Positions 1 to 64,000 of a stretch of DNA of 64,000 bases are shown here, piece by piece. Position 1 is the first letter of the stretch; each line of letters opens with the position of its first letter. The notes below the pieces were generated by a model. That model had not been told where the DNA came from. It made no database searches and saw nothing but the letters and a program-made list of their open reading frames with translations. This stretch comes from a virus: the IMG/VR virus record IMGVR_UViG_3300049847_000321, positions 1 to 64,000 of that record, one strand, 5' to 3'. The translations under genes were made by a program, and so were the position numbers.

Positions 1-65
1 AGGGTGATCGTTACGTTACGTCACTTGTCTCGCTCCGGTCGAATCTGTCAAAAAGGAGAATGAAG

Positions 66-203
66 ATGACGGAGATAATTCAGAAGATTGACACCTGGCC
101 ACAAGCGTTTGCTTATTGTGTTACCGCAGTAATTTGCGGAATGCTATGTCTTTACGCCATGTGCGCAATTGTCACCTTGTTCACTGATAGAGGTAAAAAA
201 TGA
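66..203 (+). CDS. Small single-span membrane protein (45 aa)
   Basis: The product is 45 aa with one hydrophobic segment (about residues 14-40, rich in Val, Ile, Cys and Leu) and a basic DRGKK tail. It is therefore probably an inner-membrane peptide with one span. The start at 66 has AGGAG at 54-58 with 7-nt spacing, whereas the in-frame ATG at 60 is too close to that site. The stop overlaps the ATG of the next gene (ATGA), which suggests translational coupling. No family was recognised. A tiny holin-like or membrane-stress role is possible, but nothing in the sequence shows it. Confidence 0.6.
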   Translation: MTEIIQKIDTWPQAFAYCVTAVICGMLCLYAMCAIVTLFTDRGKK

Positions 204-409
204 GTGCATCAAAATGGGTTCATGTTGAAGCTGACATTCTTGAGGTGACAGACAAAGCCATTCTCATAGAAGTTGTTGATATAGGTAGTTGTTGGATCCC
301 GAAATCGCAACTAGATGAACCGGACAGATATGAAGTCGGTGATGTCGATATTATCGTTTCAATGACTCGATGGATCGCCAATGAGAAAGGATTGGAGAGT
401 GACGAATGA
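200..409 (+). CDS. Small acidic conserved phage protein (69 aa)
   Basis: This 69-aa acidic protein is probably a small beta-rich domain. Its pattern (VEADILEVTDKAILIEV, then WIPKSQL, then an acidic IANEKGLE end) resembles small phage proteins of unknown function that carry a KAxLV...WIPKS core. It starts in the stop of the preceding membrane peptide, and its own stop overlaps the start of the 11-mer repeat gene at 406. All three are thus translated as one coupled unit. I cannot assign a function. Confidence 0.65.
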   Translation: MSASKWVHVEADILEVTDKAILIEVVDIGSCWIPKSQLDEPDRYEVGDVDIIVSMTRWIANEKGLESDE

Positions 410-918
410 AACTAATACCTCTAGCCCTTCTACGAAAGAAACGTGCCTGCCAAGAGCAACTGTCTCTGGTAGAAAGCGAATGGCCTCAAGGCATACCGCT
501 TACGCAAGAGACTGCCGAAAGGTTCCTAGAACTGGAACTAGACAGTAACTGGGTAGTAGAGAACCTGCTAACTCAGCAAGAGCAGATAGAATACAAAAGG
601 ATCGAACAACTTGCATCAGCAGAATACAAAAGGATCGAACAACCTGCATATGCAGAATACAAAAGGAGCATAGCACCTGCATCAGCAGAATACAATAGGA
701 TCAAACAACTTGCAAGGGCAGAATACTTAGGGATCGAACAACCTGCATGGGCAGAATACGAAAGGATTCAACAACCTGCATGGGCAGAATACAAAAGGAT
801 TCAACAACTTGCAAAAGCAGAATACGAAAGGATTCAACAACCTGCATGGGCAGAATACGATAGGAAGATGGTCATGGCTGTTCTGGAACTACTTCTCAAA
901 CGAAAGGAGACCAAGTGA
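406..918 (+). CDS. 11-residue repeat protein, copy 1 (170 aa)
   Basis: This is a member of a five-copy family in this window. About 60 conserved N-terminal residues begin MKLIPLALLRKKRACQEQLS. Eight tandem 11-residue units of the form AEYxRIxQPAx follow, with the third variable residue being S, Y, W, K or R. A conserved basic helix, VLELLLKRKETK, ends the protein. Codon use in the units is nearly invariant (GAATAC for EY, GCA for A). Each unit is Pro-broken and probably a short amphipathic helix, so the protein may be a helical hairpin solenoid; this is inference. The final codons contain AAGGAG, a ribosome site for whatever follows. The block 619-726 is identical to 58356-58463 in copy 5. 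Function unknown. Confidence 0.85.
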   Translation: MKLIPLALLRKKRACQEQLSLVESEWPQGIPLTQETAERFLELELDSNWVVENLLTQQEQIEYKRIEQLASAEYKRIEQPAYAEYKRSIAPASAEYNRIKQLARAEYLGIEQPAWAEYERIQQPAWAEYKRIQQLAKAEYERIQQPAWAEYDRKMVMAVLELLLKRKETK

Positions 919-1008
919 TGATTGTCTGGCATGACATTGATGCGAGATAATAACGGCACGGGGCTTACCTGTCACATGTCAACTTACACACTGGGCGGAG
1001 TACAACGA

Positions 1009-1239
1009 ATGATTTCCTTTACTGTATATCCAAAATCCCATCACCAGACTCAAGAAGAAGCGTCTCGACTATTTCGAGAAGCGATTAACCGAGAACTTGA
1101 TTTAGCAGAAGCTGAGGGCTGTGTGATGAAATTGACAATAGATAATGAATTCGGTGCCGGTTGTTTTATAGATGACAGCGGAGTGGCCAGATGTGTAAAA
1201 ACCAAACTGATTACAATTATCCTAGAAGGAGAGATGTAA
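1009..1239 (+). CDS. Hypothetical protein, paralogue A (76 aa)
   Basis: The start at 1009 has GGCGGAG upstream and makes the N-terminus (MISFTV) match the next gene. The in-frame TTG at 922 would add 29 residues with no counterpart there. The protein shares FREAINRELDLAEAEGC and an ITIILEGEM end with the gene at 1240, so the two are a tandem duplication. The fold looks like beta, a long helix, then beta strands. No function is recognised. An 11-codon reading frame (918-950) that follows the repeat gene may be a remnant of an older gene start. Confidence 0.6.
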   Translation: MISFTVYPKSHHQTQEEASRLFREAINRELDLAEAEGCVMKLTIDNEFGAGCFIDDSGVARCVKTKLITIILEGEM

Positions 1240-1626
1240 ATGATTTCCTTTACTGTAGACCGAAGGCCAGGTCATCGCTCTCAAAGAGCGTACCAACTTC
1301 TACGAGAATCAATTAACCGAGAACTTGACCTAGCAGAAGCTAGGGGCTGTGAGGTTGTACTGTCAATTGAAAACCAATTGCATGACGATTATTTGGCAGA
1401 TGGTAGAATTGACATGTCTGTAGTAGGCAGGATAATTACAATTTACATTCAAGGTGAATTACATCTCAACCATTCAAATGGAGACAAGAATGCCGATCAA
1501 GGGGTTTTTCCCGACAACAGCCTTAACGATGGCAAGGGAAACGCAATCACTGGTCCCGAAGTGCGGGCTTTGCCAGCTTTACAAGACCTGCCAAAGCCCG
1601 AAGATGGAGCCGACGGGCAGAGGTGA
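1240..1626 (+). CDS. Hypothetical protein, paralogue B with overprinted C-terminus (128 aa)
   Basis: This is the tandem paralogue of the gene ending at 1239; the shared part runs from MISFTV to about IQGEL (residue 75). There the sister gene stops, but this one continues for about 50 residues. The extra part has low-complexity composition and lies over the first 137 nt of the UDG gene in another frame. The simplest reading is that the original stop was lost and the tail is overprinted. AGGAG at 1228-1232 serves the start. Function unknown. Confidence 0.6.
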   Translation: MISFTVDRRPGHRSQRAYQLLRESINRELDLAEARGCEVVLSIENQLHDDYLADGRIDMSVVGRIITIYIQGELHLNHSNGDKNADQGVFPDNSLNDGKGNAITGPEVRALPALQDLPKPEDGADGQR

Positions 1627-2686
1627 ATGTCGAGTCTTAATTGTAGGTGAAGCACCTGGGGCCACCGAAGATGAAGAAGGTAGACAGTTTATAGGTGAGT
1701 CTGGTCAGATTCTGCGCGACACAATCAAATCATTGGGGTTCATGCCAAACAGAGATTGTTGGATCACCAATGCCATTATCTGTCGGCCACCTAACAATGT
1801 CATTCCGCATAAGAATGTGATAGACTGGTGCCGCCCAAATCTGTTGAATACGATCAAAGAGAAGATGCCACAGGTTATCATTCTCTGCGGAAGCACAGCC
1901 GTCTCAAGTTTATTAGGTCATCTGTGGAAAGATGAAGTAGGTACAATCAGTCGATGGGTTGGCTGGCAGATTCCGAATATGAAATTGAATGCCTGGATCT
2001 GCCCGACGTTTCATCCGTCGTTCTTGCTGCGAACAAAAGATGACATGTTGACTAAGATGTTCAAACAGCACCTGAAAAAGGCATTTGCTCTTGAAGGCTG
2101 TCCATTCATCAAGCCACCGAATTACAAAGAACGAATCAAGGTCTTGATAGGCAAGGAAGATGAAGTCTGTGAAACCTTAGAAAAGTTCATGGGCAAAGGC
2201 CACCCAATTGCATTCGATTACGAAACCAACATGTTGAAACCTGACAGTGACAAGGCCCGCATTGTTTCGTGTTCCGTATCTAATGGAACAGAAACGATTG
2301 CTTATCCATGGCATGGCAAAAAAGTGATTAATACAACCCGTGCTATATTGCGTTCTCCCGTGCCCAAAATTGCAGCGAACATGAAGTTCGAGCAGCGATG
2401 GACAAGGGCCAAACTCAAATGTAACGTGCGCAATTGGGACTTCGATACGATGATTGCCGCGCACGTCTTAGACCATCGGCCTGATATTACTTCCTTGAAG
2501 TTCTTGGCTTTTGCAGTATTAGGCCAAGGTGATTACGATTCGCATATCGCGCCTTACTTGAAAGGCAAGGGCGGTAACTTCGAGAATCGAATCAAAGAAG
2601 TCGATCTACCCAATCTGTTGCTTTACAACGGCATGGACGCCTTACTTGAATTCCATCTGGCAAGAGTACAAAAGGAGCAACTATGA
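1490..2686 (+). CDS. Uracil-DNA glycosylase fused to a DnaQ-like 3'-5' exonuclease
   Basis: The protein has two domains. Residues 20-205 match family 4/5 uracil-DNA glycosylases: GEAPG at 53-57, HPSFL at 175-179, and four cysteines (25, 28, 98, 114) placed like the Fe-S ligands of that family. Residues 215-398 form the proofreading exonuclease normally found in PolA: FDYET at 242-246 (Exo I), NMKFE at 297-301 (Exo II) and YNGMD at 379-383 (Exo III). The polymerase domain is the next gene, which starts in this gene's stop. The enzyme probably removes uracil from phage DNA and edits during replication. The start at 1490 (GGAGA upstream) was chosen over the ATG at 1454, which has no ribosome site and adds unrelated residues. 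Confidence 0.9.
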   Translation: MPIKGFFPTTALTMARETQSLVPKCGLCQLYKTCQSPKMEPTGRGECRVLIVGEAPGATEDEEGRQFIGESGQILRDTIKSLGFMPNRDCWITNAIICRPPNNVIPHKNVIDWCRPNLLNTIKEKMPQVIILCGSTAVSSLLGHLWKDEVGTISRWVGWQIPNMKLNAWICPTFHPSFLLRTKDDMLTKMFKQHLKKAFALEGCPFIKPPNYKERIKVLIGKEDEVCETLEKFMGKGHPIAFDYETNMLKPDSDKARIVSCSVSNGTETIAYPWHGKKVINTTRAILRSPVPKIAANMKFEQRWTRAKLKCNVRNWDFDTMIAAHVLDHRPDITSLKFLAFAVLGQGDYDSHIAPYLKGKGGNFENRIKEVDLPNLLLYNGMDALLEFHLARVQKEQL

Positions 2687-4071
2687 AAGCCACCAAAAAA
2701 GATGCCTACAAATTATTCCACGATGGCACATTGGCACTGGCAGAGATTGAAGGCAACGGTATTAGAGTCGATATAGATTATCTTAACACGAAAATAGAAA
2801 AGACTGATAAAAAGATTGTCAGGTTGCAGAATCGTCTCAAGGCAGATAAGGTGTTCAAGACGTGGCGGCGAAGATACGGTGGCAAGACAAACCTGGGCAG
2901 TCGTGAACAACTCGGTGAGATCATCTTTACAGAACTTGGGTACAAATGTTCTGAGTACACAAAAGGTGGCAGGCCGAAAGCTGACGAACATACCTTAGCG
3001 AGCGTTGATCTCCAGTTTGTCAAAGACTATCTCCTGATTGAGAAATTAAAGAAGGCTAATGGAACGTACCTCAAAGGCATTCGCCGCGAAGTCTGTAATG
3101 GCTATCTACATCCGAGTTTCAGCCTAGGCTTGGCCAGGACATATCGTTCAAGTTCTCAGGATCCGAATTTTCAGAACATTCCTATTCGTAATCCTGAAAT
3201 CAGCAAACTGATTCGCAATTGCTTTATACCTAGATTGCCTGATCGACATTTGGTTGAAATTGATTACGGCGGCATCGAGGTCAAAATTGCGGCGTGTTAC
3301 AACAAAGATCCTATGATGATTCGCTACATCAAAGATCCGAAATCAGACATGCACCGAGATATGGCCGCGCAGATATTTATGATGAAGAACGAACAGGTGA
3401 GTAAACTGACTAGGTATATTGCCAAGAACATGTTTGTGTTTCCAGAGTTTTATGGCAGCTATCATGTTGACGTTGCCAAGAATCTCTGGGAAGGCATCGA
3501 CAGGTTGAAGCCGACAATTGAAGGTAGTGACTTGTCAGTGAGAGATCATTTGACTAAGAAGGGTCTGAAAAAGCGAGGTGCCTGCAAACATGGTGAAAAG
3601 CCGATGCCAGGTACATTTGAATCTCACATTCAGAAAGTCGAGCATGATTTTTGGAACAATCATTTTCGGGTTTACAATGATTGGAAAAAAACATGGTATC
3701 AAAAGTATTTAGAACGTGGGTATTTCGATATGCTGACTGGCTTTCGTGTTGATGGTTGGCATAAGCGGAATGACGTGACGAACTACCCAGTGCAAGGGGC
3801 GGCTTTCCATTGCTTGCTGAAAAGCCTGATCGAATTGCAGAACTGGTTAAACAGCAGAGACATGGGTGCACTGATTGTTGGTCAAATTCACGATTCAATC
3901 ATTGCTGACGTTCCTGCGAAGGAGTTAAAGTTGTTTCTCCGAAAAGCCAAAGAGATTATGACTCAGAGAATTCCTGAATTGTGGAAATGGATCATCGTGC
4001 CGCTTGAAGTCGAAGCCGAAGTCGCTCCGGCAGGTGATAGTTGGTTCAAGAAAGAAAAGGTCGCCATCTAA
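2683..4071 (+). CDS. DNA polymerase, family A (palm/fingers/thumb only)
   Basis: This is a polymerase of 462 aa without exonuclease, because the editing domain lies in the preceding gene. Motif A is DYGGIE at about 194-199, with the catalytic Asp. Motif B (the O-helix) has R244 and K248 ahead of Y257-G258. Motif C is HDS at 403-405. The O-helix has one residue more than E. coli Pol I between Lys and Tyr-Gly, and reads FVFPEFYG, as in a number of phage PolA proteins. The ATGA overlap with the UDG-exonuclease gene implies coupled synthesis and probably a two-subunit enzyme. It is the only replicative polymerase in the window. Confidence 0.93.
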   Translation: MKATKKDAYKLFHDGTLALAEIEGNGIRVDIDYLNTKIEKTDKKIVRLQNRLKADKVFKTWRRRYGGKTNLGSREQLGEIIFTELGYKCSEYTKGGRPKADEHTLASVDLQFVKDYLLIEKLKKANGTYLKGIRREVCNGYLHPSFSLGLARTYRSSSQDPNFQNIPIRNPEISKLIRNCFIPRLPDRHLVEIDYGGIEVKIAACYNKDPMMIRYIKDPKSDMHRDMAAQIFMMKNEQVSKLTRYIAKNMFVFPEFYGSYHVDVAKNLWEGIDRLKPTIEGSDLSVRDHLTKKGLKKRGACKHGEKPMPGTFESHIQKVEHDFWNNHFRVYNDWKKTWYQKYLERGYFDMLTGFRVDGWHKRNDVTNYPVQGAAFHCLLKSLIELQNWLNSRDMGALIVGQIHDSIIADVPAKELKLFLRKAKEIMTQRIPELWKWIIVPLEVEAEVAPAGDSWFKKEKVAI

Positions 4072-4083
4072 AAGGAGTTTGAA

Positions 4084-4356
4084 ATGGAAAATGTTGTCGA
4101 GATTGATGACGGTGATTATATCATCAAGGTTATGCCGATCAACAAAACAAAAGCCAGAGAAAGTGGTATTGTGCATTACACAATAGGTTATAAGGCAGCG
4201 GTTATTCATAAAGCGATTTTGAACAAAGCATCTTATGTAACATCACAATGTCCTACAGCATCTATAGCAGAAAGGTTAGCACATGCTTGGATTCGGGTTC
4301 AAAAAGAAGAAGGATCAATCACAATCAACACAGGAGCAAATAATGAAAAAGGTTAA
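4084..4356 (+). CDS. Hypothetical protein (90 aa)
   Basis: A strong ribosome site (AAAGGAG) lies 6 nt before the ATG. The protein is 90 aa, a mixed alpha/beta domain beginning MENVVEIDDGDYIIKV. It has a helix of the form ASIAERLAHAWIRVQKEEG near the end, reminiscent of small phage proteins of unknown role. Its last codons overlap the start of the next small gene at 4343. It sits directly after the polymerase in the replication operon, so a replication-linked role is possible. No motif shows one. Confidence 0.65.
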   Translation: MENVVEIDDGDYIIKVMPINKTKARESGIVHYTIGYKAAVIHKAILNKASYVTSQCPTASIAERLAHAWIRVQKEEGSITINTGANNEKG

Positions 4357-4624
4357 ATTGTTGAGAAGCATGAATCAAGGTGAAGTTGATAAATTCTTAG
4401 ATGAATTAGGAGTGTTGATTGAAAACAACATTCCAAAAGATACAGGATTTGTTTTGTTGATTATTCCTACATGTAATCATGATCCTGAACAACGTCACCA
4501 ACCTGCGACAGTATTATCCATTTCAGACATTGACAAAAGAGATATGCCAATGGTATTAGGTGATGTAAAACGTGAAATGGAAGAAAGAATTAAAATGGGT
4601 CTGGCAGATATTGATTCGGAGTAG
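4343..4624 (+). CDS. Hypothetical protein (93 aa)
   Basis: The start at 4343 is preceded by CAGGAG with 7-nt spacing; the upstream in-frame ATG at 4283 lacks a site and would run inside the preceding gene. The product begins MKKVKLLRSMNQGEVDKFLD. It has a hydrophobic strand (FVLLIIP) followed by a His/Glu/Arg-rich turn (NHDPEQRHQP) and an acidic helical end. It is probably a small soluble alpha/beta protein. No family was recognised, and coding-style composition is the main support. Confidence 0.6.
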   Translation: MKKVKLLRSMNQGEVDKFLDELGVLIENNIPKDTGFVLLIIPTCNHDPEQRHQPATVLSISDIDKRDMPMVLGDVKREMEERIKMGLADIDSE

Positions 4625-4627
4625 AAC

Positions 4628-5017
4628 ATGAAGATCCTAATAACTGGCAGTCCTGATTTCACTGACTACGCCATTGTCAAAACTAAAATGGACTCGTTCA
4701 CACGAAAGTTGAAAAGAGTTACAGTAATCAGTGGCGGACGGTCAATGTCGGCTGGCGCAACTATTTTTGGAGCTGACTATTTTGGTGAGTTTTGGGCGTT
4801 TGAACGATTTCGCAAATGCCCAACGGTTGACATCTATCATTTGAACCCACATAAAACAAAACATTCTCAGGAAGAACATGATAAACACAATCGAATTCTT
4901 CTTAAAAAATGTGATGCGGTTGTGTTTTTTATAGAGGAGCCAATTGACAATAAAACCAGAGACATTCTTGAATTGGCAAAGAAGATCAGGAAGCCCTTCA
5001 GAAAGGTGACGATATGA
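4628..5017 (+). CDS. SLOG-family (YspA/DUF2493-like) nucleotide-binding protein
   Basis: The 129-aa protein starts MKILITGSPDFTDYAIV and then has ISGGRSMSAGATIFGAD and, later, KKCDAVVFFIEEP. This layout (beta-GSRxF-like turn, Gly-rich SGG turn, GAD, DAVVxF) is that of YspA/DUF2493 members of the SLOG superfamily, a Rossmann-like fold that binds nucleotides or nucleotide-derived ligands. Such genes are common in phage genomes, with no agreed function. It lies between the polymerase group and the clamp loader, and its stop overlaps the clamp loader start. Confidence 0.75.
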   Translation: MKILITGSPDFTDYAIVKTKMDSFTRKLKRVTVISGGRSMSAGATIFGADYFGEFWAFERFRKCPTVDIYHLNPHKTKHSQEEHDKHNRILLKKCDAVVFFIEEPIDNKTRDILELAKKIRKPFRKVTI

Positions 5018-5949
5018 CAGAGGAACTGTATAAAAAATGTCGGCCAACAAAGTTCAATCAGGTGATCGGCCAAGAGAAAGCGATCCGAATTCTGACTTCT
5101 AAATTGAAGGCAGGTAAACTACCTAGAACGATTTTGTTGTCTGGACCTAGTGGCTGTGGCAAAACAACCATTGCCAGAATTTTGATGAAGAAAGTAGGCT
5201 GTGTCGGTGAAGATGGAACAGAAGTCAACGGTGCCGACTTTCGCGGTATTGATAAGGCCCGCGAGATTAACCGACTCAAAGACTTGTCACCGATGTTCGG
5301 CAAGACTCGATGCTGGTTAATTGATGAAGTTCACCAGCTGACGAAAGAAAGTCAATCGGCGTTGCTCAAGACTTTGGAAGATACGCCGAAGCATGTTTAC
5401 TTTTTCCTGTGTACGAATGAACCTCAAAAGTTGATGAACACAATTAGAACCCGCTGCCTTGAGATTCGAGTGGAGGCGATTAAAGACGATGACATGAAGG
5501 AATTGATTAGAAAGGTATTGAATGCAGAAAATATTCCAGAAGAAAATAAAATGCCGGATGAAGTGTACGATTTGATTGTCGAAGTTGCAGAAGGTTCTGC
5601 CCGCAAAGCACTTGTACTATTGGACAGTATTATCAACATGACATCCGCAGACAAAGCCATGCAAGCCATCAGGGCGTCGGACTCCCGAGCGCAGGCTATC
5701 GAATTGTGCCGGGCGTTGATTAAGCCAAAGCCTCAATGGACCGAAGTTCAGAAGATTCTTAAATCGGTTGACGAAGAACCGGAATCGCTACGTCGAATGA
5801 TGTTGGGGTATTGTAATACGATCCTGCTCAGCGGGAATAGAAACCTACATGCTCGTGCCTACATGATTATGCAGGTTTTCCGCGATCATACTTATGATGC
5901 CGGCAAACCGGGGCTGACTGTTATGGCGTATGAAGTGTGCATTAGTTGA
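5014..5949 (+). CDS. Sliding-clamp loader AAA+ ATPase (DnaX/RFC-like)
   Basis: This AAA+ ATPase has 311 aa. The N-terminal box reads YKKCRPTKFNQVIGQ, as in DnaX and RFC proteins. Walker A is GPSGCGKTT (44-52), Walker B LIDEVH (102-107), sensor 1 TNEP (134-137), and the Arg-finger motif is TRC (146-148). The DnaX zinc-binding cysteines are absent, so it is closer to RFC or phage loaders. A helical C-terminal part about 150 residues long probably makes the collar. It would load a clamp for the phage polymerase, but no clamp gene was recognised here, so the host clamp or an unseen gene may be used. Confidence 0.88.
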   Translation: MTEELYKKCRPTKFNQVIGQEKAIRILTSKLKAGKLPRTILLSGPSGCGKTTIARILMKKVGCVGEDGTEVNGADFRGIDKAREINRLKDLSPMFGKTRCWLIDEVHQLTKESQSALLKTLEDTPKHVYFFLCTNEPQKLMNTIRTRCLEIRVEAIKDDDMKELIRKVLNAENIPEENKMPDEVYDLIVEVAEGSARKALVLLDSIINMTSADKAMQAIRASDSRAQAIELCRALIKPKPQWTEVQKILKSVDEEPESLRRMMLGYCNTILLSGNRNLHARAYMIMQVFRDHTYDAGKPGLTVMAYEVCIS

Positions 5950-5997
5950 GGACGCCCATGACCTACGATAATGTAGTATCAAAATCAGGAGAATGAA

Positions 5998-6495
5998 ATG
6001 ACAAAACACAAACCAGAAGATGACATTTATAGCATTGACCCAGATCGACTGCCAGAAGAATGGGTTCGCCAGCCTGACCTTTATATTGAAGCTGCGTTGG
6101 AATTAGCTGACGCGAACCATAAAGTTGTTGAAGCCAAGATTGCATTCGACATTACTAATGCTGAGGTTGAGTATTTGATACGTGATGATCCTGGTGCGTA
6201 TGACATTAACAAGCCTACAGAAGGAGCGATTAGGAATGCGTTGATGGTTAACAAAAAGGTGCAGACTGCCAGAAAGTTATACAACCAAGCTGTGCACCAT
6301 GCAGAGATTTGTTCAGCTCAAGTGAAGCGTCTTGAACACCGCAAAAAAGCCTTAGAGAATTTGGTCTATCTGAATGGCCAAATGGAATTCGCTGAACCTA
6401 GAGAGGGCAAAAACGACAAATACCGAGAACGCATCAACAAGACTAAGAAACAACTGATTCGGGATAAGACACGTCTACCCGATGACAATGACTAA
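5998..6495 (+). CDS. Helical hypothetical protein ahead of the ssDNA-binding protein (165 aa)
   Basis: The protein is mostly charged helix with long heptad-like stretches (about residues 35-60 and 80-125), and both ends are hydrophilic. AGGAG precedes the ATG. It sits between the clamp loader and the ssDNA-binding protein, close to the RecA-like gene. The T4 recombination mediator UvsY is a small helical protein in a similar functional setting, so a mediator role is a reasonable guess. Position and helical character are the only support. Confidence 0.65.
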   Translation: MTKHKPEDDIYSIDPDRLPEEWVRQPDLYIEAALELADANHKVVEAKIAFDITNAEVEYLIRDDPGAYDINKPTEGAIRNALMVNKKVQTARKLYNQAVHHAEICSAQVKRLEHRKKALENLVYLNGQMEFAEPREGKNDKYRERINKTKKQLIRDKTRLPDDND

Positions 6496-6519
6496 CTTTT
6501 CACAAAGGAGAAATGAACG

Positions 6520-7962
6520 ATGGCATCTACCAAGGCCAAGAAAGATAAGAAGAAACGGGTTTACGCTGATGCTAAGAAACGTGTTCAGGATCATGAAGCA
6601 GGCTGGAAGCCCATAGCCTACAAAGTGCCTGAAGGTATGAAAGTGTTCAAATTTACTGAGGATAAACTTTATTCATTAGACATTATTCCTTTCATTGCTG
6701 GCGAAGGCAATCCGTATGCTAAGCCAGGTCAGATGACCTATGAGAGAACATATTACGTTCATCCATTAGGTCCTGATGGTGAGAAGTACGGCTGCAACCG
6801 AGAAAATTTCGGAAAGCCATGTCCTGTTTGTACTAAGCGTGAAAAGTTTATGATGCAACCAGGATTTGATAAAGACATTGCTAATGGCATGAGGCCAAAG
6901 GAACGTCAACTTTGGTTAGTTATCAATCGGGCAAAGAAGTCTGAAGGTGTTCAATTTTTTGAGGCAGCACATTATGGTAAAGGTGCCGGCTTTGGTGAGA
7001 TGCTCGATAATAAAATCGACGCTGCTAAAGAAGGCAGCCCACAAACCCGTTTCTTTTATTTAGATGACGGAATGACTCTTGAGGTTAAGTGTAAGAAGGA
7101 TTCTTTCAAGAAAGCAACCTTCTTCAAGCCGACTAATATGGAGTTAGTTCCGCGTAAGTCTCAGTATGACGAGGATATGATTGACGATCAACCTTGTCTC
7201 GACGAGTGTATTCTGGAAGCCGACCAGAATGAAATGAAGAAGTACCTAGATGGCTTCGACGGCGAGGAGCCAGAACAAGAGGAGGATGAACCTGTGAAGA
7301 AGAATAAGGCCAAGGGTCGTGTTGAAGAAGATGAAGAATTGGACGAAGAGGAGGAAGAGAACGAAGAAGAGGAAGCCACTGCCCATTCGTTAGGTATCAA
7401 GAAAGGGTCTAATGTCAAGCACAAGAAATACGGTGTTTGCACTGTAGTCCACATTTCTACTGACGGCACTTCACTTCGTTTGGAAGACGAAGATGAAGAG
7501 GTTCACAAGGGCGTAGCACCGAGTGAGTGTACGGTCATCAAGGCGAAGAAGAAAGTTGAGGAAGACGACGATGACGATGACGATGACGATGAACCCGTCA
7601 AGAAGAAAGGTAAAAAGAAAGTCGTCGAGGAGGAAGATGACGACGAAGAGGAAGATGATTCAGAAGATGATGACGATGTATCCGACGATGACGACGAGGA
7701 TGACTCATCTGATGATGATGGTGATTCAGGAGATGATGATGAGGATGATGAGTCAGGAAATGATGATGATGACGAGGATGATGAAGATGAAAAACCTGTA
7801 AAGAAGAAAGGAAAGGCACCTGCAAAGGGCAAGAAGAAGGTCGTCGAAGAAGAGGAAGACGACGAGGAAGACGATGACATTCCCTTCGACGAAGATGAAG
7901 AGGAAGACGACGACGAAGAGGAGGAAGAAAAACCTGCTCCTAAGAAAAAGAAAAAGAAGTAG
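6520..7962 (+). CDS. Single-stranded DNA-binding protein, gp32-like, with very long acidic tail
   Basis: The 480-aa protein has a basic start, then a core of about 240 residues. The core holds a zinc-type cluster (YGCNRENFGKPCPVC, about residues 90-104) and the aromatic pattern typical of phage gp32-like ssDNA-binding proteins (RQLWLVINR, YGKGAGFGEML). About residues 290-340 form a separate small beta domain (IKKGSNVKHKKYGVCTVV) resembling an SH3/Tudor or KOW module. The rest is Asp/Glu runs broken by Lys patches, an extreme version of the acidic C-terminus that recruits partners in SSB and gp32. A factor-independent terminator follows. The long Ser-rich frame on the opposite strand is a shadow of this tail. 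Confidence 0.85.
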   Translation: MASTKAKKDKKKRVYADAKKRVQDHEAGWKPIAYKVPEGMKVFKFTEDKLYSLDIIPFIAGEGNPYAKPGQMTYERTYYVHPLGPDGEKYGCNRENFGKPCPVCTKREKFMMQPGFDKDIANGMRPKERQLWLVINRAKKSEGVQFFEAAHYGKGAGFGEMLDNKIDAAKEGSPQTRFFYLDDGMTLEVKCKKDSFKKATFFKPTNMELVPRKSQYDEDMIDDQPCLDECILEADQNEMKKYLDGFDGEEPEQEEDEPVKKNKAKGRVEEDEELDEEEEENEEEEATAHSLGIKKGSNVKHKKYGVCTVVHISTDGTSLRLEDEDEEVHKGVAPSECTVIKAKKKVEEDDDDDDDDDEPVKKKGKKKVVEEEDDDEEEDDSEDDDDVSDDDDEDDSSDDDGDSGDDDEDDESGNDDDDEDDEDEKPVKKKGKAPAKGKKKVVEEEEDDEEDDDIPFDEDEEEDDDEEEEEKPAPKKKKKK

Positions 7963-7978
7963 GTTAATTTAGCAACCT

Positions 7979-8006
7979 GGGGGGCGTCGCCCGCCCCCCA
8001 TTTTTT
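7979..8006 (+). terminator. Rho-independent terminator after the ssDNA-binding protein gene
   Basis: An 8-bp GC stem (GGGGGGCG at 7979-7986 with CGCCCCCC at 7992-7999) and a 5-nt loop are followed by A and six T residues. It lies 16 nt after the stop of the SSB gene and 11 nt before the RecA-like start. It should end or thin the upstream transcript. Readthrough or an unrecognised promoter must then serve the recombinase. Confidence 0.85.
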
Positions 8007-8016
8007 AGGAGGCCAT

Positions 8017-9105
8017 ATGAACCGAACCGAACAATTGAAGAAACAGCTTCTCACCAAGCGTGAAGTCAAAGCACTTGACCCAAAAGAATTGCTTAGTTCA
8101 GGTTCAACTGTATTGAATCTGCTATGCACTGGTCGAACGACAGGCTTTATTCCAAAAGGCACTTATGCTCTGATTGTGGGCGACAGCGATGCAGGTAAGA
8201 CTGTTGCTGCAGGTACGATTCTGGCAGAGGCGGCAAACAATCCAAACTTCGATGATTACCGTTTGATTCTTGATGATCCAGAAATTATGACTCTCGACAT
8301 TGAACATTTCTTCGGTAAGAAACTGGCAGAACGAATTGAGCGGCCAGCTGGAACAGACGACGATCCAATTGTTTCAACAACAGTGGAAGAACTCTATGAA
8401 CATCTTGATAAGGCTTTTGATAAAGGAAAAGGCAAACCATTTATTTATATTCTTGATTCCGAGAACATCTTGTCAAGTGACGCCGAAGCTAAGAAGATCG
8501 AAAAGACCAGAGCAGCTAGACGAAATCAACAGCAAGCCGCTGGTACGATGACTGACGACAAAGCCAAGGTGCACTCACGTCGCCTTCGCATCGTGCGAAA
8601 CAATCTCAAGACGAACGGTAGCATTCTGATTATCATTTCACAGACAAGAGACAATTTCGGATTCGGTGCACAGTTTGATCCGAAAACTAGAGCAGGTGGC
8701 TGGGCGTTGAAGTTCTACGCTAAGTTAGAGATATGGTTGTCAGTGCGGCAACAAATCACCAAACAAATCAAGGGCAAGAAACGACAGTTAGGAATCATCA
8801 CAAAATTCAACGTCAAGAAAAACCATTTGACTGGAAAGAAAGGTTCTTGTTTAGTGCCAATCTTATGGTCACACGGAATTGACAATACTGGGGGTATGAT
8901 TGATTATCTGATTGATGAAGGTCATTGGAAGGGCAGCGAAAATAACCTGCGTGCTTCTGAGTTCCGCTTCTCGGGTGCAAAAGAAGATTTGATTGCCCTG
9001 ATAGAATCAAAGTCAAAGGAGCGTCAATTGCGCAAGATTGTAGGCCAGGTCTGGCGTGATCGACAGGCAGCGTGCATTGTAGAAAGAAAGGTGCGATATG
9101 AATAA
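8017..9105 (+). CDS. RecA/UvsX-like recombinase
   Basis: The recombinase has 362 aa. Walker A is GDSDAGKT (55-62). A Walker B-like strand (FIYILDSEN) follows the helix-rich insertion, and a sensor/L2-type stretch reads IIISQTRDNFGFGAQ. The layout (GxxxPLN-type start, helical lid, C-terminal extension with VKKNHLTG) is that of phage UvsX/RecA proteins. It would coat ssDNA and drive strand exchange for recombination-dependent replication, together with the SSB, the SbcCD proteins and RuvC in this block. TAGGAGG lies 5 nt before the ATG. Its end overlaps the next small gene by 8 nt. Confidence 0.9.
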   Translation: MNRTEQLKKQLLTKREVKALDPKELLSSGSTVLNLLCTGRTTGFIPKGTYALIVGDSDAGKTVAAGTILAEAANNPNFDDYRLILDDPEIMTLDIEHFFGKKLAERIERPAGTDDDPIVSTTVEELYEHLDKAFDKGKGKPFIYILDSENILSSDAEAKKIEKTRAARRNQQQAAGTMTDDKAKVHSRRLRIVRNNLKTNGSILIIISQTRDNFGFGAQFDPKTRAGGWALKFYAKLEIWLSVRQQITKQIKGKKRQLGIITKFNVKKNHLTGKKGSCLVPILWSHGIDNTGGMIDYLIDEGHWKGSENNLRASEFRFSGAKEDLIALIESKSKERQLRKIVGQVWRDRQAACIVERKVRYE

Positions 9106-9364
9106 CATAGTCCACACGGCGGGCAAAGTCGTATGCTATCAAGGTCGATTCATTCAACGTTGTGCCATCTGTGGTTTGAAAATGATTGACACTCAAGGTC
9201 AAGAGTTGGCCCCCAGCGAAGGTCAAGTTGTGTCAGTTATTCATTGGCCTGAAGGTCAATTTGTCGAAGAAGAAAATGGTAAGTTTGAAGCGTATGAAAT
9301 GGAAGCATGGGGCTACAGTCGTGGTAGATGGCCAGAAAATTGTTGTATCACTTTAGTGGAGTAA
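9098..9364 (+). CDS. Hypothetical protein with CxxC (88 aa)
   Basis: The 88-aa protein has one CAIC pair near residue 22-25 and a second pair of adjacent cysteines near the end (ENCCITLVE). It could bind one metal ion or form a disulfide. It begins inside the end of the recombinase gene with an AAAGGTG-type site, so it is translationally coupled. The aromatic, polar middle (HWPEGQFVEEENGKFEAYEM) looks like a small beta domain. No family was recognised. Confidence 0.6.
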   Translation: MNNIVHTAGKVVCYQGRFIQRCAICGLKMIDTQGQELAPSEGQVVSVIHWPEGQFVEEENGKFEAYEMEAWGYSRGRWPENCCITLVE

Positions 9365-9369
9365 CTATC

Positions 9370-9570
9370 ATGACCATGAATAAAATAGACCTTATCAACA
9401 TTATTGAAGATTTGGAAGATTGGGGAAACGAAGTTATTGACAAATACCTTTCCGGATCAGGAGATTGTTTCTGTAAAGAAGGTAGATACATTTGTGAAAA
9501 TCACACCCTAATTAATAGATTCCTTGATATTATAAAAAGAGGAGAAAGTAAATGCCAAGAACCTGGATAG
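9370..9570 (+). CDS. Small acidic hypothetical protein (66 aa)
   Basis: The start at 9370 was chosen because GGAG lies upstream at 9358-9361; the in-frame ATG at 9328 lies within the preceding gene. The protein is acidic and helical (IDLINIIEDLEDWGNEVID), with CFC and IC cysteines near the middle and a helical end. It overlaps the start of the exonuclease gene by 19 nt. Nothing identifies its role. Confidence 0.55.
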   Translation: MTMNKIDLINIIEDLEDWGNEVIDKYLSGSGDCFCKEGRYICENHTLINRFLDIIKRGESKCQEPG

Positions 9571-10466
9571 TCATTGACGCAAACTACCTTTGTTGGCGGG
9601 CCTTTCATACAACGGGGCAACTGTCATTCGGTGAAAAGCCGACTGGCGTGATCTTTGGTTTCTTGAAGGCCGTCCGAGAAATGCAGAAGCTATTTGGTCA
9701 GAGAGTTGTGTTTGCTTTCGATCATGGTAAGAACATTCGATTGGAGAAACTGCCGGGCTACAAGTCAACCAGAAAAGCCATGCGAAAGAAAATGTCTGAG
9801 GAAGACAAAGAGAAGCACCTCAAGATGCAGAAGCAAATTGAATTGCTCAAAACCAAGTATCTTCGTCAAGTCGGGTATCGCAATGTCTTTTATCAAGAAG
9901 GTTATGAAGCCGATGATATTATTGCATCGGTCGTATTAAACTCAATTCCCAAAACTGATACAATCGTGATTGTGTCGGCCGACAAAGACCTGTATCAGTT
10001 GATTAGAAAGGATCGAATCACGATCTACAACCCACATCGAATGGTCCGAATGAACGGTGAGTTGTTCACAAAAACATATGATCTATTGAATCCTAGACAT
10101 TGGGTAGGTGTGAAAGCAATTGCAGGTTGCAGCACAGATGATATTCCCGGTGTGCCACATGTGGGTGAAAAGACGGCAATCAAGATTCTGAAACTTTTGG
10201 AAGAGTGTGCGAAGACACCGAGAGTATTAACATCGGGCGAATCTCACATGTTGGCCAAGAATGTCGAATTCCGAAATAGAACAAAACGCAACATGAAGTT
10301 GGTGAGACTGCCTTATCCGGGCTGCAAGACTTTCCAATTGTGGAAAGATAAGGTCACGTCTGACAAATGGAATGAGTTGATGAAAAATCTAGGAATGAAA
10401 TCTTTGATCGGCAAAGATGATCCGGTTTCACGGCGTAAAGCTGCGCGACGTGGCTTTAATTTTTAA
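9552..10466 (+). CDS. 5'-3' exonuclease / flap endonuclease (PolA N-domain-like)
   Basis: This is a 304-aa FEN/T5 exonuclease-type protein. It begins TWIVIDANYLCWRAFHTTG, giving the first metal Asp. VVFAFDHGKNIR follows, with the helical-arch residues (KLPGYKSTRKAMR) after it. The acidic cluster YEADDIIASV and VSADKDLYQL come next, then a helix-hairpin-helix-like segment (DDIPGVPHVGEKTAIKIL). Together with the preceding UDG-exonuclease and polymerase genes it completes the activities of Pol I as three separate polypeptides: flap removal, proofreading and synthesis. GGAG lies 8 nt before the ATG. Confidence 0.92.
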   Translation: MPRTWIVIDANYLCWRAFHTTGQLSFGEKPTGVIFGFLKAVREMQKLFGQRVVFAFDHGKNIRLEKLPGYKSTRKAMRKKMSEEDKEKHLKMQKQIELLKTKYLRQVGYRNVFYQEGYEADDIIASVVLNSIPKTDTIVIVSADKDLYQLIRKDRITIYNPHRMVRMNGELFTKTYDLLNPRHWVGVKAIAGCSTDDIPGVPHVGEKTAIKILKLLEECAKTPRVLTSGESHMLAKNVEFRNRTKRNMKLVRLPYPGCKTFQLWKDKVTSDKWNELMKNLGMKSLIGKDDPVSRRKAARRGFNF

Positions 10467-10478
10467 GGAGACCAAGTA

Positions 10479-11129
10479 ATGAAACTAATACCACTAGCCC
10501 TTCTACGAAAGAAAGGTGCCTGCCAAAAGCAACTATCTCTGATAGAAAACGAATGGCCTAGCGGCATACCGCTTACGCAAGAGACTGCCGAAAGGTTCCT
10601 AGAACTGGAACTTGATATTGACTGGGTAGTAGAGAACCTGCTGACTGAGCAAGAGCAGACAGAATGCGAAAGGATTCAACAACCTGCAAAAGCAGAATAC
10701 GAAAGGATCGAACAACCTGCATTAGCAGAATACGAAAGGATCACACAACCTGCATTAGCAGAATACGAAAGGATCACACAACCTGCAAAAGCAGAATACT
10801 TAAGGATCGAACAACCTGCATATGCAGAATACTTAAGGATCGAACAACTTGCATTAGTAGAATACTTAAGGATTCAACAACCTGCAAAAGCAGAATACAA
10901 TAGGATTCAACAACTTGCATCAGCAGAATACAAAAGGATCGAACAACCTGCATGGGCAGAATACTTAAGGATTCAACAACCTGCATTAGCAGAATACAAA
11001 AGGATTCAACAACCTGCATTAGCAGAATACTTCAGGATTAAACAACCTGCATTAGCAGAATACAAAAGGAAGAAAGTCATGGCTATTCTGGAACTACTTC
11101 TCAAACGAAAGGAAGAAAACGGACAATGA
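10479..11129 (+). CDS. 11-residue repeat protein, copy 2 (216 aa)
   Basis: The ends are the same as in the other four copies: MKLIPLALLRKKGACQKQLS at the start and VMAILELLLKRKEENGQ at the end. Between them are twelve 11-residue units, mostly AEYxRIxQPAx with L, K, Y, W or S at the variable place. The first unit is degenerate (TECERIQQPAK). The ribosome site AAGGAGACC, 7 nt before the ATG, is the family leader. The gene lies between the FEN and RuvC genes and overlaps the RuvC start (ATGA). It thus interrupts a DNA-metabolism operon without breaking translation. Function unknown. Confidence 0.85.
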   Translation: MKLIPLALLRKKGACQKQLSLIENEWPSGIPLTQETAERFLELELDIDWVVENLLTEQEQTECERIQQPAKAEYERIEQPALAEYERITQPALAEYERITQPAKAEYLRIEQPAYAEYLRIEQLALVEYLRIQQPAKAEYNRIQQLASAEYKRIEQPAWAEYLRIQQPALAEYKRIQQPALAEYFRIKQPALAEYKRKKVMAILELLLKRKEENGQ

Positions 11130-11692
11130 ATACAATTAAGGAATTACGAACGTTCTTATCTAAATACGGTCGCAAAGATCACTTGGTGTATGTCGGCATT
11201 GATCCTGGCGTGAGCGGGGCAATCGGAATCATCATGGGCAAACGAGTGTTCTCTATGAACATTCCGGTCAAGAAGATAAAGGTGAATAAAAAGAACAGAA
11301 AGATTTTTGACCATGATTTGATTATCAAGATTTTCGACTTATTGGAAGAGTATGAAGAAACCATGACGGTGATGCTTGAGACTGGTCAGTTACTATGGAA
11401 CACAGCGTTTGCTTCTTTCTCAATTGGTGTAAGCTACGGCATGTGGCCTTTGTTTCTGAAATCAAAAGGTTTCAATTTCAAAGAAGTTGTGCCACAAGTC
11501 TGGAAGAAGCAGATGGGTTTAATTTCAAAGAAGAAAGGTGCCGTCGCCAAGAAAGAGCAGTCTCGAACCAAAGCCTTGAAGCTGTTCCCAGAATTAGATT
11601 TGAAGTTCAAAAAGGATCACGATAGGGCGGAAGCAATTCTACTGGCCGTCTACGCGCGACACTTAGATAAAGGAGCATGGAATGCCGACTGA
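11126..11692 (+). CDS. RuvC-like Holliday junction resolvase
   Basis: The 188-aa protein has the RNase H fold pattern of RuvC. The first strand is VYVGIDPGVSGAIGI, with the catalytic Asp near residue 26. A second acidic residue lies in MLETGQ (near 96), and the C-terminal helix KKDHDRAEAILLAVYA carries the final Asp/Glu. A Lys-rich stretch (KKKGAVAKKEQSRTKAL) precedes it, as in other phage RuvC-type resolvases. It probably resolves branched DNA before packaging. The start overlaps the stop of repeat copy 2. Its end overlaps a small zinc-ribbon gene. Confidence 0.85.
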   Translation: MNTIKELRTFLSKYGRKDHLVYVGIDPGVSGAIGIIMGKRVFSMNIPVKKIKVNKKNRKIFDHDLIIKIFDLLEEYEETMTVMLETGQLLWNTAFASFSIGVSYGMWPLFLKSKGFNFKEVVPQVWKKQMGLISKKKGAVAKKEQSRTKALKLFPELDLKFKKDHDRAEAILLAVYARHLDKGAWNAD

Positions 11693-11858
11693 AAACAAAG
11701 CCAATGAAGGTGAGGTTTATGTTGACAACATCAAACCAAAAAAAGTAAGTATTCCGAACATAATCAAATGCCCAAATTGTGACCAAGAATCTCTCAAGCA
11801 AGTCGAACATACGAACACTTGGAAGTGTTCTGAATGTTCGTATAAGGAGGTGCGATGA
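11682..11858 (+). CDS. Small zinc-ribbon protein (58 aa)
   Basis: The ATG at 11682 has AGGAG at 11671-11675. The protein carries CPNC near residues 30-33 and CSEC near 49-52 around a Trp (TWKCSEC), a treble-clef or zinc-ribbon pattern like that of TFIIS or TFIIB ends. The first half is acidic to basic and probably disordered. It overlaps the CsrA-like gene at the ATGA, so the two are made together. A nucleic-acid or RNA-polymerase contact is possible, but no partner is shown. Confidence 0.7.
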   Translation: MPTENKANEGEVYVDNIKPKKVSIPNIIKCPNCDQESLKQVEHTNTWKCSECSYKEVR

Positions 11859-12061
11859 TGTTGGTAACTGGCATGGCCCGAGGTGAGTCTGTAAAGATTG
11901 GTGACGATATTTACATAACCGTACTACCCAAAAATAGCAGGAGCTCAAAAATACGATTAGGAATTCAAGCACCGAAAGCAATTCCAATCATACGATTGAA
12001 AAACAAAAGGCATTTTGTCAAGGAGGATGATCGTGGGGAAAATGAAATGCCTTCATTGTGA
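11855..12061 (+). CDS. CsrA/RsmA-like RNA-binding translational regulator
   Basis: The protein is 68 aa. Residues 2-47 follow the CsrA pattern: LVTGMARGESVKIGDDIYIT, then KIRLGIQAPKAIPIIR, matching the family's RxGE-xxxIGDxI-x-V...VRIGxxAPKxVxVxR. The Arg corresponding to CsrA Arg44, an RNA contact, is present. The basic residues after MLxLTR at the N-terminus are not conserved. CsrA dimers bind GGA in leader hairpins and block ribosomes. A phage copy could hold down host or phage mRNAs. GGAGG lies just upstream. The C-terminal 20 residues overlap the next gene. Confidence 0.75.
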   Translation: MMLVTGMARGESVKIGDDIYITVLPKNSRSSKIRLGIQAPKAIPIIRLKNKRHFVKEDDRGENEMPSL

Positions 12062-12422
12062 AGAGGTTAAATTCATTCGATGCAGAGGGCTATGTAGTTC
12101 ATGCCACTCGAACCCATATGTGTTGAAGAAATTCCCTTCTAAAAACAATAAAGACACCTTACCTAATAACAAACAACTCAAAATACCCAAATATCCGACA
12201 CTTGCCCCTGCGGGCTCCTTAGATAAAATTCAAGTGCTGATTCAACGGCGTGATAATGGAGAAGATTTATGGCACCCATTAGATAATCCGAGAATGACAA
12301 ATGAAATTCGAGTTTCTGGTTATCGTTCTAACAAAATTGAACGAATAGGGCAACTACCAATTAGAGAAAGAAACAGAACCAATGCTAAAAAGTCTCGAAC
12401 TAAAAAACTTCCAAAGACATAA
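12033..12422 (+). CDS. Zinc-finger hypothetical protein (129 aa)
   Basis: A GTG start at 12033 has AAGGAGG at 12020-12026 with 6-nt spacing. The N-terminus has two Cys pairs, CLHCEE and CRGLCSSCHSNP, a compact four-to-five cysteine zinc knuckle. Similar CxxC...CxxC heads occur on small phage proteins of unknown role. The remainder is basic and Pro/Asn-rich, without clear secondary structure. The last 41 nt overlap the SbcC N-half start. Confidence 0.65.
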   Translation: MGKMKCLHCEEVKFIRCRGLCSSCHSNPYVLKKFPSKNNKDTLPNNKQLKIPKYPTLAPAGSLDKIQVLIQRRDNGEDLWHPLDNPRMTNEIRVSGYRSNKIERIGQLPIRERNRTNAKKSRTKKLPKT

Positions 12423-13488
12423 GTATTATAAATTGGAGTTTGATCGTGTCACAACAATCATCGGACCTAGTGATTCGGGTAAGTCGGCCATCATTAGGGC
12501 TTTGCGATTTGTCGCATTCAACAGACCTAACAATAAACGCATTATTAAACATGGGGCTTCCTGCGCATCTGTTAGATTGCACGTTGCCGGAAAAAGTATT
12601 TTACGCAAGCGTGGGAACAGACGAACAAACCTTTATCGAATTGATTCAAAAACGTTTCGGGCGATCGGAAGTAAAGTTCCGGACGCCATAGCCAGTATTC
12701 TGAACCTTTCAGAAGTCAACTTTCAAAAACAACTTGATCTGCACTTTTGGTTTGCTGATACGCCAGGTCAAGTATCGAAGGCATTGAATCAGATTGTCAA
12801 TCTAGGTAAGATTGACACCTCATTGGCTTACGTCGCCAATCTGCAACGAAAAACCAAAGCCAAGATTGAAGTGCTGCAAGATTCGATTGCCGACCTGAAA
12901 TCTGAGAAAAGTCAGTTAGATTGGGTTCCACGGTTTCTATCTGATTTGTCGGCATTGTCGGCCATATTTGCCGATATGGCCAGTAATGGCCCTAGAATCG
13001 CTTTATTGGCATCGTGCGCCGAAAGTATGGCCAATAGCCTATCGGCCCGTGCGCGTGCGGCTAATGCGATTATAGGGGCTTCAAATGCCGTTCAAATTGG
13101 CAGTCGAGCCATTGACATACAGAACCGACGAATGAAGTTGAAACGACTTGTTTCTGACCTGAGTCATGCCATCAAACTGACGAACTTACCTATTCCTGAT
13201 TTGAATGATTTGAACAAGCAACGAATTAAAGCGGATGCCATTGCCGATAAAAATTTAGGTTTGTTTAATCTGATCCAAGAAATAAGAGAGGCTAATAAGA
13301 ACCTATGCGAAGCAAAAGCGAGTCTGGAAGTAGAAGCAAGACAGTTAGAAAAGGTAACAAAGGGGAAATGTCCGACGTGCGGAAAAGAGTCATCGCAATT
13401 TCTTGCGGTGACTTACACTTCTCAGAAAAGGCACCTGTCGCCCGTGCAGAGAAGGAAGATTGGCTTGAAGTGCAAGCACGATACCTAA
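12382..13488 (+). CDS. SbcC/Rad50 N-terminal half with Walker A and zinc hook
   Basis: The 368-aa protein starts LKSLELKNFQRHKYYKLEF and has Walker A GPSDSGKS at 28-35, with the N-terminal lobe of SbcC/Rad50 after it. A helical region (about 145-325) leads to the hook motif KGKCPTCGKE, with CPTC near 330-333. Nothing resembling the returning half follows: the signature and Walker B motifs are in a separate gene at 14550. The last 35 residues, after the hook, are basic and overlap the SbcD gene, so they are probably overprinted. A dimeric ATPase could be assembled from the two halves. Confidence 0.85.
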   Translation: MLKSLELKNFQRHKYYKLEFDRVTTIIGPSDSGKSAIIRALRFVAFNRPNNKRIIKHGASCASVRLHVAGKSILRKRGNRRTNLYRIDSKTFRAIGSKVPDAIASILNLSEVNFQKQLDLHFWFADTPGQVSKALNQIVNLGKIDTSLAYVANLQRKTKAKIEVLQDSIADLKSEKSQLDWVPRFLSDLSALSAIFADMASNGPRIALLASCAESMANSLSARARAANAIIGASNAVQIGSRAIDIQNRRMKLKRLVSDLSHAIKLTNLPIPDLNDLNKQRIKADAIADKNLGLFNLIQEIREANKNLCEAKASLEVEARQLEKVTKGKCPTCGKESSQFLAVTYTSQKRHLSPVQRRKIGLKCKHDT

Positions 13489-14321
13489 AGCAATTGAATG
13501 AGTTGTCAAGTCAACATGACAACGTTCCGATACTTTGCAGCGGCGATATATTCAATCAATGGAACAGTAGTCCTGCGCTTATCAATTTCTTGATTAAACG
13601 AATGCCACGGAATATGTACGCCATACCGGGCAATCACGATTTACCTTTGCACAATTATGACGATATTAAAAAGTCAGCATATTGGACACTTGTTGAAGCG
13701 GAGGCAATCACTGATCTACAACCAATGCCTGAATGCAGTAGTCATATGTTCGAGGATATGATTGTGTGCCCGTATCCGTACAGTTATCCGTGCCCATATA
13801 ATCCAGCAAAAGAAAAAGGGAATAAAATTTGTGTGGCGTTGATTCACGACTACATTTGGATCGACAAGTGCGGTTTCCCAAATGCAAACCCTTCTCGACG
13901 GATTTCTGAAAACAGCGAATGGGCAAAAAATCTTAAAGGTTTTGATGTTGCCATATTTGGTGATAATCATATCGGATTCAAAACAACGTGTAACAAAGGT
14001 AAGACAATAATCTTGAATGGCGGTGCATTCATGCGCCGCAACATCGACCAGATCAAATACAAACCTTTTGTTGGCTTGATCTACAGTGACGGTTCTGTTG
14101 AACAGCATTACCTTGACGTGTTTGAGGATAAGTTCATTGAAACAAAACTTGAATGGAACGGCAATGAAATTGACATGAGTGATTTCTTGGAAACGCTTAA
14201 GAACGGAAGTAAAGCTGTCATTGATTTCACAGAAGCGGTTGAAAACTATCTGTCAAATCCGAAGTCACCGCTTTCAAAACAAGTGCGAAAGATTGTACGA
14301 GAGGCATTGGAGCAAACATGA
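13368..14321 (+). CDS. SbcD/Mre11-like metallophosphoesterase nuclease
   Basis: The nuclease has 317 aa starting at 13368 (AGGGGA upstream); the ATG lies within the codons of the SbcC hook. Metal motifs are CGDLHFSE, CSGDIFNQ, PGNHDLP, LIHDYIW and IFGDNHIGF, which match the five motifs of SbcD/Mre11. It is the nuclease partner of the split SbcC and would process DNA ends or hairpins during recombination-dependent replication. It overlaps a coiled-coil gene by 4 nt (ATGA). Confidence 0.9.
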   Translation: MSDVRKRVIAISCGDLHFSEKAPVARAEKEDWLEVQARYLKQLNELSSQHDNVPILCSGDIFNQWNSSPALINFLIKRMPRNMYAIPGNHDLPLHNYDDIKKSAYWTLVEAEAITDLQPMPECSSHMFEDMIVCPYPYSYPCPYNPAKEKGNKICVALIHDYIWIDKCGFPNANPSRRISENSEWAKNLKGFDVAIFGDNHIGFKTTCNKGKTIILNGGAFMRRNIDQIKYKPFVGLIYSDGSVEQHYLDVFEDKFIETKLEWNGNEIDMSDFLETLKNGSKAVIDFTEAVENYLSNPKSPLSKQVRKIVREALEQT

Positions 14322-14572
14322 TAATAATGGATGACTACGAAACAGTCAAGAGAAAGGTCGAAGAACTTCAAACCAGAATTGATAGGGCTTCCGGTGCTGT
14401 CAGTCAACTCAAATCGCAGCTCAAAAAAGAATTTGGGGTCAGCACTTTGAAGGAAGCGAAAGCACTCTACAAAAAGATGCTCGCGGAAGAACATGAAGCC
14501 TTGACCAAATGGAATAAGACTTTGGCTAAATTCAAAGAGGATTGGAAAGATGTTATCGAAGGCGATCAGTAA
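14318..14572 (+). CDS. Small coiled-coil protein between SbcD and the SbcC C-half (84 aa)
   Basis: The protein is almost entirely charged helix with heptad pattern (VKRKVEELQTRIDRASGAVS, then LKEAKALYKKML). It starts in the SbcD stop and overlaps the start of the SbcC C-half by 23 nt. Its place is that of the returning coiled coil missing between the two SbcC halves, so it may supply part of the arm. It has no cysteine and so no hook. This is inference from position and helix pattern. Confidence 0.7.
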   Translation: MIIMDDYETVKRKVEELQTRIDRASGAVSQLKSQLKKEFGVSTLKEAKALYKKMLAEEHEALTKWNKTLAKFKEDWKDVIEGDQ

Positions 14573-15152
14573 AGAACTGACTGGTTATAAACGTATCGCG
14601 GAAAAAACCCGCTTAAATCGTTTGTCCCTGATTCAGAGACTAAAAGCCGATAAGTCTGCCCTAAAAGACGGGACAGCGTTTTTAGATAGGGTTATTGAGG
14701 CGCAATCTGTATTGCAGACTATCGCGCAGACTGTGCAACAGAAAGCGCATGAACAAATAGCAACCATCGTTACGCGATGCCTGCAAGTGGTCTTTCCAGA
14801 TGACCCATATGAATTCAAGATTCTGTTTGAAAAGAAAAGGTCGAAAACTGAGGCGCGGCTTGTGTTCTGCCGCAATGGTGAAGAGTTTGATCCGATTGAA
14901 GAAACGGGCGGTGGGTGTGTAGACGTGGCTTCGTTTGCTCTCCGCCTTGCCTGCATGTTGTTGCAGACACCTCAATCACGTAGATTGATGGTACTTGACG
15001 AACCGGTAAAGCACCTTGATGAAAATGCTATTGAAAGGTTCAGAGATTTGATTGAGACGCTGGCGAAAGAAATGAAGGTGCAGTTTATCATAATAACCCA
15101 CTTTGAGCAACTGCAAGCCGGTAAAGTTGTTCGACTCACTAAAAGGAGTTAG
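14550..15152 (+). CDS. SbcC/Rad50 C-terminal half with ABC signature and Walker B
   Basis: The 200-aa protein is helical at first, then holds GGGCVDVASFALRLA (about 119-133), the ABC signature region, followed by LMVLDEPVKHLDENAIERF (Walker B and D-loop) and IIITHFEQL (H-loop). These are the parts absent from the gene at 12382. The start has AGAGG upstream. The two lobes would have to associate to give one nucleotide-binding domain. It has a short coiled coil before the signature and no hook. Confidence 0.87.
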   Translation: MLSKAISKELTGYKRIAEKTRLNRLSLIQRLKADKSALKDGTAFLDRVIEAQSVLQTIAQTVQQKAHEQIATIVTRCLQVVFPDDPYEFKILFEKKRSKTEARLVFCRNGEEFDPIEETGGGCVDVASFALRLACMLLQTPQSRRLMVLDEPVKHLDENAIERFRDLIETLAKEMKVQFIIITHFEQLQAGKVVRLTKRS

Positions 15153-15154
15153 AA

Positions 15155-15334
15155 ATGGAAAACGAGAATCAAAAACCTTATTGGGAATGTCCTGAGAAAT
15201 GGGTTCATGCTTGTTCTGCGTCGCCGTCGATTGATGAAATCAAGGTAGAAAAAATCGAGTTGATTTTACCGGAAGGATCTGAGATAATAGAAACTTGGAT
15301 TGACAATAACGAATGTAAAACTGAGGAAAATTAA
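15155..15334 (+). CDS. Small acidic hypothetical protein (59 aa)
   Basis: The ATG at 15155 has AAAGGAG at 15142-15148. The product is acidic and begins MENENQKPYWECPEKWVHAC, with two cysteines in the N-terminal half. It is the last gene of the rightward replication block. Its TAA and the TAA of the leftward glycosyltransferase gene share TTAA (15331-15334), so opposing transcripts meet here with no hairpin terminator in view. Function unknown. Confidence 0.6.
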   Translation: MENENQKPYWECPEKWVHACSASPSIDEIKVEKIELILPEGSEIIETWIDNNECKTEEN

Positions 15335-15930
15335 AAGTGGCAACCTACTGGCATTCTGGTTCTATCCCAAATCACTTCACCTTGTTTGTGCAAAATTGCA
15401 CGACTCAGCACCGCCCAATCACTAGACATATCTAATTCATCACCTTTTCCAAACGCATCTATACTTCTTGCAAGACTTACCGGCAAAGAGAAATTGATTA
15501 AATCAACACAACCGTAAGCTAAATCAGAAGGAAGAATTCCGGCATAGCCGGCCGGAGACCAATGATGCGTATTTACTATTGAAATACAATTTGGTTTTAT
15601 TTGTGAATTATGAGTCGAAAGCCAATTTGGGAACATCACGTTATCGGCAGACAACCAAGTAATATAATCACCTTTTGCTTGTGTCAATGCCAATGCACGT
15701 TCTCTATTTCCACCAGTAGAATTGTCTTGACAATGAATAAACGGAATCGCTTGAACCCATTTTCCTTTTGAAAAACAATCTGAGACAGCCCTATCATATA
15801 GTACCTTACTTGCTTTGATTGTTACAATGACCTCATAATCTTCATGCTCTTGGTATTTCAGACAACCAAGAGATCGAGGAAGAAAATTCAAGTCGTTTGT
15901 ATATGAACTCAGCACCACAGTGAACTTCAT
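15331..15930 (-). CDS. Glycosyltransferase family 2-like protein (199 aa)
   Basis: The protein begins MKFTVVLSSYTNDLNFLPRS and has the GT-A features of family 2: a nucleotide-binding first strand and helix, GDYITWLSADNVMFPNWL with an acidic DxD-like site (SADN), and a DE acidic pair (KGDELDMSSDW) toward the end. It is short for the family. It would transfer a sugar to an unknown acceptor, perhaps tail proteins or host surface glycans. It is the last gene of the late leftward block and is coupled to the next gene upstream, overlapping by 4 nt. Confidence 0.7.
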   Translation of the reverse strand: MKFTVVLSSYTNDLNFLPRSLGCLKYQEHEDYEVIVTIKASKVLYDRAVSDCFSKGKWVQAIPFIHCQDNSTGGNRERALALTQAKGDYITWLSADNVMFPNWLSTHNSQIKPNCISIVNTHHWSPAGYAGILPSDLAYGCVDLINFSLPVSLARSIDAFGKGDELDMSSDWAVLSRAILHKQGEVIWDRTRMPVGCHF

Positions 15931-16640
15931 AATGCAAATCTCCTCTTAGGACATGGCCATTGGTAAAAGCATTGTACGGCATTCTGCCATTCCATTGAAT
16001 CGCCGACACATCCTACAACTTGAGAAAGTTTCATTTCACCGAAGTCATAGAATATGCAACCACTTTCTTCGTAAGTAAAGGTATCCGCAGGCCAGGCTTC
16101 AACTCCACCATATTCATCCCGAGACAAGTACCTATAGTCTCGTTGAAACAAGTCTTTGTTTCTTAACCAAAAGAAAGTGCCCGCATAAAACCAACTGCAC
16201 AAACTTTCTGTTTTAACACGGAACGATCCGACAATTGGATGATCCGTCAACATCTTTTCAACGTCAGGCCAATGATCGACACCTGCCCGCCACATCAACT
16301 CACCCCAAATATGCTGACCTGAAGTTACTCCTTTTGAATGGGCATAAAATGTAAAGTGTTCATCAGATTGGTAGCTGGCGACAGAATCTAATAGATCAAC
16401 AAACGCAGAAACTTCTCCGGAGTTGTCTACCTGCGGCACAAGCAAGAAATCATACCCTTCCCCTAGTTCTTTGATTATCAATTCAGGATCAATGAGTTGA
16501 TGCTTCTTTGAATTGGTAGCAATGGCAATGACTTTCAGCCCATTGAACAACGGTGCGGCTTTTTTGATTCGTTGCACCCAAACAGGCCAATTAGTGCCGT
16601 TAGCGGGGTAGATGTAAAACAAAAGATGGAGACACTTCAC
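15927..16640 (-). CDS. Glycosyltransferase-like protein, paralogue 1 (237 aa)
   Basis: The single domain is shared with the C-terminal part of the next protein (16600-17757). Common landmarks are LHLLFYIYP versus HLLYYVYP, an LFNG strand, GEVSAF/GEVTAF, FTFYAHSKGVT versus FTFYGHTKGVT, and YAGTFFW versus YHGTFYW. The HxKG motif resembles some capsular or rhamnan glycosyltransferase-like families, but I cannot name the family. It neighbours a GT2-like gene, which supports a sugar-related role. It overlaps the upstream gene by 41 nt. Confidence 0.65.
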   Translation of the reverse strand: MKCLHLLFYIYPANGTNWPVWVQRIKKAAPLFNGLKVIAIATNSKKHQLIDPELIIKELGEGYDFLLVPQVDNSGEVSAFVDLLDSVASYQSDEHFTFYAHSKGVTSGQHIWGELMWRAGVDHWPDVEKMLTDHPIVGSFRVKTESLCSWFYAGTFFWLRNKDLFQRDYRYLSRDEYGGVEAWPADTFTYEESGCIFYDFGEMKLSQVVGCVGDSMEWQNAVQCFYQWPCPKRRFAL

Positions 16641-17757
16641 TGTGATTACCCCAGACAGTTCTTCGGATCATATCTTCAGCGCGGGCGACTTCGGCAACGT
16701 TGTACAACGTGTAACCAATTCCACCGTAGAAATGGCAACCAGATTCATGGGCACTCCACATAGTCGCCGGCCACAATTCTGTTCCGCCATATATCTGTCG
16801 CACCGTAGACCAATTAGGTTTGGCAAATACATCGGCGTTTCTGCACCAGTAGAATGTTCCGTGATAATGCCAATTGCCACGACCGCCAAAACAAGCACCG
16901 TATTTCTTGAATGCCCCTGTAATAGGGTGTCGAGTCAAATAATCTCTGACAACATTCCAACGATCTAAGTTGGCCGCATACATAAGATCGCCCCAACGAT
17001 GAACCGATATGCCAGAATTAACAGGTTTGGTAACGCCTTTAGTATGACCATAGAAAGTAAAGTCATTTGGTGTGCAGAAGTTTTTAACCCGATTCCACAA
17101 AGCTGTGAACGCTGTCACTTCACCCAATTTCTTTTGATGCGGTACCCATAAGAAGTCAGCATTGTTTTTACCAAAGTATGCTTCAACTTGTTGCGGAGCA
17201 TCAAGAGGGTGTCTTGCAGAACCAGTGCTGATAGCAATAACCCTTCTGCCATTAAACAGATTGATCCTGCGTTTAAGCTGATCGAGGTTTCTCTGCCATA
17301 GTCCATTTCCACTTACCGGATAGACATAGTAAAGCAAATGACGCCTATCAGCATCTTCGTCCTCAATGAAACGATAAGATGGACAGGTTTCACAACAACT
17401 GATCCCCGGTCGAGGTGATCTTGTTGTACATACCTCATGAATCTCACAGAACCGCAATTTTTCGTGGCATCCACAAGTTTGATTCTGTGTAACGACTTGC
17501 CCCAAATAAGCACACGGCGCAACGGACGACAACGTTATAGGCAGAGATATACGGCGTCCTTCTGAGACTGCCGTTGGCAAAGCCATCGTTCGTGTTCCGC
17601 GAGAACAGATGATTACAGGTTCAGGAATTCGATCCTTTTTGTTCTCACCTGTCTTTCTGTGTTTCCAACATACATAGCATTGGTCATCTGAATATATATC
17701 CCCCCACCAACCTATATGGCAGTTGACATGTCTGGGAATAGATATACGTGCTGACAT
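16600..17757 (-). CDS. Cys-rich N-domain fused to glycosyltransferase-like domain, paralogue 2 (385 aa)
   Basis: Residues 1-140 are Cys-rich (clusters CYVCWKH, CGCHEKLRFC and SCCETCPSYR) and may bind metal or form disulfides. Residues 140-385 are a paralogue of the downstream protein, with the shared YGHTKGVT and YHGTFYWC motifs. The Cys-rich part resembles the composition of the two genes upstream (17757, 19259), so this may be a fusion that attaches a sugar-modifying domain to a tail-tip component. That is inference. The gene overlaps the end of the upstream gene by one base. Confidence 0.65.
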   Translation of the reverse strand: MSARISIPRHVNCHIGWWGDIYSDDQCYVCWKHRKTGENKKDRIPEPVIICSRGTRTMALPTAVSEGRRISLPITLSSVAPCAYLGQVVTQNQTCGCHEKLRFCEIHEVCTTRSPRPGISCCETCPSYRFIEDEDADRRHLLYYVYPVSGNGLWQRNLDQLKRRINLFNGRRVIAISTGSARHPLDAPQQVEAYFGKNNADFLWVPHQKKLGEVTAFTALWNRVKNFCTPNDFTFYGHTKGVTKPVNSGISVHRWGDLMYAANLDRWNVVRDYLTRHPITGAFKKYGACFGGRGNWHYHGTFYWCRNADVFAKPNWSTVRQIYGGTELWPATMWSAHESGCHFYGGIGYTLYNVAEVARAEDMIRRTVWGNHSEVSPSFVLHLPR

Positions 17758-19277
17758 TACGGTTCCCCAATAAACTCAATCGTGCCGACGTATGATCCTC
17801 CGAAAGAACAAATCACTTTTTTGTACAAATCACTAAAGTCTGGATCAGGGTTGTCAACGTCCAGCATGGGACACGGTCCAAGAAATCCAGGCGCATTCGG
17901 ACCCAACGTAAAGAAGTTGTTGCACACATAGCCAGAGGGAGCTCCCTGCACGCTCCAGTTATTCCACGTCTCAAAAATTTCAATAGTCGGACATGGGTCA
18001 CCGGGGAAAAGTAAATCAGGGGACACGTCAGTCGTTTTGTAGAAATGGGAAAATGTTGCACTCCATCCACCTTCTACGATAGAGCGAAAGGAGACACCGG
18101 CGATTACTAACTTCTTTGTGTATGAATCACCCTCATTCGTTTCTACACACTTCAATTTTAGACATATTTGGATGAACGACCTCGGCGTGAATATGTCAAC
18201 CGGATAATACCCAATCCGAGAGTCAGGACCGACAGCAACACCTGGAGTATCGTGTAGTGTGATCCAATCATTGTCCGGATACAGATAAATACCGGCATAG
18301 CACGCTGCGTTGCCTAGGCTACACGGTGACGGATCAGTGTTAGGGTCGAGTGGCCAGTTTCTATGTGACCAAGCATCGACGACGGCTGCATAGAATCTTT
18401 GAAAGACTATGTTCTGTGCGAACAAGGGCCATCCTTCTTGGGCTTCAGGTATCCCTGATGGCAGGGGCACTGACATCCATTCAATGTTGCACGGCACGTT
18501 CACTTCACACTTAGCTGGCGCAGCCCATCCAGTCCATTGGCAGGATGGAATAGGAGGGAGACATGGGGAACAAATGTATGGATTTTCAAGATCGCCCGGA
18601 TCATTCGCTAGAATGGGTATAACATCACAAGCGTCTGGAGTGGGGCGACATACACAGTCGGCTTGAATCAAAGTCTCAGGTGTGTAATCCGATGCGAAAT
18701 ACGGGGTGCAACTAAACTGACCGGGGTGTGCGCCTTTTGTAAATCCGGATCGCGTTATGTCCACATCCAACTCAGGGGCATCACAATCAGATCGGTTAGT
18801 ATGTCTACTACATGTAGCCGAAATACGACCGGCGATTCCAATAGGGACTGAATTGGATAACATGTACCAAGCATATCGAACCCCAGGTTCGATTGGAAAC
18901 TCCCCCTCCCATGTCTTATGTAGTCGATACGTGCCATTATCAAATCCATTGTAGCACAGAGTTGTAATATCGCCGATACGACTTTCTTCTCCGTAAAGAG
19001 AAGGAGTGCATTGTACTGTTGCAGGAATTTCCGGTTGAAAGAATCTACTGATTGGTTCCGCTACAGATGTATAGCAGATGTTGACAAACTTCTCAAAATC
19101 CCGAATGACAGCCATAATCCTTTTTGGAAAATCCGGACAATCTGAATAATCTTCTACACAACATTCAGCAGGTTCATTTTCACACCATGTATCTTCAATC
19201 TCTCCGTCAAATATCTTAATGGTTTGTTTGTAATTCTTAACTACCTTTTCTTTTTCTGTTATATACATGGTGCACAC
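17757..19277 (-). CDS. Cys-rich hypothetical virion protein (506 aa)
   Basis: The protein has 506 aa and about 30 cysteines, rich in Pro, Trp, Asp and Tyr, with a beta-rich appearance and few helices. It lies in the tail-fibre region downstream of the Gly-rich fibre and is followed by the glycosyltransferase-like genes. A structural or adsorption-related role is likely from position only. The Cys content is odd for a cytoplasmic phage product and may reflect metal binding or disulfides formed outside the cell. It overlaps its upstream neighbour by 19 nt. Confidence 0.6.
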   Translation of the reverse strand: MCTMYITEKEKVVKNYKQTIKIFDGEIEDTWCENEPAECCVEDYSDCPDFPKRIMAVIRDFEKFVNICYTSVAEPISRFFQPEIPATVQCTPSLYGEESRIGDITTLCYNGFDNGTYRLHKTWEGEFPIEPGVRYAWYMLSNSVPIGIAGRISATCSRHTNRSDCDAPELDVDITRSGFTKGAHPGQFSCTPYFASDYTPETLIQADCVCRPTPDACDVIPILANDPGDLENPYICSPCLPPIPSCQWTGWAAPAKCEVNVPCNIEWMSVPLPSGIPEAQEGWPLFAQNIVFQRFYAAVVDAWSHRNWPLDPNTDPSPCSLGNAACYAGIYLYPDNDWITLHDTPGVAVGPDSRIGYYPVDIFTPRSFIQICLKLKCVETNEGDSYTKKLVIAGVSFRSIVEGGWSATFSHFYKTTDVSPDLLFPGDPCPTIEIFETWNNWSVQGAPSGYVCNNFFTLGPNAPGFLGPCPMLDVDNPDPDFSDLYKKVICSFGGSYVGTIEFIGEP

Positions 19278-19951
19278 ACCTCGTCAAGTTCCATATCAAT
19301 ACATTCTTCGGATATGATGTAACTTCCTTGTGGTAGCTTTAATCTGATCTTCTGAACTTGATAGAAATCAGGAGGAAGTTTTCCTGGAGTGCCACTACAA
19401 TGGGCGTCTGTTTCTCTTGCACCGGTTCTTCGCCATAGCTCTAATGTGTGCCGCCATTCTAAAAAGCACGGGTTTGAAGGATCATTGAGTTCATCTGGAT
19501 CAGGACATTCATTAGCAAACGTATTGGCGCAGTCACATTGTTTTTGGGTTGCTAATCCTAAAACAACCAATTTACACAGTGTAGTGGCTCTTTTTTGCAG
19601 CCACCATAGAGGAGGTTTTTTTGGATTAAATAAACACTCTTTTCCGTATCCGTTGCAGTAACTAGAATCCATTCCATTATTATCTGCTGAATCTTCATTA
19701 TTAAAACCAAAACAATTATCATAGGGAGGATGCCCCGGATCATATTCGCAGCATTTTTCAACTGTACAAAACTGGTCTATTAGTTGAGCGCGTGATATAA
19801 AGACTCGGACTTTTTTGAATCTGATTTTTTGAGATGGAATAGAAGGCGGAGGAGAAGGCGGTGGCCCCCCTGGAGCAGATAGTCTAACATCATCTGGTCC
19901 ATCATCGGGTGATCTTCCGCCTAATGAATGTAATACAATATCAACGGACAT
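19259..19951 (-). CDS. Cys-rich hypothetical virion protein (230 aa)
   Basis: The protein has a Pro-rich linker near residues 27-40 (GGPPPSPPPSIPSQKIR) and about 16 cysteines after it, including CEYDPGHPPYDNC and QCDCANTFANEC. A helix with a Trp/Arg pattern (LEWRHTLELWRRTG) follows. It sits one base from the repeat-fibre gene and overlaps the next Cys-rich gene. It is likely a tail-tip or fibre-associated component. No family is recognised. Confidence 0.6.
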   Translation of the reverse strand: MSVDIVLHSLGGRSPDDGPDDVRLSAPGGPPPSPPPSIPSQKIRFKKVRVFISRAQLIDQFCTVEKCCEYDPGHPPYDNCFGFNNEDSADNNGMDSSYCNGYGKECLFNPKKPPLWWLQKRATTLCKLVVLGLATQKQCDCANTFANECPDPDELNDPSNPCFLEWRHTLELWRRTGARETDAHCSGTPGKLPPDFYQVQKIRLKLPQGSYIISEECIDMELDEVCAPCI

Positions 19952-19952
19952 G

Positions 19953-20837
19953 CTAGTCAGCCTCTAATGTGTTGACTGTTGTCCCTGCTACATCCGGTGA
20001 TCCTGTTTTGTACGATACTAGATAATAAGGGCCGTCTGCCGAAGGATAGATCACCCAATTACCTGAACCATCTGATGTTGTCGATCCGGTCAATGTATCA
20101 TCGGCAGTCACAAATGCCTTAACTGAACAAGTTCCTAAAGGAGTACCCACTTCATTGCGAGTGACGCCATGAAGTGACGTGCGGCCCACACCGTCAACGA
20201 TTGATTCTCCCGAAGCCGAAAACACACTGACGAAATATGCCACGCCAACGCCACTAGCAACGGACGAGCCAGAGGACGAGGCTGTTGCTGGCTGGGTGTA
20301 TGAAGCAAGTCCGGCGACAGTTGTTAAGCCTGCCGACGAAAATACCGACATGAAGATTGATTGACTGATTCCGTTGACGGTCGATGCACCGCTAGAACTG
20401 CACACACCTACAATAACTGTTGAAGATGTTCCATTAACTGTACTTATACCAGTAGATGAATACTGTCCAACAAGTACAGAAGTGCCCACTCCAGAAGCAG
20501 TTGATAATCCGGATGATGCAACTATAGTATTGAAAATAGCGGTAGCGATTCCACCAGGAGTTGATGAACCTGCAGATGCAAATACGCCATTGAAAATAGC
20601 GGTAGCGATTCCACTAGGAGTTGATAAACCTGCAGATGCAAATACGCCATTGAAAATAGCGGTAGCGATTCCACTCGGAGTTGATGAACCTGCAGATGCG
20701 CCGTCAGCCGCAACAATTGTTGCGGCTGTGACAATTAGGTAATGTGATTCAAACCAACCGGTATTGATTTGCTTTGTAGAAAACCAACCTACGTTTACGA
20801 GAGTTCGGTCAAACCAGCCTCTCGGTTTATTCGCCAT
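19953..20837 (-). CDS. Tail-fibre-like protein with GWF motifs and tandem 20-residue repeats (294 aa)
   Basis: The N-terminus has three GWF motifs (GWFDRTLVNVGWF, then GWFESHYL), a pattern seen on some phage fibre-type proteins. Residues about 35-200 are repeats of roughly 20 aa of the form ASAGxSTPSGIATAIFNGVF, diverging toward the C-terminus; the first three are nearly identical at the DNA level too. The end looks like a small beta sandwich (VTADDTLTGSTTSDGSGNW), as in surface adhesins. It is likely a fibre or adhesin. It lies between the Gly-rich fibre and the Cys-rich proteins. Confidence 0.7.
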   Translation of the reverse strand: MANKPRGWFDRTLVNVGWFSTKQINTGWFESHYLIVTAATIVAADGASAGSSTPSGIATAIFNGVFASAGLSTPSGIATAIFNGVFASAGSSTPGGIATAIFNTIVASSGLSTASGVGTSVLVGQYSSTGISTVNGTSSTVIVGVCSSSGASTVNGISQSIFMSVFSSAGLTTVAGLASYTQPATASSSGSSVASGVGVAYFVSVFSASGESIVDGVGRTSLHGVTRNEVGTPLGTCSVKAFVTADDTLTGSTTSDGSGNWVIYPSADGPYYLVSYKTGSPDVAGTTVNTLEAD

Positions 20838-20846
20838 GACGTGACC

Positions 20847-22205
20847 TTAGTAAGTGTATACGTAGATACCGCCACGGCCTCCGGCTCCGCCAGCACCGCC
20901 AAGACCAGGATTCATACCGCACCCTCCGCCTCCGCCTCCGCCGCCATTAGTGCCACCTGCACCGCCAATTGCGCCAGATGTTGAAGCCGTAACAGTTGTG
21001 CCTCCTCCTCCGCCGCCAGCACCTCCGCGACCGGAGTCGCCGTTTGTGCCAGCAGTTCCGGCAGTCGGCGAAGCACCGTCTGTTCCTACTGCACCTCCAG
21101 TTCCGGCCGTATACGTATTACTTGCGCCGCCGGCCGTGCCGGCAACAATTGCCGGAGTCGCATTGTGATGGCCTCCTGTGCCGCCTCCGCCCCCGCCAAG
21201 TAAAGAACCGCCGCCAACACAAGATGTGGGTGTAGATGTTGAACCACCTCCGCCACCACCGCCCAATTCAGCATTGTGTGTAGTGACAACAGTAATCGGT
21301 CCATCTGACCCAGTGCCTCCCCACGTTCCAGTGACACCTTTTGCACCATTTGTTCCTGGATTTCCACCTTGACCGACAGCCGTGCTACCTGTTGTTCCGG
21401 CTGAGCCTATCCCGCCTCCACCACCGCCACCGGAATTAGCTGCGGATATAGCACCGCCCACTCCTCCTCCACCGCCAGAGGCTCGAAGTCGAACAGTCGT
21501 TCCAAACGTACTGTCACCTCCAACAGCTCCGTTACCTCCTGCTGCGCCTGCTACGCCAGGAGTTCCTCCAGTGCCGCCGACACCAACATTCAAATTCTCA
21601 GTTGCTCCTAAATCAGAGGCTTGGAACACACGAGTATTAAATGCCCCACCGCCGCCTCCGGCACCGCCTTTGGCCACAACAGCCGTAGCAAGTGAAGCTC
21701 CTGCACCGCCGCCTCCTCCGCCTCCGTACATTACTACTACAACAGTTTTAGGAGTAAACGAAGTCGGCTTCGTCCAGGTGCCGGCACCTGTTGCTGTGAA
21801 CGTCTGTACGTCAACTGGTCCGACAAAATTAGATTCTTTGCGAGTGCCCCCCGAAGTATAGGCTACCCAATCGCCAATTTCGTTCATAACAACGAACTCA
21901 CCAGCAAGCAACGTCCCTTTCCAAAGTGATTCAACATTCGTTCCGTCAGTATGCAGCACTTCAACGGTAGTTGAATTACTGGCATGATCGTTGCGAATAC
22001 TTAAATGAGAAACATTCCGTTGAGTAGATGCCCCAGGAGACGCAACAACGTCAGTCGTTGTTGCAGTTGTGATGGCCGCGGTGTTAGTTCGTCCTGGTGT
22101 GATTGTGCCAGAAGCGTTATCCACCCAGGACGCATGAACTTCAACCGATGCCGACGAACCGGTGACTACTTGAATTTTGTCACTGGTAGAAGCAAGTAAC
22201 AGCAT
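20847..22205 (-). CDS. Gly-rich tail fibre/tip protein (452 aa)
   Basis: The start at 22205 (MLLLASTSDKIQ) is 5 nt beyond the stop of the upstream gene; longer in-frame starts lie inside that gene. The N-terminal 130 residues are beta-rich. The following part opens WTKPTSFTPKTVVVVMYGGG, the segment commonly found before poly-glycine arrays in phage fibres. Residues about 165-445 are Gly-rich blocks that can form polyglycine-II sandwiches. The C-terminus is GGIYVYTY, as in other fibre tips. It is probably the receptor-binding fibre. A second shorter Gly-rich protein lies at 41115. Confidence 0.8.
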   Translation of the reverse strand: MLLLASTSDKIQVVTGSSASVEVHASWVDNASGTITPGRTNTAAITTATTTDVVASPGASTQRNVSHLSIRNDHASNSTTVEVLHTDGTNVESLWKGTLLAGEFVVMNEIGDWVAYTSGGTRKESNFVGPVDVQTFTATGAGTWTKPTSFTPKTVVVVMYGGGGGGGAGASLATAVVAKGGAGGGGGAFNTRVFQASDLGATENLNVGVGGTGGTPGVAGAAGGNGAVGGDSTFGTTVRLRASGGGGGVGGAISAANSGGGGGGGIGSAGTTGSTAVGQGGNPGTNGAKGVTGTWGGTGSDGPITVVTTHNAELGGGGGGGSTSTPTSCVGGGSLLGGGGGGTGGHHNATPAIVAGTAGGASNTYTAGTGGAVGTDGASPTAGTAGTNGDSGRGGAGGGGGGTTVTASTSGAIGGAGGTNGGGGGGGGCGMNPGLGGAGGAGGRGGIYVYTY

Positions 22206-22209
22206 TTGC

Positions 22210-22635
22210 TTAATCCTCAGTAATAGTGCTTGTGGTCTTGAGCCGAGGTGCCACACCTACAGCCATTGTAATGTTCGGAGTCACTGTACCGGAATAAAGC
22301 AGTTTGTTTGATACACCAGTACCGACACTAAAGTGCGTAATTGCCGCGCCCGGCGATGCCGTACACTCTCCAAAGTCGATATTAGCTACCGGTGAAACAC
22401 TGCCAGACGATACCGTCCATCCTCCTGTAGTTCTAGCAACTGTAACACGGGCATAGCCAGTGTAGGCAGTTTCATTGGTTGATTGTGTCCCAGCTTCACC
22501 AGGATCTGCGGTGTGTAAAGCCACAGTCAACGTAGTTGCTGGAGAACTAGCGGCGTTATCCGCTAAGTTCCCTATTGCTGTCCCATTGAAGATCAATTTG
22601 AGACAGTCATCCTCAAACGTGTTGCCCTTACTCAT
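22210..22635 (-). CDS. Phage virion protein of the fibre-associated type (141 aa)
   Basis: The start was set at 22635, where AAGGAG stands at a normal distance; the ORF can be extended 17 codons but without a site. The sequence (LHTADPGEAGTQSTNETAYT, then ARVTVARTTGGW) is a pattern repeatedly found in phage proteins annotated as tail-fibre or virion proteins. It has a beta-sandwich look. It precedes the Gly-rich fibre by 4 nt and is probably a tail-tip or fibre-attachment component. Confidence 0.7.
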   Translation of the reverse strand: MSKGNTFEDDCLKLIFNGTAIGNLADNAASSPATTLTVALHTADPGEAGTQSTNETAYTGYARVTVARTTGGWTVSSGSVSPVANIDFGECTASPGAAITHFSVGTGVSNKLLYSGTVTPNITMAVGVAPRLKTTSTITED

Positions 22636-22657
22636 TTCCATTCTCCTTTTAGTAGTG

Positions 22658-23245
22658 CTACCCCGAATATGCGTTGTCACCTGCACTCAATAAAGAGGAA
22701 CAAGTAACCAAATCAACTATCAGCCCGTCGCCGCTCTGACCGCTACTGGCGGCAAATCTGTATTCATGCACCCACTTTTTAGAAGGAACATCATACCATG
22801 TAATTCGTTTTGAGATTCTCTGTATTGATCCGTCAGGCACAATAGCATTATTGTCCTCATATAGAGGAGTGTAGAGGCCGTCTCCGCTAACATCAAATGG
22901 CGGCGGCACTTCTTCCCACAATCCACATTCAATCGGACGAACTTTCTTCCACGAGTAAACAACTCGATCATTACTCGAATCAGAATCAGTGGCGATTCCT
23001 AATCCAGCGGCAGAATCACCGTATTGATCCGCCACACATGGAAGATTCTCAAGAAACACCTTAACAAAGAATTGTTCTTCGATTTCTGGAAATCGAATTG
23101 TCGTCCTACCGCCATTTCTTTCTACGTCTCCTCCTTGAACATCTATCCAACCTAATGCTTCCTCAGCCACCATGTCAAGTGCGCTGAATGACAATACAGG
23201 AGACTTCTCAGCGAAGTTCGGAAGTTTTTTCTTAGGTGAATCCAT
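22658..23245 (-). CDS. Hypothetical tail protein (195 aa)
   Basis: The protein is acidic and beta-rich (for example VERNGGRTTIRFPEIEEQFF and FVKVFLEN), with an ITWYDVPSKKWVHEYRF segment near the end. It lies between the fibre genes and the large 316-aa tail gene, downstream of the tape measure. The position is that of baseplate or distal-tail components in siphoviruses. No family was recognised. Confidence 0.6.
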   Translation of the reverse strand: MDSPKKKLPNFAEKSPVLSFSALDMVAEEALGWIDVQGGDVERNGGRTTIRFPEIEEQFFVKVFLENLPCVADQYGDSAAGLGIATDSDSSNDRVVYSWKKVRPIECGLWEEVPPPFDVSGDGLYTPLYEDNNAIVPDGSIQRISKRITWYDVPSKKWVHEYRFAASSGQSGDGLIVDLVTCSSLLSAGDNAYSG

Positions 23246-23251
23246 ATATCA

Positions 23252-24202
23252 TCAAGTGGATTGAGGATGAAATAAATACTGCAAACCTCGAATTGGCTTA
23301 CCGTTTGCTGTGCCTAATGGGAAAATAAGTTCATCGTGAATGTAATGAGGTTCATTTGTTGCTCCGTGAACAAGTCCTTCCCACTTTGACGTTTCTGGAT
23401 TAAGTTGTCTATTCCAGCCTACGAATCCTTCATAAACATCTCCGACTTCTGGTTGAATTTTCCCCCAAGTCAATTGAATCGAGAACTTGTAGGTGATTTC
23501 ATAAAATTGAAGACCTTTGTTTAAGGTAATTTTTCGATTGGCCGTCAGACCGTCAAACTTGACGGTCTCAGCAGGTAGAATCGTATTGATGATTCTAAAC
23601 TCACTCAGATTGATGGTGTTTTGCAATTTTCCAATTGTTAGACCAGGAATAGATAAACACCTATGTCGAGTGACTTGACAAGTAATCTGAGGAAATGTGA
23701 CCGCAACTTCAAATCCTTTCGGGTCTTTAATCTTGCCGTTTTTGATCCACCTATAGAATTCATTTTTCTTAGAAATGGATTTACCCGCAAATTCCCATTG
23801 CTCTGACGCAATGTCCATTTGCGATTCGTGATCTCCTCCGTCGCTATTTTGCCGCTGTTCCGTCAAATTGGGCATCGTGTACGTGGCGATAAGAACGCCC
23901 TTATCAGGGTTCCCTATGCGATCTAGCCCAGCTAGACCTGTAATGTTCACTTCATTTGAATCATATTTCGGAACATCAAAGTATTCTGAACTTACACTGG
24001 AGCAACGGCATAGTTTGAATAGAGGATGCTGATGACCTAATATATAGATCAACCTTCCTCCGATCAGTCTATACCCTCCTAGCAAAAATTCCATTACTTC
24101 TGGAATTGCTGTGTAAGGTTCAACGTAGTAATGACGATCTACTCGGAGACTCGCCATTTCACCTTGAACACGTTCTTCAAACAATTTGATTGTGTAACTC
24201 AT
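23252..24202 (-). CDS. Hypothetical tail protein after the tape measure (316 aa)
   Basis: It starts one base before the tape-measure stop region and is read directly after it. The content is beta-rich with many aromatic residues (LRVDRHYYVEPYT, KGLQFYEITYKF) and no trans-membrane segment. In siphoviruses the first gene after the tape measure encodes the distal tail or hub protein. Position and size fit this, but no motif confirms it. It is likely part of the tail tip. Confidence 0.6.
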   Translation of the reverse strand: MSYTIKLFEERVQGEMASLRVDRHYYVEPYTAIPEVMEFLLGGYRLIGGRLIYILGHQHPLFKLCRCSSVSSEYFDVPKYDSNEVNITGLAGLDRIGNPDKGVLIATYTMPNLTEQRQNSDGGDHESQMDIASEQWEFAGKSISKKNEFYRWIKNGKIKDPKGFEVAVTFPQITCQVTRHRCLSIPGLTIGKLQNTINLSEFRIINTILPAETVKFDGLTANRKITLNKGLQFYEITYKFSIQLTWGKIQPEVGDVYEGFVGWNRQLNPETSKWEGLVHGATNEPHYIHDELIFPLGTANGKPIRGLQYLFHPQST

Positions 24203-26986
24203 TTATCTCCCCGGAACAACTACCTGCCGACCCATAAATCCTTTTGCTATGTCAATCAGCATTGTCAATAAGTCGTTGCCTTTTTGTCCGTTGTTGGCGA
24301 TGACATCAAGGACTGTCTCTTGTTCCATCGCCGCTTTTTGCAACCGATCAAATGTATCAAAACCAGCAATGTTTTCAACATGCACAGTACCATCTTTACC
24401 GAATTTATTTCCTCCACCTGCACCTGCATTTTGAAAACCTTCAAGAATTTGGATGACGCCGGGTGCTGCAACTCCTTTTAGCCATCCAATAACGTTAGCT
24501 GCACCTCCTGCTAAACCTCCAATAAATGGTTTTAGATCATTTGTCAATTTCGCAATGTCGATTGCAGCTTTACCTAAATTTACATTATCGCCAAATAAAG
24601 GATTTTTTCCTGCAGCATTTTTAGCAATATCTTCAGGAATATTTCCAAACAGATTTGCTAATAATCCTCCTCCGCCTACTCCACCTTTTGCGTTTTGGAG
24701 TCTAGCGTCACGAATCTTTTGCACTTCTTGGTCTATTTCTGCCTCTGAAGGAAAACGGAAAAACTGCCACCATTTCCTATTTTCAGATAGGTTCGCTCTT
24801 GCTTGTTGACGATCTTGCATTTCCTGCACAGCATTACGAAACTTATCAATTCTTGCACCTATAACTTCAAAGGTAGCAATAATATAATTGCCCATTTCAC
24901 TAAAAGCATTTTTTATGGTGTTGATAGCCACTTCAGCACCACTGATTAGTTTGTTCCAAAAAGTAGCTCCATTGATAATCAAGTTGGCGAAAGCTCCTTG
25001 CCAATCTTGCTTCCAAGAACTCAAATAAGCCCTGACTTTTTCAAATGCGGTAGGAAGTTGATTGCCCACCGCACCTGCCAATTCTCCGACTCCTGTAAAA
25101 GCTGACTTGACTCCGGAAACTAATGATTGAATTAGTGAGACAGCCCCACCCAAAACATTAGCACCGAAAACAGCCGTTATTTGACCAGAAAGTCCTACAA
25201 ATATGGCAGTAAACGCAGCCGCAAGGGCTATCGCAGCAGGTAGCAATAATCCTCCAAGTATAACTGCTAGAGGGCCTCCAATAAGAGCCAATGCCAACAA
25301 AGACGCACCTGCAGTAATGATCGTAGTGACAAGACTGACAAAACCTCCGATCACATTAGAGGCAATAACAACAGCCAAGTGAGTCAATGAAACCGCAGCA
25401 CTGGCAGCATAACCGACAATGCCTATCAAACCTTTTAATAGGAAATTGGTTATAGCCAAACCGGCATCAATTGAGAAGGCAATGATGTTATCTAGGGGAT
25501 TGAGAATTGCCGACAGCATAGAGGCGGCAAAACCGATCGGAGACAACAGTCCGCTGATTACTGAGGCCAAAGTGGGCAGAAGCGAAATGACAGCGGACAA
25601 GCCCAAAGTCAACAAACCTCCTTGAACGACTGATCTTTTAACACCATCATCAAGTTTTTCATACCAAGATACAGTCTGCTGAATGACTGTATTGAGTGCC
25701 CTGAAATACGGTGCAGCAGCACCTCCTACAGTTTCAACCAATTTCTGCAATGATTGTTGAAGGTTCGATGCTTCAACTGATCCCTTTGAAGCACCTAAGA
25801 TAAACGTATTTATCATGCTTCCTAAAAAACTGCCAGCAGAACCTTGGTCGAGTGATACACCGATATAAGTCTTTCCGAACAATTGCCGCATTTCTCGAAA
25901 TAGACCTATATTAAGCATTCTTGTGACAGTGCCGACAACACTACCATGTAATGCCTGACCTAAACCATGAATAGCTTTGGCCGGCAATTGCAAAGCATTG
26001 ACTAAACCCGTTCCCAAAGTCGTCACTACAAATTTTGCACCGGCACCTAACTTATTCAGACCAATTTCCATTGTTGACAAGAAACCTCTAGCCGCCGATG
26101 CAGAAACATTGATTGCTGCGGTGAGAGTATTCCCCATAATGTGAACAAGAGTTTTTGCGGCTTCACCTATTGGGCGAATGACCGAATTCAAACCATGTGC
26201 GGCAATCAATATACCTATTCCGCGAGAACCTCGTCCTTGACTTTCTTCACTTTCCTCCTTATTTTTGTCTATTTTTGCAAACATCTCCTCTAAATGCATT
26301 TTAGCAAAAAATTGTTTCATTCCTGGAGACAGGTCCGGTTGTGCAGGAATTATACCTTTGGCTCTTAGACTAGCCAACATATCCGGAGTGGCCCCTGTGG
26401 AACCCTCACCACTAGCTAGAATACTGCCTAAACCTAAATTGCCTGCGACCTTTGTGGATTTGCCCATAAACGAAGCAGGGATAAGACCCATATTCCGATA
26501 GAACTTCAACATATCAGGCGTTGCCGCCGAAGTAATGTCTGGAGATATCTTTGCTATTTGATCTGACATTGCTTTGACTTCGGCATCGGACATGAACACT
26601 TTTTTGCCGGAAGCCAATTGCTTCATCCAACGACCTGCCGCATTCATTACTGGTGGGCCAATGATCTGTGGAAGACCAGCAGATTTCAATTGAGCATTGA
26701 TTTCCTTGAGTGCAGCACCCAATCCATTTACAGCTTCTTTCGCCTTTAGTAGCGGTGAGACATCACCCATTTTTTTGTAGGCGGCAACAGCTCCTTCAAA
26801 CCCAGGAATCAATTGTGAAATGACTGTTGGTCCGACCCTTCTTAACGCATCCTCCATTACTTTGACGCTTGCACCTGCAGAAATTACTTTTCCTTTAGTG
26901 CGATCAAGCGCAGCGTCAATGATCGACAAACCTTCTTCACGAAATCGAAAAATACCTTCAGCGACTTCTTCGGCTGTAATCGGCAT
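24203..26986 (-). CDS. Tail tape measure protein (927 aa)
   Basis: The 927-aa protein starts MPITAEEVAEGIFRFREEG, with GGGA upstream; the longer in-frame start at 27061 lies inside the frameshifted chaperone extension. The middle (about residues 430-700) has several hydrophobic segments and Gly/Ala-rich helices; the rest is amphipathic helix. This is the usual tape-measure layout. Its length would set a tail of roughly 130-150 nm, using the common 1.5 Å per residue rule; this is inference. The gene overlaps the chaperone -1 frame extension by 29 nt. Confidence 0.88.
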   Translation of the reverse strand: MPITAEEVAEGIFRFREEGLSIIDAALDRTKGKVISAGASVKVMEDALRRVGPTVISQLIPGFEGAVAAYKKMGDVSPLLKAKEAVNGLGAALKEINAQLKSAGLPQIIGPPVMNAAGRWMKQLASGKKVFMSDAEVKAMSDQIAKISPDITSAATPDMLKFYRNMGLIPASFMGKSTKVAGNLGLGSILASGEGSTGATPDMLASLRAKGIIPAQPDLSPGMKQFFAKMHLEEMFAKIDKNKEESEESQGRGSRGIGILIAAHGLNSVIRPIGEAAKTLVHIMGNTLTAAINVSASAARGFLSTMEIGLNKLGAGAKFVVTTLGTGLVNALQLPAKAIHGLGQALHGSVVGTVTRMLNIGLFREMRQLFGKTYIGVSLDQGSAGSFLGSMINTFILGASKGSVEASNLQQSLQKLVETVGGAAAPYFRALNTVIQQTVSWYEKLDDGVKRSVVQGGLLTLGLSAVISLLPTLASVISGLLSPIGFAASMLSAILNPLDNIIAFSIDAGLAITNFLLKGLIGIVGYAASAAVSLTHLAVVIASNVIGGFVSLVTTIITAGASLLALALIGGPLAVILGGLLLPAAIALAAAFTAIFVGLSGQITAVFGANVLGGAVSLIQSLVSGVKSAFTGVGELAGAVGNQLPTAFEKVRAYLSSWKQDWQGAFANLIINGATFWNKLISGAEVAINTIKNAFSEMGNYIIATFEVIGARIDKFRNAVQEMQDRQQARANLSENRKWWQFFRFPSEAEIDQEVQKIRDARLQNAKGGVGGGGLLANLFGNIPEDIAKNAAGKNPLFGDNVNLGKAAIDIAKLTNDLKPFIGGLAGGAANVIGWLKGVAAPGVIQILEGFQNAGAGGGNKFGKDGTVHVENIAGFDTFDRLQKAAMEQETVLDVIANNGQKGNDLLTMLIDIAKGFMGRQVVVPGR

Positions 26987-27691
26987 TTGTGTAATCCCTA
27001 GGCTTGATTTTGCCGTAACGAGTACGTAGCTCTTTAGCGTGGTTCTCCACCAACGCAACATCTTGAGTCATCCTCAGATCCATTTGACCCAAGGCCGCTT
27101 CAATTTCTGGCCAAGGAGTTCTATTGAGTTCTTTCGGAGTCCATTTGAATTCAGATGCTTTGCAAATCTGGTGGCAAATGGCTGGCCAGTCGATGGTAGA
27201 CCATCTGATTATGAGTCCGATGAACCCGTATCTTTTTTTGCGGTGTTCTCCGGCAGCGCCCTTGATATAGTGGCAATGACGGCAATCGGTCCCATTCTGT
27301 CTACAATGCCTTTACAGACTTCGGGTGTCATATCAGGCTGATTGGCCGATGCGGCAAGGGACAGCATCATGGCGCAAACGTCGGCGTCGAAAAATGCGGA
27401 AGTAGGCAACTTAGGCTCAGAGAAACGTTCTCGCATACGTTCTTCATGATCCAGTTCCATCGCTTTTGTGATAATCACTCCAGCTAAGGTTTCTGGCATC
27501 TTCAACCGTGCTGTTTGCTCATAAACGGTTTCAAGTGTAGATTGCGGTTTTTTGTTCTTGAAAATGTAATCAACAAGACCTGATAGAGCTTGAGGAGCAA
27601 GTTGGTTCAACAGAACTTTCTTACCCTCAAGCTCTATCATAATCGGTCCGACCGATTGAGGGATGTTGGCGGTAGTAGTGGCCTCTAGCAT
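26958..27691 (-). CDS. Tail assembly chaperone, -1 frameshift long form (about 244 aa)
   Basis: The zero-frame protein from 27691 is followed to the A AAA AAA heptamer (27239-27233). A -1 shift then opens 91 more codons to a TGA at 26958-26960. The added part begins RYGFIGLIIR and contains WSTIDWPAICHQIC, the segment TPWPEIEAAL, and a basic end. The extension has no start codon of its own with a site and exactly fills the gap to the tape measure. This is the gpGT arrangement of lambda-like tails. The heptamer was read directly from sequence; efficiency is unknown. Confidence 0.8.
27209..27691 (-). CDS. Tail assembly chaperone, short form (160 aa)
   Basis: The 160-aa acidic helical protein lies between tail tube-like genes and the tape measure, the normal place of the gpG-type chaperone. 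The ATG follows an AAAGGAGAAA site. Near the end the codons read GCA AAA AAA, so the heptamer A AAA AAA sits in frame at 27239-27233. Ribosomes that slip -1 there continue into a long open frame (separate entry). Ribosomes that do not slip end at GSSDS. The short form would coat the tape measure during assembly. Confidence 0.85.
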   Translation of the reverse strand: MLEATTTANIPQSVGPIMIELEGKKVLLNQLAPQALSGLVDYIFKNKKPQSTLETVYEQTARLKMPETLAGVIITKAMELDHEERMRERFSEPKLPTSAFFDADVCAMMLSLAASANQPDMTPEVCKGIVDRMGPIAVIATISRALPENTAKKDTGSSDS

Positions 27692-27712
27692 ACGTTATTT
27701 CTCCTTTGAAAA

Positions 27713-28159
27713 TTATGCACCATCCAAATTGGACGAGTCTAGTGCGGGTTTAGGTTCTTGAGTATAGGCCACAATGCCGTAAGTCACAAGACCATCAGCA
27801 TCGCAACCTTTCAGTGAGACTGAATCAATGATGAACAACCATTGATTATACCATAGTAAATCACCAGTTCTGAGCCAAAGTAGTATTTCATCACCAGGAA
27901 TCATTCCAGCTTTTCCAGGTCCTGTTTGATCTGGGATACCTGCTCCAGGAGTATCATCGCCGACATAAACAGTTGCGGTTAACTTATGGCCTTTTTTAAC
28001 CACAGACCGATGCTCATGTCCATTTGTGCAAGAAGAGGTATCCTCCTTCAAAGTCGCCATCGACTCTAAAGTCCACTGACTAACACAGTAGGTGAATTGA
28101 GTCGTGGTTGAATCGTTGCCACGAACCATTTGACCCCAAACACCAGATGTAGTCGCCAT
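27713..28159 (-). CDS. Tail tube-like protein, paralogue 1 (148 aa)
   Basis: This is a paralogue of the next gene (28188). Both share QWTLES...LKEDTSSCTNGHEHR, an HK/SVKKG turn, an MIPGDE strand, and WLFIIDSVSLKGCDADGLVTY. The fold looks beta-rich, and position just upstream of the chaperone is that of the major tail protein. One of the two may be the tube and the other a variant or a tail-end protein. A 56-bp exact nucleotide match with the paralogue (27786-27841) suggests a recent duplication or gene conversion. Confidence 0.65.
   Translation of the reverse strand: MATTSGVWGQMVRGNDSTTTQFTYCVSQWTLESMATLKEDTSSCTNGHEHRSVVKKGHKLTATVYVGDDTPGAGIPDQTGPGKAGMIPGDEILLWLRTGDLLWYNQWLFIIDSVSLKGCDADGLVTYGIVAYTQEPKPALDSSNLDGA
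27786..27841 (-). repeat. 56-bp direct repeat shared by the two tail paralogues (other copy 28255-28310)
   Basis: The 56 bases 27786-27841 are identical to 28255-28310. They encode the same stretch, IIDSVSLKGCDADGLVT, in both paralogues, while the surrounding codons differ. Identity at all codon positions against a divergent background is best explained by gene conversion or a recent local exchange. Confidence 0.85.
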
Positions 28160-28187
28160 TTATGTCTCCTTGAAGCAATGCTAAGAA

Positions 28188-28598
28188 TTAACCCAGTGTC
28201 CATGTGGCCAATGCAGGTTTTGCAGCTTGTGAATACATGACAGCACTATAGGTTACAAGACCATCAGCATCGCAACCTTTCAGTGAGACTGAATCAATGA
28301 TGAACAACCAACTGTTGTAGGCTTTGAGTGTGCCTACACGTAAACTCATAGTGACTTCATTGCCAGGAATAATTGTATCTTCTTCTGGTTGGTGAGCTGA
28401 CGAAACAAAAATGTCAATCGTCAGTTTTTCACCCTTTTTCACTGAAGCGCGATGTTCATGTCCGGCTGTACATGCGCTTGTATCTTCTTTCAAATTGGCT
28501 GAACTCTCCAAAGTCCAGGTCCCGCAGCACAAAGCGATTGTACTGCCACCAGTTCCGACAACAGCCTTGCCCTCTGCACCTGATACTGTATTCGGCAT
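28188..28598 (-). CDS. Tail tube-like protein, paralogue 2 (136 aa)
   Basis: It has the same domain as the 27713 gene, with LESSANLKEDTSACTAGHEHR and the identical FIIDSVSLKGCDADGLVTY region. AGGAGA precedes the ATG. The two genes are separated by a short spacer with a ribosome site. I call it tail tube-like because of its position, its beta-rich composition and its duplication. No tail-tube motif can be proven by eye. Confidence 0.65.
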   Translation of the reverse strand: MPNTVSGAEGKAVVGTGGSTIALCCGTWTLESSANLKEDTSACTAGHEHRASVKKGEKLTIDIFVSSAHQPEEDTIIPGNEVTMSLRVGTLKAYNSWLFIIDSVSLKGCDADGLVTYSAVMYSQAAKPALATWTLG

Positions 28599-28626
28599 TT
28601 CATCTCTCCTTTAGAAGTTGCAAAAG

Positions 28627-29145
28627 TTACCCTCCAGCAAACGACCAAGATACATCTATAGTCGATCCGCCTGGATTTTTGATTAAGATTTTATCTCCAG
28701 ATGAACCTGTGTACGGTTCATCATAAGTAAAATCCACTGTACGATCTTGATACGCCGAGACCGGTGACATACCGAATGTCACGGCTGCCGCATCATTATT
28801 AGGACCGACTCTGATCTTTTTGGTTCCATCTGGCGACTGCAAAGCCACACAACCAAATAATACTTTACCGCCTGCTCCTATGACAGTTCCGGTCAAGCGA
28901 TCTGTTTGAGTTGTAAAATCAATTGTCAATGTCGCACCTGCCCCAATTGTATTATCACCATGACATTGCCATTTCAATTTACCAGTAGCACTGGAAATGG
29001 TATCATCACCGGTAATCAGCAACTTCGGAAAATTCTTTGTAGCCGTTTTAAGAATGTCCTGTTGCTCACTGACCCCATCATTGCTATAATCTGAGGTCAC
29101 TTCGTAGTTGATTTCTAGCACAGCCGCAATAGTCGGAACTGCCAT
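28627..29145 (-). CDS. Hypothetical tail protein (172 aa)
   Basis: This is a beta-rich 172-aa protein (IAAVLEINYEVTS, SSATGKLKWQC, KVLFGCVALQSPDGTKKIRVG). It lies between the tail terminator-like gene and the tube-like paralogues. It might be the true major tail tube, with the shorter paralogues being additional tail parts. The sequence does not decide this. An AGGAGA ribosome site is present. Confidence 0.6.
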   Translation of the reverse strand: MAVPTIAAVLEINYEVTSDYSNDGVSEQQDILKTATKNFPKLLITGDDTISSATGKLKWQCHGDNTIGAGATLTIDFTTQTDRLTGTVIGAGGKVLFGCVALQSPDGTKKIRVGPNNDAAAVTFGMSPVSAYQDRTVDFTYDEPYTGSSGDKILIKNPGGSTIDVSWSFAGG

Positions 29146-29154
29146 TATTATCTC

Positions 29155-29571
29155 CTAGTTATCAGACCATCGCCACATTTCCCAAGTGTAAGGTTGAAGT
29201 TCAACGCCCACACCTCCGAAGCGGCTTGTATCTCGGTCTACAGATGCGTCGGAATTACGAAGCAAGACTGCCCCGGTTAGTTTGTATTCTCTTTCCTGTC
29301 TGACAATCATACCCAATGCTCTTTCAACTGTTTCTCGCAGTCGAGACCCCATGGGTAGACGAATATCAACCCGAATTAACAGTTGAATAGTCTCTCCGCA
29401 GTTTGATCGAATCTGACCATTTCTTCTTACAACTCCTGCAGCGTAGGGCGGCACTGTAGTCTGATTTGGTTCGTCAAATGTCAATGGCGCAACAAGATGC
29501 AGGCCAGTCCGTCGCCAAAGTTTTACAAAGCCCTTTTGTGTATCTAAAAAAGGCGTGTCGGGAGAATTCAT
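29155..29571 (-). CDS. Possible tail terminator/neck protein (138 aa)
   Basis: The protein has 138 aa. The segment LIRVDIRLPMGSRLRETVERAL, containing a helix, resembles small tail-terminator proteins, and the end is beta-rich (VELQPYTWEMWRWSDN). It follows the HK97 gp10-like gene and a short gene in the connector cluster, which is where tail-completion proteins lie. The family is not certain. Confidence 0.55.
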   Translation of the reverse strand: MNSPDTPFLDTQKGFVKLWRRTGLHLVAPLTFDEPNQTTVPPYAAGVVRRNGQIRSNCGETIQLLIRVDIRLPMGSRLRETVERALGMIVRQEREYKLTGAVLLRNSDASVDRDTSRFGGVGVELQPYTWEMWRWSDN

Positions 29572-29576
29572 TTAAT

Positions 29577-29828
29577 TCACTCCGATTCAGGAACATAATC
29601 ATCTTTGCGGAGCACTGGCAGAGGCGGAGGTAATTGAGATTCAGAAAAAGAAGGAGTAGCACATTTATCAATCTCAACCTCATATTCAAAGTCGAGTATG
29701 TGTCCCATCATCCCTTCTTCACGAAAATACTGCGAAACAGCGTCAAGCCAGCTTCGATGTATTTCTCCATCAATTGTTCTGACGGAATATCCTTCGCCTT
29801 TAGCCTTGATCGTCCATGTCACTGGCAT
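29577..29828 (-). CDS. Small hypothetical connector-region protein (83 aa)
   Basis: The first 55 residues look like a compact alpha/beta domain (WTIKAKGEGYSVRTIDGEI), and the end is Pro-rich and charged (LPPPLPVLRKDDYVPESE). Its ATG is coupled to the gp10-like gene upstream by a one-base overlap of stop and start. It is probably part of the head-tail joining module. No function can be assigned. Confidence 0.6.
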   Translation of the reverse strand: MPVTWTIKAKGEGYSVRTIDGEIHRSWLDAVSQYFREEGMMGHILDFEYEVEIDKCATPSFSESQLPPPLPVLRKDDYVPESE

Positions 29829-30214
29829 TACTTATTCCTCTTGAAGATTGAATTGAATTTTGGTTTCAACTTGCTAATAACGTCAAGCAAGCCCCTTCTA
29901 CCTTTTCGCACAAGATAGATGCCATATTTCTTTCCGTAGCCTACAGTGCAACTCCCTTTAGCTGCAACACCGCCTATTGTAGTAGGAGAGTACCAAAATG
30001 TGTTCGTCAAATCACCGCTTCTCATAGCCGGATATTGATTTCTTCTTGAAGAAGGTGGCCACAACTTTCTGGAGTAGTCATCGTGCGCCTGTTCTACTGT
30101 CATAACAGCGCACTCAAGGACAGCGTTGGCGGCGATCCTTTTCATCTTCTCTTTGAATTTGAAGGTCTGATCTTTTATGGTAAACGTCATCTTAACCGTC
30201 CCATCGTGCCCCAT
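29828..30214 (-). CDS. HK97 gp10-like tail completion protein (128 aa)
   Basis: Small basic protein with a helix (FKEKMKRIAANAVLECAVMT), a central MRSGDLTNTFWY turn, and GYGKKYGIYLVRKGR, which follows the pattern of HK97 gp10-type tail-completion proteins. Start choice is open: the ATG at 30214 has GAGGAC upstream, and the ATG at 30190 (MTFTIKD) lies just beyond the stop of the connector gene. Either start keeps the domain intact. Confidence 0.65.
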   Translation of the reverse strand: MGHDGTVKMTFTIKDQTFKFKEKMKRIAANAVLECAVMTVEQAHDDYSRKLWPPSSRRNQYPAMRSGDLTNTFWYSPTTIGGVAAKGSCTVGYGKKYGIYLVRKGRRGLLDVISKLKPKFNSIFKRNK

Positions 30215-30878
30215 TGTCCTCAGCCATTAAAGTAGGCAAGGCGTCTAGGGCATCAGTGTCCTTGACCATTGACAACTCAAGAATCCTTCCGCTCAAATCT
30301 ACCCTCTTATTGTCAGAGTACATCGAAATGACTCTCACTTGGTAGTCAAGTTCAACTCTGACTGGGAGGTTCTCACAAAAAATCTCATACCCATTGTCAA
30401 GTTGAGGGATGCCTAAATCAGTAGTCGAATCACGATCTGAAGGTTGAATACGACAGGAAAGATTTGAAACAACCTTTTCATATGTTTTAATCGTTCTACC
30501 GTATTCGTCGCTTGTTGATATTGGCTTCCATATCTCAATCTTATCACGCAAATTGAAAACAATCACTAAGTTGATCGTCGTTGCTTCCCAAAAACTGGCG
30601 ACAGTTGAATGGCCAGAGGTCAACACATTATGTCGAATGCCATAAGCATCTTCAATCACCCATCTTGAGTAGATGCCATTTGCACCGATATCATCTTCAC
30701 TGAATGTCCAGGAATTGCCATCACCGAGATAAACACCTGTTGATCTACCGACTTCATCAATAGTCAACGGATATCTTACTGCGTAAGGACAAACACGTCT
30801 TTGTCCGGCAGGATTTATCACCGTGACAGATTCACGTCCTTGCAGCCACTTCTGGTGATTGAGTTTATATTGTGGCAT
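30192..30878 (-). CDS. Head completion/connector protein (228 aa)
   Basis: The 228-aa protein has a basic first third and a beta-rich second half (IEIWKPISTSDEYGRTIKTY, CRIQPSDRDS, LPVRVELDYQVRVISMYSD). This is typical of head-closure/stopper proteins that sit between portal and tail. Context supports it: capsid genes lie upstream and gp10-like and tail genes downstream. It starts 3 bases beyond the stop of the 93-aa gene. Confidence 0.6.
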   Translation of the reverse strand: MPQYKLNHQKWLQGRESVTVINPAGQRRVCPYAVRYPLTIDEVGRSTGVYLGDGNSWTFSEDDIGANGIYSRWVIEDAYGIRHNVLTSGHSTVASFWEATTINLVIVFNLRDKIEIWKPISTSDEYGRTIKTYEKVVSNLSCRIQPSDRDSTTDLGIPQLDNGYEIFCENLPVRVELDYQVRVISMYSDNKRVDLSGRILELSMVKDTDALDALPTLMAEDNGARWDG

Positions 30879-30880
30879 GA

Positions 30881-31162
30881 TTATTCATTGAGCAAAAATA
30901 GAGGGTCACCCAAAATAGTCACATCAGGATCAGTCTTACCGATATATCGAATCTTGACAACACTCGACTTATCGGTATTGTTCTGATTGTACAACTTAAC
31001 CAATCGAGTCAATGCGCCTTCCAATGTTTCAATGTATTCATTGGTTTTGAATGTACGACCCTTCTCCGTGTAGGAAGGTGCCGGATCAGTCAACACTTCA
31101 ATCAACCTATCTTGAAGAAGGTCTATTTGTTGTGCTAACTTCGTTAGATCCAAGACTGCCAT
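30881..31162 (-). CDS. Small helical hypothetical protein (93 aa)
   Basis: The protein is mostly helical (LAQQIDLLQDRLIEVLTD, EYIETLEGALTRLVKLY) with a short beta end (KIRYIGKTDPDVTILGD). It lies between a Lys-rich head protein and the connector. It may assist head-tail joining. No family is recognised. Confidence 0.6.
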   Translation of the reverse strand: MAVLDLTKLAQQIDLLQDRLIEVLTDPAPSYTEKGRTFKTNEYIETLEGALTRLVKLYNQNNTDKSSVVKIRYIGKTDPDVTILGDPLFLLNE

Positions 31163-31187
31163 GAGACCCTCCTACACGGAGCACAGA

Positions 31188-31667
31188 TTACACCTGGCTG
31201 GCAAGCCAAGAGTTAACCTTACCTTTGTTAGCGAACCCTTGACCCTTATTAAGAGGCGTAGTAGAGTTAGGTGCGTAAGCATAAAACTCATTGCCTTTCT
31301 TAAAGATTGAAACCTTAGCTTCCTTTGCCAAAGGGAAAGCTGAGGTTACGTCACTCCCCAAATCTTTGATCTGTTCCTTCAAATCGCTGACTTGGTTTCC
31401 GATCACCTCCTCCTCTTGCGATTCCCCGGAATCATCTTGACTAGGGGCAGCCTTGGATGAAGAAGTTGAAACTGCTACCGTCTTTTTAGGCGGTGATTCG
31501 TCGTCGCCATCTTCGACAAACTTACCTACTTTGGTAAAGCAGTTTGGAAATCTCTCACACAAGTCAATGTCAGATTCCACAATGTCTCCGCATTTGTAAT
31601 GCAGAGGCTTTTTTGGATCATCACTTGGTTGTGTGTGAGAAGGATTCAGTACGCGAAATTTGGCCAT
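31188..31667 (-). CDS. Hypothetical head-region protein with small C-domain (159 aa)
   Basis: The N-terminal 50 residues have a CGDIVESDIDLCERFPNCF cluster of three cysteines. A Ser/Asp/Gln-rich linker (about 55-85) follows, then a helix (NQVSDLKEQIKDLGSDV), and the end is a small alpha/beta domain (KVSIFKKGNEFYAYAPNS). It follows the major capsid gene. It may be an accessory head protein. No family was identified. Confidence 0.55.
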   Translation of the reverse strand: MAKFRVLNPSHTQPSDDPKKPLHYKCGDIVESDIDLCERFPNCFTKVGKFVEDGDDESPPKKTVAVSTSSSKAAPSQDDSGESQEEEVIGNQVSDLKEQIKDLGSDVTSAFPLAKEAKVSIFKKGNEFYAYAPNSTTPLNKGQGFANKGKVNSWLASQV

Positions 31668-31709
31668 GTTAAACCTTTCGAGAAAAAGAGAAAGGGCGAT
31701 CCATATTCA

Positions 31710-32792
31710 TCACGACCCGTGACAAATACCAGTGCTGTTGTTGTAGTCTTTGCGGATTCGCGGAACCATCATACCGATGATTTTCATTTTCTGTTCAAAC
31801 GGATCGGCATCCCAACGAATCACTTGAATCTGCATACCATTGATAATCTGAATCACGTCAGGCGTGATCTGAACCATCAGAATAGTATTGCCAGTCAAGT
31901 AATCCGCGGTCCGAACATCGGTGATTCCGCTGATCTGCAAAATCCGCTCACGAACAGTATTACTACCCTTCGCGGCGCTATAATCATCATCCAAGTACGG
32001 ATCCCACGCCGGAGCTGTATAGAGCATATACGGCCCACGTCGGAAGGCAAGGAACAACTGTTGCTTCATCGCCAAGATTTCATTGACCAAGATTGTCGGA
32101 GTCCAGCCTGCCGCTGTAGGAGCAGTCAGAACTTTCGTCAAACGACTTGGGAAGTTGGCGATGCCATATGCAGTAGCACCTGCATAAGAGTATTGCGTAG
32201 CAACACCAAGCACATCTTGTTCAATGCTTTCCGCAACGTGACGAGTGGCTTGCTCAATACTTGCAGTATCAAGCGGCATCGAACCATTACGAGAGACCAG
32301 CAGATCACGAATACCGATTGACACATCTTTAAAGGTCAACGGCAGCGGAATACCAGTCAAATCGTAGACTGGTCGATCCACGTCGCTCCGTCGGCGAGGA
32401 TCCATAGACTTGATCGCACCGCTCGTATCTGATTGTGTTTGGTGCTGAATAACAGTGTGTGCCATACCATTTGGCAGATTGTACGCACAACCAGGCACAC
32501 CCATAATATCCTGAACCACACGCAATCGCGCACGTTGGACGCGAAGCACAACCTCATCAAGCATCACCCACTCACGATAGAGCAAGGTTTCTGCATTGTT
32601 GACAAGACCGTTGTTGTTATGAGTGGCAATACGCATCGGGACTTCTTCACCTTTATGGTTAGTCGTCATTCGATATGTATTGCCATCTTCGGCAATGAAC
32701 GGTCGGAATACACGAGGATCACCATTCGCAGCCAAAAGGCCGCCAGCGGTTTGTCCATGTGCGCTTCCGTTCATAAAGTAATTCGGTTCCAT
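31710..32792 (-). CDS. Major capsid protein, HK97-fold
   Basis: Protein of 360 aa beginning MEPNYFMNGSAHGQTAGGLL. The long spine-helix type segment (VVLRVQRARLRVVQDIMGV), the P-domain-like strands (LPLTFKDVSIGIRDLL), and the YSYAGATAYGIANFP region followed by the acidic A-domain end (VQITPDVIQIINGMQ) fit HK97-type capsid proteins of the encapsulin/Linocin-like group. It lies downstream of the decoration and protease/scaffold genes, the common head order. Initiation near 32792 follows an AAAGGAA site. Confidence 0.8.
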   Translation of the reverse strand: MEPNYFMNGSAHGQTAGGLLAANGDPRVFRPFIAEDGNTYRMTTNHKGEEVPMRIATHNNNGLVNNAETLLYREWVMLDEVVLRVQRARLRVVQDIMGVPGCAYNLPNGMAHTVIQHQTQSDTSGAIKSMDPRRRSDVDRPVYDLTGIPLPLTFKDVSIGIRDLLVSRNGSMPLDTASIEQATRHVAESIEQDVLGVATQYSYAGATAYGIANFPSRLTKVLTAPTAAGWTPTILVNEILAMKQQLFLAFRRGPYMLYTAPAWDPYLDDDYSAAKGSNTVRERILQISGITDVRTADYLTGNTILMVQITPDVIQIINGMQIQVIRWDADPFEQKMKIIGMMVPRIRKDYNNSTGICHGS

Positions 32793-32854
32793 CTCAAATT
32801 TTCCTTTCGTGTGTTTGTATTAGTCCTGTAGCCAGTGGCTCAGGAAGACTTTGG

Positions 32855-33775
32855 TTACAGAACCGTTACAGCGCAGAATGCTTCTGAACTACCAGCTGAA
32901 TTGTCAATTGCTTCATGAGCAATCGCCAAAACAGTGCCACTAGCAGCGGAATCTTTGGCGATCTCAAATAGATCCAATCGACAAGAATTACCTGCATTTG
33001 CCACAGACCAAGTACCGGTCGCTGCAATAGTTTGAGCAGCGGTAGTATCAATAGTAGTAGATGCAGTCAAGTAACTGCGAACAGTACCGGTACCAGCAGC
33101 ACCAATACTACACATTGCATCGGCAACAAAAGTTCCAGAAGCACCGATTGACCGAATCTGAATGTTGACCTCAAATGCGAAAATATCGTTATTTGCTACG
33201 TCAACACCAGTTGGGGCAAACAATGCAGTAGAACCAATCTTCACACCTACACTCAATGTATCAGTTGAGTTAGTAGCTGTTGCGATACCTTGACCTTTGA
33301 TAGTAATTACATCACCAACCTGCAAAGTATTTGCAGGAATAGTGTAAGAACTATTATCAAAGTTCGTAGTCACAGTGGTGTTGCTGACGGCACCGGAAGC
33401 TGCTGTCGCACCGTATAATTGGTTATTACCGATTGCCACCTTCTTGACAAGACAACCGTCACCATTAGAGATCAATTTGTCTCCAATGACGACTGCCGCC
33501 GCAAGTGCAGGCAGCCTTGCCTGAATGCGTTCACCTGGAGCAGCACTGTAATCAAACACAGTGTCACCATCAGCATACGCATCAGTTACGGTTTTGCTTT
33601 GAAGCGCATCTTCCTTGGCAAAGAGGCGTTCCGCTTCACCGCCATATGTGGCGTGCTTTTTGACCTTATTGTTGCTATCCCGTTGCAGCAAATGACCTGG
33701 CTTGCTGGCTCCGTTAGCAGTATGTTCGGAATACCAGCCACGGCCTCCTTGCAAGACTGTATTGTTCACACTCAT
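32855..33775 (-). CDS. Capsid decoration protein, DUF2190-like, extended (306 aa)
   Basis: The N-terminal 110 residues (KPGHLLQRDSNNKVKKHA, DTVFDYSAAPGERIQARL, AAVVIGDKLISNGDGCLVKK) follow the DUF2190 pattern of phage decoration proteins. About 190 further residues are beta-rich and Ala/Thr/Ser-rich, without known homology by eye. They may form a second, surface-exposed domain. It lies between the protease/scaffold and the capsid gene, where decoration proteins are normally found. Confidence 0.75.
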   Translation of the reverse strand: MSVNNTVLQGGRGWYSEHTANGASKPGHLLQRDSNNKVKKHATYGGEAERLFAKEDALQSKTVTDAYADGDTVFDYSAAPGERIQARLPALAAAVVIGDKLISNGDGCLVKKVAIGNNQLYGATAASGAVSNTTVTTNFDNSSYTIPANTLQVGDVITIKGQGIATATNSTDTLSVGVKIGSTALFAPTGVDVANNDIFAFEVNIQIRSIGASGTFVADAMCSIGAAGTGTVRSYLTASTTIDTTAAQTIAATGTWSVANAGNSCRLDLFEIAKDSAASGTVLAIAHEAIDNSAGSSEAFCAVTVL

Positions 33776-33813
33776 TACAAATTCTCCTTCTTTCTTTTGG
33801 TTTTAGTGGGAGG

Positions 33814-35271
33814 TTAGACTTTCTTCGTTTCAATCAACGAAGGCATAATCAACGGTTTGACATTTACGGTAGGAGCCACAGGAGTAGGTGCTCCTTGCGC
33901 GCCTGAAAAGTTGACAAACGGGAAAGACGAAACCTCCATTGAATTGGCAACCGGAGCGGCCAAAGCTGCAAGGTTTTGAAGTTGAGATAGATCCGACTGA
34001 GCCATCGACTCCAGTTGTTCTTTGGTGAACTTATTTCGTTCATTGGCAAGAACAATTGCAATACAACGCTCACCTTCTTGCTTCAAAGCCGCCATCCCTT
34101 GATTAAACACGCTCCGAAGAGCGACAGGCATCTTTGCCAGATATTGTTCTGGCGTCTCGGGAGAAACAACGGCAGGGGCCGGTGTCGTTGTGTTATTCAC
34201 AACTGTCGGGGTCACAACGGGCGTCGGAGCAGGAGTCGGTTCTGGAGCAGGAGTAGTCGCATTGGCGACCAATTCGTCTAGCCGCTTGTCCTCCAATTGT
34301 TCGAGGAACGTTCGCTCCCCTTCACTCCAACCATTCGCAATCAGTTTATCAATCTTCGCTTTCTTTTCCATGTTGGTATTCCTTTCATTGGCAGTAGTGA
34401 TGCCGCGGGAGTTACCAACACTCTGCCCGTCGGCTGTGACATAAGAAATTTTCCGTTCAACCTGAACGGCTTTCCCCTTCAAAGAAACCTCTTCACCGTC
34501 TACTGAATACTCCTGCATGTATAACTCACCCTTCATGTAGAATATGACGTAACCGTCATAGACTTCATCAATCCAACCCATCCAGGCTTTACCAGGCTCT
34601 CCGTAACTTGACGAAAGTTCTTCCATCAAGTCACATGAAATGTCACAGAAGGACATTTCATTCTTAACCATCTTATTGCCAACCGCTTTACGATTGGCGA
34701 AAATACCGCCTCCATCTTTCATTGAGAATGCACCAATCTGATCGGGCAGAATGGCAAGATGGTCAGGTCGATGAGAAACACCTTTCCGATTATACTTGGT
34801 GCTGTTGAATGTTCCTTCAGCCCTTTCCAATTTCATAAATAGGCCAGTGCTGACTTCCATTCCTTTGTTGCTCATCAAAGCGTCATAAACTCTCGGATCA
34901 ACCTTTTTGGTGAGTTCAACATCGAACCAACCTTCAGATCGCTGCTTGCCATCTTTCCAGTGTGCATTCAAGACTCGACCAACTTCTTGCTTATCAATGA
35001 CAACTGGGTCAGCGGCAGAAGAAGGAACACCTTCCGATTGAGGATGATACACCACAAGTGGTCGATTGTTCCAACTAGGCAATGCTTCGATCAAATCAGG
35101 TTCAGAATAAAAAATCGGACCGTCTGAACCTTCCCAAATACCCTCAGCCATCATTGCAATAGGAGCAACAAGGTATTCTCGACCTTGCAGCACTTCGCTG
35201 CGAACAGTTCCTGCAATGTTGCAGACAACTCGTTCTTGTCGAGAACCTAAATTAGCCACCATTTGAGTCAT
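33814..35271 (-). CDS. DUF2213-like prohead protease/scaffold protein (485 aa)
   Basis: The first 200 residues contain the DUF2213 pattern: REYLVAPIAMMAEGIWEG, NNRPLVVYHP, KGMEVSTGLF and HRPDHLAILPDQIGAFS, a region that resembles a self-cleaving protease core. Residues about 335-380 are a Pro/Thr/Ala/Val linker with repeated PAPEPTPAPTP-type runs, and the last 100 are helical, scaffold-like. The protein probably scaffolds and matures the capsid. It is read from a promoter at 35.3 kb and followed by the decoration and capsid genes. Confidence 0.8.
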   Translation of the reverse strand: MTQMVANLGSRQERVVCNIAGTVRSEVLQGREYLVAPIAMMAEGIWEGSDGPIFYSEPDLIEALPSWNNRPLVVYHPQSEGVPSSAADPVVIDKQEVGRVLNAHWKDGKQRSEGWFDVELTKKVDPRVYDALMSNKGMEVSTGLFMKLERAEGTFNSTKYNRKGVSHRPDHLAILPDQIGAFSMKDGGGIFANRKAVGNKMVKNEMSFCDISCDLMEELSSSYGEPGKAWMGWIDEVYDGYVIFYMKGELYMQEYSVDGEEVSLKGKAVQVERKISYVTADGQSVGNSRGITTANERNTNMEKKAKIDKLIANGWSEGERTFLEQLEDKRLDELVANATTPAPEPTPAPTPVVTPTVVNNTTTPAPAVVSPETPEQYLAKMPVALRSVFNQGMAALKQEGERCIAIVLANERNKFTKEQLESMAQSDLSQLQNLAALAAPVANSMEVSSFPFVNFSGAQGAPTPVAPTVNVKPLIMPSLIETKKV

Positions 35272-35289
35272 GTGTATTAACCTCCACCT

Positions 35290-35332
35290 TATACTGCGGA
35301 GCAGTATAAACTAAATCCGCATATACTGTCAA
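35290..35332 (-). promoter_or_regulatory. Sigma70-type promoter with overlapping palindrome upstream of the head genes
   Basis: On the minus strand the -35 TTGACA (35332-35327) and -10 TATACT (35308-35303) are separated by 18 bp. A perfect inverted repeat, TATACTGC-GGA-GCAGTATA (35290-35308), overlaps the -10 and the start point and could be an operator or an early-leader hairpin. The ATG of the protease/scaffold gene is at 35271. It gives the head genes a private promoter inside the long leftward operon. Confidence 0.7.
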
Positions 35333-35339
35333 TCCTCTG

Positions 35340-35630
35340 TTACTTAGGATAACAGACAATAATACGAATTGGCCTAAGAAAAATAGGATGTTTCAATTCA
35401 TCCTTGCCGCAACAGCAACCGCCTGCATGAACGCAAGAGCATGTCGGTCCGCACGGACATTCCGGTCTACCGCACACATTGACGATGATTGGCTTTACTA
35501 CAGGTACGTTACATCGGTATTTGTATTGTGGGCACACAATTACCTTACAGCAACAACAACCGCAGTCATTTGCAACAGCTTGGGCAGCCGATGCAAACAA
35601 GATCGCCACAAACAGAATTACCTTCTTCAT
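35340..35630 (-). CDS. Secreted Cys-rich small protein (96 aa, 16 cysteines)
   Basis: A signal peptide (MKKVILFVAILFASAAQAVA, cleavage expected near residue 20) is followed by about 76 residues with 16 cysteines, in runs CGCCCC, ECPCGPTCSC and CCCG. This points to an exported protein with either a metal-binding cluster or disulfides. It belongs to a group of Sec-signal proteins in the late block (36739, 38823). Function unknown; a periplasmic or outer-membrane role at lysis or exclusion is possible. AGGAGG precedes the ATG. Confidence 0.7.
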   Translation of the reverse strand: MKKVILFVAILFASAAQAVANDCGCCCCKVIVCPQYKYRCNVPVVKPIIVNVCGRPECPCGPTCSCVHAGGCCCGKDELKHPIFLRPIRIIVCYPK

Positions 35631-35646
35631 AGCTTCATCCCTCCTA

Positions 35647-36180
35647 TTAAATGAACATCAACAAGATTCCTAGAATCGAAAAGAATACCTGCCAATTCCA
35701 ATTGTCTTTGAGCCATTGCCACCAATCACTGATAGCACCGACTGCAAATGATCCGGCTTGTCGCGCGTGCTGTTCAATGGCGGCAATAATTCTTTCGTCC
35801 GTTACTTCTGTATCAACATGATCGCGGATTTGTGCCCGTGTCCATTTCGGGTGTTTCTTACGACATTCCATTCGAGCGTGTGCTTTGAACCTCGCCCGCA
35901 TGAGCGGTCGAATGTCCTCTTTTTCATCTCCTGCGCCAGTTGCCGTACATACTTGCGGCTTATCGGACGTGCCAAGTAGGTAGTTGAGAATGAATGTATT
36001 AACCAGTTCTGCACACCATTGCTCTCGACCTTTGAATATGTCGTCTATTTCAGTGACGAGAGGAATACCAGACTGATCGCATTTGTCGAGCGCGTTCTCA
36101 ATTGCAGTCAAAGCATGTTCTACCGTGAACGTATCACGAATCATCCTTACCTTTTGCTTATCAAGCATCGAATCGAACAT
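35647..36180 (-). CDS. Hypothetical protein with C-terminal membrane segment (177 aa)
   Basis: The start at 36180 has AAGGAGATAAA directly upstream. The N-terminal 140 residues are charged and helical (MFDSMLDKQKVRMIRDTF). The C-terminal end (NWNWQVFFSILGILLMFI) is a hydrophobic tail anchor preceded by WWQWLKDN, so the protein is probably tail-anchored in the cytoplasmic membrane. A terminator lies just upstream (36195-36228). It may be connected to lysis, but nothing proves it. Confidence 0.6.
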   Translation of the reverse strand: MFDSMLDKQKVRMIRDTFTVEHALTAIENALDKCDQSGIPLVTEIDDIFKGREQWCAELVNTFILNYLLGTSDKPQVCTATGAGDEKEDIRPLMRARFKAHARMECRKKHPKWTRAQIRDHVDTEVTDERIIAAIEQHARQAGSFAVGAISDWWQWLKDNWNWQVFFSILGILLMFI

Positions 36181-36194
36181 TTTATCTCCTTGAT

Positions 36195-36228
36195 AAAACC
36201 CACTGGTAGCGGTTAAACTACCAGTGGG
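36195..36228 (-). terminator. Rho-independent terminator in the late leftward block
   Basis: An 11-bp stem (CCCACTGGTAG at 36199-36209 paired with CTACCAGTGGG at 36218-36228) with an 8-nt loop is followed, on the minus strand, by TTTTA. It lies between the 36250 gene and the tail-anchored protein at 36180. It may reduce readthrough before the promoter at 35.3 kb takes over the head genes. Confidence 0.7.
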
Positions 36229-36249
36229 CAACCCTTGAGGACCCCCGCA

Positions 36250-36567
36250 TCACGGGAGTTTCGGAGCATTTGGATTCACTACAGGTCCTGTAGGTGACAT
36301 CCATAACGCAATAAACATCAATACATCTTGAACCACTTTTGCCCAATTTCCGGCAAAGATGTCAGTGGTCAAATCTTTGATGAATGGCACAATCTTGTCT
36401 AGGGGGATGTTAAGCCCCTTCAAACCAGAAAATACCGAAGTCAAGATTGAAATGATCTGCGGTAAATTCACTGACGCCATTGATTTGCCGCCAGTGTGAT
36501 CCGTCACAAATTGCTGGGCCGCTTGTTCAGGGGTCATCAATTTGAATTGTTCAACTGAGGTTGACAT
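36250..36567 (-). CDS. Amphipathic hypothetical protein (105 aa)
   Basis: The N-terminus is helical and polar (MTPEQAAQQFVTDHTGG). A hydrophobic/amphipathic part follows (IISILTSVFSGLKGLN, VLMFIALWMSPTG) with a Pro-rich end. The hydrophobic helix near the end could enter the membrane. It may be part of a holin or lysis group with the 89-aa membrane protein at 40144. No family was recognised. Confidence 0.5.
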   Translation of the reverse strand: MSTSVEQFKLMTPEQAAQQFVTDHTGGKSMASVNLPQIISILTSVFSGLKGLNIPLDKIVPFIKDLTTDIFAGNWAKVVQDVLMFIALWMSPTGPVVNPNAPKLP

Positions 36568-36772
36568 TTTTTCTCCTTTTCACCGACCAGATGGCTTGTT
36601 CTGCCATAGCGAAAGCAAGCGATAAGGCCATTCCTTCTTCGTTCGTCATTGGAGGACCACCCTCCAATGAATTCATCACAGGTTTAGTACGTGTCCACAA
36701 AAGCTGTAACACCTCAAACAAATTATTTTCAAGTGGTGTTAAATTAACGTTATCCATTCTTGAGAACTCCAT
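36551..36772 (-). CDS. Small helical hypothetical protein (73 aa)
   Basis: The start could be 36772 (MEFSRMDNV) or the ATG five codons later; a GGAG-type site before the first is weak. The product is helical (LENNLFEVLQLLWTRTKP, EEGMALSLAFAMAEQAI) with a Lys/Arg end. It overlaps the downstream gene by 17 nt and the upstream exported gene by 34 nt. The role is unknown. Confidence 0.5.
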   Translation of the reverse strand: MEFSRMDNVNLTPLENNLFEVLQLLWTRTKPVMNSLEGGPPMTNEEGMALSLAFAMAEQAIWSVKRRKNVNLS

Positions 36773-37239
36773 TCACGACGCAGGACAATTTGCTTACCTA
36801 CACTGCCCGTGAATGTAGTAGACTTCCCACTTCCAGATTTTACTTCTGGCGTCACTGGAGCAACAACAGGAGGCGACTTATACATCGGCGGAGCATAATT
36901 AACTACCCCTCTACTGGTTCCGGGATTGTAATATCCGCCGGCTTGAGACGAAGTACAACCTCCGCGGCTATAGTAAGCAGCATTAGCAGTCCCACCATTA
37001 CAGCCATTTAACTTGTACTGATGGACCACATGCTGTTCCTGCACAACATGATGGTATATATGTTGTGCCGATGCCTGAGACGAAGTGCAGCCTCCGGCGA
37101 ACGCTGCCACATGAGTCCCGCCAAGTCGGCCACGAAGACCTACTTGATTCCCCGCCGCATCGAATCTCGGAGCAAAGAGCTGCGCTTGAGCCACCGAAGG
37201 CAAAAGACACAACACAGCGACAATAACAGACCTTAACAT
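36739..37239 (-). CDS. Exported Gly/Tyr-rich hypothetical protein (166 aa)
   Basis: A signal peptide (MLRSVIVAVLCLLPSVAQAQ) is followed by a disordered-looking Gly/Ser/Tyr/Gln/His-rich body. The motif GGCTSSQA occurs twice (about residues 49-56 and 92-99), each in a GGC setting, and is followed by Pro-rich YKSPPVVAPVTPE. The protein is probably exported and acts at or outside the inner membrane. Its family is not recognised. An AGGAGG site precedes the ATG. Confidence 0.65.
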   Translation of the reverse strand: MLRSVIVAVLCLLPSVAQAQLFAPRFDAAGNQVGLRGRLGGTHVAAFAGGCTSSQASAQHIYHHVVQEQHVVHQYKLNGCNGGTANAAYYSRGGCTSSQAGGYYNPGTSRGVVNYAPPMYKSPPVVAPVTPEVKSGSGKSTTFTGSVGKQIVLRREWSSQEWITLI

Positions 37240-37304
37240 AGCTTCCTCCTTTTAAGGGCGACCAGAACGAAGATCGTACACTACGATCTATTTACTTTAG
37301 GTGG

Positions 37305-37643
37305 TCAGGTAGGACAATTTCTTTGATAGACTGGCATTACTGGTAGTGCCGGTCCCTTCTCGAAAACATCCCATTGCAGAACTCCACAGTTTGGGCATAG
37401 ATGGTCTCTGACGTTATTTCGAGAAGAATCGGTGTGAACCCATAGTGTTCCGCAATTGGCACACTTATGGCTGTGTTCACCTGCTCGAAGTACGGTCTTA
37501 ACGGCAGGTCTGGTAGGCTTGGCAATTGGCAGATCATATTTGATCTCCTTTAGGGCTTGATTGATCGCAGACTCCGCCCGTCGGTTATCGACCGGTTGAG
37601 TTGCCAAAGCAATCGCCAATGCAACCGCAGCAGAACTTACCAT
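37305..37643 (-). CDS. Zinc-ribbon protein with short hydrophobic start (112 aa)
   Basis: Residues 1-17 are hydrophobic (MVSSAAVALAIALATQP) and could be a signal or anchor. The middle is helical and basic. The last 60 residues contain CANCGTLW and CPNCGVLQW, a zinc-ribbon pair. With the hydrophobic start it may be a membrane-anchored zinc protein; a cytoplasmic start further in is possible. The function is unknown. Confidence 0.55.
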   Translation of the reverse strand: MVSSAAVALAIALATQPVDNRRAESAINQALKEIKYDLPIAKPTRPAVKTVLRAGEHSHKCANCGTLWVHTDSSRNNVRDHLCPNCGVLQWDVFEKGPALPVMPVYQRNCPT

Positions 37644-37652
37644 AAATCACCT

Positions 37653-37856
37653 TTAAGTTAAATCAGCGAACGGATAAGGCGGCGGAGGCTGATCGTCTAT
37701 TCCTTTTACCGAATTGGCTATCATGACCGTTCCCATCAACTCCTCAAATTCTTTTTCTGTAATTTCATCGCCCGTCATTATTTTCTTTTCAATCTTTTTG
37801 GCTATGCTTCGCAACATCCTTAAAGCAGTCATCGGATTATAAGGATTTTTAGACAT
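37653..37856 (-). CDS. Small helical hypothetical protein (67 aa)
   Basis: It is helical (MTALRMLRSIAKKIEKKI, EFEELMGTVMIANSVKG) with a Pro-rich C-terminus (QPPPPYPFADLT). It overlaps the start region of the preceding peptidase gene's end by 8 nt. A helper of the peptidase is possible by position alone. Confidence 0.55.
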   Translation of the reverse strand: MSKNPYNPMTALRMLRSIAKKIEKKIMTGDEITEKEFEELMGTVMIANSVKGIDDQPPPPYPFADLT

Positions 37857-38823
37857 ATTTTTTCCACTCCATGAGTTCTGGCTGGGCTGGGAAATAATTC
37901 AAGTGAGACAACAACATACATTCACCGTTGCCCATCCCATAATTACGAAACCCTTTCAAAACTTCACTTTCAGGAGTCCATACGCAACACGGACCGCCTC
38001 CAGCAGGATCTTTTGGATAGGTCTGTCCTGGCCATTGGTTCGAGTATAAGAAAAGCAACCCATCATTCGGATGATGCCACACACCTAAGAAGCAAGTCGA
38101 ATGCCCACCTCTGCCATCATATCGACCTACTACGTAGGCATCTTTTCCGCTCCCTTTAATCTTGCCAGCTTGAATGAACATGCTGCAACCATTCAAGCAC
38201 GGAAATCCATTTACAATTCCTGTGGCAATCGTCTGCGGATCTTCCGCAGTTGCAACTGCGCCTACAGGGAATTTCTTAGCCGTTTCAATTAGATTAGAAG
38301 GAATTTTCGCACCGTCACTCCATTGCAATTCAATTTTCTCAGTCAGATAGAAACCATCATCAGTCTTGAAGGCGGGCATTGTTGCCGGATCATACGGCAG
38401 CACACCTTCTTTAAGCACTTCACCCATTACAGAGTCAACCGCACCTTCACCCTGCCCTCGATCACCTTCTTTATATCGGCATCTTCCATAATCGTATGGC
38501 CACCATGGCAAAAATGCTTTTGTTGCCCCTTCACTAAGGTTACGCTGAACTGCCGCCAAAGTGAATATAGCATTTCCGGTACTAGCACCGACACAGGAGC
38601 CAGTAAGTTGATGGAATCGAGTAAACTCAAATCCGACATCTGCAATTACTTCCGGATCTTTCCAAAAATCAGTAAGTATGATTTTTGTGCCTACTGGAAT
38701 TTCTTTGAAAAGAAGACCAAATGATACTCGCTTAGATACAGCTTTTGCATGGGCATCTTGCTGTTCCGGTGTTCGATCTTCTGGTCGAATCGAACCTGTT
38801 GGGTAAGAAAATAGTGATGACAT
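37849..38823 (-). CDS. Papain-like (C1-type) cysteine peptidase
   Basis: The 324-aa protein has the papain triad in order. Cys lies in TGSCVGASTGNAIF, the family's GxCxxxA-type active-site helix, near residue 77. His lies in YDGRGGHSTCFLGVWH (near 240) and Asn in LFLYSNQWPGQT (near 259). There is no signal peptide. In the late lysis-like stretch it could act on peptide bonds of host wall or surface proteins, or process virion proteins. Its role is not shown, and phage lysins of this class are uncommon. The start overlaps the stop of the signal-peptide protein at 38823. Confidence 0.75.
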   Translation of the reverse strand: MSSLFSYPTGSIRPEDRTPEQQDAHAKAVSKRVSFGLLFKEIPVGTKIILTDFWKDPEVIADVGFEFTRFHQLTGSCVGASTGNAIFTLAAVQRNLSEGATKAFLPWWPYDYGRCRYKEGDRGQGEGAVDSVMGEVLKEGVLPYDPATMPAFKTDDGFYLTEKIELQWSDGAKIPSNLIETAKKFPVGAVATAEDPQTIATGIVNGFPCLNGCSMFIQAGKIKGSGKDAYVVGRYDGRGGHSTCFLGVWHHPNDGLLFLYSNQWPGQTYPKDPAGGGPCCVWTPESEVLKGFRNYGMGNGECMLLSHLNYFPAQPELMEWKKYV

Positions 38824-39785
38824 TAGCGTATGGCCTCCAAAGCCTTAGCGGCTTGTGTTAGAACCCCGGCAGTTTTCGTCCTAGCGGCAGCATCAAACTT
38901 GCCTTCCGGTGAAACTACCAGCTTTTTGTCAAAGAACTCACCAATGACTTCTCGAACATCCGGGATTTTGTTCTCAATGAGACTCTCCCTGGCAGTTTTC
39001 AACATTTCTCCATATTGAACAAATGTGGTGATTTTGGCTAGTGATGGGTCATTGGCAGACAACTTTTTAGCCAAGGTTCTATACAGTGACGCCAATTCCT
39101 TGACACAATTGCCCTTATCAGTAGTTTTGTCATTGACGTAAGCCTGTCGAACCAATTTAGTTAATGATCGTACCTCAGGGTCTTGATCGTCAATCGGAGG
39201 ATCATCTGGAGAAGGGGCTGGAGGTGAGTCTGCATTCACTTCCAACATTCTACGAACGATATCCCCGCGCGTTAGGGGAGCGTTGTTTCCGTCCTTGACA
39301 GCCCTCCCTAACGCCGGGAACACTTCAAGAAAAACCATGCCATTGGTTTTTGACTTGATTTCATAGATATATTCTGATTTGATGGTGATAATGTCGTCAT
39401 TATCCGCATCAGGCTGTTGTCCTGTAATCGTGTTGTGTGCCGAATAGGCACGAGGACCCTTGAATTCCTTAAGTTCAAGGTCTCCTCCGTCTGTTGCAAA
39501 CCAATCAACCACCAATTGAGCATCCCAGAAAACAACATATTTTTGACCCTTTGCCACTTTGGTTGGGGCTGTTTTCGTGCTGGTCTTGGGATCGGCTGCC
39601 CCGAGAAATCGCAAAGGGGCGATACCTATTGGCTTAATCGCGTTTAATTCATGTTCTCCCGACTTCAAAGTTGAATTAGGCGTTGAGGCCTTATTAGTTA
39701 CGGGACTGTCGGCATACGCGAACGTAGACAGGGTAAACGATGCCAAAAGCATCAGGACCAAAGAAAAGCGAAATGGCCTTTTCAT
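38823..39785 (-). CDS. Exported hypothetical protein with signal peptide (320 aa)
   Basis: The signal peptide is MKRPFRFSLVLMLLASFTLS...AYA, with cleavage near residue 25. The mature part has a beta-rich first half (YVVFWDAQLVVDWFATDG, IYEIKSKTNGMVFLEV), a Pro-rich linker (DSPPAPSPDDPPIDDQDP) and a helical C-terminal domain. Its stop and the peptidase start overlap at 38823, suggesting that the two proteins work together outside the cytoplasm or in the virion. No family was found. Confidence 0.65.
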   Translation of the reverse strand: MKRPFRFSLVLMLLASFTLSTFAYADSPVTNKASTPNSTLKSGEHELNAIKPIGIAPLRFLGAADPKTSTKTAPTKVAKGQKYVVFWDAQLVVDWFATDGGDLELKEFKGPRAYSAHNTITGQQPDADNDDIITIKSEYIYEIKSKTNGMVFLEVFPALGRAVKDGNNAPLTRGDIVRRMLEVNADSPPAPSPDDPPIDDQDPEVRSLTKLVRQAYVNDKTTDKGNCVKELASLYRTLAKKLSANDPSLAKITTFVQYGEMLKTARESLIENKIPDVREVIGEFFDKKLVVSPEGKFDAAARTKTAGVLTQAAKALEAIR

Positions 39786-39818
39786 TTTCTTTCTCCTTTT
39801 TAAGGGTTTAATGGTTCA

Positions 39819-40142
39819 TCACGGAGTCGGAGGGGCATCGGGCACGAGATTGTCCACGATGGCCGCTTGTGCCTTGACCGCTGCCACGGCGTCAATCAGC
39901 TCTTGCGATGCTGTAGGACCATTGGCAATGATCGCTTCAAGGTCAGTGATTTTTTGCAACAGCGTTGAAGTTTCACTGCCAATTTTGGTTAGTTGGTTTG
40001 CGACAGCTTGTAGTTCCGTCGCGAGTTCCGCCTGTGTTGCCATAATTCTATCCATCCTTCTTAGTAATAGGCGAAGTAGTTGACGATTTGTAGACCAGTA
40101 GTAATGCCATTCTTGACACCATTTACTGATTCGCTTGAACAC
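39819..40142 (-). CDS. Coiled-coil hypothetical protein (107 aa; core 74 aa)
   Basis: The conserved part begins MATQAELATELQAVANQL and continues with heptad helix (IGSETSTLLQKITDLEAI). It resembles a common short phage coiled-coil protein ending VDNLVPDAP. The start may be GTG at 40142 (AAGGGGA upstream) with a 33-residue basic, Trp-rich lead, or ATG at 40043 (GAAGGA upstream), which gives the widely seen short version. I keep the longer form but consider the shorter one equally likely. Confidence 0.6.
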   Translation of the reverse strand: MFKRISKWCQEWHYYWSTNRQLLRLLLRRMDRIMATQAELATELQAVANQLTKIGSETSTLLQKITDLEAIIANGPTASQELIDAVAAVKAQAAIVDNLVPDAPPTP

Positions 40143-40143
40143 G

Positions 40144-40413
40144 TTACGTCCCCTTGGTTATATTATCAATATGAGATTTGACCTCATTTTTAGCATCTTC
40201 AATAGCTTTACCATTTCCGATGCTTTTGATAATCCCAATCAACACTGTAAGAGTCGGAGTCACAATACCGATAACTGCGTAAGTGACGTTGCTATTCCAT
40301 TCACCGCCAGGACGATGATTTTCTAGGTAAGCCAACGCCCCCACACCTATGGCTGTGATGCCTAGAATTGCAACAAGGTATGCTACAAGTTGCAGGAGTT
40401 GATTTTTGTTCAT
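40144..40413 (-). CDS. Two-span membrane protein, holin-like (89 aa)
   Basis: Two hydrophobic segments (LVAYLVAILGITAIGVGALAY, about residues 8-29, and YAVIGIVTPTLTVLIGIIKS, about 45-64) and a charged C-terminal end (AIEDAKNEVKSH) match the size and topology of class II holins. It lies in the late block among membrane and exported genes, a plausible lysis position. Holins vary so much that the call rests on topology and context. Confidence 0.6.
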   Translation of the reverse strand: MNKNQLLQLVAYLVAILGITAIGVGALAYLENHRPGGEWNSNVTYAVIGIVTPTLTVLIGIIKSIGNGKAIEDAKNEVKSHIDNITKGT

Positions 40414-40808
40414 GTTAATCTCACTTTCGGTGCGTCAGGATCAATAGAACTTGGCGGATCATATCCTTTTTCAATCATGTTCATGATGATCCTTTGAAAA
40501 TTCAATTCTCGGCGATTAGCTGCCTCACGCTCCCTATCAAACTTATCAGTTGTCCTTATATGCAACCAAGACATGAAAGAAGCAAAAACAACGAATCCTC
40601 CTACAGATCCTATATCCCGTAAATTCCAATCTGGAAAAGGAACTTGACTGAAAAAAGCCATCAGACTAATATATAAAATCGGAATAGCGTAATAGGAGCT
40701 TATTCCTAATCCTGCCCCTCCGAAGAAATGAAAGATATACCAGATCATAGATGTACTCCATTCGGCGTTTGTTTTGCATTGAAATCTTTCATGATGGTCC
40801 ATTAACAT
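40410..40808 (-). CDS. Membrane protein, late block (132 aa)
   Basis: The start at 40808 (MLMDHHERFQCK) has AAAGG upstream; longer reading-frame starts have no site. There are hydrophobic segments at about residues 18-38 (MIWYIFHFFGGAGLGISSY), 40-56 and 70-90. The end is charged and helical. It precedes the two-span holin-like gene with a 4-nt overlap, so the two may form a lysis pair. A 12-bp tandem (ATAGAGACTATG) lies upstream at 40825-40848. Confidence 0.6.
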   Translation of the reverse strand: MLMDHHERFQCKTNAEWSTSMIWYIFHFFGGAGLGISSYYAIPILYISLMAFFSQVPFPDWNLRDIGSVGGFVVFASFMSWLHIRTTDKFDREREAANRRELNFQRIIMNMIEKGYDPPSSIDPDAPKVRLT

Positions 40809-40872
40809 AAGTTGACCTTTCCTTATAGAGACTATGATAGAGACTATGTTCCTAGACATGGCTGAGAACAAA

Positions 40873-41103
40873 TCAAAAAATGACCATAAACAAATCAGTG
40901 AAGTCGCCATTAGAGTACCCATCGACCGACTCGTTTTCCTTCACGACCCAGTCGCCAGAAACCATGTCGTGCTTGCCGACTGTGAACGGGTTTGGAAGAG
41001 TTGACTGTCCAACTTGCCCCATCAGTTCTACAATCTGTTGCCCGACTTCAAAACTACCATCCCACTGGATGCAATCCAGAGGCACTTTTCGCGTACACTT
41101 CAT
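40873..41103 (-). CDS. Small hypothetical protein (76 aa)
   Basis: The protein is small and beta-rich (MKCTRKVPLDCIQWDG, VSGDWVVKENES). It sits between the Gly-rich fibre-like gene and the membrane genes. Its content resembles small phage proteins of unknown function. The stop is about 65 nt before the membrane-protein start. No role is visible. Confidence 0.55.
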   Translation of the reverse strand: MKCTRKVPLDCIQWDGSFEVGQQIVELMGQVGQSTLPNPFTVGKHDMVSGDWVVKENESVDGYSNGDFTDLFMVIF

Positions 41104-41114
41104 CAGTTAGACTC

Positions 41115-41795
41115 CTAGTAGGTTTCCTCGAACACAATAAGACCTTCGCCGGCTTGGCCGCCGACAAAGGTTCCGCCAGCACCGCCGCCACCGTAATCGG
41201 AACCGGGGGCACCGTCCCCGCCTCCGCCAGACCCAGAGTCAGTTCCGCCAGTTCCTGCCGACCCTCCTGCGCCGTGACTACTAATCTGCCCCGGCCCTCC
41301 GTCGCCGCCATCTCCCGTTTGTCCTGCCGCCCCACCGCCGCCGCCGGTGAATCCGCCGCCGCTGCCCGGACCACCGAAACCGCCGCTGTGTTTGATGTCG
41401 CCTATTCCGCTTCCTGCGTTACCACCATCGCCGTTTGATGTGCCGGAACCATTTGAGCCTGCCGCAGCTAAGCAAATATCGACTACTTTAGTAACGTAAG
41501 ATTCTATTCCCGACCCTTTTGTTCCGACATTATAATCGTATGGTCCATCGCTCGCCAAACCCGTCGTCGTGATCGACAACGCACCACCGCCGCCACCCCC
41601 GCCACCTCCAGCATCGCCAGCACCATTACCGCCAGGACCAATACAAATGATCTTCCTAGCCGTTGATCCTGCCGTAAAATTGAATGTACCATTTGCCCCA
41701 CCGGTAAATAACGTGCGGTGGACGGTGGTAGCTGCACTCTTGTTAAAGTAACATCCTGATCCAAGTCCTAAACCTAATTCGTCTGTAATTGGCAT
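41115..41795 (-). CDS. Gly-rich fibre/tail-tip protein, second (226 aa)
   Basis: The N-terminal 50 residues are beta-rich, then Gly-rich blocks dominate (AGDAGGGGGGGGGALS, GSGGGFTGGGGGAAGQTGDG), ending in GQAGEGLIVFEETY. The final aromatic strand is like that of Gly-rich fibre tips and resembles the larger 20847 protein. It may be a short side fibre or part of the head, since it lies beside the portal. Its position near the portal is unusual for a fibre. Confidence 0.65.
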   Translation of the reverse strand: MPITDELGLGLGSGCYFNKSAATTVHRTLFTGGANGTFNFTAGSTARKIICIGPGGNGAGDAGGGGGGGGGALSITTTGLASDGPYDYNVGTKGSGIESYVTKVVDICLAAAGSNGSGTSNGDGGNAGSGIGDIKHSGGFGGPGSGGGFTGGGGGAAGQTGDGGDGGPGQISSHGAGGSAGTGGTDSGSGGGGDGAPGSDYGGGGAGGTFVGGQAGEGLIVFEETY

Positions 41796-41796
41796 C

Positions 41797-42069
41797 TCAA
41801 TTTAACCTCAAACCGTGAGCAGTTCCGGTTAATGCCGTCACTTGATCTATCAACCATGCTTTTTCAGAACCGGCCGGAAGATTCATAGTAACTGTGGTGG
41901 CTCCATAATCAGGATTATTGATAAACCTGAAAGTCATCGTGCAGTCTGTCGAACAATAAATCCGATCATAAGGAGGACTTATCGTTACAGTGCTTGCCGA
42001 AATGACTTCGCCCTGTTTAATGGTCTGAGCGGAACCTTTCTTATAATCAGGAACATCAGAAGCACTCAT
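41797..42069 (-). CDS. Hypothetical virion protein (90 aa)
   Basis: The 90-aa beta-rich protein (QTIKQGEVISASTVTISP, DCTMTFRFINNPDYGATTV) lies between the portal gene and the Gly-rich protein. The folded part resembles small virion proteins in structural modules. The ribosome site AAGGAGAA precedes its ATG. The role is not known. Confidence 0.6.
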   Translation of the reverse strand: MSASDVPDYKKGSAQTIKQGEVISASTVTISPPYDRIYCSTDCTMTFRFINNPDYGATTVTMNLPAGSEKAWLIDQVTALTGTAHGLRLN

Positions 42070-42081
42070 TCCATTTTCTCC

Positions 42082-43620
42082 TTATTTTGCAAGACCGTTG
42101 CGAGCAGGACGTTTCGTTCCTTGCTTACTTGAAGCCGGCCCTTTCGGTTGATCTTTCTTCTTCCAGACTTTATCAGTCCGTCGTTTCGCCTGCGCATCAC
42201 GCGCGGCCAAAATTGCTTCCGCTCGATCCTGTGGGATCGACAACACATCCATAAGGAACTCAAGGTTCGGAACCAATTCTTCCGAACCTGAAGTGACATA
42301 TTGCAAGATCGCCTGTGCCCGTTTCATGCCCACATCCGCTTTGTCCTTATCGGCCATAGCGTTCAAATCTGACCAATTGGCGATGTATCGCTTTGCCGGT
42401 GGCAGAACACCGACTTTAATCAGTCGATCAACAAATGGATATATAATCATCGGATTGATGTACATTTGTTGGCGACGTGATAATCGACGATTCCAAGTTG
42501 AAGAATCCTGCGTTGAAGCCAAATGACCAGCTTCTGAGCCTCGGAATATACGAAGCGGCACTCCTATAGAAGTGCAAATGGCCTCCAATTGAACATTGAC
42601 ATGTTTTTCTGGATTGGCGACATTCGGATTCAACGGGACGATCTTAACGCCTGTCACAGCAAGAAACCGTTTTAGATGATTTGAGTAATCATCCATTTGT
42701 TGTTTGATTGTATCTTCGTCAATGTCACCTTCACCGACAAGATCGGGGAGCGTTTCAAACCCCATTCCGGGGAAACCTCCCTTCCATAACATTTCAGCAG
42801 AACCTCCATAAGTCTTGCGCAAATCGAGACAGCGATTCAACACCGTTTGCAGCCTAGGCGTACCTAGAATTTCACTTGATTTGCGGTTATCGGCAATATG
42901 CTGAATCCGAGACCAATGCACCCGGGCAGGCATAAGAGAGGTCTGAACGTTCTGGCTGCCCATATTTCTAGGATCAACAAAATTGATATTATACCACAAG
43001 GGTTGGCCATATCTTGGATTTGTCACATCCTCAACGTATGCGCCAATTTGCACATTGACTTCACTGAACGTTCTCAGCCATAGCAATTTGCGCTCAGGTA
43101 ATGCCCCTGTCCGTGATCTGACTTGTTCATTTCGTTCATTGATGCCCGGCACGGGCTGATCTAAAGGACGGCCATCGTCGAAGCCCATGAGAACGATACC
43201 GAATTGACCTATGCCACTCAATTCGTCGATTCGATGAAGATAATGCCATGGGTTGATCTGAAAGACCAAATCTTCCCAGGCCTGTTCAAACGGACTGGTC
43301 TTTGAATCTTCACTTTCGACTAATTCTGGATACAAAGACCAACATTCATCAGGGTAGACACTGACAACCCGAGTGGCGATACCTTCACGATCATACAATT
43401 CCTGATAAGTGCGAATATCAGGGCTATCGGGGTATTTACAATCGGCATTGAGATTGCGACCTGTGCCGTCAAGCATTCGAGCGAATTGACCACGAAGAAG
43501 TTCCAAATTCTGAATGAATTGGTTCGCAGAAAAGATTTGTGAGACACGAGAAGGGGTAGAAAGCGGTCCCGCCGCCTTTACTACCCCATTATTGCTCACT
43601 TTACCATTTTTGCTTGACAT
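42082..43620 (-). CDS. Portal protein (512 aa)
   Basis: Central features are those of phage portal proteins in the DUF1073-like group: an N-terminal helix (FIQNLELLRGQFARMLDG), REGIATRVVSVYPDECW, the acidic stem-type part (IDEDTIKQQMDDYSNHLKRF), VGVPLRIFRGSEAG-type loop (VPLRIFRGSEAGHLAST), and a basic C-terminal tail (KVWKKKDQPKGPASSKQG). The length fits. It would form the dodecameric ring for DNA entry. The terminase genes are about 9 kb away, an uncommon separation. Confidence 0.82.
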   Translation of the reverse strand: MSSKNGKVSNNGVVKAAGPLSTPSRVSQIFSANQFIQNLELLRGQFARMLDGTGRNLNADCKYPDSPDIRTYQELYDREGIATRVVSVYPDECWSLYPELVESEDSKTSPFEQAWEDLVFQINPWHYLHRIDELSGIGQFGIVLMGFDDGRPLDQPVPGINERNEQVRSRTGALPERKLLWLRTFSEVNVQIGAYVEDVTNPRYGQPLWYNINFVDPRNMGSQNVQTSLMPARVHWSRIQHIADNRKSSEILGTPRLQTVLNRCLDLRKTYGGSAEMLWKGGFPGMGFETLPDLVGEGDIDEDTIKQQMDDYSNHLKRFLAVTGVKIVPLNPNVANPEKHVNVQLEAICTSIGVPLRIFRGSEAGHLASTQDSSTWNRRLSRRQQMYINPMIIYPFVDRLIKVGVLPPAKRYIANWSDLNAMADKDKADVGMKRAQAILQYVTSGSEELVPNLEFLMDVLSIPQDRAEAILAARDAQAKRRTDKVWKKKDQPKGPASSKQGTKRPARNGLAK

Positions 43621-43636
43621 ACGAACACCTTAGAAA

Positions 43637-43718
43637 ATCCTGCCGTCGGCCCAAGACCGGCTTCGCCATACCGATTACCTAGCTTACGAGGGAAGGCCAT
43701 ACCCTACCAACGGCAGGA
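43637..43718 (-). other. Structured leader upstream of the portal gene
   Basis: The 114-nt gap before the portal ATG (43620) contains a long-range inverted repeat: CCTGCCGT (43638-43645) and ACGGCAGG (43710-43717). Smaller GC-rich half-stems lie between them. This would form a closed stem on the transcript. There is no T run, so termination is not the obvious function; a leader RNA or an attenuator-like fold are alternatives. Confidence 0.45.
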
Positions 43719-43734
43719 AGACCGTCATACTCGT

Positions 43735-44130
43735 TTACACAAAGGTGATTGGAGTGGTAATGTTGGAGCCGTCGGGACATTCCAGCACGAAATAGAACGT
43801 CTTGGCGCTCGACTCTGAAATCGTGAAGCTAAACACACCAGCGGCAGTACACCTAAATCGTGCCCGTTTGTTGGTCGTGATTGTCTCCAGCGTGCCGCTG
43901 ACTTGTGCCCAACCGCCAGTTGGGGCAGATGCCGCCAGTGAAGCCCCAATAGAATCGTCACTTAGATAGCCTTCCAAGTGAACGGCTTGCGCGATGTTTG
44001 CACCGCGATCATTTTTCAGTTGCACCGTCACAGTGATGGTGTCAGAGGCTTCGGCACCGACCGTAACGGTCGCCAGACCCCAAACAAAACTCTTCCACGG
44101 GGAGTGTTTTCGATCAATTTGGTTTGGCAT
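43735..44130 (-). CDS. First late-block protein, Ig-like (131 aa)
   Basis: The start is at 44130, with AAAGGAG 6 nt upstream; the ORF can be extended 37 codons but no site supports it. The protein begins MPNQIDRKHSPWKSFVWG. It then has a beta-sandwich pattern (TITVTVQLKNDRGANIA, GVFSFTISESSAKTFY), like the Ig-like or DUF-type domains on virion proteins. It is the first gene downstream of the late promoter at 44.2 kb. A virion-surface role is possible. Confidence 0.65.
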   Translation of the reverse strand: MPNQIDRKHSPWKSFVWGLATVTVGAEASDTITVTVQLKNDRGANIAQAVHLEGYLSDDSIGASLAASAPTGGWAQVSGTLETITTNKRARFRCTAAGVFSFTISESSAKTFYFVLECPDGSNITTPITFV

Positions 44131-44202
44131 AGCACAAACTCCTTTATCAGGATTGGGGCAATTGTCGCATCGCCCAACTATAGGGCGGTTCACATGCGGA
44201 GA

Positions 44203-44231
44203 ATGATACAAAAGTTCCGCTAGATAGTCAA
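44203..44231 (-). promoter_or_regulatory. Near-consensus sigma70-type promoter driving the late leftward block
   Basis: Minus-strand -35 TTGACT (44231-44226) and -10 TATCAT (44208-44203) are separated by exactly 17 bp. Downstream in the untranslated leader a short hairpin (CGCCC/GGGCG, 44171-44187) lies before the first gene at 44130. No other promoter as strong was seen before the genes at 43.7 kb, so it probably starts the 28-kb structural transcript. The phage has no RNA polymerase gene here, so the host enzyme is used. Confidence 0.75.
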
Positions 44232-44384
44232 TCGTCCGCAAAAATTCCGTATTTATGAGATTTTGATAACCTTATATTTTTTGCTAACCCGTGTCTCAAA
44301 TGAGAAAAGTATGAAAATATCGAATTTTACCATAAAAAAGGCCAAAAAAGTGTAGACTGCACCACTCATTTCAATAAACTACGT

Positions 44385-44413
44385 TTGATGCGCTCAATAG
44401 ATGAGCATATCAA
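44385..44413 (+). promoter_or_regulatory. Imperfect palindrome before the 44435 gene
   Basis: The stretch TTGATGCGCTCA-ATAGA-TGAGCATATCAA has two 12-base arms that match except at two central places. It lies 22 nt before the ATG of the 100-aa gene, close to an AAAGGAG site (44421-44427). It could be an operator or a leader hairpin. Candidate promoter boxes (TAGACT and TAAACT, 16 bp apart, around 44353-44380) are weak. Confidence 0.4.
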
Positions 44414-44434
44414 GACATAAAAAGGAGTAAATGT

Positions 44435-44737
44435 ATGATGAGAGAAGGGTTGTTGCGATCTTTCCTTGTTGAAGTCAAGGCATTTCAACTACTGGCGTTG
44501 GCTCAGATGGTTGAAGATCGAATCGAACGCTGTGTTATGTCATCTCATGATCCGATTATGCTATGCTTCAACAACAAAGGTCTCGATCTTGACCGTCTCA
44601 TTTACAAATTTGATGAAGGAGTGGAAGACAATGATTTAGAAGATGGTGAAATACCGAGCAATTTGGAGGAGTCTGACGACGATGATGAATTGGCATCATC
44701 ATTTGACCGTGACGATGACGATGAAGAAGGTTTGTAA
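44435..44737 (+). CDS. Acidic-tailed hypothetical protein carrying an inverted repeat (100 aa)
   Basis: Residues 1-60 are a helical domain (LLRSFLVEVKAFQLLALA, AQMVEDRIERCVMSS). Then the sequence DLDRLIYK is encoded inside a 24-bp inverted-repeat arm (44585-44608), whose second arm (44731-44754) contains the stop codon. The 122 bp between the arms encodes an Asp/Glu-rich tail (EDNDLEDGEIPSNLEESDDD). Inversion of that 122 bp would keep the frame open and give a Ser-rich tail instead. Function unknown. Confidence 0.65.
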   Translation: MMREGLLRSFLVEVKAFQLLALAQMVEDRIERCVMSSHDPIMLCFNNKGLDLDRLIYKFDEGVEDNDLEDGEIPSNLEESDDDDELASSFDRDDDDEEGL

Positions 44738-44754
44738 ATGAGACGGTCAAGATC
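44585..44754. repeat. 24-bp perfect inverted repeat flanking 122 bp
   Basis: The arms are 44585-44608 and 44731-44754 and are exact reverse complements. The left arm lies in the codons for DLDRLIYK and the right arm spans the stop of the same gene. Inverting the interior would preserve length and frame. No site-specific recombinase gene was recognised in this window. Alternatives are a long RNA hairpin or a duplication from template switching. Confidence 0.85.
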
Positions 44755-44807
44755 CGGACGCTGATCCGGAAAGAGACACTCACTAAACCCTAGAAAGGAC
44801 TTTTGCC

Positions 44808-45209
44808 ATGAAGATTGAAACATTTGACCGTTCAGCTTGCCGACTTCTCCGAGACCGAATCGAAGAAGTCCTGAGTGAAGTGGCCATTCCGCTAGGCATT
44901 CACTTAGAAGTAGGTAGAATCAGCTTCTATCCAGAAAATGCAACCGTCAAACTGACTGCCTCAGTTATCAGAAAGGGTAAAGTTGCTTCACGAGAAGCCA
45001 ACAACTTTACCTCTCACGCCAAACTTTTCGGTCTTAATCCGAAGTGGCTCAATCAAGAGTTCACAAGTTTTGACGGTGCGAAATACGTTATCGTAGGTTG
45101 CAGACCGCGATCAAGAAAATATCCGATTCTTGCCAAGTCTGTGACTAACGGCAGGAATTACAAATTCGCTCCAGAGTCAATTCGCCGATACATGACAGAG
45201 GCCGAATGA
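44808..45209 (+). CDS. Conserved hypothetical phage protein (133 aa)
   Basis: The protein begins MKIETFDRSACRLLRDRIEE and has a helix followed by beta strands (ATVKLTASVIRKGKV) and a C-terminal SYxx-type end (KFAPESIRRYMTEAE). Similar small proteins with the MKIETFDRS head are common in phages, with no known function. A site AAAGGAC lies before the ATG. The stop overlaps the next 41-aa gene by ATGA. Confidence 0.65.
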   Translation: MKIETFDRSACRLLRDRIEEVLSEVAIPLGIHLEVGRISFYPENATVKLTASVIRKGKVASREANNFTSHAKLFGLNPKWLNQEFTSFDGAKYVIVGCRPRSRKYPILAKSVTNGRNYKFAPESIRRYMTEAE

Positions 45210-45331
45210 AGATAATTCTTGAACACTTGGTCAATAACAATGGCAGACAAATTATTTATTCAAGGTGCAGTTTTTTGAAATCATCGACAATACACCTTAC
45301 CGTGCAAGTCGAGATTGAAAGTCACCCTTAA
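45206..45331 (+). CDS. Very small hypothetical protein (41 aa)
   Basis: The start overlaps the stop of the preceding gene (ATGA), and 41 codons end at TAA 45329. The peptide starts MKIILEHLVNNNGRQIIYSR and has a beta-type end (IHLTVQVEIES). No separate ribosome site is needed because of the overlap. Such small coupled genes recur in this genome, which supports it, but its short length leaves doubt. Confidence 0.45.
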   Translation: MKIILEHLVNNNGRQIIYSRCSFLKSSTIHLTVQVEIESHP

Positions 45332-45351
45332 CCTAGTAGGAGAAGACAACC

Positions 45352-45705
45352 GTGAACAGTAACTCAATCCTCGTGATTCATCCGTATAAGTATTACGGCA
45401 CTTGGGTATTTGACGATGATCGAGTAGGTTTGCTTCGCGAGGCGTTCGTCGCCGGGGCCGATCGGATCATCGACCGAATGGTGGAGAATATCCCAAATGC
45501 AGATCAGGGCGTCACGATTCTATTCGCTCAAATTCCTTTTCCTGGCCATCAATTCAAAGTACAGTGGCGACGGGAAGAAGGCGGTGGCAATGTCTATTAT
45601 TCCTCAGATTTTGATATTGAGGGCTGGTTGTGTCCTACCCTGTTCAAGTATTTTGATTCTGCTCCGAAAGAAATGTTCATTCAAATCAAACCCTTACAAT
45701 CTTAA
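45352..45705 (+). CDS. DUF6717-like protein (117 aa)
   Basis: A GTG start has AGGAG upstream. The sequence (VIHPYKYYGTWVFDDDRVGL, REAFVAGADRIIDRMVENIP, GNVYYSSDFDIEGWLCPTLF) matches the pattern I recall for DUF6717, a small domain of unknown role found in bacteria and phages. The protein is single-domain and soluble. A rho-independent terminator follows at 45744. It ends the small rightward group downstream of the late promoter. Confidence 0.65.
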   Translation: MNSNSILVIHPYKYYGTWVFDDDRVGLLREAFVAGADRIIDRMVENIPNADQGVTILFAQIPFPGHQFKVQWRREEGGGNVYYSSDFDIEGWLCPTLFKYFDSAPKEMFIQIKPLQS

Positions 45706-45743
45706 AGGGTATAAGGAGTGCGAAATAACTCTAGGTCTTGCGA

Positions 45744-45771
45744 GGCGGGTCTTGACGGCCCGCCTTTTTTT
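45744..45771 (+). terminator. Rho-independent terminator after the DUF6717-like gene
   Basis: GGCGGG (45744-45749) pairs with CCCGCC (45759-45764) around a 9-nt loop and is followed by seven T residues (45765-45771). It would end the rightward transcript from 44.4 kb. Confidence 0.85.
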
Positions 45772-45840
45772 GTGGTTTGTTTTTCATTTTTTGTTCGGTA
45801 AAATTTTTTTGGGTCTCACTTTTTTGTTCCTTGGCAGGTA

Positions 45841-45925
45841 GTTCCTAGATTTTTTTATGGTTAGAACTTTTTTGTTCCTAGATTTTTTTATGGTTAGAAC
45901 TTTTTTGTTCCTAGATTTTTTTATG
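45841..45925. repeat. AT-rich 33-bp tandem repeat (2.6 copies)
   Basis: The unit is 33 bp and starts GTTCCTAGATTTTTTTATGG. It is present at 45841-45873 and 45874-45906, with a partial third copy from 45907. It lies directly after the terminator region and before the Lys-tailed gene. It contains T runs and short CTAG palindromes. It may be part of an origin or a protein-binding array, but no test is possible here. Confidence 0.75.
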
Positions 45926-45991
45926 TAAATAAGTCGAAAGCCCATATGTCAACATGTATAGATATTTCGTCATGTAATACGTGGTCGCGCA

Positions 45992-46024
45992 TAAAAAAAG
46001 CCTAGTCGAATCTCGACTAGGCTT
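45992..46024 (-). terminator. Terminator for the leftward Lys-tailed gene
   Basis: The 12-bp stem AAGCCTAGTCGA (45998-46009) and TCGACTAGGCTT (46013-46024) has a 3-nt loop. On the minus strand it is followed by a T run (genomic A run 45993-45999). It lies 56 nt after the stop of the 46080 gene. Confidence 0.8.
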
Positions 46025-46079
46025 GCGTGAAGTGAAGTTATGGCCTTAATTCATAGCTAACGAATAAATTGCCCCCCCC

Positions 46080-46526
46080 CTATTTGCTTTTCTTGCCCTT
46101 GCCCTTACTGGCAGTGGGCAAAGCCGCAATTGCGGCTTTGCTCAATTGCCACGCGCTGTTATCTTTAGTCGGCACAATGGCCGGGCCGCCCAACGTATTC
46201 ACTGTCACTTTGTTGTCTGAATTGCCGCTGAGACAAGCCAAGTGGGGCGATATTGCCAATGGCAAGTGGCCGTAGTGCGCTTGATACGTCTGCGCTTCGG
46301 GCAGCTTTGCCATGAAAGCGATAATGTCGGGCGCGTTGAATTCTGTCGTGCCGTTCTGATGCAATCGCGCGATCGCCAGATTGTAGAGGCCAGCTCGTGT
46401 CATTGGCTTCGAGCCCCAAAAATCGCGCTGGCGCGTCGCCAGTTTGCGAGCGGGCGCAGCGATAGTAGCGGCGGCGCTGCTCTTGACGTTCTTACTGCTC
46501 TTGACGTTCTTAGTAGCTGTTGACAT
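46080..46526 (-). CDS. Basic Lys/Ala-tailed protein, possible DNA-binding (148 aa)
   Basis: The N-terminus is Lys/Ser/Ala-rich (SSKNVKSSAAATIAAP), then RDFWGSKPMTRAGLYNLAIA begins a helical domain of about 80 residues, and the end is KGKGKKSK. Both ends are basic, which suggests nucleic-acid binding, like histone-type or nucleoid-associated small proteins. No family is recognised. Nine C residues lie just after the stop. It has its own promoter and terminator, unusual among the genes here. Confidence 0.6.
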   Translation of the reverse strand: MSTATKNVKSSKNVKSSAAATIAAPARKLATRQRDFWGSKPMTRAGLYNLAIARLHQNGTTEFNAPDIIAFMAKLPEAQTYQAHYGHLPLAISPHLACLSGNSDNKVTVNTLGGPAIVPTKDNSAWQLSKAAIAALPTASKGKGKKSK

Positions 46527-46615
46527 TGAAAAGCCCTTGGCCGTTTGGCCGTTAGTAGTTCGCTGGCCCCGTTGCCATTGTGGCCCCTGTCAGACAGCGA
46601 TTCAACTACACTCTA

Positions 46616-46654
46616 ATCATATCTGCGCCGTAGTGCGTTGCAAGTGTAACGCAC
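46616..46654 (-). promoter_or_regulatory. Promoter with palindromic site upstream of the 46080 gene
   Basis: On the minus strand -10 TATGAT (46621-46616) and -35 TTGCAA (46643-46638) are 16 bp apart. A perfect 7-bp inverted repeat, GTGCGTT and AACGCAC (46633-46639 and 46648-46654), covers the -35. It is a candidate operator for a repressor such as those at 62.1 and 62.5 kb. The match to promoter consensus is moderate. Confidence 0.55.
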
Positions 46655-46689
46655 AAAAAAAACGAAAATAATTCTGCCGATTATTAAAC

Positions 46690-47640
46690 TACTCTTAAAA
46701 TCTATCTCGTGCGTAGTCACATTTATCTACACATCTAATTGATTCAATGTATAGTTGTTTCAACACGTCAGAATAATGGTTAGAATCACAACGGTAGTGC
46801 AACGGAGCTACCGCCGCTGGGCAGAAGACCGTAGGAACTCCGACCATTACACTTATATAGGTTCCGCGAACCGCCGGTCATACAGATATACGATGGTGTT
46901 CACCGTAGGAGCTGCATCACACTTATATGGGTTCCACCGTAGGAGCTCCTGCTCATACTCAATGGTGATTCCTCACACATACGCGCGTTTATGGGTTTTT
47001 CACCTCGACCTATGCTAATATGTCTCATGGTACTCACGTCCTGACAACAAAAGTTCTCTTGGCAACTGGCACCATATGTTTAGACGAAAGGTTTTGGCCT
47101 TGTCCGTTGCGCAGATCGTCTCAGCCCGTCATTGGCCTAGTTTTCTATCGGACAACGTTTTAGGCCCGGTTTTGCAAAGGTAGTGAAATATAGCGAATCT
47201 TGGTGCGTTCCTTCGTACTTTCTATGGTAATTCCTTTATTTCTCCTATTTATTTGCGTAGGTGCCTCATCCAAAGCCGTTTTTGCTAGCCGTTTTTGCTC
47301 ACAAACCCACATTAACCTGTGTTTTTATAGGACAATCCTAACTCAACCCAAAGCCGTTTTTGCTCATCCTAAAGGGATCCTAAAGGGTTTTTGCTCTATT
47401 GCTCCCATATTGGCACACCATTGCACTTCCTATATAGCCCTTAATTCGTCCTCTCTATCTCTCTAGGGCGGCTTAAGTAGAGACTCGCCAACTACTACAC
47501 TTACTCTACTGGAGAGCTACTATACAGGCTAAGTCCGTGAAGAACACTAGGTTCTTAGGTCCTTTTGCGTTTTCCGAAAAAATACCAAAACACACTTTTT
47601 ATGGTTCTTGAGAACTTCCGCAAAAGTGAAATAACCGAGG
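46690..47640. other. Gene-poor region with short direct repeats, possible origin or regulatory region
   Basis: About 1 kb with no convincing gene. Direct repeats are ACCGTAGGA(A/G)CT(C/G)C at 46828, 46902 and 46936; ACACTTATAT(A/G)GGTTCC at 46849 and 46919; and CCGTTTTTGCT near 47276, 47290 and 47352. Codon and reading-frame content is unremarkable on both strands, and the short frames listed there have no ribosome sites. A replication origin or packaging-related region is a guess based on repeats and lack of genes. Confidence 0.45.
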
Positions 47641-47654
47641 GTGCTAATACCTAC

Positions 47655-47683
47655 AAAAAATAGGGCGGTAAGATACCGCCCTA
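47655..47683 (-). terminator. Rho-independent terminator at the end of the accessory leftward block
   Basis: A 10-bp stem (TAGGGCGGTA 47661-47670 and TACCGCCCTA 47674-47683) with a 3-nt loop is followed on the minus strand by six T (47660-47655). It lies 10 nt after the stop of the 47694 gene and ends the leftward accessory transcript. Confidence 0.9.
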
Positions 47684-47693
47684 CTGTAACCGT

Positions 47694-48170
47694 TTAATTA
47701 TCAAACCAACAGATCAATCGTGCTGGTCTATGACCCTGCAAAGCACCGAGCCTTGCGAATTCCTTCATGATCCACTCGCCTAGAAATTCCCTCAGAGTTA
47801 ACCTTCTGCCTTCAAATGGATCAATTGTTGTACAACCGCAATCGAACGCTTTAGGTCCGATCTGTCTAGTCACTCTGCGATCCCAGATTATCTGATCGAA
47901 ATCCGTACTCAATAAATCATTGAGGTTGCACCAGCAGAAGTTATGGGCACCATCATGCCATATGCGGAACTCTTTGAGAACCTCGTCTGACATGTCCAAG
48001 GGCACGCCCATTTTCGTACCGTGCCATTGTTCTACACCACTGTAGTTCCTCACGTCGGCCAGCCAGCCGAAGAAACCATAGTGTCGGCCGAAGTCAATTT
48101 CGGATTTGACACACTTCCACGAGCCGTCGTCCTGTTTGACTTCCAAGTAAGCATGAATGTCACAACCCAT
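47694..48170 (-). CDS. MGCDIH-type conserved phage protein (158 aa)
   Basis: The sequence starts MGCDIHAYLEVKQDDGSW and has a Trp/Asp/Arg-rich body (DFGRHYGFFGWLADVRNYS, WHDGAHNFCWCNLNDLL). Proteins with this MGCDIH head are widespread in phages and have no known function. Three cysteines and several His could bind metal. It is the last gene of the accessory block and carries AAAAGGAGACTGAAATG, the block's extended leader. Confidence 0.7.
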   Translation of the reverse strand: MGCDIHAYLEVKQDDGSWKCVKSEIDFGRHYGFFGWLADVRNYSGVEQWHGTKMGVPLDMSDEVLKEFRIWHDGAHNFCWCNLNDLLSTDFDQIIWDRRVTRQIGPKAFDCGCTTIDPFEGRRLTLREFLGEWIMKEFARLGALQGHRPARLICWFDN

Positions 48171-48205
48171 TTCAGTCTCCTTTTTGATAGGCGATTGGTT
48201 AAAGA

Positions 48206-48646
48206 TCAGTCCGAAGAATCAACCTGTTCAACTAGACCGCACTTAGAACATTTATACTGGTTCCAGCAGTTACCTAATCTCGCTATGTGTTCCATCTTAT
48301 GAACACAACCAACGCGATACACTTTGACTTCCTCAGAGCATGTTCCAATGTACTCGAACAGGAACGCCTTTTCGTGGAAGATTATCAGCGTCAAGCCGCT
48401 GACGTATTTGCTACCTGGCATCTTTGCCTGGAGATACACTTCGAGTTCCGGCGAGTACATTGACCTCATGTGCCAGTATTCCTTAAGCGGAACCTCAGTG
48501 ACACACGATTTGGATACACATTGATGACCTTCTTTGCTTATCAATTTGAGGTTCAGCCAAGGGAACCTTTTATTGAGATACTTCAGGTCGTCTTGAGTCT
48601 CTTTTCGGATTGCATGATCGTCGTGTGCCAGTTTGTTAATCAACAT
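48206..48646 (-). CDS. Hypothetical protein with C-terminal zinc ribbon (146 aa)
   Basis: Starts at 48646 (MLINKLAHDD), overlapping the stop of repeat copy 3 (TGATG). The N-terminus is helical. A central Cys pair (HQCVSKSCVTEV) and the end (YKCSKCGLVEQVDSSD) suggest metal binding. It relies on the GGAGACC site that lies within the last codons of the repeat gene. Function unknown. Confidence 0.6.
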   Translation of the reverse strand: MLINKLAHDDHAIRKETQDDLKYLNKRFPWLNLKLISKEGHQCVSKSCVTEVPLKEYWHMRSMYSPELEVYLQAKMPGSKYVSGLTLIIFHEKAFLFEYIGTCSEEVKVYRVGCVHKMEHIARLGNCWNQYKCSKCGLVEQVDSSD

Positions 48647-49026
48647 CACTTGGTCTCCTTTCGTTTGAGAAGTAGTTCCAGAATAGCCATGACTTTCTTC
48701 CTTAAGTATTCTGCTAATGCAGGTTGTTTGATCCCTAAGTATTCTGCCCATGCAGGTTGTATGATCCTTTTGTATTCTGCTAATGCAGGTTGTATGATCC
48801 TTTCGTATTCTGCTTTTGCAAGTTGTTGAATCCTTTCGTATTCTATCTGCTCTTGCTCAGTCAGCAGGTTCTCTACTACCCAGTCAATATTAAGTTCCAA
48901 TTCTAGGAACCTTTCGGCAGTCGCTTTCGTAAGCGGTATGCCGCTAGGCCATTCGCTTTCTACCAGAGACAGCTGCTTTTGGCAGGCACGTTTCTTTCGT
49001 AGAAGGTCTAGTGGTATGATCTTCAT
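48646..49026 (-). CDS. 11-residue repeat protein, copy 3 (126 aa)
   Basis: The ATG at 49026 has the family site AAAGGAGACCAAGTA. Conserved head MKIIPLDLLRKKRACQKQLS and tail VMAILELLLKRKETK enclose four units plus a terminal half unit (AEYERIIQPAL, AEYKRIIQPAW, AEYLGIKQPAL). The last codons provide AAGGAG for the 48206 gene, whose ATG overlaps the stop. It lies on the minus strand, so the family is present in both orientations. Confidence 0.85.
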   Translation of the reverse strand: MKIIPLDLLRKKRACQKQLSLVESEWPSGIPLTKATAERFLELELNIDWVVENLLTEQEQIEYERIQQLAKAEYERIIQPALAEYKRIIQPAWAEYLGIKQPALAEYLRKKVMAILELLLKRKETK

Positions 49027-49070
49027 TACTTGGTCTCCTTTCGTTTGCGAAGTTACTTGGTCTGAAGAAA

Positions 49071-49107
49071 GAAAACCTCTAGCCCCCACGCGGATGAGGG
49101 CTAGAGG
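49071..49107 (-). terminator. Strong hairpin upstream of repeat copy 3
   Basis: CCTCTAGCCC (49076-49085) pairs with GGGCTAGAGG (49098-49107); the minus-strand sequence then reads TTTTC (49075-49071). A second smaller stem, AAAGCCAG/CTGGCTTT (49109-49116, 49133-49140), encloses a copy of AAGGAGACC on the plus strand. It likely terminates the transcript from upstream before copy 3. Confidence 0.65.
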
Positions 49108-49151
49108 AAAAGCCAGAAGGAGACCAATCAAACTGGCTTTATTGTGCGGTA

Positions 49152-49457
49152 CTATACCTTAGCTGGGCATTCCTCAATATCAATCTGTATCACAACGCCT
49201 GAAGCGTCGGCAAGCACCTCAAGTGCTTCCAATACATGACGTGCTGTTTGGAGATCGTCAAACTCTTCCCAACGCTTTCTTGAGAACGGTATACACAAGC
49301 CTATCGGATATAAATCCTTTGGCACAATGATTGAATCCTCTTTGAATACACTACCTACATAGTAGTATTCTTGATCGTCGGATTCTTTGATGACGATCCT
49401 GAAAATTTCTCCGCCAAGAGGCTTTCTCTTGAGGTTCTTAGAAGTTTTGGTCTTCAT
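49152..49457 (-). CDS. Hypothetical protein (101 aa)
   Basis: Basic N-terminus (MKTKTSKNLKRKPLGGEIF), then beta strands (RIVIKESDDQEYYYVGSVF), a helix (LQTARHVLEALEVLADASG) and a final strand with two acidic residues (VVIQIDIEECPAKV). A small alpha/beta domain. It is the last gene before the 49071 hairpin. Nothing assigns a function. Confidence 0.55.
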   Translation of the reverse strand: MKTKTSKNLKRKPLGGEIFRIVIKESDDQEYYYVGSVFKEDSIIVPKDLYPIGLCIPFSRKRWEEFDDLQTARHVLEALEVLADASGVVIQIDIEECPAKV

Positions 49458-49487
49458 TTACGATTCCTCTCTATTTGTTTGTTGCGG

Positions 49488-49694
49488 TCATCTTACGCGA
49501 GTGATCCGCGTATCGTCCTCTAAGTAACGGCTTTCACCGACTTTCATTCCTCTTACAATCTCTGGCTTGAGCTCCGCTGATAGACGCTCCGCCACAACAT
49601 TCTCTACGACCTTAGTGATAGGGCATCCTTGGCTATTCCTGCCCACATACACCTCAGTCATAATCAGATGGAAGAGTTTACCTTTCTTCATCAA
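49488..49694 (-). CDS. Small hypothetical protein (68 aa)
   Basis: The protein is beta-rich (KLFHLIMTEVYVGRNSQG, VAERLSAELKPEIVRGM) with a basic RITRVR end. It overlaps the upstream gene by 4 nt (ATGA). Nothing identifies its role. Confidence 0.55.
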   Translation of the reverse strand: MMKKGKLFHLIMTEVYVGRNSQGCPITKVVENVVAERLSAELKPEIVRGMKVGESRYLEDDTRITRVR

Positions 49695-50050
49695 CAGACT
49701 CCTAATGAGGCCAGTACAGGATGAGCTCCTTTGTAAGCATCGTCACCGATGACTTCACAAATGGCACCTTTAATAAAGACCTTTTCCCCATTTCTAGGAA
49801 TAGGCATTACTCGGATACTATCATCCACTCTTTGAACGATTAGTACCTCACTGACACAATGACCTCCGCATTCAATGTAGGTCACATTCAATTCGCCACC
49901 GAACAGTGAGATTGTCAGATGCCTACCAAAAGGGGCAGGCACTACAATGACTTGACCTTCGCACTGTTGAACATGTCCGATGGCTTGGCCATCTGAGTAG
50001 TGAGTGCGTGTATAGGTAAAGTCTTTTACAGAAACGGTGCTAATAATCAC
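49691..50050 (-). CDS. Hypothetical protein (119 aa)
   Basis: A beta-rich protein (IISTVSVKDFTYTRTHYSDG, GRHLTISLFGGELNVTYI) with a CGGHC pair near the middle. It overlaps the upstream zinc protein by 4 nt. It belongs to the accessory block of small, often Cys-containing proteins. Function unknown. Confidence 0.55.
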   Translation of the reverse strand: MIISTVSVKDFTYTRTHYSDGQAIGHVQQCEGQVIVVPAPFGRHLTISLFGGELNVTYIECGGHCVSEVLIVQRVDDSIRVMPIPRNGEKVFIKGAICEVIGDDAYKGAHPVLASLGVC

Positions 50051-50355
50051 GATACTTCCTCCTCAAGCCAGCGACCGTCGAACAGATTCAGAGGACTTAC
50101 GCCGTCCTTTGATGTTTTCCATCCATCTACAATCAGACGCCGGCAACGTGCGCACTGTTGGCTATACGGCCGGATGTTGATGTAGTAAACCTTACAAGTA
50201 AGTTCCTCTGTAGGCTTTGGACAATCCTTACAGATCCATCGGCCATTGATTAAATAACCGACGTGATCGTAATCCTTCGGCTGTGCCCGTGGGCATGACG
50301 CATCATGCTGTGAGTTATCCGTTGATACACAGCACGGTCTAGTTACTTCGTTCAT
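50047..50355 (-). CDS. Cys-rich zinc-binding hypothetical protein (102 aa)
   Basis: The start at 50355 (MNEVTRPCCVSTDNSQHDAS) has AAAAGGAGACCGAAG; the longer reading-frame start lies in the upstream gene. There are three cysteine groups: CC and C in the first 20 residues, CKDCP near residue 42, and CARCRRL near 73. A zinc-finger protein is likely. No partner is known. Confidence 0.6.
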   Translation of the reverse strand: MNEVTRPCCVSTDNSQHDASCPRAQPKDYDHVGYLINGRWICKDCPKPTEELTCKVYYINIRPYSQQCARCRRLIVDGWKTSKDGVSPLNLFDGRWLEEEVS

Positions 50356-50383
50356 CTTCGGTCTCCTTTTGTCAGGCGATTGG

Positions 50384-50695
50384 TTAGAGTTGGATGTCAT
50401 CACATATGTCACGGACAAAGTTGATTTCGTCCATTGTTGTTTGTTCCGCTTCATCTTCCGACATACTATACTCTCCGACGAGAGACGTAATCACATCCTG
50501 TAGCCCGTGCCAAGCACGAAGCCACTTCGATCCTTTATGGCGACCGGCCATCGCTTCTTGACCAAGATTCTCTAAAGCACCAATACACAATCTCTGTGCA
50601 GCTTGGTTGCCTTTCATGCACTCTCGGTAAAGATCATTCATTGAATGGAACTTGCGAAGTTTGCTTTTGGTAAGTCGTTTATATTTGGTCATCAC
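50384..50695 (-). CDS. Helical hypothetical protein (103 aa)
   Basis: The N-terminus is strongly basic (MMTKYKRLTKSKLRKFHSMN), followed by helices (QRLCIGALENLGQEAMAG, LRAWHGLQDVITSLVGEY) and an acidic end (DEAEQTTMDEINFVRD). The start overlaps the stop of repeat copy 4, with a GGAGACTAAGTG site. It may be a nucleic-acid-binding accessory protein. Function unknown. Confidence 0.6.
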   Translation of the reverse strand: MMTKYKRLTKSKLRKFHSMNDLYRECMKGNQAAQRLCIGALENLGQEAMAGRHKGSKWLRAWHGLQDVITSLVGEYSMSEDEAEQTTMDEINFVRDICDDIQL

Positions 50696-51075
50696 TTAGT
50701 CTCCTTTCGTTTGAGAAGTAGTTTCAAAATAGCCATGACTAACTTCCTTTTGTATTCTGCATATGCAGGTTGTGCGATCCTTTTGTATTCTGCATATGCA
50801 GATTTTTGGCAGTCGTTTTCGTATTTTGCCCATGCAGGTTTTATGATCCTTAAGTATTCTGCTGATGCAGGCTGTGCGATCCTTTCGTATTCTACCTGCT
50901 CTTGCTCAGTTAGTAGGTTGTTCGCTACCCACTCAATATCAAGTTCCAATTTTAGGAACCTTTCGGCAGTCTCTTGCGTAAGCGGTATGCCTTGAGGCCA
51001 TTCGCTTTCTACCAGAGACAGTTGCTCTTGGCAGGCACGTTTCTTTCGTAGAAGGGCTAGAGGTATGATCTTCAT
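50692..51075 (-). CDS. 11-residue repeat protein, copy 4, degenerate (127 aa)
   Basis: The head (MKIIPLALLRKKRACQEQLS) and tail (VMAILKLLLKRKETK) match the family. Only about four units are present, and one is a 12-residue relic (AKYENDCQKSAY) instead of 11. The remaining units (AEYLRIIKPAW, AEYKRIAQPAY) are regular. It seems to be the oldest or most decayed copy. The last codons supply the ribosome site of the 50384 gene. The leader is AAGGAGACCAAGTAATG. Confidence 0.85.
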   Translation of the reverse strand: MKIIPLALLRKKRACQEQLSLVESEWPQGIPLTQETAERFLKLELDIEWVANNLLTEQEQVEYERIAQPASAEYLRIIKPAWAKYENDCQKSAYAEYKRIAQPAYAEYKRKLVMAILKLLLKRKETK

Positions 51076-51087
51076 TACTTGGTCTCC

Positions 51088-51357
51088 TTAGTGGGGGCGA
51101 TAGTTCTTCGGATCGTTGATATAAGTGTTCAGTCGGTTCCACAGTTCCGGTGTCATATTGAACTTTAAGGATCGCAGTCGCTCATTGTGAGCCGCGCATT
51201 GTTGACAAACCATTAGATGTTGATTCCTGAACTTCTCAGTCTCCTTTCTCAGTAAGTCCTTCGGCAAGTGGTCCGATACTTGTGACAAAGACTTGGCGAA
51301 GGAAATCACGTCTTTGCACTTCGGATCGAGTTTAAGTCTACCTTTTCTTTTCGCCAC
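51088..51357 (-). CDS. Small basic hypothetical protein with CxxC (89 aa)
   Basis: The protein is basic at the start (MAKRKGRLKLDPKCKDVIS) and helical thereafter, with VCQQCAAHNERLRSLKF in the middle, a CxxC pair. The shape is that of a small zinc-binding or DNA-binding protein. It ends just before repeat copy 4. Function unknown. Confidence 0.55.
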   Translation of the reverse strand: MAKRKGRLKLDPKCKDVISFAKSLSQVSDHLPKDLLRKETEKFRNQHLMVCQQCAAHNERLRSLKFNMTPELWNRLNTYINDPKNYRPH

Positions 51358-51359
51358 GG

Positions 51360-51593
51360 TTACTCCTCAAGTAGAATGTGTACTGTGTCTCCAACGATCT
51401 TGTGAGGAATCTTACCTGATAAGATTCTGTCCCAAAGATCATCCGACAATTCAGTCCAAGACTTCATCACTTGCCGGAGGCAAGATCGGTCCTTGGCAAA
51501 AGAGTAACCGTTCATAGCCCATGCGAAAATCGACGGAGCGTATATCATCTCGGTAGATTGCAAGATAATTTTCGTTTTAGTGGTCGTTTTCAT
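51360..51593 (-). CDS. Small hypothetical protein (77 aa)
   Basis: The start at 51593 (MKTTTKTKIILQSTEMIY) has AAAGGAGACCGAGTG; longer in-frame starts are in the leader of the next gene. The protein is small, with a central helix (FAWAMNGYSFAKDRSCLRQV) and a beta end (GDTVHILLEE). It lies upstream of the 51088 gene by 2 nt. No role is known. Confidence 0.6.
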   Translation of the reverse strand: MKTTTKTKIILQSTEMIYAPSIFAWAMNGYSFAKDRSCLRQVMKSWTELSDDLWDRILSGKIPHKIVGDTVHILLEE

Positions 51594-51632
51594 CACTCGG
51601 TCTCCTTTGTTTAAGCGATTCAGAACGGAAGA

Positions 51633-51657
51633 AGGCAGACGGAACGCCCGTCTGCCT
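51633..51657 (-). terminator. GC-rich hairpin between the 51691 and 51360 genes
   Basis: A 10-bp stem (AGGCAGACGG 51633-51642 and CCGTCTGCCT 51648-51657) with a 5-nt loop lies between the two genes. The minus-strand follow-on (TCTTCC) is only weakly T-rich, so termination may be partial and could set the ratio of the first gene to the later ones. Confidence 0.45.
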
Positions 51658-51690
51658 GGCGTACACGTATACTGTGGGCGAACCTTTATA

Positions 51691-52164
51691 CTACCCACGA
51701 TCAATAACGGCATCGTGCGATGCGTTCCGATCTTCTCTGTCTTCCGAATCGAAGTCATCTTCCAGTAATACATCATGATCGGCCCCCACTGGAATTGTGG
51801 CATCTTCGTGCCGCGGAGGATCATCAATCTGATCGTTGTAAAAATGCCAAATTTCTGCGAAGTACCTAAGTATACATTCCATTTCTCTCAAAGAGAGTTC
51901 CTTTTTGTTCTCTTCCACATCATAAAAAACTTCTTCCAAAAGAAGCTCTCTGCCGTATTCAACAAACTGTTCAACCGTAAAAGTATGAGTCACGGAAGAA
52001 CTGAAATCAATTTCATCAACAGATTTGCCAGAGATCCGACAAATTCTATCTCTCTCACGTCGGTCACATTGCGTGCCCGCCAATTGAGCAAATCGGTAAG
52101 AAGAAACTTCAGCGTAATACAGTTTGCACGCCAAACATTCTAATGCAGTTAATGCAAGAGTCAT
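51691..52164 (-). CDS. Hypothetical protein, first gene of the leftward accessory block (157 aa)
   Basis: The start at 52164 (MTLALTALECLACKLYYAEV) has AGAGGAGACCTACG. Residues 1-75 include a CLAC pair near residues 10-13, basic residues (DRRERDRICRISG) and helix; the C-terminal 60 residues are acidic (ADHDVLLEDDFDSEDREDR). It could be a small regulator at the head of the accessory transcript. A structured leader and promoter are upstream. No family was found. Confidence 0.6.
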   Translation of the reverse strand: MTLALTALECLACKLYYAEVSSYRFAQLAGTQCDRRERDRICRISGKSVDEIDFSSSVTHTFTVEQFVEYGRELLLEEVFYDVEENKKELSLREMECILRYFAEIWHFYNDQIDDPPRHEDATIPVGADHDVLLEDDFDSEDREDRNASHDAVIDRG

Positions 52165-52577
52165 CGTAGGTCTCCTCTTTCTTCTCTGTCGATTGGAACT
52201 GACTCGACTCATCAGCGTGAGAAAATACTCACGGAAGATGCCCTTCTCTCGGAAGGGCATCGTTTCGTCTTTTGTCAGGAAGTCTTGCGTAGTCACGCCA
52301 TATTGAGTTCGCCCCTGTGGCATTCAGGAACTACACTATTTTCGATGCCGCGTTGATGATCTGCTTTTGGATCTGCCTTTCTCTGCCGGACCCTGTGCAA
52401 CTTTGGCTATGACTTTCCGGAGAGAACAGCCCTATCATTGCGGCTGGCGTTTTTAAGTTGTCAAGGAACTGAGCGGAGCTTGGCCGTCTGATTTCAGTCA
52501 GGTCTTCTCAAGGCTTCTCTCGGAAGCTGGCGTCTTATGCCTCTCGGCTGTTCGCCACGCCCAACATATCAATTGAT
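52165..52577 (-). other. Long untranslated leader with paired hairpins
   Basis: From the promoter at 52.6 kb to the ATG at 52164 about 400 nt lack a gene. Two hairpins share the loop sequence TTCCGAGAGAA: one near 52511-52525, with GCTTC/GAAGC arms, and one of ten base pairs at 52238-52262. A third stem with an AAAATA loop is at 52216-52233. A structured leader such as an attenuator, a binding platform or an RNA element is likely. No known riboswitch is recognised. Confidence 0.5.
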
Positions 52578-52605
52578 ATTCTACTGAAAATGAAGGTATC
52601 GTCAA
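52578..52605 (-). promoter_or_regulatory. Sigma70-type promoter of the accessory leftward block
   Basis: Minus-strand -35 TTGACG (52605-52600) and -10 TAGAAT (52583-52578) lie 16 bp apart. It is the best promoter in the 52.2-52.9 kb gap and would transcribe the leader and the small genes down to 47.7 kb. The same TAGAAT-like -10 occurs near 55.3 and 56.1 kb. Confidence 0.6.
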
Positions 52606-52898
52606 GGCCGATTTCGTGTCTAGTTGCCCCCTAGACGCGCTATATATACTGTGGCATGCCGAATAGCGATAGACTGTAACGATTGTAGCGATTAGACAAT
52701 TTACACTTCAGGTATTTTCAGCCCCAGGGCGCACCGAGGGAGATCCGCCGCACTTCCTTTGAACGTGTTTTGCTCTATTTTTCTAGCAATTGTTCGTTAA
52801 TGTGATGACCTTGAAAACTTGCACCTAAATGATCCCCATATATGGGTTTTCAGACCTCAGAAAAGCACAAGCTCTGAAGGTATTCCCGGCCTCTTGAA
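52606..52898. other. Non-coding gap downstream of the terminase gene
   Basis: No gene was found on either strand. Visible elements are a perfect 12-base palindrome CCCATATATGGG (52835-52846) followed on the plus strand by TTTT, and an imperfect stem on the minus strand (about 52853-52882) just after the terminase stop that could be a weak terminator. Otherwise nothing is recognised. Confidence 0.4.
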
Positions 52899-54374
52899 TC
52901 AAGTCGTGACCTGCAGGGCATCCAATTGTGCCCTTGACCTCATGCCGCCAATGTGACGCTTCATCTTCCATAAATTGTTGAACGCACCTGAAGATGCGTC
53001 AACCTGATCTTTATAACGTGAGTGAGGAAAATGTTTCATTTCTTCCACGTATTCTTTATTCCAAGGCTTTTTAACAATGTAGACTGATCCTGCGTTAACC
53101 ATAGAACTCAATGAGTCGGCTCGATCCAATTTGCTGCCATCACTTGCGCCAACTTTGTGAATCCTTGTTTTGAAACCTGGCAGACTTCTAGCGGAATTAT
53201 ATGCAGATTCTTTTCCACCACTTCCAGGTTCTTGTTCAAAAACTACTATAACATTCTTACCGTCTTTTGCAGCAGTTTCTCGGATAATTACTTCACGTTC
53301 CCACGAATCAACTTGGACACGAACAACATCAAGAACCCAAAAGAACCCATAAATGTCGTGAGCCATGAGGACACCTACTGTCCATGCTCCGCCTAAATGC
53401 GTTCCGGCTTTATCCCAATATCGGACAATTTTTCTGAACGACTTCCAAGGAATTTGCTTTATTGCAGGATCCCATTCCTTAAGCAATTTCGTCTTGAACT
53501 TACCGCCGCCCTTAGGAACAGGATTCTGAAGGACTTGACCTGCGTAACCGTATTCGCCCAGGTTCTGAGCCATCTCTTCCAATACTTCTTGCGGCAATCG
53601 AATAGGATCAAACAGTTTGTCCTCTGAGTAGTATTTGATAAGATGTGCAGGTTTGATATCCTCAGTGACTTCTCCAGGGAGACAGATATGTTTAACGTTC
53701 TTTCTTTCAAGGAACAAATTTGTAGGATCGTCTTGATGCAACCTTTGCATAATAAGAATTGTAGGTGTGACTCGCTTATCAACTTTTCGAGTCGGTAGAG
53801 TTTCTTGGAGCCAATGATTTGCAGCCTCCAGCTCTAATGTCGAAACAGCTTGGTTCGGATCTAATGGATCGTCGATAATCAGAAAGTGACCGTGCATACC
53901 AGTAACTGAGCCATTGACACCTACAGCATAACGATAGCCACCTTTTGTATTAGCATAGTAGCCCTTGGTGTTCTGATCGACACGAAGTAAAACTTCTGGA
54001 TAGCACTTCCCGTATAAATCACTAATAACCACATCGCGTGACTTGCGTGACAAGTCCATAGCAAGCGGATAAGAATATGATCCGCAGATGCACCTGGCAG
54101 ACAGCATTCTTGTCCAGACCCAAGCTGGAAACATAATACTACAGATGGTGCTCTTACTTGTTCCTGGCGAAATGTTTATGACAAGATCATATTCTTTGTG
54201 CAAACCTAAGAACACACGTTCTGCCAACCTTTGCATCTCATCACAAAGGTATTCAATATGCCAATTCCAGACTGGCTTCTCTGGGATCAACACATGCCAA
54301 AATTGCTGAACAAAATCAAAGAAGGATTCCCGACCTAATGCAGCAATCAATTCTATTTTACTCACCGCTGGCAT
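52899..54374 (-). CDS. terL: Terminase large subunit (packaging ATPase/nuclease)
   Basis: The 491-aa protein has an N-terminal ATPase with Walker A-like SPGTSKST, Walker B LIIDDPLD and LIMQRLHQDDPT. The C-terminal RNase H-like nuclease has RYWDKAGT (first Asp), EQEPGSGGKE (second acidic site) and KDQVDASSGAFNNL (third). It drives DNA into the prohead through the portal and cuts concatemers. It overlaps the small-subunit gene by 17 nt. The order small then large is normal, but the pair is far from the portal. Confidence 0.92.
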   Translation of the reverse strand: MPAVSKIELIAALGRESFFDFVQQFWHVLIPEKPVWNWHIEYLCDEMQRLAERVFLGLHKEYDLVINISPGTSKSTICSIMFPAWVWTRMLSARCICGSYSYPLAMDLSRKSRDVVISDLYGKCYPEVLLRVDQNTKGYYANTKGGYRYAVGVNGSVTGMHGHFLIIDDPLDPNQAVSTLELEAANHWLQETLPTRKVDKRVTPTILIMQRLHQDDPTNLFLERKNVKHICLPGEVTEDIKPAHLIKYYSEDKLFDPIRLPQEVLEEMAQNLGEYGYAGQVLQNPVPKGGGKFKTKLLKEWDPAIKQIPWKSFRKIVRYWDKAGTHLGGAWTVGVLMAHDIYGFFWVLDVVRVQVDSWEREVIIRETAAKDGKNVIVVFEQEPGSGGKESAYNSARSLPGFKTRIHKVGASDGSKLDRADSLSSMVNAGSVYIVKKPWNKEYVEEMKHFPHSRYKDQVDASSGAFNNLWKMKRHIGGMRSRAQLDALQVTT

Positions 54375-55149
54375 ATTCTTCCTCCTTTGCGGGCAATGCT
54401 TTCACGGTACCCATATCAATTACGTTCGATTCATTACCTTCGAGAGACTTCAAAAGTTCTCGCTTTAATTCCTTAGGCAATTTGTTCACGTCAATCAATT
54501 CATGTTGATGGCGGATATTCCCTTCAATCTCTAAAGTCTGACGATCACCGTAGCCACGACTGCGATTGAAGGTCTTCTGCGCGTGCAGAATTGCCGCTTC
54601 ACTACCTGATCGAACCAGGCGAATGAAATGATCCTCAAAGAAGTTCCCTTTGTGCCATTCGATTTCATCAACCAATTTCGGAAAGTCTGGGTCATTACTA
54701 ATCCAGTCATCCAGCATCTTCTTCGACATACAGAGCATTGTCATTGCCTTGGATACATTGAAGCTGGTCGATACGATAGCATGGATGAACAAGTGCTGGC
54801 GCATCTTAGTGCCGGCATCGGCCAGGAGAGCCTCTATCCTTCGTTGTCCGTTATCTTCTTGATCTAATGCCTGTATCTCCTCATATAGCTTCAAGGCTTC
54901 GGGAGAAAGGCGTTTATAGATGTAGTCCTTAAGAGTGGGCAACTCTTTCTCCGTCTTGCCTTCCCGTGCTTCTCGAATACACTTTTTAAGCGTCGGGTTT
55001 TCTTTTGCCCAAGTTCTCAACGACTGGTGATGAACGCCGATGATTTTACTGATTTCACCTAGAGAACGCCCTTCTTTAACCAGTTCGTATACTTTCCAAT
55101 AGAACTCATCCTTCCACGCAGACTTTTTTCTTTTCTTCTTGGTTATCAC
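54358..55149 (-). CDS. terS: Terminase small subunit-like HTH protein (263 aa)
   Basis: A GTG start at 55149 with AAAAGGAGG was chosen; the in-frame TTG at 55197 overlaps the promoter. Two helix-turn-helix-type segments are visible: GRSLGEISKIIGVHHQSLRT (about 27-46) and NVSKAMTMLCMSKKMLDDWI. The N-terminus is very basic (ITKKKRKKSAW). The C-terminal part is acidic. Recognition of phage DNA for packaging is the expected role, supported by overlap with terL. Confidence 0.75.
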   Translation of the reverse strand: MITKKKRKKSAWKDEFYWKVYELVKEGRSLGEISKIIGVHHQSLRTWAKENPTLKKCIREAREGKTEKELPTLKDYIYKRLSPEALKLYEEIQALDQEDNGQRRIEALLADAGTKMRQHLFIHAIVSTSFNVSKAMTMLCMSKKMLDDWISNDPDFPKLVDEIEWHKGNFFEDHFIRLVRSGSEAAILHAQKTFNRSRGYGDRQTLEIEGNIRHQHELIDVNKLPKELKRELLKSLEGNESNVIDMGTVKALPAKEEEYASGE

Positions 55150-55168
55150 GGTTAACCTCCTTTTGCCT

Positions 55169-55197
55169 AGAATATAGGAAAATTCGCTAGAAGTCAA
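55169..55197 (-). promoter_or_regulatory. Sigma70-type promoter of the terminase operon
   Basis: Minus-strand -35 TTGACT (55197-55192) with -10 TATTCT (55174-55169, 17 bp) or TATATT (15 bp). It lies 20 nt before the GTG of terS. Upstream on the same side is a tandem GCCAACAT motif (55210-55227) that also occurs at 59698-59715. Confidence 0.6.
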
Positions 55198-55317
55198 GGT
55201 ATCGCAAAAGCCAACATAGCCAACATCGGAGAGGACGAATCAAAAAAATCTCCTAAAATACAAGGTTTTTGAAAGATTAAAGAAAAATTTCTTTCTTTCA
55301 AATTACCCTAAAAAGCG

Positions 55318-55346
55318 TTGACTGTTGACTGCGCATCGAATAGAAA
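55318..55346 (+). promoter_or_regulatory. Sigma70-type promoter of the rightward 55.4 kb block
   Basis: -35 TTGACT (55318-55323), 17 bp, -10 TAGAAA (55341-55346). A second overlapping TTGACT begins 7 bp later and would pair with TTGATA. An AT-rich inverted repeat (TTTGAAAGA 55268-55276 and TCTTTCAAA 55294-55302) lies just upstream and could be an operator. Together with the terS promoter this makes a divergent control region. Confidence 0.65.
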
Positions 55347-55396
55347 ATTGATACAAGCCATACAGTATGGCTAACCTTAACCTAGAGGGCTTGAAC

Positions 55397-55615
55397 ATGC
55401 TAAAGTGTAAGCATTACCGAACGAAGATGATTGGCCACAAAGTAGTACATCCGAGAAACAAAAGGAAACGCCCGATCCAAAAAGATGTCTACTACTGTTA
55501 TGATTGTGCCAATCGCATTGTCCGTAAGTGCGCCTGCACACATACCCAAATCGTCATCGCCCCGTTACTGCAAGCCGACGTAACTGGTTTGCGAAACTTG
55601 AATGGAGTCCGATAA
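55397..55615 (+). CDS. Small basic Cys-containing protein (72 aa)
   Basis: The start at 55397 has AGAGGG at 7-nt spacing; an in-frame ATG at 55367 lacks a site. Basic residues dominate (YRTKMIGHKVVHPRNKRKRP). Cys occurs as CYDC, CAN-type spacing and CAC, with His, a compact zinc-finger pattern (DVYYCYDCANRIVRKCACTH). It is the first gene of the rightward block. Its role is unknown; nucleic-acid binding is possible. Confidence 0.6.
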   Translation: MLKCKHYRTKMIGHKVVHPRNKRKRPIQKDVYYCYDCANRIVRKCACTHTQIVIAPLLQADVTGLRNLNGVR

Positions 55616-55860
55616 TGAACGATCCGACTGAATCAACCCGACGTGAACTTGTCCAAGAGATCAACTCCAATGCAAATCCCCGTGAAAGGTTAGAAGCCCT
55701 TCACGGACAAGTCTGGGACACGACAGAACTTATGGATGACTTTGAGGTCATCGGTTTCCGAGCTCCGTTTGTTGTCGTCAAACGACGATCCGACAATAAA
55801 GTCGGGTCATTGACTTTCCAGCACGACCCTCGTTTCTACTTTGACTTCACGGAGAAATGA
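55615..55860 (+). CDS. Conserved small phage protein (81 aa)
   Basis: The protein begins MNDPTESTRRELVQEINSNA; the sequence AFVVVKRRSD-type strand (FRAPFVVVKRRSDNKVGSL) and final FQHDPRFYFDF match a widespread phage protein of unknown function. It starts in the stop of the preceding gene, with GGAG upstream. No role can be stated. Confidence 0.7.
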   Translation: MNDPTESTRRELVQEINSNANPRERLEALHGQVWDTTELMDDFEVIGFRAPFVVVKRRSDNKVGSLTFQHDPRFYFDFTEK

Positions 55861-55861
55861 C

Positions 55862-56056
55862 ATGGCGGTTTCACTTCAAACACCTGAACATCTGCAATGT
55901 GATTGCGGCTCAGGCGATCCGTTTGAGAGGCACTACGACGGCCACGGAATCTATCTATTCCGTTCCTGCGACAAGTGCTTCCATGAGAAAGCGTCACACT
56001 TTCGTTCCGATATATTCGAGGACTACGAATGTGACGAACCGATAGACGAAGATTAA
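55862..56056 (+). CDS. Small CxC/CxxC protein (64 aa)
   Basis: The start at 55862 follows the stop of the preceding gene by one base. The protein has CDCGSGDPF near residues 13-21 and CDKCFHEKA near 37-45, a zinc-binding arrangement common in small phage proteins. The end is acidic. Function unknown. Confidence 0.6.
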   Translation: MAVSLQTPEHLQCDCGSGDPFERHYDGHGIYLFRSCDKCFHEKASHFRSDIFEDYECDEPIDED

Positions 56057-56081
56057 AAAATCGTTTACATCTTTTCGCGTA

Positions 56082-56121
56082 CCGCAAAAAGCCTTGTCGC
56101 TTTTTGCGGCGCGAATAGAAT
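56082..56121 (+). promoter_or_regulatory. Hairpin with promoter-like boxes before the 56183 gene
   Basis: The stem CCGCAAAAAGC (56082-56092) and GCTTTTTGCGG (56099-56109) has a 6-nt loop. The loop starts a promoter-like box: TTGTCG (56094-56099), 16 bp, TAGAAT (56116-56121). The same GCGAATAGAA sequence stands at the 55.34 kb -10. Either a terminator for the upstream gene or a promoter under secondary-structure control is possible. Confidence 0.5.
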
Positions 56122-56182
56122 ACATATACAGTCAGATAGGCTGACTGAAACCTTCGCCCATAACATGAAAGGCATGTGACCT

Positions 56183-56590
56183 ATGAGTCTGAAACTTCCG
56201 AGCATCAAAGCTGTACGTAAAGACCTGGCAGAGATCAAATCTGATCTCCATATAGCAGCGTTCCCAAAAGCTGGCGAATCACTTGCCATCCGGCTTTTCG
56301 TCAATGATGAAGGCCAATGGCACATTGATTCCGGTGACCCGAGAAACGACAGCACAGAACCTGGCTGGCGTGCCGAAGGCACCGTCACATCGAAAACCAA
56401 CTGTGAGCAATTGGCCATCAAATTGCTTAATGATCTTCGAGACCAACAGGCGGAAGCTGAGGCCGTCCGACAGGCAATTGACGATGGTGCAATCGCTACA
56501 GAAATGGCAGTTAATGCTGCTCTACCTCCGCCATTGCCAACGGAACCTCAATTTGAAATCAATGCCAGCGAACCTGTACGATTGATTTGA
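56183..56590 (+). CDS. Hypothetical protein (135 aa)
   Basis: A basic helical start (MSLKLPSIKAVRKDLAEIKS) leads into a small beta domain with WHIDSGDPRNDSTEPGWRAEG and helices (EQLAIKLLNDLRDQQAEAEA), then a Pro-rich end. It lies between the zinc proteins and the NusG-like gene. A weak site precedes the ATG. No family is recognised. Confidence 0.6.
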   Translation: MSLKLPSIKAVRKDLAEIKSDLHIAAFPKAGESLAIRLFVNDEGQWHIDSGDPRNDSTEPGWRAEGTVTSKTNCEQLAIKLLNDLRDQQAEAEAVRQAIDDGAIATEMAVNAALPPPLPTEPQFEINASEPVRLI

Positions 56591-56629
56591 TAACCAAACT
56601 TCGCCCATTTCTCTAACCAGGCCAATGCC

Positions 56630-57796
56630 ATGAAAACTACCGGCAAGAAAGCTGTAACCAACAAGAAAGTGAGAACACGAAAATGCACACGACGAAAACC
56701 CTCGATCACCGTCCACAATTCTGCACCTGCAGGACCTGCCGTCAAGTCTACCTCACGGTCGAAGCCAACTCGTGCATCCGGGGCTACTGTTCCATGCACT
56801 GTCAAAACGAAAAAGCAACGTATCTCGGATGGCGAAAAGAAACTGCCTTCCAAAAAGGCAGCACACAATACAATATCCTCACAAAAGCCAACGAAATCGG
56901 AGACATTGAAGCCCCGCCCTATCTCATACCAAAGTCTCAAGAGGACATTAACCAGATGCGAAAAATGCTTCCGCACATTTTCGGAGTCGGAGCTGAGCAA
57001 GAGCTATTTGCCTCAACCTGACGACGAAAAACTCTGCCTCCGATGTTCAATGCGATTCTACGTCCTCTACTGTATGCCACCTCAGCGTCAATACGTTGAC
57101 AACACTGAGGAGATACGCAGAGATTGCGTAGACGCCGGATTCCCCGACTTGGCGATGCCGACTGTACAATGGGCGGCTGTTATCGGAGGCGAGAATAAAA
57201 CGAGGACTAGGCTGTTAAAAATGGCCGGTGAACGTGGCATACGTCACTTGATCGGCAAGATCATCATTCCTAAACACGAGGAGGTTGTATGGCGACACGG
57301 GATGCGTAGAGTATCCAAGAAAAAGAGCTTTCCTGGCTATCTGATTATTCAGATGGTGTTCAACGACGACACCGATCATCTGATTAACGATTGCCCAGGC
57401 GCAGTAGGTTTACTGCCGTTTAGACCTGACTTCTATCACAAAGACATTCTGACCAAGAAAGTCTGGAAACGTCAGGCTACCGAGCATGAATTGAAACGAA
57501 TGGAAAATGAAGAAGGATCAACCCTTCTAATTTGGAAACCTACTTCACTCGAAAGTGAAGAAGCCGCTTTACTCTTACTGAGGAATGGCATGGAAAACGT
57601 GGCCACTAGGACACAGACACCTGACATTGAAGTCGGGCAGTTTGTCAAGATTCAGCATGGAGCGTTCAAAGACACGGCAGCTAAAGTGCTGGAATTGATA
57701 CAGAGCAACAAAGAACCTCAATTACGACTAGAAGTAACCCTTCTAGGCACGCTTGTTCCAATCACTTTGCCAGTGTGGCAAGTGGCATCTATTTAA
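56630..57796 (+). CDS. NusG/RfaH-like transcription elongation factor with zinc finger
   Basis: The 388-aa protein has a long basic, disordered start (residues 1-100), a Cys4 zinc site (C110, C113, C136, C139), an NGN-type domain (about 178-262: ENKTRTRLLKMAGERGI, IIIPKHEEVVWRHGMRR, SFPGYLIIQMVF, CPGAVGLLPF), an extra helical insertion, and a C-terminal KOW domain (about 334-388: VGQFVKIQHGAFKDTAAKVL). NGN plus KOW is the NusG/RfaH/LoaP set that binds RNA polymerase and alters pausing or termination. A phage copy is likely an antitermination or host-takeover factor. The zinc module and insertion are unusual. Confidence 0.8.
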   Translation: MKTTGKKAVTNKKVRTRKCTRRKPSITVHNSAPAGPAVKSTSRSKPTRASGATVPCTVKTKKQRISDGEKKLPSKKAAHNTISSQKPTKSETLKPRPISYQSLKRTLTRCEKCFRTFSESELSKSYLPQPDDEKLCLRCSMRFYVLYCMPPQRQYVDNTEEIRRDCVDAGFPDLAMPTVQWAAVIGGENKTRTRLLKMAGERGIRHLIGKIIIPKHEEVVWRHGMRRVSKKKSFPGYLIIQMVFNDDTDHLINDCPGAVGLLPFRPDFYHKDILTKKVWKRQATEHELKRMENEEGSTLLIWKPTSLESEEAALLLLRNGMENVATRTQTPDIEVGQFVKIQHGAFKDTAAKVLELIQSNKEPQLRLEVTLLGTLVPITLPVWQVASI

Positions 57797-57812
57797 GAAA
57801 GGAAACCAAGCA

Positions 57813-58523
57813 ATGAAGATCATACCACTAGACCTTCTACGAAAGAAAGGTGCCTGCCAAAAGCAGCTGTCTCTGGTAGAAAGCGAATGGCCTCAAGGCA
57901 TACCGCTTACAAAAGCAACTGCCGAAAGGTTCCTAAAATTGGAACTTGATATTGACTGGGTAGCAGAGAATCTGCTGACTGAGCAAGAGCAGATAGAATA
58001 CTTAAGGATCATACAACCTGCATGGGCAGAATACTTAAGGATCAAACAACCTGCATTAGCAGAATACGAAAGGATCGAACAACCTGCAAGGGCAGAATAC
58101 AAAAGGATCGAACAACTTGCAAAAGCAGAATACGAAAGGATCATACAACCTGCACTAGCAGAATACGAAAGGATCGAACAACCTGCATGGGCAGAATACA
58201 AAAGGATTCAACAACCTGCATATGCAGAATACAAAAGGATTCAACAACCTGCATTAGCAGAATACAAAAGGATCATACAACCTGCATGGGCAGAATACGA
58301 AAGGATCGAACAACCTGCATATGCAGAATACAAAAGGATCCAACAACCTGCATATGCAGAATACAAAAGGATCGAACAACCTGCATATGCAGAATACAAA
58401 AGGAGCATAGCACCTGCATCAGCAGAATACAATAGGATCAAACAACTTGCAAGGGCAGAATACGAAAGGAAGAAAGTCATGGCTATTCTGGAACTACTCC
58501 TTAAGCGAAAGGAGACCAAGTGA
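57813..58523 (+). CDS. 11-residue repeat protein, copy 5, longest (236 aa)
   Basis: Starts at 57813 (MKIIPLDLLRKKGACQKQLS) with AAAGGAAACCAAGCA. It has fourteen full 11-residue units, then a terminal half unit and VMAILELLLKRKETK. The block 58356-58463 is identical to 619-726 in copy 1, including the variant unit AEYKRSIAPAS. It follows the NusG-like gene by 16 nt and overlaps the start of the 58520 gene, whose ribosome site is inside the KRKETK codons. Function unknown. Confidence 0.87.
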   Translation: MKIIPLDLLRKKGACQKQLSLVESEWPQGIPLTKATAERFLKLELDIDWVAENLLTEQEQIEYLRIIQPAWAEYLRIKQPALAEYERIEQPARAEYKRIEQLAKAEYERIIQPALAEYERIEQPAWAEYKRIQQPAYAEYKRIQQPALAEYKRIIQPAWAEYERIEQPAYAEYKRIQQPAYAEYKRIEQPAYAEYKRSIAPASAEYNRIKQLARAEYERKKVMAILELLLKRKETK

Positions 58524-58936
58524 TGAAAAAGAATCCAATTACTATTGCAGACCTTGAAGCGAGAGTCGCCAAAGGGGTTGAATATCTCAACCTCAACTAT
58601 CCACAATGGCAGACTAAGATCGACCTAAGTGCATTCAACATCAATAATTGCAGACAATGTATTTTCGGACAATTGTTAGAGAATTACTGGAAACTTGAAA
58701 TGGAAGATCCTGAAGTTTACCATAAAGCATATTTATACGGATTTGATCTAATACCTAGTCATTTAGACGAAGTTCTAGTAGAGACAACTGCATTCAATCA
58801 ATACGGCGACCCTATCAATCCGAATGACAACATCGGTATTGATTCTTACACCTTAGAATTACAACGAATTTGGGTACGAACAATCAATAACCTTCAAACA
58901 CAAGAACAAGGAGAATCCAATGTTGAGCGTCAGTAA
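58520..58936 (+). CDS. Conserved hypothetical phage protein (138 aa)
   Basis: Start ATG overlaps the stop of repeat copy 5 (ATGA). The pattern (ARVAKGVEYLNLNYPQWQTK, IDLSAFNINNCRQCIFGQLL) is that of a short phage protein with an NCRQCIFGQL segment, found in other phages with no known role. The C-terminus is acidic and helical. It overlaps the DUF932 gene by 17 nt. Confidence 0.65.
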   Translation: MMKKNPITIADLEARVAKGVEYLNLNYPQWQTKIDLSAFNINNCRQCIFGQLLENYWKLEMEDPEVYHKAYLYGFDLIPSHLDEVLVETTAFNQYGDPINPNDNIGIDSYTLELQRIWVRTINNLQTQEQGESNVERQ

Positions 58937-59663
58937 AGGTAATCGAGTCAGTTACGAAAATCTACAATTTCTAGGAAAAAAACCTGTCACCAAGCCTGCT
59001 AGGGCAGGTGGCTATTGGCGAGGTCTTAAGCATATAGACCTTGTTGACGGCATTCAGCAGGAAGCTGAAAATCGTGGCTGGGATATCACGAAATCAACTT
59101 TCGCCCTTAGTAAGGACAAAGCTGATCTTGCCGCAACATTTAGTTTAGCGGGTGTACCGAAAGTGAAACTCCCCAAAGGAATCTCACTTGAACTAGGTCT
59201 TATGACCTCGAACGCCTTGCGCCGAATGACCAGATTGACAGTAGGCGGTACTGTTGCCGTTTGTCTCAATGGCTTGATTACAGGTGAAGTAGTCATGGAG
59301 AAGAAGCACTCCAAATACTTCGATCTGGAAGCCGAGTTGAAGCAAGGTTTCAATCAGTATGTTACCAAGGCAAAGCTGATTACTGATGAAGTAGGTTCAA
59401 TGCAATCTTGGTACATCAGTGACAATGATGCTCTCAAGATTCTGGCAGAAACTGGACGACAGCATATTCTGCCTTGGAGCCATATCGGCATGATCGACAA
59501 ACTGTACAACAACCCAATTCACAATGAATTCAAAGAAAAGACAACTTGGTCTTTGCTCAATGCCTTCACAAGCGTTGTCAAGAAAAGTCCGCCAATCTTC
59601 CAAATGAGTCGAATGCTGCGCTTTCATAACCTACTGAAAACTGAAGGCTTTTTAGCGGCTTGA
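58920..59663 (+). CDS. DUF932-family phage/plasmid protein (247 aa)
   Basis: The sequence contains GIQQEAENRGWDITKSTFAL, LELGLMTSNALRRMTRLTVG, VCLNGLITGE and KHSKYFDLEAELKQG, which match the DUF932 pattern found in phages, plasmids and conjugative elements. These proteins are thought to bind or process nucleic acids, but their function is not established. The length is near the shorter end of the family. It has AAGGAGA before the ATG and ends over the promoter at 59660. Confidence 0.75.
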   Translation: MLSVSKGNRVSYENLQFLGKKPVTKPARAGGYWRGLKHIDLVDGIQQEAENRGWDITKSTFALSKDKADLAATFSLAGVPKVKLPKGISLELGLMTSNALRRMTRLTVGGTVAVCLNGLITGEVVMEKKHSKYFDLEAELKQGFNQYVTKAKLITDEVGSMQSWYISDNDALKILAETGRQHILPWSHIGMIDKLYNNPIHNEFKEKTTWSLLNAFTSVVKKSPPIFQMSRMLRFHNLLKTEGFLAA

Positions 59664-59688
59664 CAAAAATGACGCCTCCGACTAAGAT
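59660..59688 (+). promoter_or_regulatory. Consensus-like sigma70 promoter of the 59.7-62 kb block
   Basis: -35 TTGACA (59660-59665), 17 bp, -10 TAAGAT (59683-59688). The leader holds an inverted repeat GTTAGC (59690-59695) and GCTAAC (59707-59712), overlapping the tandem GCCAACAT/GCTAACAT motif (59698-59715). The ATG of the sigma-like gene is at 59737. Confidence 0.75.
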
Positions 59689-59736
59689 AGTTAGCTTGCC
59701 AACATTGCTAACATCCCAAAGATCAGGGAGGATAGA

Positions 59737-60255
59737 ATGTCAACCGTAGTTGTGACTGAGAACTACCTGGGCATCAAACCGATGATTCAAAAGATCGTTC
59801 ACCAGACGCCTATCATCGGCTTGAGTCCAGACGAAGTTTTCTCAGAAGCCAACCTGGCTTTTATGAACGCGAATGAAACCTTTGATCCGAAGAAAGGGGC
59901 GTTTACCACGCATGTATATCACAAAGTAACCAATCATCTGAAAGAGTTGCGACGAACAACAGCTAAAGACCATCGTCGAATGCAAGTCACCACTATTGAA
60001 TATCTGAACCAGTATCCTTCAAAAGAAAGACCTGAGTTCAACATGGTTGAGTTCATAGGCGATCTGTCTGAAAAAGCCGGAGTGGTAGTCGCTTTGACTT
60101 TGCTATCGCCTGACAGTAAAGGCTGGAAAAGAAAACGACGAAGTAACTCAAGTTATTCCTACAAACTTGAGTTGTACAGGTATCTGAAAAGCATAGGGTG
60201 GACCTATGCTGAGATTAAGGATGCTTTTTCTGAAATCAGAAAGGAACTGCGATGA
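59737..60255 (+). CDS. Sigma-70 region 2-like protein (172 aa)
   Basis: The part GLSPDEVFSEANLAFMNANE, then FDPKKGAFTTHVYHKVTNHL and KELRRTTAKDHRR, matches region 2 of sigma-70 factors (helices that contact core RNA polymerase and the -10 DNA). A short second part (residues 85-172) is basic and helical but not a clear region 4. It may be a small phage sigma or an RNA polymerase-binding regulator for middle or late genes. It is transcribed from its own promoter. Confidence 0.65.
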   Translation: MSTVVVTENYLGIKPMIQKIVHQTPIIGLSPDEVFSEANLAFMNANETFDPKKGAFTTHVYHKVTNHLKELRRTTAKDHRRMQVTTIEYLNQYPSKERPEFNMVEFIGDLSEKAGVVVALTLLSPDSKGWKRKRRSNSSYSYKLELYRYLKSIGWTYAEIKDAFSEIRKELR

Positions 60256-60605
60256 ACGCTGACAAATTTACCAATGTGATTCTTGAGGCACTGATGGAAA
60301 GAATGGAACAATCAGAGATGCACAAAGATTTCACAACTAATTTTCAAGAACCGAAAAATGAAAATGAGATCAGTCCAATACTTTTCGACAAAATGCACTA
60401 CAATCAAATGATGTTCTTCGGAGGTTTGTTCCATCTAATTACTTTTGATGTAAGGGAAGCTTACAGAATCTTCAAAAACCTACCGAAAGTGGACAGCTAC
60501 ATTGATCCGCCAAATGTTACCTACAAAGACATAAAGAAGTATTACCGAGATTTGTTTCTCGAACTATCGAAAACCTTTGACAAAGCCGTTCAGGAGGTAT
60601 TGTGA
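60252..60605 (+). CDS. Helical hypothetical protein (117 aa)
   Basis: It starts in the stop of the sigma-like gene (ATGA). It is helical throughout (MNADKFTNVILEALMERMEQ, MHYNQMMFFGGLFHLITFDV) with a possible amphipathic region near the middle. The association suggests that it might regulate the sigma-like protein, as anti-sigma factors often lie next to their partners. No motif supports this. Confidence 0.55.
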   Translation: MNADKFTNVILEALMERMEQSEMHKDFTTNFQEPKNENEISPILFDKMHYNQMMFFGGLFHLITFDVREAYRIFKNLPKVDSYIDPPNVTYKDIKKYYRDLFLELSKTFDKAVQEVL

Positions 60606-60606
60606 A

Positions 60607-60705
60607 ATGAATTCGGAAACCAAAATTGCCTTGTGCGTAGTACCTGTTATTGTGCTTGCAATTTGGCGGTTCATTGTGTACGAAGATAAAAAGGACATCG
60701 ACTAA
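60607..60705 (+). CDS. Tiny membrane peptide (32 aa)
   Basis: 32 aa with one hydrophobic helix (ALCVVPVIVLAIWRFIV, about residues 8-24) and a charged end (YEDKKDID). The ATG follows the preceding stop after one base, and the stop overlaps the helicase ATG (TAATG). It resembles the 45-aa peptide at position 66. Real but of unknown role. Confidence 0.5.
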   Translation: MNSETKIALCVVPVIVLAIWRFIVYEDKKDID

Positions 60706-62090
60706 TGAGTGAAACGAAACCTTACAAATATCAAATCGAAGATAATCGTCAAATGGACCGATTTAACGGTCGTGTCTTGCTGGCGAATGAAATGGGTACA
60801 GGCAAGACGTACACGAGTTTACGGTACATCAAACACTATCTTGAGCCGGGGCTGACCATTGTTATATGCCCGGCGTCCGTCAAGTATGTCTGGTCGCAGG
60901 AAGCCAAGAAACATTTCAACCTTCGTGCTGAGATTCTTGAAGGTAGAACACCGCCTTCAATTCAAAGAAGCGGTTTCAAAAATCAGCACAAGCTATTGGT
61001 CATCAATTATGACATTCTGCAATACTGGGTAAAGTATCTCAGATCGTTAAAACCTCAGTGCATCATTTGTGATGAAAGTCAACGAATCAAATCCAGAGAA
61101 ACCAAACGAACAAAGGCTGCAAAGGAACTATGCCGTAAAGTACCTTATGTTTTCATGCTTTCCGGAACACCCTTGACGAATCGCCCGGCTGAATTGTGGC
61201 CTTCCTTGAACATCTTGCGACCAGATAAGTTTAATTCCTTCTTCGCTTACGCCACGAAGTATTGCGATCCAAAGAAAGAGTTTTATGGCTGGACATTCAA
61301 GGGAGCTACAAACCTTGACGACTTACATCGTCGATTGAAAAGGCATTGCATGATTCGCCGACGTAAGGCCGATGTCCTTTCGCAATTGCCACCGAAGCAA
61401 TGGTTCTCGTTGCCGATGCCCATTTCACCAGCTGATCGCAAAATCTACAACGAAGTCCATAACGACTTCATCAACTGGCTGAGAAAGGTAGACTTCAAGA
61501 AAGCCTCAAGAGCGGAACGTGCCGAAGCTGTTACCAGACTAGGCTATCTGCGAAGGCTTGCAGGTCAATTCAAGTTGCCCGCGGTCATTGATTGGATTCA
61601 GGACTACTTCGATGAAACAGACAAGAAGTTGGTTATTTTTGGCATTCACAAGATTGTCGTACAAGGTTTGTATAACCACTTCAAATCACTTGCCGTACGG
61701 ATTGATGGCAGTATCGACAAGTCATTGAGACAAGGGATCGTCGATCAATTTGCCCGTTCTCCGCACATTCGATTGATTGTTGGCAACATCATGGCAATGG
61801 GCGTCGGACTCAATGGAATGCAAGTCGCGCAGACTGTTGGTCTATGCGAGATGCCTTGGTCGCCGGCTGACATTTCTCAAGCTGTAGACCGTCTGCATCG
61901 CAACGGGCAGACTGGTCAAGTTCAATGCTATTCACTTGTAGCCGAAGGTACAATTGAGGAGGACTTATGTAAAATCAACCAAGAAAAACAACTCACGCTT
62001 GATTCTGTATTAGATGGTAAGCCAGTGGATGGGGGCTTGCCAGTTTATGATCTTCTCATCCAAGGTCTTTTAGAGAAAGGTAAACAATGA
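60705..62090 (+). CDS. SNF2-family DNA helicase/translocase (461 aa)
   Basis: SNF2 motifs are in order: Q-like start, motif I MGTGKT at 30-35, motif II DESQ at 123-126 (DESH in SMARCAL1-like proteins), motif III LSGTPLTNRP, motif V-like IMAMGVGLNGMQ, motif VI QAVDRLHRNGQ. There is no zinc finger or bromo-type domain. Such proteins remodel forks or protein-DNA complexes. It is the only helicase-like gene found, and no DnaB-type replicative helicase was recognised. It may serve replication restart with the primase downstream. Confidence 0.9.
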   Translation: MSETKPYKYQIEDNRQMDRFNGRVLLANEMGTGKTYTSLRYIKHYLEPGLTIVICPASVKYVWSQEAKKHFNLRAEILEGRTPPSIQRSGFKNQHKLLVINYDILQYWVKYLRSLKPQCIICDESQRIKSRETKRTKAAKELCRKVPYVFMLSGTPLTNRPAELWPSLNILRPDKFNSFFAYATKYCDPKKEFYGWTFKGATNLDDLHRRLKRHCMIRRRKADVLSQLPPKQWFSLPMPISPADRKIYNEVHNDFINWLRKVDFKKASRAERAEAVTRLGYLRRLAGQFKLPAVIDWIQDYFDETDKKLVIFGIHKIVVQGLYNHFKSLAVRIDGSIDKSLRQGIVDQFARSPHIRLIVGNIMAMGVGLNGMQVAQTVGLCEMPWSPADISQAVDRLHRNGQTGQVQCYSLVAEGTIEEDLCKINQEKQLTLDSVLDGKPVDGGLPVYDLLIQGLLEKGKQ

Positions 62091-62263
62091 GTACCAAACA
62101 CTATCTCATAAACACAACTCCTGTGCGAAGAAAAGTATTGTATATTCGCGGTCTTGACGCCGACGTATTAACCAAATTCAAAGCCAAGTGCGCAACTCAT
62201 GGTGTCACAATGAAAGACGCCGTTGAGGTTCTGATTAGAAAATACATCGCGGGGCAAATCTAA
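62087..62263 (+). CDS. Ribbon-helix-helix DNA-binding protein (58 aa)
   Basis: The 58-aa protein has the Arc/MetJ pattern: a strand (RRKVLYIRGLD), helix 1 (ADVLTKFKAKCATHG) and helix 2 (TMKDAVEVLIRKYIAGQ). Such proteins act as dimers at palindromic operators. It starts in the helicase stop (ATGA). It is a candidate repressor for the palindromic operator at 63668 or others in the window. Confidence 0.7.
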   Translation: MSTKHYLINTTPVRRKVLYIRGLDADVLTKFKAKCATHGVTMKDAVEVLIRKYIAGQI

Positions 62264-62505
62264 TGGAATACAAAAACGAGCTTCAACAAGACCCATTCAG
62301 AGCTACTCCTGATTATTTAACACCTGTGAAAAAACTAGCCATGAAAGATGTTATAATCAGACACGGTTTTGAATTGGAAAAAATGGGATTAAACCGAACA
62401 GATGCTTTATGCTGGATTATAATGACACAATGGCGAGAATTGGACTCATGGAGGACAAAACATGAGATGGAATTACTCTACTCTATAGAAAAGCCTATAA
62501 ACTAG
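62263..62505 (+). CDS. Helical hypothetical protein (80 aa)
   Basis: Starts in the stop of the RHH gene. The sequence has a charged head (MEYKNELQQDPFRATPDYL), a helix ending HGFELEKMGLNRTDALCWII and a final helix. No motif is recognised. Its position between two small regulators suggests a regulatory role, but nothing else does. Confidence 0.55.
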   Translation: MEYKNELQQDPFRATPDYLTPVKKLAMKDVIIRHGFELEKMGLNRTDALCWIIMTQWRELDSWRTKHEMELLYSIEKPIN

Positions 62506-62518
62506 GTAGGAGTGTGGC

Positions 62519-62752
62519 ATGGCAGGTAAAATACTAGAACCGGTTTATCGTCAATTAGGAGCTAAAATTCAATCTATCCGAGAATGTTTAGGCTGGACTC
62601 AAGATGAATTAGCAAAAAAAGTAGGTCTCACTCGGACTTCAATAACTAATTTTGAAGCTGGTAGACAACGAATACTTCTCCATGACTTAGACAAATTTGC
62701 GAAAGCCTTCAATATGGATCATCGCACCATAATGAAAGGAATTTGGTGGTGA
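62519..62752 (+). CDS. Cro/C1-type (XRE) HTH regulator (77 aa)
   Basis: The HTH domain occupies most of the protein: LGAKIQSIRECLGWTQDELA, KKVGLTRTSITNFEAGRQRI, LLHDLDKFAKAFNMD. This is the XRE pattern with the recognition helix RTSITNFEAG. The product lacks a cleavage domain and so is Cro-like rather than LexA-like. It lies between regulators and the primase and could bind one of the palindromes near promoters. GTAGGAG precedes the ATG. Confidence 0.82.
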   Translation: MAGKILEPVYRQLGAKIQSIRECLGWTQDELAKKVGLTRTSITNFEAGRQRILLHDLDKFAKAFNMDHRTIMKGIWW

Positions 62753-62753
62753 C

Positions 62754-63641
62754 ATGGCCTTCCTCGACATCATCAATGACCTGGGATTACCTATTGCCCC
62801 TGAGGGTCATCGTCATGCCAGACCTGGCTGGCTACAGATCGACTGCCCTTGGTGCGGTAAGAACTCTCAGGTGTTTCACCTAGGCTACTCTTTAACCGGC
62901 AATTATGCCAATTGCTGGAAATGCGGGCCAAAGCGGGTTGTCGATATTGTCATGGAATTGTCTGGCTTGCGTTATCCCGAAGCCAGAAAGCTGCTAGGCG
63001 ACTTTACGCCAGAATTGCAACAGATCAAAAGGACGGGGCATCTCCAGCTGCCTAAAGGCATACGCAAGATGGCAGGACCCCATCGACACTACTTGAAGTA
63101 CAAACGCGGCTTGAATCCTGAAAGAATGGAGCGAATATGGGGGTTAAGGGGCATTTGCTTCGATATCCGACTACCTTGGCGAATCTTCATCCCGATTCAT
63201 CTAGGAGGTAATGTAGTTTCGTGGACAACACGAGCGGCATCGGATTACACAATGCGGCGATACATTTCAGCCGACTTGGAAGAAGAAGATGTTCACCACA
63301 AAGATTTGCTGTATGGTGAAGATTACGCCCGGCACGCAATCATCATTTGTGAAGGTCCTGGCGATGTATGGAATATAGGGCCAGGTGCTGTTGCCACGTT
63401 CGGAACCAGCTACACTCGATCCCAGATTGATCGAATGAGTAGGTATCCGACAAGAGTGGTTTGCTTCGATTCTGACAAAGCTGGTCAAAAGCGTGCCAAA
63501 GAACTGGTGAGCATTTTATCAGTTTTTGATGGTGATACTTACAACGCAGTCTTAGACGCAAAGGATCCTGGTTCGGCTTCAAAAGCTGAAATTGCGGAAT
63601 TGAGAAGTCGTTTCTTAGAAAGGAACTGCGATGATGAATAG
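62754..63641 (+). CDS. DNA primase-like protein (zinc finger plus TOPRIM)
   Basis: Residues 25-60 hold a zinc finger: CPWCGKNSQV (C31, C34), then NCWKC (C54, C57). The C-terminal half contains a TOPRIM-type core: IICEGPGDVW (Glu near 199), VCFDSDKAGQKRA (Asp-Asp near 239-241) and DAKDPGSAS. It lacks a helicase domain. It would make RNA primers for the polymerase at 2.7 kb if the genome is circular. The start is two bases after the XRE stop. Confidence 0.87.
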   Translation: MAFLDIINDLGLPIAPEGHRHARPGWLQIDCPWCGKNSQVFHLGYSLTGNYANCWKCGPKRVVDIVMELSGLRYPEARKLLGDFTPELQQIKRTGHLQLPKGIRKMAGPHRHYLKYKRGLNPERMERIWGLRGICFDIRLPWRIFIPIHLGGNVVSWTTRAASDYTMRRYISADLEEEDVHHKDLLYGEDYARHAIIICEGPGDVWNIGPGAVATFGTSYTRSQIDRMSRYPTRVVCFDSDKAGQKRAKELVSILSVFDGDTYNAVLDAKDPGSASKAEIAELRSRFLERNCDDE

Positions 63642-63658
63642 AATCAAAAGGAACAGTA

Positions 63659-63688
63659 TTGACATATAGTATATCACTATGATATACT
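63659..63688 (+). promoter_or_regulatory. Promoter with a perfect 21-bp palindromic operator
   Basis: -35 TTGACA (63659-63664), 18 bp, -10 TATACT (63683-63688). Between and over them is AGTATATCA-CTA-TGATATACT (63668-63688), an exact inverted repeat with 9-bp arms. Its position would block RNA polymerase, so a repressor such as the RHH (62087) or XRE (62519) protein probably binds here. The next gene starts at 63713. The -35 and -10 are the same hexamers as in the 35.3 kb promoter. Confidence 0.8.
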
Positions 63689-63712
63689 TACTTCTAATGA
63701 AAGGATCTTACA

Positions 63713-64000
63713 ATGACTGTGCATGAATATGTTGATTCGTTGAAAGAAGAAGAAACAATGTGGATAAACACTGATTGGTTCTTTATTATCAAAGGAGCAA
63801 GCAAAGTGCTGGCATTTGCCTTAATGCATAATTTAGGTTCTAATGGCAAATGGTTCAAATTGTCTATGGAGTACCAAACTCAACTGAGAATAATAAACTA
63901 TCTGATTAGAAAAGGTCTAATCAAGAGAAAGATACAAGGGTTCCCTAGAGAAAGATTCTTTCAAATTGACCTGAAGAAATTGAAGCAGCTAGAAAAAGGA
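63713..64000 (+). CDS. Partial winged-helix-like protein (96 codons, window end)
   Basis: A site GAAAGGA lies upstream. The visible 96 codons have an acidic start, then helices (KVLAFALMHNLGSNGKWFKL) and a short winged part (LSMEYQTQLRIINYLIRKGLIKRKIQG) typical of small wHTH regulators. The C-terminus is off the end of the window. It follows directly after the palindromic operator, so autoregulation is plausible. Confidence 0.65.
   Translation, partial: MTVHEYVDSLKEEETMWINTDWFFIIKGASKVLAFALMHNLGSNGKWFKLSMEYQTQLRIINYLIRKGLIKRKIQGFPRERFFQIDLKKLKQLEKG

Follow-up and report, generated by a model that had tools for sequence, protein, structure and literature searches.

What is a gene that recurs on both strands of one phage genome, each time between other genes, and how did it come to be there? 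The question arises from a 64,000-nt stretch of DNA (the window) comprising bases 1 to 64,000 of a 77,099-nt virus record, assembled from a metagenome and belonging to an uncultured phage. The ends of the record overlap by at least 126 nt, from which it is probably an essentially complete genome.

Copies and anatomy of the family

A sequence-only reading of the window had described a family of five genes with a common head and tail and differing numbers of an 11-residue repeat. All five genes are real, and their places, strands, and repeat counts were verified. By open reading frame (ORF) and unit count, copy A (406..918, plus strand; 170 aa) carries 8 units between head and tail, copy B (10479..11129, plus strand; 216 aa) carries 12, and copy E (57813..58523, plus strand; 236 aa) carries 14. 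Copies C (48646..49026, minus strand; 126 aa) and D (50692..51075, minus strand; 127 aa) have 4 units each, with one of the units of copy D being degenerate and 12 residues long. The mechanical ORF of copy C reaches 49131 from a TTG codon, and the ATG preceded by a Shine-Dalgarno (SD) sequence is at 49026; the mechanical ORF of copy E begins at 57753. A family size of five proved too low, as the record carries eight copies in total, on both strands. The other three, F (65219-65796), G (65797-66309), and H (74736-75446), lie beyond the window, and F and G form a head-to-tail tandem pair. Together, the eight copies make up ∼5.8% of the record.

The ORF layout consists of a conserved head of ∼56 to 60 aa (MKIIPLALLRKKRACQKQLSLVESEWP..), 4 to 14 units of AEYxRIxQPAx, and a conserved tail (AEYxRKKVMAILELLLKRKETK, then stop). 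All eight reading frames are intact, and each copy sits at a ribosome-binding site, cleanly between its neighboring genes. Pairwise DNA identity between the heads is 86 to 97%; thus, the five-gene family is not a product of chance. No tRNA and no Rfam match was found.

Insertion in this lineage

Relatives of the phage were collected by terminase and are distant (closest, 53 to 62% identity). A profile of the family matched this record and other carriers, which served as positive controls, and retrieved nothing from 33 terminase-related records, some of which are incomplete, so that absence there is indicative. Synteny with the relatives is good across the replication genes and can be read at the sites of copies B, F/G, A, and H. 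The sites of copies C, D, and E are unreadable, as no orthologues of the genes on either side could be detected in the relatives. Copy B lies between genes for a 5'-3' exonuclease (9552-10466) and a RuvC-like protein (from 11126); in relative G045, these two genes overlap at ATGA. The genes flanking copy A abut in G030 and G039. At the F/G site, the flanking matches are separated by ∼100 bp in G044 and ∼240 bp in G030, and at the copy H site, the distance is ∼200 bp in G039.

Because the genes on either side of a site abut or almost abut in the relatives, without a copy between them, we conclude that the copies were gained by insertion in this lineage; the alternative, that each relative lost them independently, is less likely. 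A comparison with related phages had been proposed together with the sequence-only reading, and it did not find the same copies at the same loci, with readable junctions being empty or nearly so. On this comparative evidence, the gene has multiplied in this lineage to eight copies placed exactly at SD sites.

A Shine-Dalgarno motif at the copy ends

Of the 14 occurrences of a 17-nt SD/start motif, AAGGARACYRAGYRATG, in the genome, 13 are at copy ends (of 15 distinct ends) and one is elsewhere; the motif is absent from 400 kb of sequence from six relatives. At the 3' end of copy A (904..920, plus strand), it encodes the KETK-stop tail together with the SD sequence of the next gene. The motif is present at the 5' end of copy B (10465..10481, plus strand) and at both the 5' and 3' ends of copies E (57799..57815 and 58509..58525, plus strand), C (49024..49040 and 48644..48660, minus strand), and D (51073..51089 and 50690..50706, minus strand). 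The tail codons AAG GAG ACC AAG TGA double as the SD sequence of the next gene, with its ATG overlapping the stop codon, and the same tail/SD sequence also precedes the start codon in most copies. Since the KETK-stop codons are an SD sequence followed by the next start, an inserted copy would be translated while the next gene keeps its translation signal.

The motif is missing from the 5' end of copy A and from the 3' end of copy B, where the copy instead runs into the RuvC-like gene's own SD sequence. These two exceptions would tell the cassette side of a junction from the target side. The sole occurrence without an adjoining copy (51591..51607, minus strand) is possibly the scar of a lost copy or an unused target. 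Directly upstream of copy C is a tail remnant, CTTCGCAAACGAAAGGAGACC (49035..49056, approximate bounds, minus strand). It stems from the 3' end of another copy and is the trace of a deleted tandem copy, as expected if recombination between motifs removes tandem copies.

Whether the family is a self-spreading cassette, as had been suggested, divides into two parts. Insertion is borne out by the relatives that lack copies at readable junctions, the occurrence on both strands, the tandem pair, and the motif at 13/15 ends. Spread by the gene's own agency is not, as the cassette is a single ORF (head, array, and tail) in which no transposase, recombinase, or other mobility or enzymatic domain was found. 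Self-spread is not implied, because phage recombination could do the copying.

Recombination between the copies

Within the 180-nt head, 24 sites are informative. They form 276 pairs, of which 156 fail the four-gamete test, including 25 whose sites lie within 30 nt of each other. A minimum of seven recombination events is needed for these 180 nt. By this measure, the heads are mosaic and the copies evidently recombine with each other. In a metagenome assembly, the long-range order of units could be scrambled, whereas the unit sequences and the four-gamete failures at ≤30 nt are within read length. A run of three identical units, one of them the unusual KRSIAPAS, is common to copies A and E, which exceeds chance expectation. 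All other unit blocks shared between arrays are at chance level.

A fixed frame with variable codons

Across 72 units, the frame codons are nearly invariant: GCA for A1 (63/63), GAA for E2 (72/72), TAC for Y3 (71/71), AGG for R5 (70/70), CCT for P9 (57/57), and GCA for A10 (70/71). Fourfold-site diversity is 0, 0, and 0.03 at frame sites of the arrays compared to 0.13 in the heads. Diversity per nucleotide reaches 0.66, 0.65, and 0.72 at the variable codons 4, 7, and 11, respectively, and position 9 also varies (P, L, S, or T). The alphabets of the variable codons are small (three to six codons), consisting of GAA, AAA, and TTA at codon 4; GAA, CAA, AAA, and ATA at codon 7, with the third base nearly fixed; and TAT, TTA, TGG, AAA, TCA, and AGG at codon 11. 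The adenines of the frame codons are unchanged.

Codons 4, 7, 9, and 11 are nearly independent of each other, with linkage within a unit no different, or scarcely different, from that after shuffling (among many tests, nominal P was 0.03 to 0.04 in a few). Units from one array resemble each other no more than they resemble those of other arrays (P = 0.16). Judged from these counts, the units are well mixed over all arrays, with a uniform frame and diversity at codons 4, 7, 9, and 11. One tight linkage, at a distance of one nucleotide, probably remains between ATT at I6 and CAA at codon 7, as read from their counts (15 units each). In other phages, the codon frame differs from array to array but is largely uniform within each, and mostly positions 4, 7, 9, and 11 vary again. 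The pattern would fit a frame under concerted evolution in which a few residues are subject to diversifying or balancing selection. Homogenization plus diversification is clearly marked by a frame almost free of synonymous change, next to four codons whose variation is strong and nearly unlinked.

Relatives of the gene and of its array

The earlier statement that the genes match no known family is borne out by searches of Pfam, NCBIfam, PADLOC, PHROGs, cultured phages, and plasmids. Pfam and NCBIfam models all scored below their curated cutoffs, the only matches being coiled-coil ones and weak ones to flotillin and perilipin helices. PADLOC returned no match, and PHROGs gave partial, repeat-driven matches only, mostly of unknown function. 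With full copies and heads as queries, no credible relative was present among 50,697 cultured-phage and 72,556 plasmid records. Matches to Corynebacterium phages were dismissed on inspection, as they are due to a minisatellite-like repeat (GRTMGALWAHY); the plasmid matches were weak and overlie pentapeptide-repeat and flotillin proteins. A scan of a genome collection yielded no confirmed relative with the array as the query and one contig of a metagenome-assembled genome (MAG) with the head. A scan of 145 genomes from the phylum of that MAG retrieved only the same MAG and one marginal match, and therefore gives no host link. Literature searches with the motif strings and for such families found nothing relevant.

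Two groups of uncultivated phages carry the array. In one, the head is homologous ("GACxxQ...FDWxWAAxxLL," with AEYxRI arrays; IMG/VR loci L034/L054, L042/L056, and L055), and a Patescibacteria MAG contig (L053) carries that head as well. These phage loci have the same 11-residue array, and several records hold two to three copies; they differ from the present family in having fewer copies and other tails, and are uncharacterized. In the other group ("MCEFVSW...GHGAI," with AEYEKIxQPAW arrays; L016, L020 to L027, and others), the proteins have the same array and variable positions (array profile match by hhalign, E value of 1e-41 over 122 columns) but an unrelated head, a different tail, and apparently one copy per record. 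Because the arrays align by profile across two heads, the array behaves as a module. As judged from these searches, the gene is previously undescribed and belongs to a repeat-protein family that occurs in many uncultivated viruses and has two or more unrelated heads.

Predicted structure

The AlphaFold2 model of copy G (pLDDT of 91) has four short helices in the head, followed by long helices at residues 57 to 110 and 112 to 164. Two paired long helices are likewise predicted for a protein of the MCEF-head phage family. The hairpin turn falls amid a regular array, and its position is uncertain and may be an artifact of repetition. The 11-residue period, the 3-4-4 core spacing (Tyr3, Ile6, and Ala10), and the helical model together predict a hendecad coiled coil. 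The hydrophobic moment of 0.31 to 0.35 at 98 degrees reflects an amphipathic 11/3 periodicity, and net charge is near zero. At 3.67 residues per turn, positions 7, 11, and 4 adjoin at 229, 262, and 295 degrees, while position 9 is off this stripe. The stripe is suggestive only, as such adjacency arises by chance in 11 of 165 cases. Foldseek gave no match at an E value of ≤0.001. The best viral match, A0A8S5UXY4 (59 residues, 2.4 Å, E value of 0.18), may be a homologue of the head. Among PDB sequences, even the best match lacked significance.

Weighing the explanations

We favor, at a probability of about 0.6, an overall explanation in which the genes encode recombining, diversified helical binding proteins that are copied as SD-bounded cassettes. 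The evolutionary part of this explanation is much firmer than the functional part. Copying would proceed through a tandem or circular head-to-tail intermediate that joins at SD-like microhomology by means of the phage's own recombination; the phage encodes a RecA-family protein and a RuvC-like gene, the latter judged from its GIDPGVSGAIG motif. Diversifying selection would act on the variable codons, and gene conversion or unequal crossing-over would be frequent. In the protein, the constant Tyr3, Ile6, and Ala10 would form the packing core of the hendecad array, and positions 4, 7, and 11, on one adjacent helix stripe, would present the proposed partner-binding surface. Early in infection, the products may then serve as a collection of binders or inhibitors directed at host targets that vary (host factors or defense). 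The idea of a set of adaptors, raised by the sequence-only reading, is compatible with a hypervariable helical array. We hold more tentatively, and would not bet on it, that the gene is a minimal mobile cassette with ribosome-binding-site ends that spreads by recombination at SD sequences, where insertions would be expressed and harmless, while also serving as a recombining pool of hypervariable helical binders against changing host targets.

Were the cassette purely selfish within the genome, its ORF would persist because the SD-to-SD layout makes insertions harmless, and the array would have no role for the phage. Dispersal on both strands, the tandem pair, the common end motif, and absence from relatives all agree with this. 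However, all eight copies have intact reading frames and retain the common head, repeat frame, and tail, and only a few codons vary, synonymous change being almost absent, which implies selection on the protein; the cassette also has no transposase or nuclease inside, and searching the record for a reverse transcriptase gave no match. We consider a purely selfish element improbable. That negative search (Pfam RVT_1), in which control genomes did match, also led us to reject a diversity-generating retroelement. Targeted hypermutation of such a kind would account for multinucleotide codon changes at defined positions on an invariant frame, but the limited codon alphabets, the near-fixed third base at position 7, and the untouched frame adenines speak against it and make it highly implausible.

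The amphipathic 11/3 periodicity, near-zero net charge, long model helices, and weak flotillin and perilipin matches would also suit a structural, scaffold, or membrane-associated helix similar to apolipoprotein, perilipin, or synuclein, in which length and number matter and side-chain variation is tolerated. If the variation were neutral in this way, however, the frame should also carry synonymous changes, of which there are almost none, and the variation should not recur at the same positions in other phages. Moreover, the insertion loci are among replication genes or near terminase genes and outside the portal-to-capsid block. A helix of this kind is unlikely, in our estimate. Finally, short reads handle repetitive arrays poorly, and the family could be an assembly artifact, produced when repeats in a metagenome contig were collapsed or joined into chimeras. 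Unique flanks for each copy, differing array lengths, intact frames, and the presence of similar arrays and multicopy records in independent metagenomes leave this explanation hardly any weight.

Comparison with known systems and implications

The favored explanation, SD-bounded copying of diversified binding proteins, can be set beside several known systems. TALE arrays of Xanthomonas have an invariant repeat frame, a few hypervariable residues, and variable copy number, and the present arrays would resemble them in principle in all three respects. TALE units bind DNA and are ∼34-residue helix-loop-helix repeats with a residue pair at positions 12/13, whereas those found here are 11-residue, single-helix units of near-neutral charge in long continuous helices. 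Phage morons are likewise intact genes, lying where relatives have the two neighbors side by side or almost so, as was found at sites B, F/G, A, and H. In contrast to morons, one family has been inserted eight times here and placed at the SD sequence. Around the copies examined, consensus scans found promoter-like sites at no more than the shuffled expectation and some terminator-like sites. Integron gene cassettes are also single-ORF units able to sit head to tail, but the ends here are SD motifs, and no integrase was found at the loci examined. Nor does the cassette encode the transposase or recombinase of a transposon or insertion sequence.

To our knowledge, an eight-member dispersed gene family is seldom present in phage genomes of this size. 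The layout of the present family suggests a simple route for the harmless insertion of a gene, at the SD sequence, and its arrays point to a putative natural source of long-helix binding scaffolds.

Copy A is followed directly by a tandem pair of paralogous genes (922-1239 and 1240-1626; 45% identity) whose products start with MISFTV. The next gene after copy C (48206-48643, minus strand) weakly resembles the one after copy E (58520-58936, plus strand), with 28% identity over 78 columns and an E value of 0.001 in a single comparison. Because of this weak likeness, a neighboring gene may have been copied together with a family copy.

A strong terminator-like hairpin (49076-49107, minus strand; 14 pairs, then a T-rich stretch) lies ∼50 nt upstream of the copy C start. 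The sole 17-nt Shine-Dalgarno/start motif with no adjoining family copy is located at 51591-51607 (minus strand), ∼0.5 kb upstream of copy D; it is preceded by tail-like sequence and is possibly a scar.

Among other phages, a DNA methyltransferase-like ORF (L082:1944-2999, contig G008) carries an AEYxRV array in frame, and an ORF at L016:9696-10004 consists of low-complexity Gly/Ser/Asp/Tyr repeats (GSGSGYGYG...).

Beyond the window, the record from which it is taken (L017:12609-17022; record positions ∼70.3-74.7 kb) contains QueD-, QueE-, and FolE-like genes and a match to the queuine tRNA-ribosyltransferase family. Taken together, these predicted functions suggest 7-deazaguanine DNA modification in this virus.

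What the first reader, a model, noticed from the sequence alone, without database searches (positions are those of the whole stretch)
12382..15152. SbcC/Rad50 split at the zinc hook, with SbcD and a coiled-coil gene in between
The N-half (Walker A plus CPTC hook), SbcD, an 84-aa coiled coil and the C-half (ABC signature and Walker B) are four overlapping genes. In normal SbcC one chain makes both arms. Splitting at the apex would give a three-part machine, with the small coiled coil possibly replacing the returning arm. If functional, hook dimerisation and arm pairing must work differently.
Basis: partly seen in the sequence, partly recalled or inferred. Interest (0 to 1): 0.68.

Follow-up and report, generated by a model that had tools for sequence, protein, structure and literature searches.

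The report
SbcC/Rad50 split at its hook
Many phages and some plasmids make the DNA-break-processing ATPase SbcC/Rad50 as two separate proteins cut exactly at the zinc hook, together with a small helical protein and the usual nuclease partner SbcD, which suggests that this ancient machine does not need to be one chain.

Summary
The N-half (Walker A, arm, terminal CPTC hook), SbcD, an 84-aa two-helix protein and the C-half (signature, Walker B) are four separate overlapping genes. It is not a frameshift or an error. All 67 non-redundant loci first examined, and nearly all of about 110 more, keep the split, nearly always with the small protein. The N-half ends at CxxC in 67 of 67. No relative joins the halves. 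The own record and 25 large related viral records hold a single SbcC N-domain over the cut-off. Three gene layouts occur, including SbcD fused to the N-half on Bacilli plasmids; in one jumbo phage the halves lie about 108 kb apart. N-half and C-half are the two lobes of a Rad50 head by profile and, for the N-half, fold. dN/dS is 0.06-0.38. Best reading: a three-chain SbcC protomer plus SbcD for phage recombination and replication. That the small coiled coil is the returning arm is only partly supported: the length budget against single-chain relatives fits, but it stays near 80 aa while N-half arms vary from 135 to 306 aa. No description of the split was found in the open-access library; a database and a 2011 paper had met the pieces without joining them.

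The parts
12382..13488 (+). SbcC/Rad50 N-half: N-lobe of ABC head, helical arm, terminal zinc hook (368 aa)
   Evidence: Pfam AAA_15/AAA_23; Rad50 profile match 5.6e-13; AF2 pLDDT 84 with helices 141-178, 181-267, 275-326; Foldseek top hits Rad50 3auy, 9a9j, 3av0
12463..12486 (+). Walker A, GPSDSGKS
   Evidence: motif position; G28, G33, K34 invariant in 65 N-halves
13369..13380 (+). zinc hook CPTC at the end of the N-half
   Evidence: motif position; C330 and C333 invariant in 65 aligned N-halves
13368..14321 (+). SbcD/Mre11 nuclease (317 aa)
   Evidence: Pfam Metallophos 3.6e-9; motifs GDLH, GDIF, GNHD, IHDY, GDNH
14318..14572 (+). small two-helix protein (84 aa), conserved third part
   Evidence: 59 relatives aligned, G26 and A47 nearly invariant; AF2 pLDDT 95, helices 3-39 and 44-75
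14550..15152 (+). SbcC/Rad50 C-half: short coil and C-lobe (200 aa)
   Evidence: profile match to Rad50 C-lobe chain 3qkr_B 5.9e-11; PHROG 15167 1.3e-21
14904..14915 (+). ABC signature-type loop TGGG
   Evidence: motif position; G120 and G122 invariant in A1
14985..15005 (+). Walker B, LMVLDEP
   Evidence: motif position; D150 and E151 invariant in A1

Best explanation
This is an SbcCD (Mre11-Rad50) complex whose SbcC protomer is built from three chains. The N-half and C-half associate into one ABC-ATPase head, as the two-chain Rad50 head constructs 1F2T and 3QKR do. Two heads sandwich ATP and work with SbcD to process DNA ends during phage recombination and replication, like T4 gp46/gp47. The N-half carries the outgoing arm and ends at the CxxC hook, so two N-halves can still be joined by one zinc. 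The small two-helix protein together with the short coil of the C-half most likely fills the place of the returning half between hook and head. Shown here: the split, its conservation, the family identities, intact motifs and purifying selection. Inferred: assembly of the chains, zinc binding, nuclease activity, and the position of the small protein.
For: Profile and fold matches to the two Rad50 lobes. Invariant Walker A, Q-loop, hook cysteines, signature glycines and Walker B. SbcD with intact motifs in nearly all complete cassettes. All parts present and separate in 67 non-redundant sets and in 77 of 89 further loci in the same order, in 27 Bacilli loci, and in cultured phages vB_BboS-125 and Mvi-JY20. 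SbcD fused to the N-half on plasmids, with the small protein and C-half next to it. Halves 108 kb apart in Tunturi_5, with a small helical protein beside the N-half. Single N-domain over the cut-off in the own record and in 25 related ones. dN/dS 0.06-0.38 in the two closest usable pairs. Replication and recombination neighbours: PolA, clamp loader, UvsX, 5'-3' exonuclease, resolvase. Lengths: in the LmuB profile the N-half ends at 342 and C-half residue 21 falls at 436 of 611, leaving room for about 74-94 residues.
Against: The small protein does not scale with the N-half arm (Spearman -0.18, p 0.05, about 120 loci), so it cannot pair along the whole of the longer arms. Covariation on 87 arms gave no usable signal. 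The small protein has no detectable similarity to any arm of a solved Rad50. Magritte has an N-half without the hook, so the hook is not needed in every relative.
Confidence: 0.75

Rival explanations
1. The small two-helix protein is not part of the arm but an accessory or regulatory subunit that binds the head, the hook or SbcD, in the manner of an Nbs1-type partner. The rest of the machine is as in the best explanation.
For: Its length is constant (about 80 aa) whatever the N-half arm length; it is predicted as two helices with a conserved break around EFGC; no similarity to Rad50 arms.
Against: Its size fits the gap left between hook and C-half in the single-chain relatives LmuB and ASRP; it is nearly always in the cassette.
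Confidence: 0.3
2. The split is a broken gene: frameshift, assembly error or decaying full-length SbcC.
For: Overlapping reading frames in the window; the C-half lies in another frame than the small gene.
Against: SbcD lies between the halves; the frame relation varies between loci; the same split in about 160 loci and in sequenced isolates; purifying selection on all parts; no joined relative found.
Confidence: 0.01
3. The two halves no longer act together: each was recruited to its own role.
For: In Tunturi_5, Magritte and the Jeotgalibacillus plasmid they are far apart.
Against: Both are kept together in the genomes examined, and each alone lacks half of the ATP site (general ABC-ATPase knowledge); 9 of 10 plasmid records with a C-half also match the SbcD-N-half protein or its parts.
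Confidence: 0.05
4. The halves are joined after or during synthesis, by trans-splicing or programmed frameshifting.
For: None beyond the overlap of small gene and C-half.
Against: Gene order puts SbcD between; frames differ from locus to locus; no extra sequence at the junction that could be a split intein: N-halves end within a few residues of CxxC.
Confidence: 0.01

Closest known systems
SbcC/Rad50 with SbcD/Mre11, including T4 gp46/gp47
   Same: Both ATPase lobes, CxxC hook, SbcD partner, recombination and replication neighbourhood.
   Different: One chain there; here two chains cut at the hook plus a small third one, with short arms.
Two-chain Rad50 head constructs in the PDB (1F2T, 1F2U, 1II8, 3QKR)
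   Same: N-lobe and C-lobe as separate polypeptides that form one head; they are direct profile hits.
   Different: Those were made in the laboratory; this is a natural arrangement with the hook kept on the N-half.
Mre11/Rad50 fusion proteins (Yoshida et al. 2011, PMC3175470)
   Same: SbcD-N-half fusions on Bacilli plasmids. The paper says that one ATPase segment was not observed in the fusions of Anaerostipes and Bacillus phage 0305phi8-36, accession A7KV18; A7KV18 is the second-best viral fold match of our N-half.
   Different: The missing C-half, the small protein and the cut at the hook were not reported in the passages read.
PHROG 16465 'exonuclease', 18563 unknown, 15167 'ATPase'
   Same: These three families are the Bacilli N-half, small protein and C-half; the window N-half and C-half hit 16465 and 15167.
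   Different: Listed as separate families; not linked as parts of one SbcC.
Lamassu LmuB and archaeal ASRP
   Same: Short single-chain SMC-like ATPases; the window halves align to consecutive parts of LmuB, and the N-half including the hook to ASRP.
   Different: Single chain; the window has SbcD and no defence-system context.

Membership tests
SbcC/Rad50 | N-lobe with Walker A and Q-loop | tested here: met
SbcC/Rad50 | C-lobe with signature, Walker B and H-loop | tested here: met
   the signature is S/T-GGG, not SGGE/Q
SbcC/Rad50 | CxxC zinc hook at the arm end | tested here: met
   67 of 67 N-halves; zinc binding itself not testable here
SbcC/Rad50 | Both lobes and both arms on one chain | tested here: not met
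   separate genes in every locus
SbcC/Rad50 | Partner SbcD/Mre11 nuclease | tested here: met
   SbcD in the cassette, or fused to the N-half
SbcC/Rad50 | ATP-dependent DNA end processing | not testable with these tools
   needs purified proteins
SbcD/Mre11 | Phosphoesterase metal-binding motifs | tested here: met
   GDLH, GDIF, GNHD, IHDY, GDNH; the His206 equivalent is Asp in 147 of 167, as in Mimivirus R555
Lamassu LmuB | Member of a Lamassu defence operon, single chain | tested here: not met
   split, with SbcD, in a replication operon
PHROG 16465/18563/15167 set | Profile match of all three parts | tested here: inconclusive
   window N- and C-half match; the small protein has no match at 0.001, while Bacilli ones match 18563

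The most novel reading that the evidence does not exclude
A modular, openable Rad50. The N-half arms come in steps of about 43-44 residues (roughly 3 to 7 modules) while the small two-helix protein and the C-half stay constant, so the returning side is supplied in trans by a fixed clip that can be exchanged or released, letting the arm open at the apex without ATP-driven head opening.
Probability: 0.15. Interest if true: 0.8.

Novelty: new variant of a known kind. Interest (0 to 1): 0.62.

Why it matters
Rad50 and SMC proteins are thought of as one chain that folds back on itself at a hinge or hook. A natural version cut exactly there, kept in many phages and on plasmids, makes it possible to test what the covalent link at the apex is for, gives a small ready-made system for structural work, and gives a role to several orphan phage families (PHROG 16465, 18563, 15167) and possibly to the half-missing Mre11/Rad50 fusions reported in 2011.

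Tried and rejected
Frameshift, error or pseudogene: rejected. Covariation on 87 four-module arms to find the fold-back point: best antiparallel z about 2.7 over the arm, not above multiple testing. Foldseek with the small protein found nothing usable (best E 4.4, TM 0.35), so hairpin versus extended form stays open. Small protein against Pfam, PHROG and PDB profiles: only scattered coiled-coil noise. The search with the N-half alignment could not be run. The record of phage 0305phi8-36 is not in the collections under the two accessions tried, so whether it carries a C-half is unchecked. Defence system considered (LmuB, mad3 and AriA hits) and rejected because of SbcD and the replication neighbourhood.

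Full report
Check of the observation. The N-half carries Walker A, the Q-loop and a terminal CPTC. SbcD most likely starts at 13368, so its start codon overlaps the codons of the hook. The 84-aa gene starts in the ATGA of the SbcD stop. The C-half has its own AGAGGA-type site inside the end of the 84-aa gene. Pfam and PDB profiles identify the N-half and C-half as the N-lobe and C-lobe of Rad50, and Foldseek confirms the N-half. SbcD is a calcineurin-type phosphoesterase.

Is it real and general? A protein scan of IMG/VR with the C-half found 13 loci. An alignment-based scan found 317 relatives, of which the best 80 were kept. A second found 507, of which the best 80 were kept. HMMs of the four parts were run over all ORFs of these loci. 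In 67 non-redundant sets the N-half, small protein and C-half are separate genes and CxxC stands at the N-half end in 67 of 67, within the last 45 residues in 66. In the second set 77 of 89 loci have all four genes in the same order; most of the rest are cut by contig ends. A Bacilli branch of 27 loci, many from sequenced isolates, keeps the same split with longer N-halves. No locus joins N-half and C-half in one ORF. The window's 77-kb record has one AAA_23 match. Twenty-five related viral records have one over the cut-off each; two of them show a second match below it. In the two pairs close enough to measure, dN/dS is 0.38 and 0.24 (N-half), 0.18 and 0.20 (SbcD), 0.23 and 0.32 (small protein), and 0.06 and 0.10 (C-half). 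One locus, L058, has no recognisable small protein between SbcD and the C-half.

Layouts. Main branch: N-half, SbcD, small protein, C-half. vB_BboS-125 and B. velezensis p3: N-half, small protein, C-half, then SbcD. P. polymyxa SC2 and G. subterraneus plasmids: SbcD and N-half fused in one protein of 841 or 801 aa that still ends about 25 residues after CxxC, followed by a 96- or 92-aa small protein and a 215- or 212-aa C-half. In Tunturi_5 the N-half, with a 97-aa helical protein and SbcD, lies about 108 kb from the C-half on the other strand. In Magritte the halves are about 93 kb apart along the record and the N-half has lost the hook. The break at the hook is therefore the constant feature, whatever the gene order.

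Arms. Measured from the conserved ID motif to CxxC, 120 N-halves fall in 135-149 (23), 175-204 (87), 220-244 (9) and 265 (1), with none between; the Bacilli example vB_BboS-125 is near 306 on the cruder measure. This looks like steps of about 43-44 residues, though shared descent may produce part of the clustering. The small protein stays at 79.7 +/- 4.4 aa and the C-half start-to-signature distance at 109.3 +/- 0.7. AF2 gives the window N-half a head and helices 141-178, 181-267 and 275-326, and the small protein two helices, 3-39 and 44-75. Against single-chain LmuB the N-half ends at profile position 342 and C-half residue 21 falls at 436, so the missing stretch has about the size of the small protein. 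The length budget thus favours its being the hook-proximal returning piece, and its constant length speaks against full-length pairing. The question is open.

Mechanism. The most likely picture is a three-chain SbcC protomer. The halves close one ATPase head, SbcD docks as usual, and two N-halves share a zinc at the hook. The genes sit behind PolA, clamp loader, UvsX-like recombinase, 5'-3' exonuclease and a resolvase, so a role like T4 gp46/gp47 in recombination-dependent replication is expected (established knowledge of that pathway; phage SbcC is essential in SPN3US, PMC5105663).

Known or new. Full-text searches for split SbcC or Rad50 found no description, but the library holds only open-licence papers. 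PHROGs lists the Bacilli parts as three unlinked families. Yoshida et al. 2011 noted Mre11/Rad50 fusions lacking one ATPase segment (PMC3175470), and the one from Bacillus phage 0305phi8-36 (A7KV18) is the second-best viral fold match of our N-half. A jumbo-phage survey describes SbcC and SbcD as near-universal without mentioning a split in the passages found (PMC7824862). I therefore rate it a new variant of a known kind.

Noticed in passing
window 1454-4071: The phage DNA polymerase is also split: UDG plus 3'-5' exonuclease (1454-2686) and the PolA polymerase domain (2683-4071) match consecutive parts of one PHROG profile (phrog_17, 478-826 and 834-1235).
   Followed up: partly
window 10479-11129: A 216-aa ORF made largely of tandem repeats of about 12 residues of the type AEYxRIxQPALA; function unknown, weak PHROG hits only.
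   Followed up: no
window 13368-14321 and relatives: In 147 of 167 SbcD sequences the late metal motif is GDNH-like instead of GHxH (His206 to Asp), the change reported in Mimivirus R555; Bacilli members such as vB_BboS-125 keep GHDH.
   Followed up: partly
L208 N-half: The N-half runs on after the hook into what looks like a NUMOD4/HNH homing endonuclease; in vB_BboS-125 an AP2-domain gene sits at the same place (L015 4023-4595).
   Followed up: no
L015 5863-6843 (NC_048735.1): The SbcD gene of Bacillus phage vB_BboS-125 is not annotated in the public record.
   Followed up: yes
L101 4001-5053 (Microbacterium phage Magritte gp155): N-half without the terminal CxxC; no small protein recognised nearby.
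   Followed up: partly
N-halves of 120 loci: Arm lengths fall in steps of about 43-44 residues with empty gaps between.
   Followed up: partly
L210, L214: Cassettes in contigs labelled Thermoplasmata and Nanoarchaeota MAGs, possibly viral contigs binned with archaea or true archaeal viruses.
   Followed up: no
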